DNA from: an archaeon
Lineage (GTDB): Archaea > Iainarchaeota > Iainarchaeia > CSSED10-239
Direction of reading: 5' to 3'
Assembly (NCBI GenBank): GCA_029563035.1
Contig: JAKQTP010000193.1
Span: 1 to 33,754 of the forward strand
Length of the DNA stretch: 33,754 nt
Shown: one piece after another, positions 1 through 33,754 of the stretch
Layout: every line of letters starts with the position of its first letter
How positions within the stretch are numbered: position 1 is the stretch's first letter
Made by a program: the position numbers and the translations under genes
The notes under the pieces: generated by a model
Seen by the model: the letters and a program-made list of their open reading frames with translations, nothing else
Database searches by the model: none
Told to the model about the DNA's origin: nothing

Positions 1-141
1 GAAAGATTTACATTATCTCCATGAGCGTTAATTTCGGTAGTTCCTACCGTATTTACTGCTAAATTCATTAAGTTAATACCAGCATTAACATCTCTATGGT
101 GATGAGCTTTACAAATAGGGCAATCCCATTCTCTATCACTC
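1..141. repeat. Terminal direct repeat, left copy (contig closes into a circle)
   Basis: These 141 bases are identical to 33614-33754. An exact overlap of this length at both ends of a contig is what a de Bruijn assembler leaves when it walks round a circle with k=141, so it is most likely an assembly overlap and not a biological terminal repeat. The unique molecule is then 33,613 bp, circular or circularly permuted. It lies inside a tnpB gene, whose reading frame is continuous when the ends are joined. Confidence 0.95.
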
Positions 142-1187
142 AATGTTAATTCTGTATTTTTGTAACCACAGTTAGAACAAGTTTTTGTACTGGCGTACCA
201 TTTATCAGCAAATACTAAATGCTTCCCATACCAGTCACACTTGTATTCTAACATATTTACAAAAGAACCCCAAGCATTATCAAGAGTAGATTTACCAAGA
301 TTTAAACATTGACTCATAGCTTGCATATTTAAAGTTTCAATTCCGATAATATCATATTCCTTAACTAACTTAGTTGAAAGTTTTTGTTGAAAATCCTTTC
401 TTGAATTAGATATTTTTTCATGAACTCTGGCAACTTTGATTCTTTGCTTATTCCTTCTATTACTTCCTTTCTCTTTTCTTGATAAGATTCTTTGTTCTTT
501 AGTTAATTTCTTTTCATACAATCTATAGAATTTCGGATAACCAGAAATTTGATTTTCATTACTGGTGAACAAATTCTTAGAATCATAGTCTAAACCTACA
601 GGTTTTGAATTATAATTAACTTGATGAATTTTTGTGTCTATATATTCTTCAACAAGAATACAAGCAAAGTATTTACCTGTTGGAGTTTTCTCTACTGTTA
701 CGTTTTTTATAATTCCTTCAAATGTTCTATCATCTGAATATTTTACCCATTTCAGTTTCGGTAATTTTAGTCTTTTATTTTCAAATACAATATCGATATT
801 ATTATTCACATTAACTGTTCTGTAGGTATGCTTATTTGTTTTCTTACTTTTGAATTTGGGGAAACCTATCCTTTTACCCTTCCTTTTACCAGAAATAGAC
901 TTAAAAAAGTTTCTATATGCCATCTCTAAATCTACTCTTGATTGTTGAAGAGCAACACTATCCACTTCTTTAAGCCATTCAAATTCCTGTTTGTACTCTT
1001 TCTCTGTTGTATATTTATGAGAATATAATTTTTCTTTATCATCTTTTAAATTAAAATATACCTCTTGTCTTTCAGCAAGCATTTTATTGTAAACAAAGCG
1101 AGTACACCCAAAAGTCTTATGTAAAAGAATCTCTTGCTCTTTATTTGGATACAAACGAAATTTATATGTTTTTAATATATGTCTCAT
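1..1187 (-). CDS. tnpB: TnpB RNA-guided nuclease, copy 1 (N-terminal and main part; 3' end at right edge of window)
   Basis: Reading leftward from ATG at 1185-1187 and across the contig junction into 33586-33613 gives one 404-aa protein. The N-terminus has the usual TnpB/OrfB start (KTYKFRLYPNKEQE, residues 6-19). RuvC motifs follow: GLDYDSKNLF with Asp200, IGIETLNMQAM with Glu284 and HHHRDVNAGINL with Asp366. A four-cysteine zinc ribbon (CSNCG, then CPIC) lies between the last two. All catalytic residues are present, so it looks active; the usual GIDxG is GLDYD here. It is a close paralogue of copy 3 (27100-28344) and only distantly similar to copy 2. In the family, TnpB uses an RNA from its own 3' end to cut DNA beside a short TAM. 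No tnpA is present, so it cannot transpose on its own. Confidence 0.93.
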   Translation of the reverse strand, partial: MRHILKTYKFRLYPNKEQEILLHKTFGCTRFVYNKMLAERQEVYFNLKDDKEKLYSHKYTTEKEYKQEFEWLKEVDSVALQQSRVDLEMAYRNFFKSISGKRKGKRIGFPKFKSKKTNKHTYRTVNVNNNIDIVFENKRLKLPKLKWVKYSDDRTFEGIIKNVTVEKTPTGKYFACILVEEYIDTKIHQVNYNSKPVGLDYDSKNLFTSNENQISGYPKFYRLYEKKLTKEQRILSRKEKGSNRRNKQRIKVARVHEKISNSRKDFQQKLSTKLVKEYDIIGIETLNMQAMSQCLNLGKSTLDNAWGSFVNMLEYKCDWYGKHLVFADKWYASTKTCSNCGYKNTELTLSDREWDCPICKAHHHRDVNAGINLMNLAVNTVGTTEINAHGDNVNL

Positions 1188-1226
1188 TTCTTTTATTAGT
1201 AATTTTATACCGAATAAGTTATTTAA

Positions 1227-1254
1227 AATATAATGATAATTAGTAAAAAGTCAA
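1227..1254 (-). promoter_or_regulatory. Sigma70-type promoter of tnpB copy 1
   Basis: On the minus strand TTGACT (1254-1249) and TATATT (1232-1227) are separated by 16 bp, 40 bp upstream of the tnpB ATG and downstream of the left-end hairpin. The same TTGACT/TATATT pair occurs at the matching place in element 3. This is inferred from sequence only. Confidence 0.55.
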
Positions 1255-1482
1255 GTCAAAAAGTTACATTTTTTAGCCCCTTGTATCCACGCCCTGAAGA
1301 GACGTGGTTTTACGGGGCTGGTGATAAATAATAAAATTTTATATTATAAAGTATATAAAAAATCAATTTTTTTCTTATTTTTATAAAAAAAATTAAAAAC
1401 ATCCATAAAAATATAAAATATATTCTATAATTAGAAATGTATAAAATAAGTCGGAGGACAATAATCTCAAGGAGAATATATA

Positions 1483-1755
1483 ATGTTACAAGAAGGTATA
1501 TTATTAAGTATGATAAGATCAGCAGTTGATAGTCATGATGAACAAGAAATTAAAAAAAGAAAAAAATTAGTTATAGAAATATTAGAAAAAGAGATGATAG
1601 AAAAATATTCTAATAGCTATTCTGAAAAACAATTAAAAAGAGAAATAAAAGATATGAAAAGAAAAATGAATATAGAGATAGATAAATATATAGAAAAACA
1701 AATTCAGATAAGGGATTATATGGAAGAATATTTTAAAAAAAATGTTTTAAGTTAA
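1483..1755 (+). CDS. Small highly charged coiled-coil protein, function unknown
   Basis: This 90-aa protein is the first gene of the rightward early module. The start is supported by AAGGAG eight bases upstream of ATG. It is rich in Lys and Glu, with heptad-like runs from residue 20 to 80 (KKRKKLVIEILEKEM, KQLKREIKDMKRKMN), so an extended coiled coil is likely. No membrane segment, cysteine motif or recognisable family is seen. It lies between the two divergent TnpB elements and just before the structured leader of the replication-like gene, so an early regulatory or DNA-associated role is possible, but nothing in the sequence shows it. Codon use (very A-rich) matches the neighbouring early gene. 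Confidence 0.75.
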   Translation: MLQEGILLSMIRSAVDSHDEQEIKKRKKLVIEILEKEMIEKYSNSYSEKQLKREIKDMKRKMNIEIDKYIEKQIQIRDYMEEYFKKNVLS

Positions 1756-1814
1756 AGATTTTTTTAAAAATAGTAAGAGGAAATGAATGAAAAGATATAA
1801 TTAAATGAAAACGT

Positions 1815-1925
1815 GGGACTATTAAAACTCATCCCTTTAATAGTTTCATGAAACTCAACAAGGCGATAGGTAAGGGCGGGATGAAACCAGAAATGGTTGC
1901 TCTTATCTACCGCCTATTTTTTTAG
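1815..1925 (+). ncRNA. Structured leader RNA with possible pseudoknot and intrinsic terminator/attenuator
   Basis: Hairpin 1 is a perfect 9-bp stem, ACTATTAAA (1818-1826) with TTTAATAGT (1836-1844), loop ACTCATCCC. Hairpin 2 pairs AGGCGATAGGTAAG (1861-1874) with CTTATCTACCGCCT (1902-1915), allowing one mismatch and one G-U, and is followed by seven T. Its loop holds a nested AACCA-GAAA-TGGTT hairpin. TCATCCC in loop 1 (1829-1835) is exactly complementary to GGGATGA in loop 2 (1878-1884), so the loops can kiss. A 14-bp palindrome AGTTTCATGAAACT (1842-1855) sits between. The terminator ends at the ribosome binding site (AGGAG, 1924-1928) of the next gene. This suggests attenuation or pseudoknot control of that gene, as in plasmid rep leaders; the function is inferred. 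Confidence 0.6.
1848..1925 (+). CDS. Possible 25-aa leader peptide coupled to the downstream gene
   Basis: An ATG at 1848 opens a 25-codon frame (ends ALIYRLFF) that runs through the whole second hairpin. It stops at TAG 1923-1925, which overlaps the AGGAG ribosome binding site of the 1937 gene. Plasmids of the IncI/IncB type use a coupled leader peptide in the same position. No Shine-Dalgarno sequence precedes this ATG and the frame may be a by-product of the hairpin, so support is weak. A second tiny frame, MKTWDY at 1805-1825, lies just upstream. Confidence 0.25.
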   Translation: MKLNKAIGKGGMKPEMVALIYRLFF

Positions 1926-1936
1926 GAGTTAAAATT

Positions 1937-2950
1937 ATGGGAAAAACAGAAAAACAACACAGTGAGCAACTAATACCCTTCTTATTAGAAGAGAATAGTG
2001 ATGGTTACCCTGTAATAGCATTTAGTCCAACATTAGCTTATATTATTGGAAATACTGAAGCGTCATTAGCTTTACAATCAATCTTCTATAGCTGGCAGAA
2101 GCAATTTGGTGGTCATAAAGAATTTACTAAATTTAAAAGATCAATAACCAGTGAAGAAAAACATCGCGATGTTGCTGAGGATAGTTCAAGGACATTAAAA
2201 ACGTTCTGTGAAGAGTTTTGCTGGAAGAAAGATAAAGCTAAAAGAATTCTTAATCTTATCTCCTGTAAGAAAGGTGAAGAATATAAACATCCAATGCCTT
2301 TCGTTTCATATTTCAATACACGCTATGGTATGATGTGGGATGTTAATAAAGAATTCGCACAGCAATTTATCAATGAGGTTTATAAACAAGGTAATGATAT
2401 TCCTGAAAGATTAGACCGTGATGTTATATTAAAAATTGCTAAAGAAATAAGAACTAAATTATATCCCCAGCAAACGGAAAATACGATTCATAACGCGGAA
2501 AACGAGAATCAGGAATGGCAAAAAGCCATTTATGAATCGCGAAAATCGATTCCAGAATGCGGAAAAACAGAATCAGACATGGCGAAAACCGGATATGATA
2601 TTGAGGATATAGAGGCTATAGAGGCTTGTGGAGGAATATTGAGTACTGTTGAGGTAGGTGCTAAATGCACCTATTTAGAAAATAATTCTTCTTCAACTCC
2701 TTCTAAAGAAAAAGAAAAGAATTCACTTAGTACTTCTTCGCCTACGGCGAATAAACACTTATCGCTTGTTTCTTCGCCACCTGCTACCGACACCAAACCA
2801 AAACCAGTAATTCAACCAGAAACTGATTACTGTAGTTTTTGTGGATCACCACTAAATGCATATTCCAGTGTCTGCCCTCAATGTAAACGGAGCGTAATTG
2901 AAAATTATCACCATCCCCGTAAAACCACGCCCTTCAGGGCGTGGATATAA
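1937..2950 (+). CDS. Putative replication/DNA-binding protein with C-terminal zinc ribbon (3' end altered by TnpB element)
   Basis: This 337-aa protein starts at ATG after AGGAG with an eight-base spacer. Residues about 25-140 contain the pattern IIGNTEASLALQSIFYSW followed by a basic helical segment, which resembles winged-helix phage and plasmid replication proteins. Residues about 245-290 are a Ser/Thr/Pro-rich linker. A CxxC-x10-CxxC zinc ribbon (CSFCG, CPQCK) follows near residue 300. It is the only replication candidate in the genome. The last 13 residues (HHPRKTTPFRAWI) are translated from the left end of TnpB element 2. Removing the element gives ...VIENYME and a TAG stop, so the native protein was slightly shorter. 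A transcription regulator is the main alternative. Confidence 0.6.
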   Translation: MGKTEKQHSEQLIPFLLEENSDGYPVIAFSPTLAYIIGNTEASLALQSIFYSWQKQFGGHKEFTKFKRSITSEEKHRDVAEDSSRTLKTFCEEFCWKKDKAKRILNLISCKKGEEYKHPMPFVSYFNTRYGMMWDVNKEFAQQFINEVYKQGNDIPERLDRDVILKIAKEIRTKLYPQQTENTIHNAENENQEWQKAIYESRKSIPECGKTESDMAKTGYDIEDIEAIEACGGILSTVEVGAKCTYLENNSSSTPSKEKEKNSLSTSSPTANKHLSLVSSPPATDTKPKPVIQPETDYCSFCGSPLNAYSSVCPQCKRSVIENYHHPRKTTPFRAWI

Positions 2951-4302
2951 GGGGCTAAAAAACTATGATTTTAATCCATATTTTAGTATAAATACTTGTA
3001 ATCGGCTTTAATAGTATATAATCACTTGTAATTGGATTTTACTTTTTGGGAGAGTTATATTATATTTAAGTTAATATTATAAGAATCAAGAGATTATTAT
3101 AAAACATGATACAAAAAGGTTATAAATACAGAATTTACCCAAACAGAGAACAAGAGATTTTTTTAATGAAATCTTTCGGCTGTGTGAGGTTTGTTTATAA
3201 TTGGGCATTAGCCTTAAAAAATCATGAATATACTAACACTAAGAAATCATCTAATTATTATGAACTTAATAAAAAATTACCCGAATTAAAAAACCAATAT
3301 GATTGGTTGACTGAAATATATTCTCAAACTATACAAGCATCTTTGAGAAATCTTGATAATGCTTTTACTCGATTTTTTAAAAAACAAGGAAAATACCCAA
3401 ATTTTAAAAGTAAACATAAAAATGATTTTAGTTTTCAAATACCTCAAGGAGCTAAAATTGCAGAAAATAAATTATATATTCCGAAAGTTAAAGAAGGGAT
3501 TAAGATAAAGTTAAGTAGAGATTTTGATGGAAAAATAAAAACTACTACTATATCAAAAAATCCATCAGGTCAATATTTTGTAACTTTTTTAATTGAATCA
3601 AATGAAAATATAAAAGAGCCAGAAGAATTTAATATTGATACAACTATAGGGATTGATCTCGGCATAAAAGAATTTGCTGTTATATCCGATGGTAGAAGAA
3701 TTGAAAATCCAAGACATCTTAGAAAGAAATTAAAAAGATTAAAAAAGATTCAACAAAGACATTCAAGAAAACAGAAGGGAAGTAGTAATAGGAAGAACCA
3801 TAGAATAAAAGTAGCAAAACAACATTTAAAAGTTAAAAATCAAAGACAAGATTTTTTACATAAACTGACTCACAAACTAACTCACGATAACCAAGTGAGT
3901 TCTATATGTATTGAAGATTTAGCAGTATCTAATATGATTAAAAATCATAAGTTAGCTCAAGCAATTTCAGATGTAGGGTGGAGAGAGTTTAGAAGGCAAT
4001 TAGATTATAAATGTAAATGGTATGGAAAGAATTTAATTGTAATTTCAAGATTTGCACCTTCTTCAAAACTCTGTCCTGAGTGTGGTCAAATAAATCAAAA
4101 ATTGACTTTAGCTAATAGAGAGTGGACTTGTGATTGTGGAGTTAAACACGATAGAGATTTGCTTGCTTCAAACAATATTAAAAATTTTGGAATAGAAAAG
4201 TACCGTAGGGACTACGGAAACTCAAACGCCTGTGGAGAGAATATGGTAGTTGACAGACTCGTTGAAACAGGAATCCATGCCCTTTAGGGCGTGGTAGTTC
4301 AA
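2909..4302 (+). mobile_element. TnpB-only IS200/IS605-type element 2
   Basis: The left end begins after AATTAT (2903-2908). It folds as a perfect 8-bp stem CCACGCCC/GGGCGTGG (2925-2932 with 2937-2944) closed by TTCA, bracketed by CCCC (2915-2918) and GGGG (2951-2954). The right end is TAGTTCAA at 4295-4302 after a hairpin. Deleting 2909-4302 joins GAA AAT TAT to ATG GAA TAG in frame with the upstream gene, which supports both ends. The tnpB sequence differs strongly from copies 1 and 3, yet its left end is nearly identical to that of element 1, which it faces in inverted orientation. Confidence 0.85.
3106..4287 (+). CDS. tnpB: TnpB RNA-guided nuclease, copy 2
   Basis: This 393-aa protein has the TnpB/OrfB N-terminus (YKYRIYPNREQEIF) and a complete RuvC triad: Asp184 in GIDLGIKEF, Glu270 in ICIEDLAVSNM and Asp351 in HDRDLLASNNI. 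The zinc ribbon is CPECG at 323-327 and CDCG at 342-345, so the second half is CxC and not CxxC. The stop codon lies inside the terminal omegaRNA hairpin (TTTAG at 4283-4287). A TTTACT-17 bp-TATATT promoter-like pair precedes the gene. It belongs to a different branch from copies 1 and 3, so at least two TnpB lineages entered this phage. No transposase accompanies it; it may now act as a free-standing homing nuclease. Confidence 0.93.
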   Translation: MIQKGYKYRIYPNREQEIFLMKSFGCVRFVYNWALALKNHEYTNTKKSSNYYELNKKLPELKNQYDWLTEIYSQTIQASLRNLDNAFTRFFKKQGKYPNFKSKHKNDFSFQIPQGAKIAENKLYIPKVKEGIKIKLSRDFDGKIKTTTISKNPSGQYFVTFLIESNENIKEPEEFNIDTTIGIDLGIKEFAVISDGRRIENPRHLRKKLKRLKKIQQRHSRKQKGSSNRKNHRIKVAKQHLKVKNQRQDFLHKLTHKLTHDNQVSSICIEDLAVSNMIKNHKLAQAISDVGWREFRRQLDYKCKWYGKNLIVISRFAPSSKLCPECGQINQKLTLANREWTCDCGVKHDRDLLASNNIKNFGIEKYRRDYGNSNACGENMVVDRLVETGIHAL

Positions 4303-4318
4303 ATGGAATAGGTAAATA
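4190..4318 (+). ncRNA. omegaRNA (reRNA) of TnpB copy 2 with guide
   Basis: The scaffold overlaps the tnpB 3' end. A stem CCGTAG-GGA-CTACGG lies at 4203-4217. The terminal hairpin CCATGCCC-TTTA-GGGCGTGG (4275-4294) is followed by TAGTTCAA and then flanking DNA starting ATGGAATAGG (from 4303), which would be the guide. All three elements share this layout with different stem sequences. The 5' limit is a guess. Confidence 0.7.
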
Positions 4319-4321
4319 ATT

Positions 4322-4762
4322 ATGATTAATTCCAAAAATATAAAGAAAAAAAAGAAACAACAGTTAATTAGATATAAATATACTATCTATAGAGATGATA
4401 TTAGATTATTTTCCAAATTTATTAAATGGGATGGATTTGCATGGGGCTTAAAAACTAATTCAGGAAAAGAGCTTGGAAAAATATTAGAATCTAATTTTGG
4501 AGATTTATATGCTACTATAGAAGAATATACTCCTGGTGGAAAAGAATTAATGTGCACTCTGGATTTCTCTTGTAAAAGTAAAATTACAAATAAATTACAT
4601 GGTCTTTCAGAAGATACATATGGATCAGAACAAAATATTATTTTTAATTCTACTAATATACATTGTTGGACACATTTAATTAAAAGAAGAGTAGTAGTTA
4701 TGGAAAGAGATGCTAAATTAGGTTATGGTATAGTAGCTGGATTTCAAGTTTGTAAGAATTAA
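4322..4762 (+). CDS. Hypothetical early protein, 146 aa
   Basis: The frame starts at ATG 4322 with a weak ATAGG nine bases upstream, and that ATAGG belongs to the original flank of TnpB element 2. The N-terminus is a basic stretch (IKKKKKQQ) followed by a mixed alpha/beta region with four cysteines (CTLDFSC, HCW, QVCKN) not arranged as a clear metal site. There is no signal peptide or membrane segment. Before the TnpB insertion it began about 10 bases after the 337-aa gene, so the two probably formed one early operon. I do not recognise a family. It ends just before the convergent terminator hairpin. Confidence 0.7.
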   Translation: MINSKNIKKKKKQQLIRYKYTIYRDDIRLFSKFIKWDGFAWGLKTNSGKELGKILESNFGDLYATIEEYTPGGKELMCTLDFSCKSKITNKLHGLSEDTYGSEQNIIFNSTNIHCWTHLIKRRVVVMERDAKLGYGIVAGFQVCKN

Positions 4763-4791
4763 AAAGAAGAGATATAATTTCTTATATCTCT
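4762..4791 (-). terminator. Intrinsic terminator of the leftward late operon
   Basis: A perfect 10-bp stem AGAGATATAA/TTATATCTCT (4768-4777 with 4782-4791) has a four-base loop. On the minus strand it is followed by TCTTTTT, a U-rich tail, just after the last late gene (4824). On the plus strand no U-run follows. Confidence 0.7.
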
Positions 4792-4823
4792 AAAGTATGA
4801 AGAAGGGAGTAAATAAATGAAAG

Positions 4824-5045
4824 CTATTGTTTTTTTAGTTGATATAGATTATATAATCCCAATAAACCAGTTACAAATCCCATTAATGCAATTAATGTAG
4901 ATTCTTTTATATGTGAGTATCCTAATAATAATTGTATAAAGGATGTAACTATTAAGATCATTAATATTGTTGTCCAACAGTATACCGGCTGAAACTTATT
5001 TTTTGAAAAGAAGAATGATTTGATAATATATCTTATAGTATTCAT
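4824..5045 (-). CDS. Small two-span membrane protein, probable holin-like
   Basis: The 73-aa product has two hydrophobic segments (about residues 22-42, CWTTILMILIVTSFIQLLLG, and 49-66, LIALMGFVTGLLGLYNLY). They are separated by a short polar turn, with a basic N-terminus and a QLKKQ tail. That size and topology fit class II holins. It is the last gene of the late operon, next to an XhlA-like gene, which is the usual lysis position. Against this, no endolysin is recognisable anywhere in the genome, so a lysis function rests on position and topology only. The start follows AACGAG, a weak ribosome binding site. Confidence 0.55.
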   Translation of the reverse strand: MNTIRYIIKSFFFSKNKFQPVYCWTTILMILIVTSFIQLLLGYSHIKESTLIALMGFVTGLLGLYNLYQLKKQ

Positions 5046-5130
5046 TTTTAACTCGTTAGATCAGCTTAGTGCTTAATAGTGCTGCGGTATTAGAACCTAT
5101 ATTCTACTTTTAAGTTATTACAATAAAGTT

Positions 5131-5469
5131 TTAAAAAAATACTACTTTTATTAAAAATCCAAGCATAGCTATTAAAATAGTACATAAAGGAATACCAACT
5201 TTTAAAAGTGTTTTATTAATTGAATTATCTATTAAAGGTTGTGCTTCCTTTTGTATAAGATTAGGCAAATCTTCTTTTCTTCTGCCACAATCTTCATGTG
5301 TAACATTATGTTTTTGAGTAGTTTCTAAAACTACTAATCTACTTTTTATATCATCAAGTTTTAATGCAATACATTTATTACTTTCTTTTAATTCTCTAAA
5401 GTTTTCTTCTAAAAGTTGTAAGAACGGAGATTCGGTATTCCCCATAATATCCATATCCTTTTCAAACAT
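5131..5469 (-). CDS. XhlA-like coiled-coil protein with C-terminal membrane anchor
   Basis: The 112-aa protein has an amphipathic coiled-coil region (about residues 15-55, LEENFRELKES and KLDDIKSRLVVLETTQ) and a single hydrophobic C-terminal segment (LKVGIPLCTILIAMLGFLIKV). This is the layout of haemolysin XhlA-type proteins found beside phage holins. AAGG lies nine bases before the ATG. It sits upstream of the 73-aa membrane protein, and the pair probably makes up a lysis or membrane module. A tail-associated membrane protein is the alternative. No enzymatic motif is present. Confidence 0.55.
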   Translation of the reverse strand: MFEKDMDIMGNTESPFLQLLEENFRELKESNKCIALKLDDIKSRLVVLETTQKHNVTHEDCGRRKEDLPNLIQKEAQPLIDNSINKTLLKVGIPLCTILIAMLGFLIKVVFF

Positions 5470-5492
5470 AATATGCGACCTTCATTTAATAT

Positions 5493-5627
5493 CTATTCAT
5501 ATACTATAGTAATATTTACTGCATTTGTTATTAATAATATACCATCTAATAATATAGAAGTGTAATCACTAAATGTAATAGTTTTTGCAGATGCATCAAA
5601 TACATAATTAGTTATTAGTTTCTTCAT
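5493..5627 (-). CDS. Short phage structural-type protein, 44 aa
   Basis: ATG at 5627 lies five bases after the stop of the collagen-like gene, with AGGA just upstream. The product (MKKLITNYVFDASAKT..., then DGILLITNAVNITIVYE) resembles the start of phage tail proteins that open with a beta-rich segment of the type NYxFDASAKTITFxDYxSI. Those proteins are usually several times longer, so this is either a minimal version or a remnant. It is translated in line with its neighbours in the fibre region. Confidence 0.55.
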   Translation of the reverse strand: MKKLITNYVFDASAKTITFSDYTSILLDGILLITNAVNITIVYE

Positions 5628-5631
5628 TCCA

Positions 5632-6345
5632 TTATCCTAAAGCTATTGCCATTGCTATTGCATAAATTTTTGTAGCATATATAGATGTATCTGGTGCAGG
5701 TCCTGTCCATCCGGTGTATCCTGTAGGTCCTGTAACCATTGAGTCTGCTCCAGTTGGACCAGTATACCCTGTGTATCCTGTATAACCTGTTGGTCCTGTT
5801 GATCCCAAGGAACCTGCAACACCATCATTTCCTGCTGGTCCCGTGGGTCCTGTTGCTCCTTTAAGACCCCTACCTCCACCTGACCCATTTACTCCGTTTT
5901 TACCATCTTTTCCAGAAGGACCGGTTGGCCCTGTGTCACCTTTATCTCCTTTAGGACCTACTATTGAGATCCCCGCTTCACCTTGTGGTCCAGTTGGCCC
6001 AGTTTTTCCATCTGCTCCCTGAGCTCCTGTTGTTCCATTTGTTCCATCTTTTCCAGGAGATCCGTCTTTGCCTTTTTCTCCTGTTTCTCCTTTCTGTCCA
6101 TCTTTACCATCTATTCCATTAAGTCCATCTTTACCATTTATTCCATCAATACCGTTAATACCATCTTTACCGGGATCTCCTTTATCTCCTTTAGGACCGG
6201 TTGGACCAGTATCTCCTTTAGGACCAGTGGGTCCAATTGGACCTATTTCTCCTTGTAAACCAGTAGGTCCAGTAGGACCAATAAGTGCTTCTGGTTCTCG
6301 TTTAACTCCTTTAGATAATATATATTTAGTTTCTATAGTTTTCAT
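5632..6345 (-). CDS. Collagen-like phage protein
   Basis: Of 237 residues, about 22-217 form Gly-X-Y triplets. The first part has Lys/Asp-rich charged triplets ([18 protein letters not shown]) and the last part Thr/Tyr-rich ones ([10 protein letters not shown]). Collagen triple helices of this kind act as trimeric stalks in phage fibres and surface proteins. The N-terminal 20 residues and the C-terminal 20 ([14 protein letters not shown]) are non-collagenous caps, the latter hydrophobic. It follows the main fibre gene and the 131-aa gene, so it is probably a second fibre or a capsid/tail decoration. Charged GKDG triplets differ from the Thr-only repeats of the large fibre, so the two arose separately or diverged. 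Confidence 0.85.
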
Positions 6346-6350
6346 TATAA

Positions 6351-6746
6351 TTATAATTGTAATTTAATCTCTTTTATTTTATTTACTGCTTCCTTTAATT
6401 TAACAGGAGCAGTATCAAAACTACCTAAATATTCAATTACATCTATTAATGAGCTAATACATAATCTTTCTATTTCCCAGTTATTAGCATTTCTTTGTTT
6501 TATTGTATTAGATAAATCATCAATATCTTTATCAGTCAATATCTTATTTGTGTCTACTTCAACTATTGAATTATCTTTCAATTTATAATTAAAAGATTTA
6601 TCTTCTTTTAAAATTGGTAATAATATATAATCATTTCTATCATTTTCTCTAAAAATATGATAATTATCTGGTATATTAAAATCATCTGGTAAAACAGCAG
6701 TAGCTGTTATATTATTATTTGAATCTATAATAACTGCATATTTCAT
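6351..6746 (-). CDS. Hypothetical protein between fibre and collagen-like genes (possible fibre assembly factor)
   Basis: The 131-aa protein starts [23 protein letters not shown] and has a helical C-terminal half ([22 protein letters not shown]). A leading beta-hairpin that reads as a description of its own sequence, followed by a helical tail, is common in phage fibre-associated chaperones. This and its place directly after the fibre gene suggest an assembly role, but I recognise no family. The short spacings on both sides (about 1-5 bases) place it firmly in the late operon. Confidence 0.65.
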
Positions 6747-6747
6747 T

Positions 6748-9700
6748 TTATTTTATCCTTATTATATACAAACATGATAAATATAATGGTCTATTTTCTA
6801 AAGATGTGGGTGAAGCAGTGCCATAGTTTCCAGAATCACCGGTATAAGCGGCAACATCTACAGAGTGAGTATGCGAAGCACTGTTATTGCCTGTATTTCC
6901 TGTTCCAGAAGCTGTTGTTTCAAGATAATATTGATCATAACTACCGGCTGTTTGTTGAAGAATTTTGTCTTTTGTTCCGTTGCTTGCTCCAGTATGGCCA
7001 GACCGTATATAGCTTCCCGCCGTTGTTGTATTAGTCAAATACGGCGATATATGTTTATGGCTCGGTCCTGTGTGTGTATGTGTTACACTGTTATCGCCTG
7101 ATGTGACAGAAGCATGGTCATGATTTATGCTATGTAAATGTTGCGGTATATGATCTACTGTAAGAGTGTTTGATGTTGCACCACCGATAGAACCAACAGC
7201 AGTTGAACCCATTAAAAATCTACTATCTGTTATATTTGGAAGATATCTTCCAGCTCCTACCCAAATTGGTGATTCTGCATCATTACACTCAGAACCATCA
7301 CAAACTTTCCATTCATCTGGTAATGTTAAACCAGTTGATGTAAAAGTACTATTAGAACTATTTGTATAATATCCCGGTGCATATGCTATAATAGAACCTA
7401 TTGGAGGTAAACCAACTGTTATAGATGGACCAGTAGGACCTGTATAACCAGTTGGTCCAGTTACATTTGAATCTGCACCAGTATAACCAGTATAACCAGT
7501 TGGTCCAGTTACATTTGAATCTGCACCAGTATATCCAGTGTAACCAGTTGGTCCAGTTACATTTGAATCTGCACCAGTATATCCAGTGTATCCTGTGTAT
7601 CCTGTATAACCAGTATATCCGGTAGGACCTGTTGGTCCTGTAACAGTAGATGCTGCACCAGTATAACCGGTAGGACCTGTTGGTCCTGTAACAGTAGAAT
7701 TAGCTCCCGTATAACCTGTATAACCAGTTGGTCCTGTATAACCAGTTGGTCCTGTTGGACCAGTTATGGTAGAATCAGCACCAATTGGTCCAGTATAACC
7801 TGTATAACCAGTTGGTCCAGTTATGGTAGAATCAGCACCAATTGGACCGGTAGGACCAGTATATCCTGTTGCACCAGTATACCCAGTTGGACCAGTTACT
7901 GTTGAATCTGCTCCTGTATAACCAGTATATCCAGTTGGTCCAGTATAACCAGTTGGTCCTGTAACAGAACTAATAAGATCTACAAGAGACGATATAGGTA
8001 TCTTCTTAGATGTAGTCTGTGATATATTTTCTAATTCAGATGTTGGTACTACAAATCCAGATGATGTATATAATGCTTTTCCGCTTATTATTCTTAAATC
8101 ATCGTAATATCTTGCTCCATCTATATATGGTCCATCATTATATGTATTAAATCCAACAGTATCTGTTAAAGAAGTTGTACTAAAATCAAATTCTCCGCTA
8201 ATTGTCTGTTGAGCTTCTAAACTACCATCTAAATAAAGTCTATAAATATCGTTCTCTCTTGTTAGAGCTATATGATGAACAGTATAAAAAGGTATTGAAG
8301 ATGATCCAGTAATAGTAGATGTGTCACCTGAAGATTTAATATAACAGATAACTGTACCAGTAGATGTATAAGAAGAAGTACCTATGTATATATATGAATC
8401 TTGTGTACTATAAATACTTAATAATAGAGGTAATTGTGAAGGATAATCATTACTACCTTCTCCAGGAGAAGATTCCAAATAAGTATAAAATTCTAAAGTA
8501 AAATCTATATTAGATATATCACCTAATATAGTACTTGTTTCTGCATAATTTAGACCACTTGATGTATATACAACAGTATTACCATGAATAGAAATGGTAT
8601 TACTTATATTAGATGATATTCCAAAACTCCAAATATTATTAGTATCATCTGTATAAATATCATCACCGTTTGTTCCTTCAAACTTTGCTAATAATAAAGT
8701 ATTATATTCTTCTGTAACTTCAGAATCACTTATCATTACCTGATCATTTATAACTGGAACAGATTTAACTTCAGTTGCTTGAATCCAAGATGCTCCATCT
8801 GTTCCTTGTGGACCTGTATAACCAGTTGGTCCTGTTGGACCAGTTACATTTGAATCTGCACCAGTATAACCAGTATATCCAGTTGGTCCAGTCGGTCCTG
8901 TATAACCAGTTGCTCCAGTAGCAGATGCTTCACCTGCTGCTCCTGTATAACCAGTTGGTCCAGTATAACCAGTATATCCAGTTGGTCCAGTTATATCAGA
9001 ATCTGTTCCAGGTGCTCCTGTATAACCAGTTGGTCCAGTATAACCAGTTGCTCCGGTTGGTCCTGTATAACCAGTTGGACCGGTAGGACCAGTTGGTCCT
9101 GTATAACCAGTATAACCAGTTGCTCCAGTATTTGTAGCAGAACCGTCCATTCCTGTATAACCGGTTGGTCCTGTATAACCTATATTACCAGATCTTGCAA
9201 ATTGAAGATAAATACCTGAATAATTAGTAAAATTACCAGATCCTGTTATATAAGTAACAGCTATCTTTCTATATGTTGTAGCATCTGTTACAGCAGTAAC
9301 TTTATATATATTTACACGAGATACATTAGATACTAATGTAAGAATACCGCATTCTTCTGGTGATCCACCATCATCCCATGTATCCATATATGTTGAGGTA
9401 TTTATAGATGGATAGGATGAAGTATTATTAATATATATCATAGTAACTGCTGACGCAGTTGTATTATTCATTCTTATAAAACCAGATCCAGGATTAGCAT
9501 CTGTGGTATTTGTAGAATAAATATAACTATATGAATATATATCGGTAGGACCAGTATAACCCGTATAACCAGTTGGTCCTGTAACAGTAGATGCTGCACC
9601 AGTATAACCAGTGTATCCTGTGTATCCTGTATAACCAGTTGGTCCTGTATTGCCCCTTGGTCCAGTATAACCTGTATAACCAGTAGGACCTATTGGACCA

Positions 9701-9843
9701 CCAGATGGACCTGTATAACCAGTTGGTCCTGTTACACCACCTTCGAGTATTGCTGATATTACCTTATCAGCAGTATTTGTCCAATTACCACCAGTATAAC
9801 CAGATACATTAAAAGCGTCGTATACTTTATCAGGAACTGCCAT
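6748..9843 (-). CDS. Large collagen-like tail fibre with LamG-like and collar domains
   Basis: The 1031-aa protein is modular. After an N-terminal attachment segment (1-35) come collagen-like GPTGYTG runs (about 36-100). A beta-domain follows (about 103-220), then a second collagen run to about 350. A concanavalin/LamG-type domain lies at about 370-605 ([29 protein letters not shown]) and a third collagen run at about 625-835. The C-terminal 195 residues form a phage tail-collar domain ([50 protein letters not shown]) with His-rich HxH pairs. It probably binds host surface carbohydrate. The Y positions are almost all Thr, as in O-glycosylated bacterial collagens. The GGTCCTGTATAACCAGTT-type DNA repeats should recombine easily. 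Confidence 0.9.
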
Positions 9844-9846
9844 TTA

Positions 9847-10077
9847 TTACCTTGTTACTATTGGTTGTCCAATCTCTTGTTCTATATTCTTCTTAATATC
9901 AACAAATCTACCACTGGAAAATTTGAAAATATAATTATTTATAGGAATTTCTATTCTCGATTCATCCTCTAAAATAAAATATCTTGATAGATTAGTTTCC
10001 ACTATTCCATCACCTTTTACTCTTTTTAGTTTAGTACTAAATAAAGATCCTGATCTCTTATAAGTCACTGTATACAT
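9847..10077 (-). CDS. Hypothetical small protein, 76 aa
   Basis: The product is a basic, beta-rich protein (MYTVTYKRSGSLFSTKLKRVKGDG...) with no membrane segment or cysteine motif. It lies between two collar-domain genes with a three-base gap to the downstream fibre gene, so translation is probably coupled. Its charge pattern and position fit a small baseplate or fibre adaptor, but no family is recognised. Confidence 0.6.
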   Translation of the reverse strand: MYTVTYKRSGSLFSTKLKRVKGDGIVETNLSRYFILEDESRIEIPINNYIFKFSSGRFVDIKKNIEQEIGQPIVTR

Positions 10078-10098
10078 TTATTTACTCCATTTATATAT

Positions 10099-10863
10099 TT
10101 ATTTAACTCTCATTATATATCTACAAGAAAGATATAATGGTCTATTCTCTGAGTTAGAAGCTGCTCCAGAAGTCATTGCGGCGTTACCGTTTACACCACC
10201 AGTAACTAAACCAATAACACCTGAAAAAGATGATGCAGCATGTGTATGTGTATCAGAAGATGAGGAATATTCTTGAACAACAACAGAAGATACACCCGTT
10301 GGCCACAGTAAACTTGGTGTATTATATGTAAAACCAACTTGCGAAGATGTTATATTTGTAGTATGTGTGTGAGCACCAGAAGCTGTAATATTCAATGTTG
10401 CACCAGTACCCATTCCATGATAGTGAGCAGGTGTGCTATGGGTATGAGTCATTGTAGAACTACCACCAATATTACCATAAGCAGTTGATCCCATAAGAAA
10501 TCTATCATCTGATATATTAGGAAGATAACGACCAGTTCCACCCAATAAAGGAGATGCAACTGCAGATAAAGCAGAACCATCGCATATTTTAAAATAATCA
10601 GTTAATGTTCCAACAGCAGATACATAAGTCCATCCACCATTTGAACCATCTGTAAAATATCCGGGTAGAAATGCTATAACACTACCTATTGGACAAAGTG
10701 CTTCATACAACTGTTTCATTGTAAATGTTGGTGCAGCTGCACTATTACCAATAATACTGTTCTCTATATTATCATATATCTGATCAAATTCAGCTGCGAA
10801 TAGATTACCATCAGCTAATGTAGCTCTATCCCAACCAGTTAATTTTGTTGCTGAATAACTCAT
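10099..10863 (-). CDS. Phage tail collar-domain protein (short tail fibre)
   Basis: The 254-aa protein has an N-terminal helical segment (TLADGNLFAAEFDQIYDNIENSI) like tail-fibre attachment regions. A collar domain starts near residue 75: [46 protein letters not shown], then HTH/HYH pairs and the ending [16 protein letters not shown]. HxH pairs in this domain bind iron in T4 gp12. The last 180 residues are strikingly similar to the C-terminus of the 1031-aa fibre, so the two are paralogues. It follows the baseplate genes, with a GIY-YIG endonuclease gene inserted between. Confidence 0.88.
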   Translation of the reverse strand: MSYSATKLTGWDRATLADGNLFAAEFDQIYDNIENSIIGNSAAAPTFTMKQLYEALCPIGSVIAFLPGYFTDGSNGGWTYVSAVGTLTDYFKICDGSALSAVASPLLGGTGRYLPNISDDRFLMGSTAYGNIGGSSTMTHTHSTPAHYHGMGTGATLNITASGAHTHTTNITSSQVGFTYNTPSLLWPTGVSSVVVQEYSSSSDTHTHAASSFSGVIGLVTGGVNGNAAMTSGAASNSENRPLYLSCRYIMRVK

Positions 10864-10866
10864 ATA

Positions 10867-11508
10867 TTACTTAACCTCTTTCTTATGTCTATATATTCTT
10901 TCTTTCTCTTCTTCTGTGAATTTATATCCTAATTTATGTTTATTTCCTTTCATTTTTTCACTCATATATTCTTTCCATTCATTAGAATGTAATGGATATT
11001 TTTTACCAGTTAATTTTTTACTATGAGAATCTTTTAATTCTTTAGCTTTATCTTCTCCATATAATTCTATAAAAGTTTTTCCTTTTTTATTAGATGGTCT
11101 TCCTTTCATTTTTTCGCTTTGATTCTTTCTTTGTTCTTCAGAACGAATAGAACCTTTAGCACATTTATTACCTTGTAATCTAATACTCTGTTCTTTCTTT
11201 TGTTTATCTGTCCAGGTATATCCTACACAACCATCACCACCTTTAGTTAAATTATAAAGATTATTAGTAGCTCTATAGTTTGCAATAAAGAATTTTTCCA
11301 TTTGATTCATCTCTTCTTTATCCAAACATTCAAAAATTACTTCCCAAGTAAAGTTTTCTGGTTTGTACTTCTTAAATGCTCTATGAAAATATGTTTTTGG
11401 ATTATTACTTTCATAATTATGATCTTTTTTTCTATCTTTAAGAGATTTAATAGTTTTACCTATATATAAATCTCCAGTAAGAATATTTGTTGCTTTATAG
11501 ATTATCAT
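10867..11508 (-). CDS. GIY-YIG homing endonuclease
   Basis: The 213-aa protein has the GIY-YIG core at its start: IIYKATNILTGDLYIGKT (residues 2-19, with Tyr4 and the YIG at 15-17), a following Arg/Lys-rich helix, a conserved FFIANYR segment with Glu just before it, and a Asn-Leu-Thr-x-Gly-Gly-x-Gly end. Lys-rich segments follow (EEQRKNQSEKMKGR, SEKMKGNKH), typical NUMOD3-like DNA-binding repeats. The gene overlaps the upstream baseplate gene by four bases and stands alone without an intron, so it is a free-standing homing gene of the SegA type. Its Lys-rich composition differs from its Thr/Ser-rich neighbours, which marks it as an insertion. Confidence 0.92.
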   Translation of the reverse strand: MIIYKATNILTGDLYIGKTIKSLKDRKKDHNYESNNPKTYFHRAFKKYKPENFTWEVIFECLDKEEMNQMEKFFIANYRATNNLYNLTKGGDGCVGYTWTDKQKKEQSIRLQGNKCAKGSIRSEEQRKNQSEKMKGRPSNKKGKTFIELYGEDKAKELKDSHSKKLTGKKYPLHSNEWKEYMSEKMKGNKHKLGYKFTEEEKERIYRHKKEVK

Positions 11509-12359
11509 ATGAGATCATCAATTATGATCCACTGATATTCAAGTGAATCATTCTTTGGTTTATCTTCAAATGTATATTCTAATATCTGTGTTCCAGTTGG
11601 ATCAAAAGCAGCTATCTTATTAACTACATCTGTATTCATATCTGTAGTTGGAATAGTTATTCTATAATCCCAGTTACCATTTGATAACTCTTTAGCTGTA
11701 ACAGTACCGGATCTTAATTCAGATGCACCATCGTATAATTTAATAGTTGATAATCTATCTATATCACCAGTTCCTAATGTAGCTTTTGATGCTAATATAA
11801 CAAATCCTATTTGAAAGTTTGCACCTATACCAGCAGCTTTTACCTCAGATATAATATCTCCTACTGATAACGGAACACCCATTGTATCAACATTACCTTC
11901 TAATCTTCCTTCTACATTACCGGGATCTTTATTTGCTGGTGACATAACTAATGTAGCATCTAATGGCCATGTATTATCAAGATATACTTCACCAGTTAAT
12001 CTCCATAATTCGTATGGTCTAAATGCAGATTCATCAGCAGCACCAGATATTGTTTTACCTATAGCAACTAATTCTGGTATGGTTCCAGATGATTCTTGAG
12101 ATGCTATTGCTATTGATAAATATACCCTGTATTCTTCATCAGTTTGACCAGGATCTCTTGCTAAACACAAATTCTGTCCTAAAGCATCAAGTTGTTCACC
12201 AGAGTTATCATTAACTGAATTCAATAAAGAAATTAATCCTAATTGAGTATCTACTTCAGTACATTGATTTTCAAATACTCTATATAATTTCTCTATATTT
12301 GTTCCAGTTGATGTATATAGAAAAGATTGAGTAAACAGGGCCTGTCCATCAAGAATCAT
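11505..12359 (-). CDS. Baseplate/tail protein of the DUF2612 type
   Basis: The 284-aa protein carries the DUF2612 signature GEQLDALGQNLCLARDPGQTDEEYRVYLSIAIA in pieces between residues 55 and 90, followed by a glycine/serine SGTIPEL segment. These proteins follow baseplate J in many small contractile phages and form the outer wedge or fibre-attachment part. Its C-terminal half is beta-rich and probably contacts the collar protein. It starts just after the J gene stop, in the expected order. Confidence 0.8.
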   Translation of the reverse strand: MILDGQALFTQSFLYTSTGTNIEKLYRVFENQCTEVDTQLGLISLLNSVNDNSGEQLDALGQNLCLARDPGQTDEEYRVYLSIAIASQESSGTIPELVAIGKTISGAADESAFRPYELWRLTGEVYLDNTWPLDATLVMSPANKDPGNVEGRLEGNVDTMGVPLSVGDIISEVKAAGIGANFQIGFVILASKATLGTGDIDRLSTIKLYDGASELRSGTVTAKELSNGNWDYRITIPTTDMNTDVVNKIAAFDPTGTQILEYTFEDKPKNDSLEYQWIIIDDLI

Positions 12360-12361
12360 AT

Positions 12362-13612
12362 TTAACTCACAACAATTTTAATATTATTTCCAGTACTATA
12401 TGTATCAGTTCCGTCAGAGTTACATACAGCGTATTTGTCATAATCTATAGTAACTTTTCTGCTTGTAGGAGGATCTGTTGGATACTCATCAATTGTAATT
12501 ACTATATCATCAACACCGACTAAATCATCCATTTCTGATTCAAGCATCCAAACCTTTACATCAGCTCCTATAGCTAAACCGTCATATTCAGTTCCTTGTG
12601 TTTCACCTTCTAAGATATTAACTCCACCTATAACCTCTACAATACGTTGCCTTATAGTTAATTTCTGTGCATCATCCCAAGTTGAATCTCCAGTTGATGT
12701 TATTGTTACCAATACATTAATATTATTAGATGTTGGTACATCCCATTTCATAATATGATCATCACCATTATCATCATATACTATTACAACCGTACCAGAA
12801 GATGTACAATAAGGCTCAATACCAGCAGCTTTATTATTAAATATAGCTGTTGCTATCTCTGTGTTATGAGTACCATCACTATCTACTAAACATTGAATTG
12901 AATGAGGAGGTAAACCATTTACATCATCACTATTTGCACTGTTTTCAACAACATATGCATTATAAACACCATCAACATCCAATAATGCTGATAATAGTGC
13001 TGGTACTGAGGCTCCTGAGGATGATGTTCTTAATTTATATCTTACTCTTAATTCAGGATCTGTTTCAATATCAGAACCACCAGATGTTGGAGATGCATTA
13101 GTAACAGAATCTAATCCTGCAATTGGTGAAGTAAATTCTATTATTGAACTTGCAGCTACTATACCAGTTGGACCTGCAACTTCTGCTATAACTGGTATTG
13201 TTGTTCCTGTAGAAGTTATTGTTGCAGTACCAGTATTTGTAAATACAATACCTGTAGCAGTTTGTACACGAATATCACCGGCAAGTACACTTACATCTAT
13301 ACCAGTTGCAGTTATTGTAACATTACCAGTAGCATATTGAGCTGCATTTCGTGTTATACCACGTAATGCACATACTCTATCAAGAGATGTACCAGTTGCT
13401 GTATCTACATAATTACTATAATAACTATCCTCTAATCCTTCCCAAAGATCAGATAATATCTTAGCATTAACTTCAAGCATTTGACCAAAAGGAGAATAAA
13501 TAGATAAATCTATATCATCACCAAATAAAGATCTTGCTTCTTCTTGCATTTCTGCCAAGATGATATCGTATGTTTTAAGGATAAATCCCTGATCAGTGAC
13601 GCCGTATGCCAT
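12362..13612 (-). CDS. Baseplate wedge protein J (gp6/gp47-like)
   Basis: The 416-aa product has the baseplate J pattern: MAYGVTDQGFILKTYDIIL at the start, LFGDDIDLSIYSPFGQML near residue 35, the TGTSLDRVCALRGITR segment near 75 and the SGGSDIETDPELRVRY segment near 180. ATG at 13612 is chosen because GGGAG lies eight bases before it; an in-frame GTG nine bases further up (13621) is less well placed. J proteins form the ring of baseplate wedges in contractile tails, between the gp25-like protein and the DUF2612-like protein, as here. Confidence 0.9.
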   Translation of the reverse strand: MAYGVTDQGFILKTYDIILAEMQEEARSLFGDDIDLSIYSPFGQMLEVNAKILSDLWEGLEDSYYSNYVDTATGTSLDRVCALRGITRNAAQYATGNVTITATGIDVSVLAGDIRVQTATGIVFTNTGTATITSTGTTIPVIAEVAGPTGIVAASSIIEFTSPIAGLDSVTNASPTSGGSDIETDPELRVRYKLRTSSSGASVPALLSALLDVDGVYNAYVVENSANSDDVNGLPPHSIQCLVDSDGTHNTEIATAIFNNKAAGIEPYCTSSGTVVIVYDDNGDDHIMKWDVPTSNNINVLVTITSTGDSTWDDAQKLTIRQRIVEVIGGVNILEGETQGTEYDGLAIGADVKVWMLESEMDDLVGVDDIVITIDEYPTDPPTSRKVTIDYDKYAVCNSDGTDTYSTGNNIKIVVS

Positions 13613-13613
13613 G

Positions 13614-13970
13614 CTATACACTCCCTGTTACTACACCAAAATCTGATTGTACACGAAATGTACAAGTTAATTCAGAATCTTCTCTATCAAATACTACTTC
13701 AAGAGCCAATATACTGGATACATAAATATCACCTAATAGTATCTTTCTTATCTTAGTTTTAATAATATCTTCTATATCTACTGCAGAACCAAGTATTGTA
13801 TTCCATTCAACACCTTCATTTGGTTCTAATGTAAATTCACCCTTGCGTAGTTTTATCTTATTCTGTAATATTTGTGCCAATGCATCTGCATCTGTTAATT
13901 CTTCTAATATACCATTAGTAATAATTAAATCACCATTAGAATCTAAAGCTTGAGTTGTAAGAGTTGCCAT
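13614..13970 (-). CDS. Baseplate wedge protein, gp25/W-like
   Basis: The 118-aa protein has the gp25-type layout: an N-terminal strand with DLIITNGILEEL, then ALAQILQNKIKLRKGEFTLEPNEGVEW, where the Glu-Phe-x-Leu followed by G-x-x-W motif is the family core, and a C-terminal beta half (VSSILALEVVFD, LTCTFRVQSDFG). It joins the wedge to the sheath in contractile tails. It lies between the spike and J genes, the normal order, and its stop is two bases from the J start. Confidence 0.87.
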   Translation of the reverse strand: MATLTTQALDSNGDLIITNGILEELTDADALAQILQNKIKLRKGEFTLEPNEGVEWNTILGSAVDIEDIIKTKIRKILLGDIYVSSILALEVVFDREDSELTCTFRVQSDFGVVTGSV

Positions 13971-13972
13971 TG

Positions 13973-14605
13973 TTATGTTCCTATAGTTGGCGGTGATGTT
14001 GGTTGACCTGGACCACCTGTTGTTGGATGTGTATGTAATTGTAAGGTATGCAATGTAGAACCACCTGTTCCATACGACATACCTTGTGAATCAAATTTAG
14101 TTTCTATAGTTCCACCAACAAATTTAAATGTTACATTATCTGCTTCAAATACAATATAGGAATTTCCGTTCTTTTCACCAATAATTAAACCTTCTTCTGT
14201 AGAAAATTCTGCAGGAGGAGTAAACTTATTTGATACTATAGAACCCAATACACAAGCATTTTCCATTGAGAATAATGCTTCTGTTTCTGCTCTCGAATAT
14301 TCATCTAATGAAGTATCTATATTTCTTGAAGAAAAACCAACCCAAACCATATCATTAGGTTTATATTCTGGTCTTATATAATAATTACCTGATAAGATAA
14401 ACATTACAGGAACATCTGGTATAATTGGATATTGTGTCTCAGTTGTTACACCTGTATCATCTGTATATGATTGCTTAAGATACGGTTGAACATCTGCTCG
14501 CATTTTCTCTTTATCAAATTTAGTAATTTTGCATGGCAAACCTATTTGTATTTGCTTTACAAAAGAATTAAATGAATCTTTTAATAATGATGCTAAATCG
14601 TACAT
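13973..14605 (-). CDS. Tail spike / central puncturing protein (gp138/gpV-like)
   Basis: The chosen ATG (14605) shares TAATG with the stop of the hub gene; an upstream in-frame ATG (14626) would add seven residues. The protein of about 210 aa has the gp138 N-terminal OB-fold pattern: LPCKITKFDKEKMRADVQPY, IPDVPVMFI and NDMVWVGFSSRNIDTSL. The C-terminal part is thin and beta-repetitive (GGTIETKFDSQGMSYG). It ends with LQLHTHPTTGGPGQPTSPP, where the HTH resembles the iron-binding apex of spike proteins. It would trimerise under the hub and pierce the outer envelope. Confidence 0.85.
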   Translation of the reverse strand: MYDLASLLKDSFNSFVKQIQIGLPCKITKFDKEKMRADVQPYLKQSYTDDTGVTTETQYPIIPDVPVMFILSGNYYIRPEYKPNDMVWVGFSSRNIDTSLDEYSRAETEALFSMENACVLGSIVSNKFTPPAEFSTEEGLIIGEKNGNSYIVFEADNVTFKFVGGTIETKFDSQGMSYGTGGSTLHTLQLHTHPTTGGPGQPTSPPTIGT

Positions 14606-15522
14606 TATATAGATACCGCTTCCCATTCACAATAAGATGATTTATGAGTAGCAAAATACTTTCTACCGCCAACTATCATATATTGTTTCTTATTGCCAGA
14701 ACCATCTTTAATCATTACATTAGAATATAACTTTAATGATGGAAAGAATAAAGATTTAAATTTAATAAGATCTTTACCAGTATATTTAGCTGCAAGATCT
14801 TTATCATAATATTTTTTTACAGTTTCTATTAGACCAGATTTTGGTGATAATTCTATAATCTTATTAACTACTGTCTTATTTGCTGGTTTTATTTCTATTT
14901 GTCCATTATTAAAACTCCAGGAAGATTCAGATAATATACATAATCTATCTAATGCATTTTTAAATATACCTGGAACGAATGTTTTTAATAATAGATCCTT
15001 ACCTAACTGCATTTGTCCTATTGGTAGTGTTATACCAACTTCTTCTAATATTTGATCTAATATACTGCTTAAGAGTTGATTTCTATAAGAATTTTTTAAA
15101 GGTTTATATAATGTAGTTGTAATAGAATCTAATATAGAAATTTCGAGTACTGTATCTGTTTTACTCTGTTCAAATTTTGGTTTGTTTATTTCAGAATAAT
15201 CTATTTTACCCTTAACACATGTACCATAACCCGTATTTTCATATTTAAAAGGTAAATAACCAGCATCTATTTGTATTTCTTTATTTTTAATACAATTATC
15301 TATGGTAGTTTTGGATGGATTATATAATTTTAATTTAACTAACCAAGGCACTTTTATTGAATATGTTTGTTCAAACTCCATATTAAATGGAGGGCATTGA
15401 AATATGTGTGATCCGAGTGTTACTTCTGCATAATGATTATATAGCTTACCTATATAATTATAATCATATGTTGATTCATAGGAAACGATATCACCAGTTA
15501 TAGAATTTTTTATATTAGGCAT
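14605..15522 (-). CDS. Baseplate hub protein (gpD/gp27-like)
   Basis: The 305-aa protein begins with a beta-barrel-like region (EVTLGSHIFQCPPFNMEF, VKLKLYNPSK). A middle part resembles late-control gpD proteins (LLSSILDQILEEVGITLPIG, LDRLCILSESSWSFNNGQIEIKP), and the end is YMIVGGRKYFATHKSSYCEWEAVSI. The last pattern, V-x-G-G-x-x-x-x-S-x-x-x-x-W, is characteristic of hub proteins that bind the spike. Its position directly before the gp138-like spike agrees. It overlaps the plug-like gene by eight bases. Confidence 0.82.
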   Translation of the reverse strand: MPNIKNSITGDIVSYESTYDYNYIGKLYNHYAEVTLGSHIFQCPPFNMEFEQTYSIKVPWLVKLKLYNPSKTTIDNCIKNKEIQIDAGYLPFKYENTGYGTCVKGKIDYSEINKPKFEQSKTDTVLEISILDSITTTLYKPLKNSYRNQLLSSILDQILEEVGITLPIGQMQLGKDLLLKTFVPGIFKNALDRLCILSESSWSFNNGQIEIKPANKTVVNKIIELSPKSGLIETVKKYYDKDLAAKYTGKDLIKFKSLFFPSLKLYSNVMIKDGSGNKKQYMIVGGRKYFATHKSSYCEWEAVSI

Positions 15523-15871
15523 CTACTATTTGTCCATCTGGTATAATATAAATTTCTACTGGATTATTAAATGTATCTTGATTTAATTCGCTTATGGGTA
15601 CTGTAGATCTAAAAATATCATTAAAATCAAATGGTATTAATAAATCAGTCATTGGAAGATTATCTGATATAGCAGTTATAAAACTATTTGCATATACAAA
15701 TTTACCAGAATATAATATTTCATCTGTATTTATATCAGATATTATCGCAGTATAAAAATCTCCTCTTGTATTATATCTAAATTCAAAGTTATATTTAACA
15801 TCAGATAAAGTTATATCTGTTATTATGGGTAACTCAGAATCTTTTATATCTATATAATTTAATGATATCAT
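15515..15871 (-). CDS. Baseplate plug-like protein (Pam3 gp18 type)
   Basis: The ATG at 15871 is used because AAAGG lies nine bases upstream and it shares TAATG with the previous stop; an in-frame ATG six bases up is too close to that site. The 118-aa beta-rich protein contains FRYNTRGDFYTAIISDINTD, then SGKFVYANSFI, and a late FDFNDIF segment. This is the pattern of small plug proteins of simple contractile baseplates such as cyanophage Pam3. Position between the Dit-like and hub genes agrees. The family assignment is from memory and moderate. Confidence 0.6.
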   Translation of the reverse strand: MISLNYIDIKDSELPIITDITLSDVKYNFEFRYNTRGDFYTAIISDINTDEILYSGKFVYANSFITAISDNLPMTDLLIPFDFNDIFRSTVPISELNQDTFNNPVEIYIIPDGQIVDA

Positions 15872-16524
15872 TACCATAAACCTTTTAATACAGATTGGTT
15901 ATTTAGTTCTTGTTTTATTACACCACCAGTTTTCTTGATGGTTTTTCCTGCTTTTGTAGGTAATTGCGGTGTAGCTGGTGCTACCATAGATGTATCTGCT
16001 ACAAGTATTTGTTTTAATTGTACTTCTATTGCCATCCCATTACCGGTTGATTGATCTTTGGTGCGTACTACTCTTGATAATACTAATGATGTTATTTCTC
16101 CATCTTGACCATTATATGTTAATATTTCTTTACGTATTAACCAATCTTGTAATCTTTCCATTCTATCTGGTATATACTGAAACATATTATTTGCAGATCC
16201 ACCAGTTGCCATCGATGAAGCAGCACCAAGAGCTTGTTGAAGTATAAATGCGTCATCAGTTAGTATAGCTTTAATATTAACTATCTTTGGCTTAGATATA
16301 GCATTATCAGTAATAGTATTAATTGTATTTACATAATCATCGTTAAGAGTTTCTATATCTTCTGAGTTAGATGCTTGTATAGCAAATTCAGTAACTTCAT
16401 TATTATCTTCTTCTGTAAATGTAGTTACAACGTCAAATACAACTCTATCTCCACCATAATTTTCAAGATATGCTCTTGTTACTTTACCAGTAACAAAATC
16501 CATTATAGGTTCTGTAAATAGCAT
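15871..16524 (-). CDS. Dit-like tail/baseplate protein
   Basis: The 217-aa protein follows the tape measure. It contains NTITDNAISKPKIVNIKAIL, which matches the Dit-like N-terminal pattern of an acid/Asn turn, a conserved proline and paired beta strands. Later come RMERLQDWLIRKEILTY and LVLSRVVRTKDQSTGNGMAIEVQL, which fit the family's second half. Such proteins link tube and baseplate hub. The C-terminal 40 residues are Pro/Lys-rich and probably flexible (TPQLPTKAGKTIKKTGG). Confidence 0.72.
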   Translation of the reverse strand: MLFTEPIMDFVTGKVTRAYLENYGGDRVVFDVVTTFTEEDNNEVTEFAIQASNSEDIETLNDDYVNTINTITDNAISKPKIVNIKAILTDDAFILQQALGAASSMATGGSANNMFQYIPDRMERLQDWLIRKEILTYNGQDGEITSLVLSRVVRTKDQSTGNGMAIEVQLKQILVADTSMVAPATPQLPTKAGKTIKKTGGVIKQELNNQSVLKGLW

Positions 16525-16525
16525 C

Positions 16526-17914
16526 TTATAATCCTAACTGCTGTTTTGTTTGTTTAAAATAATCTAAAGCAATATCTCTAAATTGCATTTCTGTATCTTT
16601 TCCAAGACCACCCGTTATAGTAACATTTATTGTTTGATTTAGTACTTTACCTTGTGGAATACCACTTAATTTTTCTATAATCCAAGGATTAGATAGAATA
16701 GGTGGGGATTCTCTTTTGGTATTATTACTATAATCTAAAAATTCATTTTTTGCTAATCTATCTGATCTTTCTATATTACCTTGTTGCAGCATATCATATA
16801 ATGTAAATCCCTTTGGTCTTTTTTCACCAAACAACCAAATTGCTAATTGTTTAAATTCTTTTAAAAGTTCTACTATAGGTTTTAATTCTTTTTCAAACTC
16901 TTTCCAAGATCCTAACCAATCTCCCATTAAAGAATCTCCACCTTGTATCCATATTTTAATATCATCGAGTAAAAGGAGTAGTACTGTTAATGCTGCTGCA
17001 ATAGTTAATACATGTGGTGCTGCAAAACCTAATGCAGCAATTGAACCTATAAACATTTTTAAACCTGCAGTTGCAGATATAATAGCTATTAATCCTGCTG
17101 CTATACCAGCAAAAGCAATTCCATAACCAATCAATCTTTTTTCTGATGGTCCTAATTCATCTATAAATCTTTTTATACCTTGAATTGCTTTTAATAGTAA
17201 AGATATAAACGGTGTAAATATAGGAAGAAGAGTTTCACCGAGTGTTTGTTTTAATTCATTCCACTGCATTACTAATGCATTAGTTTGATTAGCAGATTTA
17301 TTAGCTAAATCTATATATTTTATTAATAAACTATTTTCTTGAGAATAAAGCATATTTATTAATGCTTGTTCTCTTCCAAGTTTTGTTTTCTGCTCTAATA
17401 ATAGCTTTCTATCTATTTCAGCTAATCTAAAAGATTTAGGTAATACGCCTTTTGAAATATACCCACCAAAGATAATACTTACTTCTTCAACATCTCTACC
17501 CATTATAACTGCAATTTGTTGTAAATATTTTAAGGATTTAGCTGCTATATCTGCTGATACTTTATAATCTTCTAAAGTAATAATAGCTTTTCTAAGACTA
17601 TCATCTTCTGCTAATCCTTCAGATATCCTTAGAGTTTCACGAATTGCGTCATTGTATAATTTTAAATTAGAACCAGCTAATTGATCGAAACGAGCACCTG
17701 TTAATTCTGCTGCTGCTCCTAATTTAAATAGATCCCAAGTTTGTGCAGTTATTTTTGAACCAAAATATGTAATACCTGCTGCTTTTAAAGCAGAATCCAT
17801 ACCTTGTATAGAGGATATTGCACTATCTGTTCCAGTTTTAAATTTATTTAAAACATTAGAAAACCTATCTTTAAGTGATATACTACCTGTAATATCTCTT
17901 ATAGAATTAGCCAT
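16526..17914 (-). CDS. Tape measure protein
   Basis: The 462-aa protein has an amphipathic N-terminal region (SLKDRFSNVLNKFKTG), long helices through residue 250 and hydrophobic stretches at about 265-320 (IAFAGIAAGLIAIISATAGL, VLTIAAALTVLLLLLDD). The segment LLDDIKIWIQGGDSLMGDWLG is typical of tape measures of this tail type. It lies directly after the two chaperone frames. Tail length scales with this protein, so at 462 aa the tail should be short for a contractile phage, of the order of 70 nm by the usual 0.15 nm per residue rule. Confidence 0.92.
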   Translation of the reverse strand: MANSIRDITGSISLKDRFSNVLNKFKTGTDSAISSIQGMDSALKAAGITYFGSKITAQTWDLFKLGAAAELTGARFDQLAGSNLKLYNDAIRETLRISEGLAEDDSLRKAIITLEDYKVSADIAAKSLKYLQQIAVIMGRDVEEVSIIFGGYISKGVLPKSFRLAEIDRKLLLEQKTKLGREQALINMLYSQENSLLIKYIDLANKSANQTNALVMQWNELKQTLGETLLPIFTPFISLLLKAIQGIKRFIDELGPSEKRLIGYGIAFAGIAAGLIAIISATAGLKMFIGSIAALGFAAPHVLTIAAALTVLLLLLDDIKIWIQGGDSLMGDWLGSWKEFEKELKPIVELLKEFKQLAIWLFGEKRPKGFTLYDMLQQGNIERSDRLAKNEFLDYSNNTKRESPPILSNPWIIEKLSGIPQGKVLNQTINVTITGGLGKDTEMQFRDIALDYFKQTKQQLGL

Positions 17915-18203
17915 TCTTCTTACCTAAAATAGTTTGTAGTTGTTCATTTTCATGTTGAAGTTTAATATCTAAAGCTGCATTTGCTTCTAATATTTCTTCT
18001 ATTGGAAGATTTGAGGCTTCTGTATATGTTAGAACACCATATACAATTGGTCTCCACCATGCATAAAAATCAGTAGCTCTTTCTTGAATAATTCTTTTAG
18101 TTAAATAAGGTTTAATAGATACATTATTCTGGATAGGAACCGTTGTGTCCAAGATTCCCTGCAAGAAACGTAGTGGACACTTGGGTCCACACCTCCAATT
18201 CAT
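17907..18203 (-). CDS. Tail assembly chaperone, second frame (gpT-like; made by frameshift)
   Basis: The frame overlaps the end of the upstream chaperone gene by 80 bases and is +1 (equivalently -2) relative to it. The ATG at 18203 has no convincing ribosome binding site and the first 15 residues (MNWRCGPKCPLRFLQ) look unlike the rest. The protein is therefore probably made only as a fusion by ribosomal frameshifting. Its C-terminal part is helical (NAALDIKLQHENEQLQTILGKK) and contains WWRPIVYGVLTY, a pattern common in these chaperones. It ends eight bases into the tape measure gene. In the family, the fusion product recruits tape measure and tube subunits. Confidence 0.78.
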   Translation of the reverse strand: MNWRCGPKCPLRFLQGILDTTVPIQNNVSIKPYLTKRIIQERATDFYAWWRPIVYGVLTYTEASNLPIEEILEANAALDIKLQHENEQLQTILGKKNG

Positions 18204-18468
18204 TAGGAAGTATAGTATCTATAGATAATTTATTACCTACTTCTGGAAAGCAGCAATGTTCAAAGAAATAATCTAATACTTTTTCAGTATCTAATTTAAT
18301 ATCAACACCTTTAGAACTGTTGGTTGAGATTACTCTTAATTCATTTTGTAATCTCAACCATGCTCTTGTACCAGGGTGTTGCAATCTATATTTTTTATCA
18401 TATACAGTTATAGTTGTATTAAGATCACCTACTACTGTAATTGGATTTTGTACTAATGTCCTTTCCAT
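18124..18468 (-). CDS. Tail assembly chaperone, first frame (gpG-like)
   Basis: The 114-aa protein sits between tube and tape measure, where contractile and long flexible tails encode their G/GT chaperones. It begins MERTLVQNPITVVGDLN and has a VLDYFFEHCCFPEVG helix near residue 65. The 3' end overlaps the next frame. The overlap holds a perfect stem GTGGAC/GTCCAC (18190-18173) and a second weak stem GGAATC/GGTTCC further on, candidate frameshift stimulators. The slip site itself cannot be fixed by eye. Confidence 0.8.
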   Translation of the reverse strand: MERTLVQNPITVVGDLNTTITVYDKKYRLQHPGTRAWLRLQNELRVISTNSSKGVDIKLDTEKVLDYFFEHCCFPEVGNKLSIDTILPNELEVWTQVSTTFLAGNLGHNGSYPE

Positions 18469-18488
18469 TTATTTACTCCATTATCTAT

Positions 18489-18902
18489 TTATATACTTAC
18501 TGCGTTAAGATCTGAACACATAAATGTCCATTCTACCATTTGCTCAGTATCAGCAAAAGATCTATCTGGTTCTTCATTAATCCAAGCTTCTGATGCTAAT
18601 ATAATTTCAGTACCAGAACTATTATTCTTAATCATAAGAGCACCAGTTGCTGTGCTATTTTTTATACCATCACAAAATTGATTAGATGGAGAAGTTTGTT
18701 TAAGAGTAACTTTTACAGTACCTGTAGTATTATTATTCTTTGTACGAGAAGGTTCTCCATGAGCACCAACATGCATCTTATATAATTCTTTATCTACTCT
18801 TGCAGCTACAATAAACGTACCATCTGCAAATCCTGAGAAGTTAATGCCATTAAATGAAAATGTAACTTCCTTAGGGTTATATGATCCCAATAAATTGGCC
18901 AT
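18489..18902 (-). CDS. Tail tube protein (DUF3277-like)
   Basis: The 137-aa protein matches the DUF3277 pattern: NLLGSYNPKEVTFSFNGINFSGFADGTFI, then GAHGEPSRTKNNNTTGTVKVTL, TSPSNQFCDGIKN and ASEAWINEEPDRSF. The segments occur in the right order and spacing. DUF3277 proteins form the inner tube of simple contractile tails and follow the DUF3383 sheath, as here. The start follows GGAGATAACATATA in the short gap. Confidence 0.88.
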   Translation of the reverse strand: MANLLGSYNPKEVTFSFNGINFSGFADGTFIVAARVDKELYKMHVGAHGEPSRTKNNNTTGTVKVTLKQTSPSNQFCDGIKNSTATGALMIKNNSSGTEIILASEAWINEEPDRSFADTEQMVEWTFMCSDLNAVSI

Positions 18903-18928
18903 TATATGTTATCTCCTTATATCCTTAA

Positions 18929-19975
18929 TTATATAGTAACAGTACCAGTAACAACGATACTATCAACAGATCCAGCTGAATAAGCAATAAATTTAACACC
19001 ACTTAAATTACCATTAGCTCTATCATTAGTACTTAGTTCAGATCTAAGAGGAACAGTAACTTTATAAAGATATTGCTTATCATCAGAATAAAGATCTCTA
19101 TCATTCTGAGTAATGGCTTTTCCTATAATACCTTCATCACCAGCTCTCTTAAGAACAGATCTAATAACAGCTTCTACTTGAGCAATACCGCTATCATCAA
19201 TAGGAATATTACTATTTCTTAGTAATAAGCTGTAAAGTTCTATATTAAGCTGATTTGTAATCCAATCCTGACCTATTTGTAACATAATAGATTTACCAGA
19301 AGTAGTTCTACCATAGTTACTATAGATACCAGATCCATTATTACCCTGTAAACCAATGGCTTTAGCGGTTCTTATAGTACCAAGTTGAGTACGAGTATAT
19401 GCACTTTCTGCTACACCATTAAGTTTTTTCCATTTCCAGTTAGTTGCCCAAGGTTTAATCGGCATACATAAACCAACAAGAGCAGCATCTGGACGACCGG
19501 TTGCACTGTCATGAACTATCACAGCAGTTCTATCTTGTGAACCTATTGCAGTTACATCTGCACAAGTTACATCATTATTTAATGCAATGAATAGCTTATC
19601 ATTAGCTGCACACCATGTAGCAACTGCAGATTGTATTGTTGCATCTTCGTATTCATCAATACAAACAACATAAAATTCTTCACCTAATTCTTCTAATGAA
19701 TTAAGAGCAGCTACATAGCCTGTAGAAGTTGCTGGTGTACATCTTGCTACCTTGACAGTAGATGGACTTACATCTTGTGCTAACATAGCTGAAAGCATTA
19801 AATATTCATCATCTGTAGTTAAATATCCTAAATCAGCCATTTCACTGGTTGCTGTAACAGTTTCAACTGATATAGCACCAGCACCTCCACCAAGTATAAG
19901 TGGAATAAAAGTTTCACCTGTAAGTGTTACTATAGCAGTACTTACGTTGATCGTTATGTCCTGTATGAAGCTCAC
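18929..19975 (-). CDS. Contractile tail sheath protein (DUF3383-like)
   Basis: The 348-aa protein has the DUF3383 layout. The N-terminal region contains YLTTDDEYLMLSAMLAQD, the middle has the typical WATNWKWKKLNG around residue 180, and the C-terminal half has GKSIMLQIGQDWITNQLNIEL, SNIPIDDSGIAQVEAVIRSVL and GIIGKAITQNDRD. It shows that the phage has a contractile tail. At 348 aa it is on the short side for sheaths. AAGGAGATAACATTGTGAGCTTC precedes its ATG, giving a strong ribosome binding site. Confidence 0.9.
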   Translation of the reverse strand: MSFIQDITINVSTAIVTLTGETFIPLILGGGAGAISVETVTATSEMADLGYLTTDDEYLMLSAMLAQDVSPSTVKVARCTPATSTGYVAALNSLEELGEEFYVVCIDEYEDATIQSAVATWCAANDKLFIALNNDVTCADVTAIGSQDRTAVIVHDSATGRPDAALVGLCMPIKPWATNWKWKKLNGVAESAYTRTQLGTIRTAKAIGLQGNNGSGIYSNYGRTTSGKSIMLQIGQDWITNQLNIELYSLLLRNSNIPIDDSGIAQVEAVIRSVLKRAGDEGIIGKAITQNDRDLYSDDKQYLYKVTVPLRSELSTNDRANGNLSGVKFIAYSAGSVDSIVVTGTVTI

Positions 19976-19991
19976 AATGTTATCTCCTTAA

Positions 19992-20555
19992 TTAATAATT
20001 TGTTGCTGTATAGATAATTTCTGTATCTATTACATCATCTATTTCTGGTGTTAATCTAATCGTTTCTATTCTATGAATATCTTCTATCTTCTTATATGTA
20101 TAAATAAAGTGAATATCAAATCCAACCTTAGTTTCATAGAATGTATCCAAGAAAATAGTTCTATCTTCTACAATAAGAGGTTGAGAAGTTAAAACCATTC
20201 TATATTGTTGCAATGTGTCAAAACCATCTAATCCTTGAAACCAATCAATACAATCCTGAGCATAAGACCATATTGTAGCAATATCTTCTTTAGAATAAAA
20301 GGTAACAGATACTAAGATATTAGCTGTCTTATATGTGGCATGTAACTTTGTAGTAGGGTCTTCCGGACTGACTCCAGTACTTGTTATATGGCATTGAGAT
20401 GCTTCATTAGTATCTGATAATATCTTGTATGATCCAAAAGGATAAGGTAATGTACCATTAGATGCTAATCCTCTTTGATCTGCACGTACTATAGTTACAC
20501 CTAAATCTGTAGAAAGAGCAGAAAATATACTTTTTAAAGAATTATAAGGTATCAT
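19992..20555 (-). CDS. Neck terminator-like protein (tail terminator)
   Basis: The 187-aa protein begins IPYNSLKSIFSALST and contains PYPFGSYKIL, then TYKTANILVSVTFYSKED and an AQDCIDWF helix. This follows the pattern of tail/neck terminator proteins (LIC_12616 type), which cap the top of the tail. It lies immediately before the sheath gene, the expected place. It overlaps the previous neck gene by four bases, so translation is coupled. Confidence 0.7.
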   Translation of the reverse strand: MIPYNSLKSIFSALSTDLGVTIVRADQRGLASNGTLPYPFGSYKILSDTNEASQCHITSTGVSPEDPTTKLHATYKTANILVSVTFYSKEDIATIWSYAQDCIDWFQGLDGFDTLQQYRMVLTSQPLIVEDRTIFLDTFYETKVGFDIHFIYTYKKIEDIHRIETIRLTPEIDDVIDTEIIYTATNY

Positions 20556-20890
20556 CTAATACTCTTTCCAAAATATCTACTAAAGTTTCCATCAAATGAT
20601 CTATCTTCTAAAGAAGTAATTCTATATTGCATACTATTAAATTCTACTATAGAATTTAAAGCTAATAAATCAGATCCTACTTTATAGAATTTATAATCTT
20701 GTAAATCGTATGCACCTTCTGGTAGATATTTAAGATCTTTAAATGTAATAGGAAAACATGCTAATTGAATAGTCACTGCAGTATTTAGTGTTTCTGTTAA
20801 ATCACCTTCTGATGTACTTTGAGAAACTGTATAATAGGATACATCTCTTAAAAAAGGTATTATAGATTTATATACTGAAGTTATACTCAT
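20552..20890 (-). CDS. Neck protein, probable head-tail stopper
   Basis: The 112-aa protein is small and beta-rich, with VTIQLACFPITFKDLKYLPEG and NSMQYRITSLEDRSFDG. The last pattern, a strand YRITSLEDRS, is common in head-tail stopper proteins of the gpII/gp16 type. It overlaps both neighbours by four bases within the neck block between capsid and sheath. The assignment rests on size, fold hints and position. Confidence 0.6.
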   Translation of the reverse strand: MSITSVYKSIIPFLRDVSYYTVSQSTSEGDLTETLNTAVTIQLACFPITFKDLKYLPEGAYDLQDYKFYKVGSDLLALNSIVEFNSMQYRITSLEDRSFDGNFSRYFGKSIR

Positions 20891-21381
20891 TTAATTTTAT
20901 ACTGTACTCCACTAACGAGATTACCTTTATTAACAAGTGTTTTATCTCCTTTTTTATGTTGTAGAGTAAAGGGATGATTTTTTGGTCCAATATTACTATT
21001 TATGGTTTTCTGTACTAATCTTACCAAATGAACACCTATATAGTTTAGAGCTTTTCTACTATCGTAATTACCCATAGATTTATCTACTGCAGTAGATACT
21101 ATAAAATGAATATCTGATAGTTTTTCTAAGCTTTTTCTTAAAGGTGCTCTTTCTGGAATATGTAATACAGTAGTAGATTTTTTTAGATAATAACCAGAAG
21201 CTGCCATCCAATTTCTTAGCTGTTCAGATACTGGTATAGTAGCACCATATTCCTGTGATCTTGCAATCATTGCTAAGTGTGAATTATCTTCTGCAAACCA
21301 TCCAACTTCTATTCTTTTAGAGGTTAATTCTTTTAGTGATTTTTCAAGATCTGGAATTTTATTAATATCTACTATACTCAT
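20887..21381 (-). CDS. Neck/tail-completion protein (gp10/gpG-like)
   Basis: The 164-aa protein has the pattern of phage virion morphogenesis proteins: RIEVGWFAEDNSHLAMIARSQEYGATIPV near residue 23, then HIPERAPLRKSL near residue 73. The parts I-x-V-G, the A-x-I-A, the EYG and the IP-x-R-x-(P/F) are the recognised core. A basic tail follows (LQHKKGDKTLVNKGNLVSGVQY). It belongs to the four-gene neck block between capsid and sheath. Confidence 0.72.
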   Translation of the reverse strand: MSIVDINKIPDLEKSLKELTSKRIEVGWFAEDNSHLAMIARSQEYGATIPVSEQLRNWMAASGYYLKKSTTVLHIPERAPLRKSLEKLSDIHFIVSTAVDKSMGNYDSRKALNYIGVHLVRLVQKTINSNIGPKNHPFTLQHKKGDKTLVNKGNLVSGVQYKIK

Positions 21382-21896
21382 TTGTATTTATCTGGCCAAT
21401 CTAATTGTATACCTTCATAAGCATTTACTACCTCAAATTGTGCATAAGTAGTAGTTGGTAAACCATGAGTAACTCTTTTAACTGTATTATATCCAGCAAG
21501 ATTTAAATAGTATTTTGCTTTTTCTTTATAACTAATAGCAGAAGAATCAATACCAGTATTATTAGTATTTGAATTTGCTATACTAACATCTGCTACAGAA
21601 GCATTGGAATATTGATTAGAGGAATTATCTACATTTTTTACTAACCATAAAAATTCTGCTGCTATAGCATAAATTTCTGCTCTTACAATTAAATCTTCTA
21701 TTTGGGTTAATGCAACATTATTTTTTGCTTTGATTGAATTATAATATACTTCTCCTATATACTGTGTAATCCAATATTCTGCATCTATAGATGCAGTACG
21801 GAGATTTTCAATCATTTCCAAATTAGATGAGTAGTTATAAGATGAGTAATCCTGTAATAATTTTGTAACTTTAGATAGTATCGATGTATAAAGCAT
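21378..21896 (-). CDS. Head-tail connector/adaptor protein, first gene after the capsid
   Basis: The 172-aa protein is mainly helical at first (KVTKLLQDYSSYNYS, DAEYWITQYIGEVYY, DLIVRAEIYAIAAEFLWL) and has an Asn/Ser-rich middle. The gene following the capsid in this order normally encodes the connector that sits on the portal. Its length is compatible, but no signature residues were recognised. A perfect 11-bp hairpin lies between it and the capsid gene, so it may be less well expressed than the capsid. Confidence 0.55.
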   Translation of the reverse strand: MLYTSILSKVTKLLQDYSSYNYSSNLEMIENLRTASIDAEYWITQYIGEVYYNSIKAKNNVALTQIEDLIVRAEIYAIAAEFLWLVKNVDNSSNQYSNASVADVSIANSNTNNTGIDSSAISYKEKAKYYLNLAGYNTVKRVTHGLPTTTYAQFEVVNAYEGIQLDWPDKYK

Positions 21897-21914
21897 TAGT
21901 TATACCTTATAGAT

Positions 21915-21946
21915 AGAGTAGCATGTATATTTCAACATGCTACTCT
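21915..21946 (-). terminator. Hairpin between capsid and connector genes (partial terminator or mRNA-stabilising stem)
   Basis: AGAGTAGCATG (21915-21925) pairs perfectly with CATGCTACTCT (21936-21946) around a ten-base loop. On the coding (minus) strand it is followed by ATCTATAAGG, without a U-run, so it may be a 3' stabiliser or processing site for the capsid message instead of a full terminator. On the plus strand it is followed by a T-rich run, but no plus-strand gene is near. Confidence 0.6.
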
Positions 21947-21955
21947 TTATTGTTA

Positions 21956-22810
21956 TTATGTTTCTGCAGCAGACTGACAAGTTAGAACTGCTACTGAATC
22001 AGGTCTTACAACTTTTGCACCAAAGATATGTAAACCTCGTACTATATCTGCAAAAGCAGTTCCATGACGTAGAGCTTCTATAGATATTAATTGATCAGCA
22101 TAAGTAATAGATTCTGAATATCCAGCAACTGCTTTATATACTCCAGTATATGCTACAGGTTGATAGCAGTTATTAGAAGTATAAATTTCAAAACCCATAG
22201 ATCTACCTACACGACCATTTTCAAAAGTAGTAGTATCTAATATAGTTAGAACTTTAGAAAGAACTAATTTCTGATGTAGAAAAGGAGGAATTACAAGCCA
22301 ACGTCCTTCAGAAGGAACATTTGCTTCATCCATTCTCTGTGCCATTAGACCAATATATTCTACTACATTATCAGAATTAATTCCAATAGGTGCAGCTACT
22401 GTGCCAAGACCTGTTACTATCATACCAGTGGATGTAGCACAAAGATCAGCAATATATGAATCTGCTGTATTTCGAATATTATAAGCAGCTTCATTCATTG
22501 CAGGTATCATAATTTTTGGTAATTGTTGTGCTTTATCTACATCATCTACAAGAAAAGCAAAAAAGTTAGCTTGATCTATAAGTAATTGTCTTGTATTATC
22601 TGTTAATACCTCTGGTGTTACAGTAGTACTATTTTTAGTATAAGGAGCAACAGTTATTGCATCTATACCATTTATTCTAACAGAATCGCCATATCCTGTA
22701 ATTTCTCCTTCATAATTTCTATTACATACGTTTGCAAAAACTAAAGATTTATGTAGTGTTTCAAGAAAACGTGCTGACCACAAATCTGGGATAAAATTGT
22801 TTAGACTCAT
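21956..22810 (-). CDS. Major capsid protein (P22 coat-like HK97 fold)
   Basis: The 284-aa protein opens SLNNFIPDLWSARFLETLHKSLVFANVCNRNYEGEI in segments. An N-terminal FIP-x-LWS-x-x-L start followed by VFANVCNRNYEG is typical of P22-type coat proteins. Later segments are GYGDSVRINGI, ANFFAFLVDDVDKAQ and NEAAYNIRNTADSYIADLC. It follows the scaffold gene and is followed by the neck genes. Length is at the lower end for this family. The start follows AGAAAAAATATT, with a weak site; strong expression is expected from the operon position. Confidence 0.9.
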   Translation of the reverse strand: MSLNNFIPDLWSARFLETLHKSLVFANVCNRNYEGEITGYGDSVRINGIDAITVAPYTKNSTTVTPEVLTDNTRQLLIDQANFFAFLVDDVDKAQQLPKIMIPAMNEAAYNIRNTADSYIADLCATSTGMIVTGLGTVAAPIGINSDNVVEYIGLMAQRMDEANVPSEGRWLVIPPFLHQKLVLSKVLTILDTTTFENGRVGRSMGFEIYTSNNCYQPVAYTGVYKAVAGYSESITYADQLISIEALRHGTAFADIVRGLHIFGAKVVRPDSVAVLTCQSAAET

Positions 22811-22826
22811 AATATTTTTTCTCCAA

Positions 22827-23513
22827 TTATTGTTTTAGAAGATGATCTAATAAACCATCATCTTGTGCTTTTACTATTTCAGAAGGTGTCATTTTTTTAA
22901 GATCTTCTTTTGTTAATCTATTACTATTTTTTCCTGTTTTATTTGTCTGATTTCCAGAAAGTAAAGAATCTACCCATAGATTAGAATTTAACGGATCATT
23001 TCTAAGAGCAGTTACAGCATCTTGTAATGGTAGAACATTATCTCCTTTTTTTGCTACAACGGTATGAGTACCGTTTGTAGTTACGAGATCAAAATCATAT
23101 TGAGATTTTAATAGATTAAAAACTTGAGTAGGATTATACATATCATTATATTTACCAAGTTCTTGATATAATGAATTTTCAATCTTCTCTTTTTTAATCT
23201 GAGATCTATATGAATCTAATTCAGCTTTAGCTGCCTTAAGTTCATTAAGTTCTTTTTCATTCTCATATTTACGAAGTTGTGCTTCTGTCATAGATGCTTT
23301 AATTGCTTCTTCTTTTTCCAATTGTAATGCTTGTAGTTGCTCTTTCAGTGTTTGGTTCTCCAGCTGGAAAGAACCAACCTTTCTTGCAACTTCTGCATTT
23401 GCTTTGGAATTAAAAGCTTCTTGTACCTGTTTTGGTACAGTAAATTCTTGATCCTTATACTTAATAGTTACTAATTCTTCTTGAGTAGTAGTTTCAATAT
23501 GTTCATCAGCCAT
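22827..23513 (-). CDS. Capsid scaffold protein
   Basis: The 228-aa protein is strongly helical and charged, with a coiled coil at about residues 50-115 (LENQTLKEQLQALQLEKEE, NEKELNELKAAKAELDSYR). It has a short basic C-terminal segment (NRLTKEDLKKMTPSEIV). The HTVVAKKGDNVLPLQDAV part near residue 150 resembles phage scaffolding proteins. It lies between portal and capsid, the standard position. AAAGGAG lies nine bases before the ATG, the best ribosome site in the head block, which suits a protein made in large amounts. No protease motif is seen. Confidence 0.82.
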   Translation of the reverse strand: MADEHIETTTQEELVTIKYKDQEFTVPKQVQEAFNSKANAEVARKVGSFQLENQTLKEQLQALQLEKEEAIKASMTEAQLRKYENEKELNELKAAKAELDSYRSQIKKEKIENSLYQELGKYNDMYNPTQVFNLLKSQYDFDLVTTNGTHTVVAKKGDNVLPLQDAVTALRNDPLNSNLWVDSLLSGNQTNKTGKNSNRLTKEDLKKMTPSEIVKAQDDGLLDHLLKQ

Positions 23514-23665
23514 TTAAAAATTCTCCTTTTTTATCCTTTTGGATATCTCCAGTTTTTCGTCATAGTGGACGAATTTATCTATATTATCGCAATAGATTAG
23601 CGGTGGTATATTTATAAATTATATATAAAATATTACATATAAATTAAGTAATAATTTATAGAAAT
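23514..23665 (-). other. AT-rich gap between portal and scaffold genes
   Basis: This 152-base stretch is the largest gap inside the head operon. It contains only a 10-codon frame (ATGACGAAAAACTGG...) and the scaffold ribosome binding site. A promoter for scaffold and capsid is possible here but no convincing -35/-10 pair was seen. Confidence 0.4.
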
Positions 23666-25084
23666 TTATTCCTGTATAGTAGTAACTGTTGTTGCTTCCT
23701 GTATTTCTGTAGAATCTATATCTTTATAAATAGTATCTAATGTATTATCATCTATTTTATCTGCTAAAGTTAATTTAGATCTAACTTTTGCTGTTTCTTT
23801 TCTTAGATTCTCGTATGGGTAAATTTTGAATAATTCGTCGAGGTCCGTTTTAATTTCAGTAATATTTTCTTCAGTAAATTTTGTATCATAGATAATCTTA
23901 GGATCTATATCTTCTTGATCATATTTTGCACAGATCTTATAGATACTATTTTCTATAAATTGAAGATTTATTGCAATATTATGTAAGATATTTTGTGTTT
24001 TTAATGCAAATTCTACTGTTTTCATTTTACCAGAATCATATTGTACTGCTTCTGATTCTGGATCCTTAAATCCAAGTTGATGATAAATAGATTTTTCTTG
24101 TCTTTTAATTTCTGTAATATATGGTTCTATTTCATCTAAACCAGATTTAATAAACTGTGGTGTTATAGAAGAATCTGCTTGAAATTCTATAATAGCAACT
24201 GAGCCATAAGATCCTACTAAAGCATCAGGTGCTTTTCCTGGATATACTAATAATTGAAATGTTCCATTAAATAATGAACAATCTATCATGGATCCTACAT
24301 TATAAATCTTTTTAGAAGATAATGCAATATTTTGAAAGGGGCTGGATTGAAGAGAATCATTATCTAAGTTATTAAATCCAGATAATACTATTGGGACAAT
24401 TCCAAGATTATGATCTACTGTATCTACTCTAACAGTATATTCTTTATCTGTTCCATTCATTACTTTAGTAAACGAAATAGCCTGTGTTTTAGTCCATAGA
24501 GTATATGTTACTATTTCTGTTTCTTCTTTCATTGGATCAGAATTATCTATATATGTATTATCTAATAATATCCAAAGTAATTCACCTTTAGTATCTATAG
24601 AAAAATCTCTAATCTCATTATATTTATATACTACTGCATAAGGATTAAGATTATATAATATTCTTTCTGCTCTTGTAAGCGGAGAAGATAATTTAGGACT
24701 ATCTATTAGAATAGCTACTGGATATAGCTGTGATTGTAATGCTATATTTAGCATAAAAAGATCTATACCTTTACCTTTATAGATATCTTTTTCAACATAA
24801 CTTAAAAATTCTGGTACATTAGATCTATCAGGTGGTTGCTTATATACTGCTCCAATGATAATATTTAATAAGGGTTCTACATGATTAGAATAAGAAGCTA
24901 ATTCACATCTAAAGTTATAAACAGCTTGTGGTTCTAATTCTGTATTATTTTTTATTAAATATTTAGATGGATTATAAGCAGAACCACCAATATATGAATC
25001 TCGAGTTAGATTATATAACTCTTCGTTTTTTTTAAGCATTTGATTTCTTCTTTCAAATAATACTTTATATTTAGGATCTGCCAT
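23666..25084 (-). CDS. Portal protein
   Basis: The 472-aa protein lies between terminase and scaffold, where the portal is encoded. It contains YNFRCELASYSNHVEPLLNIIIGAVYKQPPDR, then FLSYVEKDIYKGKGIDLFM and YPVAILIDSP, patterns of SPP1/DUF4055-type portals. Helices and a conserved QAVQYDSGKMKTVEFALKTQ region follow in the C-terminal half. ATG at 25084 is preferred because GGAG lies eight bases upstream; the in-frame ATG at 25096 would overlap the terminase more and has no site. The gene overlaps the terminase 3' end. Confidence 0.85.
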   Translation of the reverse strand: MADPKYKVLFERRNQMLKKNEELYNLTRDSYIGGSAYNPSKYLIKNNTELEPQAVYNFRCELASYSNHVEPLLNIIIGAVYKQPPDRSNVPEFLSYVEKDIYKGKGIDLFMLNIALQSQLYPVAILIDSPKLSSPLTRAERILYNLNPYAVVYKYNEIRDFSIDTKGELLWILLDNTYIDNSDPMKEETEIVTYTLWTKTQAISFTKVMNGTDKEYTVRVDTVDHNLGIVPIVLSGFNNLDNDSLQSSPFQNIALSSKKIYNVGSMIDCSLFNGTFQLLVYPGKAPDALVGSYGSVAIIEFQADSSITPQFIKSGLDEIEPYITEIKRQEKSIYHQLGFKDPESEAVQYDSGKMKTVEFALKTQNILHNIAINLQFIENSIYKICAKYDQEDIDPKIIYDTKFTEENITEIKTDLDELFKIYPYENLRKETAKVRSKLTLADKIDDNTLDTIYKDIDSTEIQEATTVTTIQE

Positions 25085-26381
25085 ATATTTCTCCATTAAT
25101 AGTTTCTGCTGGCCAATATATATTATTTTTTACAATACCACCCCAAGGATCTATTACTGGTTTTTTCCTTTGTTCTGCAGTATATGCTTCCGGTTTAAAT
25201 CCAAATAGATGATCATGAATTGCATATCTCATTGCATCCATTAAGTGGTCATTTGCTTTTATGGGAATTTCAGAATAGTTACCATTCTTATCCTTTCTAT
25301 AAGCATATGATTCTATTTCATTCTTTAGATTAAGTGAATTTCTAAGAATATGTAGTGTATAATTTCTTACTGAGTTAATACCTTCCTCTACTGAGTTAAC
25401 TCCTTTTTTAGATTTTCTAATATTTCTCCATCCTGCAGAAAATATTTCTTCTATTGCTTCAGGTCTTGCACAATCTGCATAAATAAAAGCTTTTTTTGGT
25501 ACAATAAGAGATAATTCTTTAATAAGATTAGATATTGTTAATTCTGTTTTATATAATTTTTCTTCAATATAAAGTTTACCATCGCATATAGATATTTGAA
25601 CTAAACCGGTATGTTGTGAAAAACCAAAATCTAATCCATAAAATATTTCATCCGGTATAAAAGGTAGCTTATCTACTACTGTCCAATTTGTATAAATTAA
25701 TCCTTCTGTAGAAACCCATTCTCCTAAATAATCTGTCTGATATTTTATAGGATTATAATCTTTAAAACCTTTTAAAAAATCTATGTAATCTTGGGATATC
25801 CAAGGATTATCTTCTGTTCTACTAAATATAACTTCTGATCCTTCTACAGGATCTTCAATATATCTTTTATAACACCAACATCCTTTATTTGTAGGATTAA
25901 GTGTTAGTATAGCTTGTTTATATAAACCTTTACCACCACGAAGATTACCCATTGCTGTTAATACCCAATCTTCTTTTAATTCGTTTGCTTCTTCTACATG
26001 AAGAAAATCTGCATCAGTAATGGATTTTACTTTGGTAACTTCGCTATCATCTGATATAGAAATAAAGATAAAAGATGAACCACCTGGTAAAGATAAAATA
26101 TTATCATTTTTATTATAGGTATAAGGTACTTCAAAAAGTTCTAATCTATTGATTAGTGTATCTATACATGTTCTTTTTAATGCAGGTCCTGATGTGCGTA
26201 AAACAAGAGTCTTTGTAGGTCTATTTATAGATCCATGTTTTAAAGACTGATATATTAGTTTATCTGCTACACTATAACTTTTTCCAGATCCTCTACTACC
26301 ATAAAAGAGTAGTTCTCTTGCTATACTCTGAAAAAAATGTGAATGATTAGGATTAAAATACTTTCTTGGATCTAAAGTCAT
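25071..26381 (-). CDS. Terminase large subunit
   Basis: The 436-aa protein has a Walker A motif GSRGSGKS at residues 28-35, preceded by LLFY, and a Walker B-type acidic run ADFLHVEEANE at 124-134. The C-terminal nuclease domain includes FYGLDFGFSQHTG (about 244), the acidic YADCARPEAIEEI (about 300) and ANDHLMDAMRYAIHDH (about 385), which together supply the metal-binding aspartates. This is the PBSX/Terminase_3 type. It packages DNA into the prohead through the portal. It overlaps the small subunit stop by one base. Confidence 0.95.
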   Translation of the reverse strand: MTLDPRKYFNPNHSHFFQSIARELLFYGSRGSGKSYSVADKLIYQSLKHGSINRPTKTLVLRTSGPALKRTCIDTLINRLELFEVPYTYNKNDNILSLPGGSSFIFISISDDSEVTKVKSITDADFLHVEEANELKEDWVLTAMGNLRGGKGLYKQAILTLNPTNKGCWCYKRYIEDPVEGSEVIFSRTEDNPWISQDYIDFLKGFKDYNPIKYQTDYLGEWVSTEGLIYTNWTVVDKLPFIPDEIFYGLDFGFSQHTGLVQISICDGKLYIEEKLYKTELTISNLIKELSLIVPKKAFIYADCARPEAIEEIFSAGWRNIRKSKKGVNSVEEGINSVRNYTLHILRNSLNLKNEIESYAYRKDKNGNYSEIPIKANDHLMDAMRYAIHDHLFGFKPEAYTAEQRKKPVIDPWGGIVKNNIYWPAETINGEIYGRS

Positions 26382-26773
26382 TATTCTTTATCTGAAGTAG
26401 TTTTAATAGAATCAAATTCTGGAACAGAAAGTATATATACTCCTCTTTCACCCTTTACATCTAAATCTATTTTAGATGATTCAGTAGGTTTACCATATAA
26501 TCTATCTTGAAAAGCAAGAATTGCTTTATAATCCTTATTTTCATATGCTTCAAGAATAAGTAATTCTCTCATAGTTAATTTACTTTTATCTACTTTAGAT
26601 ATATCAGAATCAGTAAGAGCTTCTACTGCTGCAATTGCTCTTAATAAGGATGCATAAGATTCTTCTCTTGCTATCTTTACATCTTCTGGAACTTTTTTTC
26701 TACAAGCTAATTTATTTCCAGGTTTGAAAGTTCCTGCATGATGTGTTCCTGGTTTTGGACCTCTTGTTCCCAT
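26381..26773 (-). CDS. Terminase small subunit (probable)
   Basis: The 130-aa protein directly precedes and touches the large subunit gene. It begins GTRGPKPGTHHAGTFKPGNKLACRKK in pieces; a Gly/Pro/Lys-rich start of this kind is common in small terminases and in related DNA-binding proteins. A helical middle (ESYASLLRAIAAVEAL) and a LTMRELLILEAYENKDYKAILAFQDRLYGKP segment follow. The last is typical of phage small subunits that end with a short beta tail contacting the large subunit. Confidence 0.8.
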   Translation of the reverse strand: MGTRGPKPGTHHAGTFKPGNKLACRKKVPEDVKIAREESYASLLRAIAAVEALTDSDISKVDKSKLTMRELLILEAYENKDYKAILAFQDRLYGKPTESSKIDLDVKGERGVYILSVPEFDSIKTTSDKE

Positions 26774-26795
26774 ACTATCCTACTCGCAAACGAAT

Positions 26796-26966
26796 TTATT
26801 TTACTGAATTTATTTTACTGTAATAATATTGTAATATTTTTAACTCTTGTTCTTTTCTTAATATAGATCTTTTTTGTGTTCTATCATTTTTATATCTTTT
26901 AGTATTTCCTTCTGAAGTTAATACTCTAATATTCTTTTTTGCTTTTCTTCGTTGTTCTCTATTCAT
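26796..26966 (-). CDS. Small basic protein before the terminase, 56 aa
   Basis: ATG at 26966 follows AGAGTAACATA with a fair site. The product is very basic (MNREQRRKAKKNIRVL..., RYKNDRTQKRSILRKEQ) and ends YYYSKINSVK. It lies in the gap upstream of the small terminase with 22 bases between. The Arg/Lys content suggests nucleic acid binding. No family is recognised. The direct repeat TAAATTCAGTAAAATAAATTC near the 3' end may mark slippage. Confidence 0.55.
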   Translation of the reverse strand: MNREQRRKAKKNIRVLTSEGNTKRYKNDRTQKRSILRKEQELKILQYYYSKINSVK

Positions 26967-26977
26967 TATGTTACTCT

Positions 26978-27094
26978 TTATTTTTTCTTACTCTTTTTAG
27001 GTGCATGCTTTACTATTTTTGACCAATCTTCACTAAATATCCATTTCATAGATTCTGGTGCATTCTTCTTACTACTGTATTTATTTCTTAACAT
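26978..27094 (-). pseudogene. 3' part of a small gene split by TnpB element 3
   Basis: This 38-codon frame (MLRNKYSSKKNAPES..., ending KKSKKK) begins exactly where TnpB element 3 ends. The other part is at 28488-28523. Joining the two across the element gives one uninterrupted 50-aa frame, MKYCKCNTNCIY plus MLRNKYSS.... The fragment could still be translated from its internal ATG, since AGAGG from the element's hairpin lies eight bases upstream. The whole product would be Cys-rich at the start and Lys-rich at the end; its function is unknown. Confidence 0.7.
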
Positions 27095-27205
27095 TTGAAC
27101 TACCTCTGCCTAAAGGCAGAGGATTCTTCTTTCAACGAGGTTGCTTGTGCCAAACACTCTCCAGAAGCGTTAATTCCCGTAGTTCCTACGGTACTAATTT
27201 CTAAT
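27077..27205 (-). ncRNA. omegaRNA (reRNA) of TnpB copy 3 with guide
   Basis: On the minus strand a CCGTAG-GAA-CTACGG stem (27091 side numbering 27177-27191) is followed by the terminal hairpin CCTCTGCC-TTTA-GGCAGAGG (27122-27103). TAGTTCAA comes next, then flanking DNA ATGTTAAGAAATAAATAC as the guide. The stem sequences differ from copies 1 and 2 but pairing is kept, which supports a functional RNA. The 5' limit is a guess. Confidence 0.7.
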
Positions 27206-28344
27206 TTTTCTTTAGCAAAATTCATAAGGTTAATTCCAGCGTTCTGATCTCTATGATGATGAGTCCCACAAATAGGGCAATCCCATTCACGATCAGAAAG
27301 AGTAAGCTCAACATTCTTGTATCCACAAACATTACACATCTTTGAAGAAGCATAATATTTGTCAGCAAACACAAGGTGCTTACCGTACCAGTCACACTTA
27401 TACTCTAACATACTCGTAAATGAACCCCAAGCATTATCAAGAGTAGATTTAGCAAGATTTAAACATTGACCCATTGCTTGCATGTTAAGAGTTTCAATTC
27501 CGATTACATCATAAGTTTCTATCAGATAAGTGGACAGTTTTTGATGAAAATCCTTTCTTGAATTTACTATCTTCTCATGCACTTTAGCAACTTTAATTCT
27601 TTGCTTGTTTCTATTATTTGAACCTTTAACTTTTCTTGATAATCTTCTTTGCTCTTTTGCTAACTTCTTTTCATACTTTCTATAGAATCTTGGATACCCA
27701 GATACTTTGTTTTCGTTATCTGTGAAAAGATTCTTTGAATCGTAGTCTAAACCAATGCACCTCGACTGAGAAGAAACTTGATGAATTTTAGTTTCAATTT
27801 TTTCTTCTACCAAGATGCACGCAAAATATTTTCCAGTAGAAGTCTTTTCTACTGTTACGTTTTTAATTATGCCGTTGAATGTTCTATCATCTGAATACCT
27901 CAACCATTTTAATTTAGGTAATTTTAATCTCTTATTTTCAAAAACGATATCAATATTATTATTAACATTTATTGTTCTAAATGATTGTCTTGTTTCTTTC
28001 TTTGATTTGAATTTAGGATAAGAAACTTTTCTACCTTTTCTCTTCCCGGATATAGAATCAAAGAAGTTTTTATAAGCAGTTTCCAGATCAACCCTTGCCT
28101 GTTGAACTGCGATTGAGTCAACTTCTGAAAGCCATTCAAAATCCTGTTTATATTGTTTTTCAGTAGTGTACTTATATGCCTTTAACGCAACTTTATCATC
28201 TTTTAACCTTTCATAAGTTTCTTTTCTTTCAGCAAGCATATGATTGAATACAAAACGAGTACAACCAAAAGTCTTATTCAAAAGAACTTCTTGGGTATTA
28301 TTAGGGTATATCCTAAATTTATATGTTTTGTAAATCGTTTTCAT
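27100..28344 (-). CDS. tnpB: TnpB RNA-guided nuclease, copy 3
   Basis: The 414-aa protein is a close paralogue of copy 1. It carries KTYKFRIYPNNTQE at 6-19, Asp200 in GLDYDSKNLF, Glu284 in IGIETLNMQAM and Asp366 in HHHRDQNAGINL. Its zinc ribbon has cysteines at 337, 340, 356 and 359. All RuvC residues are intact. The stop codon TAG lies in the TAGTTCAA right end, after the terminal hairpin, so the last 20 residues are encoded by the omegaRNA region. A TTGACT-17-TATATT promoter precedes it. It sits between small structural genes of the late operon and can be read through by it. Confidence 0.93.
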   Translation of the reverse strand: MKTIYKTYKFRIYPNNTQEVLLNKTFGCTRFVFNHMLAERKETYERLKDDKVALKAYKYTTEKQYKQDFEWLSEVDSIAVQQARVDLETAYKNFFDSISGKRKGRKVSYPKFKSKKETRQSFRTINVNNNIDIVFENKRLKLPKLKWLRYSDDRTFNGIIKNVTVEKTSTGKYFACILVEEKIETKIHQVSSQSRCIGLDYDSKNLFTDNENKVSGYPRFYRKYEKKLAKEQRRLSRKVKGSNNRNKQRIKVAKVHEKIVNSRKDFHQKLSTYLIETYDVIGIETLNMQAMGQCLNLAKSTLDNAWGSFTSMLEYKCDWYGKHLVFADKYYASSKMCNVCGYKNVELTLSDREWDCPICGTHHHRDQNAGINLMNFAKEKLEISTVGTTGINASGECLAQATSLKEESSAFRQR

Positions 28345-28381
28345 ATTATATTAGTAATTTTATTTACAATAACCTCTTTAA

Positions 28382-28410
28382 AATATATAGTATATTTTTA
28401 CAAAAGTCAA
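28382..28410 (-). promoter_or_regulatory. Sigma70-type promoter of tnpB copy 3
   Basis: TTGACT (28410-28405) and TATATT (28387-28382) on the minus strand are 17 bp apart, 38 bp upstream of the tnpB ATG. The same pair, at the same place, occurs in element 1, which suggests an element-borne promoter that works outside the late operon. Confidence 0.6.
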
Positions 28411-28457
28411 GAAAAAGTTACAAAAATTACTTTTATTTAGCCAAATTCATCCCTCCC

Positions 28458-28523
28458 CTAAAGGGAAGGGTCTTCTTTGGCAAGAGGATAAATACAATTA
28501 GTATTGCATTTACAATATTTCAT
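28458..28523 (-). pseudogene. 5' part of a small Cys-rich gene truncated by TnpB element 3
   Basis: ATG at 28523 overlaps the previous stop (ATGA) and follows the strong site GAGGAGG. The first 12 codons are native (MKYCKCNTNCIY). The frame then runs into the element's left end for nine more codons (PLAKEDPSL) and stops at a TAG inside the hairpin. The rest of the gene is at 26978-27094. Confidence 0.7.
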
Positions 28524-28807
28524 TTTTCCTCCTCTCTGTCATAAACTTCTAATGTAACACTATCTCCTGTCCATTGACCAGTAGCAGTGGATACTCTTGC
28601 ATTAAATTGATATATTCCTGCTTGATCAAAATCTCCATCTATAGTAGTATATACTATACTATGTGTTCCAGATAATGCTCCTGACCATGTTTCTTCTGTT
28701 TCATCTGGTTTAATTACTAAAATTTCAAAGGTTGTACCTGATGTTATAGTATTAACACAATCTATAGTTAATACATGATTATAATCGTCTTTATAGATTT
28801 TGCTCAT
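28520..28807 (-). CDS. Ig-like phage structural protein (BppU-like N-terminal fold)
   Basis: The 95-aa protein follows the pattern of phage Ig-like domains: IYKDDYNHVLTIDC at the start, then TTFEILVIKPDETEETWSGAL, a tyrosine-strand YTTIDGDFDQAGIYQFNARVS and TGQWTGDSVTLEVYD at the end. Domains of this type sit on baseplates, fibres or capsids and bind surface sugars. It lies in a cluster of small structural genes upstream of the terminase, and its stop overlaps the next start. Confidence 0.72.
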   Translation of the reverse strand: MSKIYKDDYNHVLTIDCVNTITSGTTFEILVIKPDETEETWSGALSGTHSIVYTTIDGDFDQAGIYQFNARVSTATGQWTGDSVTLEVYDREEEK

Positions 28808-28813
28808 TATATA

Positions 28814-29026
28814 CTAATCCTCTTGTAGAATTAACTCTGAATTTAAAGATATAGTAGAATCTATTTCTGAATTTAAAGATATAGTAGAATCTATTTCAGA
28901 TGTTAAAGAATACGTCATAAGAATGGTAGATGTTAGTGTAATACTACCATATAGTAAAGCCTGTATTCTACTAATAAATCCTTTAGTAATAATTTTAGTA
29001 GATGCAAAACCTTTGGTTATAATCAT
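28814..29026 (-). CDS. Small protein with a tandem 10-residue repeat
   Basis: The 70-aa product begins with two similar basic segments (IITKGFASTK, IITKGFISR) and ends with two identical ten-residue units SEIDSTISLN plus degenerate copies on either side. The DNA holds two identical 30-bp units (28837-28866 and 28867-28896), a recent tandem duplication. The MIITKGF start is common in small phage head or neck-associated proteins of unknown role. It overlaps the upstream gene by four bases. Confidence 0.65.
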   Translation of the reverse strand: MIITKGFASTKIITKGFISRIQALLYGSITLTSTILMTYSLTSEIDSTISLNSEIDSTISLNSELILQED

Positions 29027-29709
29027 ACGGGCGTCCTTGTTGTATAATTCCCATCATCATCTACTGTTAAATCGAAACGCATTACTTCTGTTACACCGTC
29101 TGCTCTATAAATTATTAATTGGTTATTAATTATATCCCATTTACCTGTACATTCGTAATACAATGTAGATATCTGACTAACTAACGTATCTATATTAGAA
29201 TCTACAGTAGATAATGCAGATGAAGTTGCTAATCCTGATTGTACAGAAGTAATAGCTGCAGAGGATAAACTATAACCTGTTTTATCAGTTATGGTTGTTA
29301 CTGATCCAACTGCTCCTGTTACACTACCAACAGCACCAACTACGCTTGCAACACTACCAGCTACATTACCGGTAACTGAAGCTACACTACCACTTACGTT
29401 ACCAGCTACGCTACCAACAGCACCAACTACAGAACCAACACTACCATTAACATTCCCAGAAACATTACCAATTAGAGTATAGGTTTGTTCAGAAGCTAAA
29501 CTATATCCTGTCTTATCATTTACTGCGGTAACAGAACCAACACTGCCAGTAATATTACCACTGACATTACCAATATGAGTAAAGGTTTGAGTAGCACTGA
29601 GAGAATAATTTGTTTTGTCATTATTTGTTCCTACTGTTACAGTTAATGTTGAAGAAGAATCCAGTGTATCAGTTGTTCCTGATGCTGCTACTGATCCAAT
29701 AAAGGTCAT
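29023..29709 (-). CDS. Repetitive phage structural protein (GSV repeats)
   Basis: The 228-aa protein has a central run of short repeats of the form GNVSGSVASV/GAVGSV (about residues 45-135). These are interspersed with DKTGYSLS segments, and a helical stretch follows (AITSVQSGLATSSALSTVDSNIDTLVSQ). The C-terminal part holds WDIINNQLIIYRADGVTEVMRFDLT, typical of phage fibre or decoration proteins. Such repeats form beta-helical rods in virion proteins. It is tightly coupled to its neighbours: its ATG overlaps the previous stop (ATGA) and its stop overlaps the next start. Confidence 0.7.
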   Translation of the reverse strand: MTFIGSVAASGTTDTLDSSSTLTVTVGTNNDKTNYSLSATQTFTHIGNVSGNITGSVGSVTAVNDKTGYSLASEQTYTLIGNVSGNVNGSVGSVVGAVGSVAGNVSGSVASVTGNVAGSVASVVGAVGSVTGAVGSVTTITDKTGYSLSSAAITSVQSGLATSSALSTVDSNIDTLVSQISTLYYECTGKWDIINNQLIIYRADGVTEVMRFDLTVDDDGNYTTRTPV

Positions 29710-30041
29710 ATCACCTTTTCTTCTACAGCGGAAACTGCTTCATTTACTGCTTTTATATTTACAGCATCACCAAAATTATGTGTAATTTTTCCATCAGCAT
29801 ATTTGGTTCTGTATGTTGGAAATTCTCCTATTTCGCACCATTTGCTATTAACCTTGTCATACCACATATATCTTATATCAGGAATAGCATCTATAATTTC
29901 TTGACGTAGAGTTTTTACATCCTTGTCTTTAAATTCTATTGCTTCTGCTGTAGCTATCCCTACAGGTTCACCGTCTTCTCTCTGACCTAAAATACCACCT
30001 GTGGTTTTATCTATTATTAGTTGGCCATCTTTCTCCGTTGC
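29706..30041 (-). pseudogene. Structural-type gene lacking its 5' end (disrupted by a GC-rich island)
   Basis: An open frame of 111 codons ends at a TGA that overlaps the ATG of the next gene, so it is real coding sequence. It reads EKDGQLIIDKTTGGIL..., with a Trp-containing MWYDKVNSKWCEIGEF and a helical end. There is no start codon in frame until codon 60 or so, and a TGA blocks the frame at 30042-30044. Just upstream, a frame from ATG 30085 (MDRSASADGHAPQG...) is one base out of register. So the gene is either frameshifted, hit by the GC-rich insert, or needs a -1 shift. Confidence 0.65.
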
Positions 30042-30085
30042 TCACCTTGCGGGGCATGGCCGTCTGCCGAAGCAGAGCGGTCCAT
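30023..30085. other. GC-rich hairpin island
   Basis: In 30035-30083, 34 of 49 bases are G or C, against an AT-rich background. It contains GGCCAT/ATGGCC (30023-30028 with 30056-30061) as an inverted repeat. It also contains CCGTCTGC-CGAA-GCAGAGCGG (30060-30080), which on the minus strand is a stem closed by a UUCG tetraloop. The identity is unknown; a small palindromic mobile sequence or transposon end is possible. Confidence 0.6.
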
Positions 30086-30163
30086 TTATCTTATTTTTGG
30101 TATAATATATATTAATAAATAAGAAAGAATTAAATCTTTTTAAGTATATTTTTCACATAAATA
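30086..30163 (-). other. AT-rich intergenic stretch after the glycosyltransferase gene
   Basis: This stretch is A/T only in long runs. On the plus strand it contains GGTATAATATAT, and on the minus strand TATTATACC, either of which could be a -10 box, but no good -35 is present. I see no gene in it. Confidence 0.35.
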
Positions 30164-32467
30164 TTAATTAGGTTTTATAAAATTTTCTTGTAATTGAAAA
30201 CCATATTTTATAGATCTTTCTTTTAATAGTTTTCTATCATGTTCTAAATTTTCTTTATTATATGCTATAGTATATACTTCATCATATTCAACTGGGTAAT
30301 TACAAGTGAAAGGATGTTCATGAAATACTTTTGATTCTTCGCACCAAATATATTTATTTAACAATCTGCATCTTTCTGTTATTTCATTGTCTATACCACA
30401 GTGTTTATAATCTTCTAATCCATCCCAAAGACTATCTAAAAGTGTTCTGTGTATAAGAAAATGTGTAGCAAATTCTCCATGCCAGTACATATCATTTAAA
30501 CCAATAAGACCTATTTTATCTGTAAAATTAACTAACATTTTCATTACTGCTAAAAATAAAAAATCTTTCTGTGGTATTGTATCATTTCCTAAAAATAGGA
30601 TATAGTCTCCTTTGCTTTTATCAATACCTTTTCTTAAAGTTTTAGCAACACCTTGACGATTTTTAAAAGAATCGTGTTCCACAATTATTTCATAATTTGT
30701 ATAATTTGCATGTTCTCGTATTGCTGAGATACATCTGCGTAGTTTATCTTCTCGACCGAGTGTTGGTATAACTATGGATACTTTAGGAAACTCTATCATC
30801 CATTTATACCAGATACTATCGCACGTATTAACAACACCTAATTCTTCATCTACTGCTTTTTTAACATCTGGCCAAGCATCACAATAATCGTGACCACAAA
30901 GTAAAATACGTGCTTTATTTTTCCAAGCTTGTATATCTGACTTTACACCTTCGTATGTATGTTCACCATCTATAAAGATCATATCAAAAGAATTATCCAT
31001 ATATTCTAATGACGCATGTAAACTATCTTGTTTATTTATTTGTAGATTAGTGAAGTTTTTCATATTTTTTAAAAAGGCAGGATATACTAAATCTTTCTTA
31101 GCTTCTTGATGTCGATCATCTTCGTTTTTAGATCCTAAAAAGTGATCAATTGCAGTTACAACTCCTTTACATCCTGAACACAATGCGTGTGTGCTTCTAC
31201 CTTTCCAACTACCTATTTCTGCAATATAGTTAAAATATTTAGAGTAATTATATAAAAATTGTAATTCTGAAAAAGACATCCATCCTTCTATATTATTATC
31301 TGGATATTCAAAATAGTATTTAGTATCTCTTAAATATGTAGTATTTCTTGGTTGATATTCTAATGCTTTTAAAATATGTTCTTGTGCTTTATTTATATTA
31401 CCAAGCCATCCATAAGACCAATAGGCTAATTCATGTGGTATATTTTCATAGTGTTCTCGTTGATTTGCATAAAAACTACCCCATGGAATTTCCATAGCAG
31501 CTTTTGCTACACATAAGCATTTCTGTGGTTGGTTTAAAGATCTATAAACAGATCCTAATCTAAGAAGAGCTTCGTTTCTAAGAGGTTCATGATTCCATCC
31601 TTTCCAGTACCAATAAATTTGAGAATCTATATCTCCTAATTTACCATAACAATCTCCAATAAAGATCATAGATTGAGCTGCTTCAGTATTCCATTTATTC
31701 ATGGAAACATGACGAGTTAATTCTTTAATGGCACTTTTTGGTCTACCTGTCCATAATAATTCACGACCAAGATAATGGGAATTTCTATCATTATCTGGAT
31801 TTAAAAAACAATCCAAAGCAAGACCTTTTAAGTAGTTACCTCTGGGTGTTTCTGGATTCTGCCAATGCTCAAGAGTTATAATATTATTATCTACTCTTTT
31901 AGTAGATACAAAAGAAATACCAGGAAGTGGTTGTAATACCTCATGTACTATTCCTTTCCAGTATAATTTTTTTCTATTATAGAATTTACTTTGATCAAAT
32001 TGTATTGCTGGTTTTCCAAAGGGTGTATGTGAGAAAATAAAATTATAAACAAATTGCTCTACACCGGAGTCTATCATATTACAAATAGTAGATATATCTA
32101 AATAAGAATATACTTCATCACAGTCTTGATTTGAAATCATATCATTAGATGCAAGAGAAGCAGCATAATTTCTTGCATCTGCAAAAGCAAATAAAGAATC
32201 ACCTGATGAAACAATAGGAGATTCATCCATACAAAATTTTGAGTTGATTTCATGAACTTGTAAATCTGATAAATATATACGAAATTTATCTCCTACTGTA
32301 TCTACGATACAATTATAGTCTTTAGCTATTTTAACAGTATTATCAGTAGATCCTGTATCTACTATAATAATTTCACCGCCCTTATCTCTATAATTTTTTA
32401 GAGATTCTAACATTCTTGGTAAAGTTTTTTCTTCATTTTTTGCTATTAAAACAATAGAAAAATTCAT
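30164..32467 (-). CDS. Glycosyltransferase-TPR-methyltransferase-glycosyltransferase fusion
   Basis: From ATG 32467 (AGAGG 12 bases upstream) the protein has 767 residues; the longer frame upstream overlaps the previous gene and is not used. Domain 1 (1-230) is a GT2 transferase: FSIVLIAKNEEKTLPRML, IIIVDTGSTDNT and the metal-binding DCD in SNQDCDEVYS. A TPR-like helical region follows (about 235-390). Domain 3 (about 400-560) is a SAM methyltransferase of the macrocin-O-methyltransferase type: IAEIGSWKGRSTHALC, MIFIDGEHTYEGV, LLCGHDYCDAWPD. Domain 4 (about 570-767) is a second GT2: VSIVIPTLGREDKLRRCISAI, LFLGNDTIPQKDF. It may decorate phage fibres or the host surface; the substrate is unknown. 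Confidence 0.85.
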   Translation of the reverse strand: MNFSIVLIAKNEEKTLPRMLESLKNYRDKGGEIIIVDTGSTDNTVKIAKDYNCIVDTVGDKFRIYLSDLQVHEINSKFCMDESPIVSSGDSLFAFADARNYAASLASNDMISNQDCDEVYSYLDISTICNMIDSGVEQFVYNFIFSHTPFGKPAIQFDQSKFYNRKKLYWKGIVHEVLQPLPGISFVSTKRVDNNIITLEHWQNPETPRGNYLKGLALDCFLNPDNDRNSHYLGRELLWTGRPKSAIKELTRHVSMNKWNTEAAQSMIFIGDCYGKLGDIDSQIYWYWKGWNHEPLRNEALLRLGSVYRSLNQPQKCLCVAKAAMEIPWGSFYANQREHYENIPHELAYWSYGWLGNINKAQEHILKALEYQPRNTTYLRDTKYYFEYPDNNIEGWMSFSELQFLYNYSKYFNYIAEIGSWKGRSTHALCSGCKGVVTAIDHFLGSKNEDDRHQEAKKDLVYPAFLKNMKNFTNLQINKQDSLHASLEYMDNSFDMIFIDGEHTYEGVKSDIQAWKNKARILLCGHDYCDAWPDVKKAVDEELGVVNTCDSIWYKWMIEFPKVSIVIPTLGREDKLRRCISAIREHANYTNYEIIVEHDSFKNRQGVAKTLRKGIDKSKGDYILFLGNDTIPQKDFLFLAVMKMLVNFTDKIGLIGLNDMYWHGEFATHFLIHRTLLDSLWDGLEDYKHCGIDNEITERCRLLNKYIWCEESKVFHEHPFTCNYPVEYDEVYTIAYNKENLEHDRKLLKERSIKYGFQLQENFIKPN

Positions 32468-32474
32468 ACTATAT

Positions 32475-32990
32475 CTATACCTCTTTGTATTTTTTATATA
32501 GTTTTCTTTGTATATTCTGTATTCTACAGTATACTGCGCAGGAAGAAACATGATCTTCTTGTGCTATATCTATTTGTCTATAACCTTGAATTAATCTATT
32601 AATAGTAGATTGTTCTATAAGAGTTAATGCAGAATCCTTACAGATATCTTCAATTTGTATAATTGTACAAATTAAATCTTCGTGTTCTGGAAGATAAAGG
32701 AGTATATTCTGTAAATAATTACATTCTTTTTCATATAGTTTTTGATCTCGTGTGCATTTGTATTTTTGATTATGACATTTCCATTTTAATTGAATAACAT
32801 AATAATGCCAGAAATCTTTACCAGAAAAAAGAGATGAATCAAAAATATCTGCTACCTCACATAATAAAAGTAATGCTTCTTGTATCCAATCTTCTTTCTC
32901 GTATTGAACCCTTAATTGTGATAACTTTCTATATAAATTAGTAGCATAATCTGTAGTTTTAAGAATTAATTCTGGTGTTACTTCTTGCAT
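32475..32990 (-). CDS. Sigma-70-like transcription factor, copy 2
   Basis: The 171-aa protein contains YEKEDWIQEALLLLCEVADIF near residue 29, which resembles sigma region 2 (EDxxQEaxLxL). At the C-terminus it has a helix-turn-helix of region 4 type (RLIQGYRQIDIAQEDHVSSCAVYCRIQNIQRKLYKKY). It is a paralogue of the next gene upstream and shares a 30-bp identical DNA stretch with it (32874-32903 and 33421-33450). The product is expected to direct RNA polymerase to middle or late promoters. Its region 4 is less canonical than the other copy, and a non-sigma HTH regulator is the alternative. Confidence 0.68.
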   Translation of the reverse strand: MQEVTPELILKTTDYATNLYRKLSQLRVQYEKEDWIQEALLLLCEVADIFDSSLFSGKDFWHYYVIQLKWKCHNQKYKCTRDQKLYEKECNYLQNILLYLPEHEDLICTIIQIEDICKDSALTLIEQSTINRLIQGYRQIDIAQEDHVSSCAVYCRIQNIQRKLYKKYKEV

Positions 32991-33015
32991 AATAGTTTCT
33001 TCTAATAGTAAAATA

Positions 33016-33534
33016 TTATGTAGTATTTTTTTGATGATAATACTGCATTTTTTCTTTAGCTTTCTGTATATACAAATATACAGAAGATTGCTTATAGGTA
33101 TCTTTTTCTATAATCTCTTCTATAGAATACCCTAAGAGTAATAAATCTATATATTTTTTTTCTCTATTAGTTAAATTAGAATTTAGTAATACTTCTTCAA
33201 GATATATTTTATCTTCTTCTTTTTCTATGCATTCTAATGATTCTATAAAAGGTAATATTTCTTCCGATTGTGCTACTATATTTAATTTATGTTTATGGTT
33301 AGATAACCTATTGGATATACTCTGATGTAATCTATGTATAATATACTTTCGAAAGTTATTAGAATACTGGGGATATCTTTCTTCATTAAATCTTTGCGAT
33401 TCTATACATAAAAGTAATAGTGCTTCTTGTATCCAATCTTCTTTCTCGTACATATATCTCATATGTAAGTGTTTATACCATAATTTAGCTGCATAACTTG
33501 CTACAAATTCTATTTCATCTTTTATTAGTTCCAT
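33016..33534 (-). CDS. Sigma-70-like transcription factor, copy 1
   Basis: The 172-aa protein has YEKEDWIQEALLLLCIESQRF near residue 29 (region 2-like) and a region 4-like HTH at 125-170. That HTH contains LTNREKKYIDLLLLGYSIEEIIEKDTYKQSSVYLYIQKAKEKM in the usual order: LTxRExxY, a glycine turn, then a recognition helix. This is the pattern of ECF and small phage sigma factors. It is the first gene of the late operon. The ATG is 14 bases after the empty site of TnpB element 1, whose insertion separates the gene from its native promoter. Confidence 0.75.
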   Translation of the reverse strand: MELIKDEIEFVASYAAKLWYKHLHMRYMYEKEDWIQEALLLLCIESQRFNEERYPQYSNNFRKYIIHRLHQSISNRLSNHKHKLNIVAQSEEILPFIESLECIEKEEDKIYLEEVLLNSNLTNREKKYIDLLLLGYSIEEIIEKDTYKQSSVYLYIQKAKEKMQYYHQKNTT

Positions 33535-33548
33535 ATTTTCTCTTTACT

Positions 33549-33665
33549 TTGAACTACCAGCCCCTAAAGGAGCTGGATTCTCACTTCATTGACAACTACT
33601 TTCAACCGAAATTGAAAGATTTACATTATCTCCATGAGCGTTAATTTCGGTAGTTCCTACCGTAT
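33549..33665 (-). ncRNA. omegaRNA (reRNA) of TnpB copy 1 with guide (guide continues to about 33531)
   Basis: On the minus strand a CGGTAG-GAA-CTACCG stem (33662-33648, also present at 49-35 in the left terminal copy) is followed by the hairpin CCAGCTCC-TTTA-GGGGCTGG (33576-33557). TAGTTCAA comes next, then guide sequence AGTAAAGAGAAAATATGG, which is the leader and start codon of the sigma-like gene. Compared with copies 2 and 3 the base pairs change on both sides, which supports a conserved structure. Confidence 0.7.
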
Positions 33666-33754
33666 TTACTGCTAAATTCATTAAGTTAATACCAGCATTA
33701 ACATCTCTATGGTGATGAGCTTTACAAATAGGGCAATCCCATTCTCTATCACTC
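33586..33754 (-). CDS. tnpB: TnpB copy 1, C-terminal part (continues at left edge of window)
   Basis: This frame ends at TGA 33586-33588 (last residues VESSCQ) and is the 3' end of the tnpB gene described at 1-1187. Bases 33614-33754 repeat 1-141, so the frame joins without a break when the contig is closed. The end shares the NAHGDN and INA segments with copy 3. It overlaps the start of the omegaRNA. Confidence 0.93.
   Translation of the reverse strand, partial: SDREWDCPICKAHHHRDVNAGINLMNLAVNTVGTTEINAHGDNVNLSISVESSCQ
33614..33754. repeat. Terminal direct repeat, right copy
   Basis: This is identical over 141 bases to 1-141 and should be counted only once in the genome. Confidence 0.95.

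Follow-up and report, generated by a model that had tools for sequence, protein, structure and literature searches.

What keeps three transposase-free elements in one small phage, and could they spread as homing genes do? The DNA analysed here (the window, 33,754 nucleotides) has ends that share exactly 141 bp, and thus represents a circularly closed phage genome, with a unit of 33,613 bp followed by a terminal duplication of 141 bp (Table 1). A first-pass annotation, made from the letters alone, had described three TnpB-only elements of 1388-1394 bp without tnpA, each directly 3' of (A/T)TTAT, with guides taken from the phage's own flanks, and together filling about 12 percent of the genome. 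Each of these points is borne out, and elements A, B and C take up 12.4% of the unit. The same annotation proposed that the nucleases cut element-free relatives, and it is this proposal that we weigh here.

Table 1. Positions of the three elements and of associated features (TAM, motif directly 5' of an element).
Feature	Position	Strand	Detail
Terminal duplication	33614-33754 = 1-141		within element A
Element A, left-end part (first ~395 residues of TnpB A and left-end hairpin)	1..1323	-	resumes at 33549-33754 over the circular junction; 1388 bp in total
Element A, right-end part (holds the 141-bp terminal duplication)	33549..33754	-	right end GAATCCAGCTCC-TTTA-GGGGCTGGTAGTTCAA
TnpB A reading frame	stops at 33586	-	
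TAM of A	1324..1328	-	TTTAT
Guide of A	33529..33548	-	AGTAAAGAGAAAATATGGAA
Flanks of A, joined			clean empty-site junction would read TTTAT, then AGTAAAGAG
TAM of B	2904..2908	+	ATTAT
Element B	2909..4302	+	1394 bp
TnpB B	3106..4287	+	393 aa; D184, E270 and D351 invariant in alignment A3
Guide of B	4303..4322	+	ATGGAATAGGTAAATAATTA
Element C	27095..28487	-	1393 bp
TnpB C	27100..28344	-	414 aa; D200, E284 and D366 invariant in alignment A1 (A and B included)
TAM of C	28488..28492	-	TTTAT
Guide of C	27075..27094	-	ATGTTAAGAAATAAATACAG
Probable split frame, first 12 codons	28488..28523	-	start overlaps stop of 28520-28807 (ATGA); AGGAGG precedes
Probable split frame, remaining 38 codons and stop	26978..27094	-	opens with in-frame ATG at right end of C

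Among the 42 ORFs treated as genes, 40 show no Y1 transposase (tnpA) in Pfam (E 1e-3), and PHROGs makes the remaining two fibre-like and scaffold-like. We thus class A, B and C as TnpB-only IS200/IS605-type elements, with tnpA absent among those 42 ORFs, and we take their type label to be IS1341. The domains OrfB_IS605, Cas12f1-like_TNB and HTH_OrfB_IS605 score above the Pfam cut-off in TnpB B and C, which that scan covered, and TnpB A is 77% identical to TnpB C. The solved TnpB 8bf8 matches C at E 3.5e-80 and B at 1.1e-67; 8bf8 and 8h1j, both of which we take to be ISDra2 TnpB, align with most of the TnpB length, and the top-scoring chain is an AI-designed nuclease (9yyg). Our alignments show the RuvC D-E-D residues kept in all three proteins, and on these catalytic residues the three nucleases are predicted to be intact.

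These residues bear on the possibility that the proteins are domesticated RNA-guided regulators of the TldR kind, binding targets without cutting them. TldR descended from TnpB, with the nuclease lost and RuvC inactivated. TldR factors are phage-encoded and RNA-guided, according to PMC13418256, but A, B and C keep the D-E-D residues and their transposon right ends, and their guides equal their own flanks. The intact catalytic residues led us to rule this reading out as extremely improbable.

All three elements lie directly 3' of (A/T)TTAT (TTTAT for A and C, ATTAT for B). As [A/T]TTAT begins at 0.96% of genome positions, three out of three has a probability by chance of ~9e-7, an indicative figure given that the ends were first placed by eye. 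Within the genome each guide targets only the insertion site of its own element, and every other [A/T]TTA[T/C] site has at least 4 mismatches in 16 from each guide. From guide position 15 the guide of A overlaps the start codon of a sigma-like gene (33016-33534), and the guide of B runs up to the start of gene 4322-4762. Element B has replaced the last two codons of gene 1937-2950 (frame read by eye), and C has probably split a 50-codon phage gene after codon 12. The guide of C begins at the in-frame ATG of the split gene, so that all three guides overlie or adjoin a start codon.

The guides could also act as a weapon first, cutting co-infecting relatives so as to interfere with them. Such a role has a precedent in the intron-encoded homing endonuclease of phage PhiPA3 (PMC11620839), and would be served by three different guides with three target sites and by the homing-endonuclease gene in the same phage. 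However, each guide targets only its own insertion site, and we judge this reading unlikely. A stacked, multi-target RNA-guided drive, in which the three elements and guides together with the homing-endonuclease gene would purge or convert element-free siblings in co-infection, seems to us quite improbable. To this reading belongs the idea that maturing omegaRNA might also cleave the transcripts of genes whose start codons the guides touch.

The ends of the elements suggest how they may have moved. A, B and C terminate in GAAT-hairpin-TAGTTCAA and have the right-end terminal sequence GGTAGTTCAA in common; IS608 has the same pair, GAAT as right-end guide and TCAA as cleavage site (PMC5934647). 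Across four right ends, including that of an element in phage contig L085, 96.9% of cells in the stem are paired with a covariation score matched by 0 of 500 shuffles, and four pairs have changed on both sides, a count matched by 35 of 500. The predicted stem pairing persists while the sequence varies. Fold z scores are -4.7 (A), -1.9 (B) and -3.5 (C), the weak fold of B being equalled by 7 of 200 shuffles, and Rfam returned no omegaRNA family at gathering score.

The end code requires the fourth base of the guide to be complementary to the final base of the cleavage site. It is obeyed by 41 of 50 viral right ends, counted with duplicates, and broken by the other nine; a recognisable right end was missing from 108 of the 178 loci that have a TnpB match. 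Among 18 right ends detected in non-viral genomes, seven obey the code, one breaks it and ten have a hairpin that is too distant. The preservation of this code in related viral elements suggests that the ends look readable by TnpA in trans.

Before insertion sites were compared with control TAM sites, four (L087, L193, L212 and L234) of the 20 loci that had yielded a candidate left end were judged spurious and dropped. The search for left ends was confined to positions beside [AT]TTAT, and TAM frequency in this set is therefore not independent. Between 3 and 7 of 19 sites are intragenic, against 74-81% of 2420 controls, and adding BSP18 and phiNIT1 gives 7 of 21. A same-strand start lies within 40 nt of 8 of the 19 sites when all start codons are allowed (controls, 92-121 of 2420) and of 6 of 19 for ATG only, with p 0.03-0.11 among non-intragenic sites; given these values, we do not claim an insertion preference for gene starts.

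Gene avoidance of this kind is explicable by purifying selection alone, as would be expected if A, B and C were passive passengers, moved by host TnpA and persisting by chance, with a nuclease that only restores them after excision and brings no advantage in co-infection. The role given to TnpB in the preprint PMC11870625, retaining the element at its site, would also fit passengers. Against this stands the fact that three elements fill 12.4% of so small a genome and that each retains its catalytic residues and an intact right end, and we consider the passenger reading rather unlikely.

The elements differ in their relatives. Over the element A and C share 73.5% identity, with B only distantly related, and this divergence disfavours recent duplication within the phage and makes three independent arrivals the likelier history. 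C is nearer to the element in L085 (84.8% at the nucleotide level) than to A, and over the 8.3 kb of L085 that were compared no other detected gene is shared with this phage. Close copies covering 80% were found neither for C in phages (27 records match) nor for B in plasmids (23 records match). Relatives of TnpB A and C in genome_contigs reach 46-48% among the best 80 of 194 matches. The contigs that represent close relatives of TnpB A and B are frequently no longer than an element: among the first 60 matches, contigs of up to 1.9 kb number 24 for TnpB A, 20 for TnpB B and five for the terminase. Named TnpB matches come from Patescibacteria, Pacearchaeota and Woesearchaeota, and cannot assign the phage host because TnpB moves too freely.

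The phage is small and otherwise without a known close relative, element-bearing or empty, in the databases searched. Its terminase has no close match in IMG/VR (best segment 42%), the best-ranked INPHARED entry reaches just 33%, the protein database gives 51% at best (leaving aside P0121, a truncated identical copy), a search with gene 1937-2950 found no relatives, and the exact empty-site patterns of A, B and C gave 0 matches each. As part of the improbable stacked-drive reading, element A may be polymorphic now, as a 32,225-bp contig with this phage's terminase has a length of exactly 33,613 - 1,388. 

Comparison of element presence across phages, which the first-pass annotation had proposed, found no close relative of this phage but was informative for Bacillus phage BSP18 (Nitunavirus, L263). 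The BSP18 element resembles A, B and C in its TTTAT and its GAAT...TTCAA ends, and has relatives with exact empty sites; it differs in its 156.7-kb genome with one matching place, and its TnpB is 45% identical to that of C. When the BSP18 flanks were joined (600 bases), 15 listed records matched the whole length unbroken at 97.0-99.8%; BSP15 and Grass are examples of Nitunavirus phages that are empty at this site. Ten relatives were fetched: the five nearest keep TTTAT and 20 of 20 guide positions, and among the five more distant the TAM is missing in four and the guide matches at 16-19 of 20. For iF6, three of four fetched relatives have empty sites with TAM and guide, but joining the flanks does not yield a clean empty site, the two sides lying 881 nt apart in TJE1; the scarless junction was seen for the BSP18 relative only. 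By analogy with BSP18 and iF6, A, B and C would have cuttable empty sites. The first-pass interpretation is supported in part, for the TnpB-only elements, TAMs, guides and nuclease residues and, by analogy only, for the empty sites; cleavage and spread in co-infection are predicted.

We consider it highly probable that all three are TnpB-only elements, which probably owe their movement to a transposase acting in trans and their persistence to the cutting of empty sites that their guides direct. The preserved end code suggests that a TnpA Y1 transposase acting in trans, from the host or another element, would insert them 3' of (A/T)TTAT without target duplication. The homing picture of the first-pass annotation leaves out how new sites open; we know of no case in which TnpB opens one, and arrival should need TnpA from elsewhere. 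From family biochemistry and the predicted right-end structure, TnpB would then be translated, and the 3' end of its message with ~16-20 nt of phage flank would become the omegaRNA. TnpB-omegaRNA would cut TAM and guide at an empty site, and repair from the carrier copy would restore the element, in keeping with the intact nuclease residues here and the cuttable empty sites of related elements in other phages. We regard homing in co-infected cells as likely, and hold with moderate confidence that inheritance would be biased towards carriers, in co-infections or after excision, as by a homing gene.

Elements such as A, B and C are already known, and what sets these three apart is mainly their density. 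Like IS1341-type elements they carry subterminal hairpins, lie 3' of a short motif and have a lone tnpB, but here three occur in one 33.6-kb phage, with two TnpB lineages. Isolated tnpB elements are named in PMC8612924, which also describes the TAM and flank-derived guide that ISDra2 TnpB shares with A, B and C; the TAM of ISDra2 is TTGAT (PMC5934647), in contrast to (A/T)TTAT here, where tnpA is absent and activity is predicted. In the plasmid TnpB gene drive, cutting of IS-free copies biases inheritance (PMC11870625), as we propose for A, B and C, which are in a phage and whose spread is predicted. Phage homing endonuclease genes should likewise cleave relatives that lack them and then be copied into these, whereas A, B and C are RNA-guided, with a target set by the insertion site, and new sites should need TnpA. 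An RNA-guided drive should bring the greatest benefit in phages, which replicate in many copies and recombine in mixed infections. The question of drive is directly testable with this genome, and better with Nitunavirus relatives that have or lack the element at one intact site.

The three TnpB-only IS200/IS605-type elements of this phage (A, B and C; table below) each sit directly 3′ of their TAM, the motif that precedes the element. Their guides, the approximately 20 nt of phage flank beyond each right end, are the same three that the first-pass annotation had read from the sequence alone. By eye, the left ends carry an interrupted hairpin; the right ends run from GAAT through an 8-bp stem capped by a TTTA loop to TAGTTCAA. 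The stem sequence varies among A, B, C and a related element on the phage contig L085, yet 96.9% of cells are paired.

Position and TAM of the three TnpB-only elements
Element	Position	Strand	Length	TAM
A	1323 through contig ends to 33549	minus	1388 bp	TTTAT
B	2909-4302	plus	1394 bp	ATTAT
C	28487-27095	minus	1393 bp	TTTAT

For IS608, TCAA is given as the right cleavage site and GAAT as the right guide (PMC5934647), a guide/cleavage-site code that the right ends of A, B and C fit. Of the 178 fetched loci that match TnpB, 70 have a recognisable right end; 52 of the 70 are viral, and in 50 of these 52 the hairpin lies no more than 5 nt from TTCA. The fourth guide base is complementary to the last cleavage base in 41 of 50 viral right ends (duplicates included), and in 36 of 40, counted by eye, in a filtered, deduplicated list. 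Because this code is kept, we infer that A, B and C are movable by a TnpA, or were until recently. No TnpA was found in the phage.

TnpB B and TnpB C each have all three Pfam TnpB domains. TnpB A is 77% identical to TnpB C, and its 99% identical database neighbour (P0241) has the three domains. The RuvC residues D, E and D are invariant across two TnpB alignments (A1 and A3), and we take the third to have a RuvC catalytic role. For the first two, the role is taken from the mutants D191A and E278A described in PMC8612924. Among solved structures, the TnpB entries 8bf8 and 8h1j match strongly, ranked below an AI-designed nuclease. Predicted right-end RNA folds are stable in A and C and modest in B.

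The terminal 141 bases are identical at both ends of the 33,754-base window, which thus represents a 33,613-base circular unit. As this unit encodes terminase (PF04466), portal, major head, sheath and baseplate-like proteins, we infer a contractile-tailed phage. The terminase has matches of up to 42% identity in IMG/VR, and the top-ranked INPHARED row is 33% identical to it. A homing endonuclease gene (10867-11508, minus; phrog_314, also phrog_5123; GIY-YIG motif; no Pfam match) adjoins baseplate and fibre-like genes and is a candidate fourth selfish nuclease. Two collagen-like repeat proteins (5632-6345 and 6748-9843, minus) are probably fibres. A 795-aa protein (30164-32551, minus) combines a methyltransferase domain with two glycosyltransferase stretches, and gene 28814-29026 contains a perfect 30-bp tandem duplication (28836-28895). 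The leader at ~1795-1925, 5′ of gene 1937, looks structured by eye, with no Rfam match at gathering score.

Element A is intergenic: gene 33016-33534, a weak match to sigma factors, starts 14 nt downstream. This gene (172 aa) and its neighbour 32475-32990 (171 aa), both minus, share a 45-nt stretch at 89% identity. Element B alters the final two codons of gene 1937-2950 (frame read by eye) and ends 19 nt upstream of gene 4322-4762. Element C interrupts a 50-codon frame whose start, preceded by AGGAGG, overlaps the upstream stop (ATGA); at the right end of C, an in-frame ATG opens the second part. Thus, not all three elements are intergenic. Of 19 sites (16 viral relatives plus A, B and C), 3-7 fall within genes, the count varying with the gene-calling settings, versus 74-81% of 2420 control TAM sites.

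Element C is 84.8% identical to the L085 element, and no further gene in common with the phage was detected in the 8.3 kb of L085 compared. Element-sized contigs (≤1.9 kb) carry 24 of the first 60 relatives listed for TnpB A, 20 of 60 for TnpB B and, for comparison, 5 of 60 for terminase, counted on the contigs of listed representatives in lists that span different identity ranges. A terminase identical to that of the phage, ending at residue 348 (P0121), is carried on a 32,225-base contig, exactly the 33,613-base unit minus the 1,388 bases of A. This contig may be an A-less version of the phage, or the match in length may be coincidence.

Element-free sites were sought as joined flanks in relatives of two other phages. 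In Bacillus phage BSP18 the element sits between the portal and protease genes. Joining its flanks gives a sequence with matches in 75 records, 65 of them at ≥80% coverage; at least 15 match all 600 bases as one piece at 97.0-99.8%, some being one phage twice. Among ten relatives fetched, the nearest five all have TTTAT and 20/20 guide bases, one of them (phiNIT1) carrying a TnpB element at a different site; the five more distant match the guide at 16-19/20, with the TAM absent in four. For Enterococcus phage iF6 (locus L264), no record matches the joined flanks at 80% coverage, and three of the four relatives fetched retain TTTAT with the full guide, the fourth matching the guide at 16/20. 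Because the iF6 left flank lies 881 nt upstream in the relative TJE1, its insertion was apparently accompanied by deletion, or the locus was rearranged later. These comparisons show that BSP18 and iF6 relatives retain sites that would be cuttable.

At E 1e-5, 389 of 50,697 phage records hold relatives of TnpB C and 396 of 50,697 relatives of TnpB B, at 3-5 places per phage in some Lak and Microcystis phages among the matches listed; TnpB in phages, several copies included, is therefore already known. A Gifsy-1 gene, named GipA in one record and transposase in another, gives a 41% match to TnpB B. Published accounts report that phages often encode TnpB, with two TnpB-like genes in one jumbo phage (PMC12607003), that TnpB-like genes adjoin CRISPR arrays in Thermus phages (PMC11437467), and that TnpB gene drive occurs in plasmids (PMC11870625). 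No demonstration of TnpB homing between phages was found among the papers listed, judged by title and opening of the abstract and mostly from outside the subscription journals. The TnpB elements of this phage are of a known type, and its apparently unusual feature is their density.
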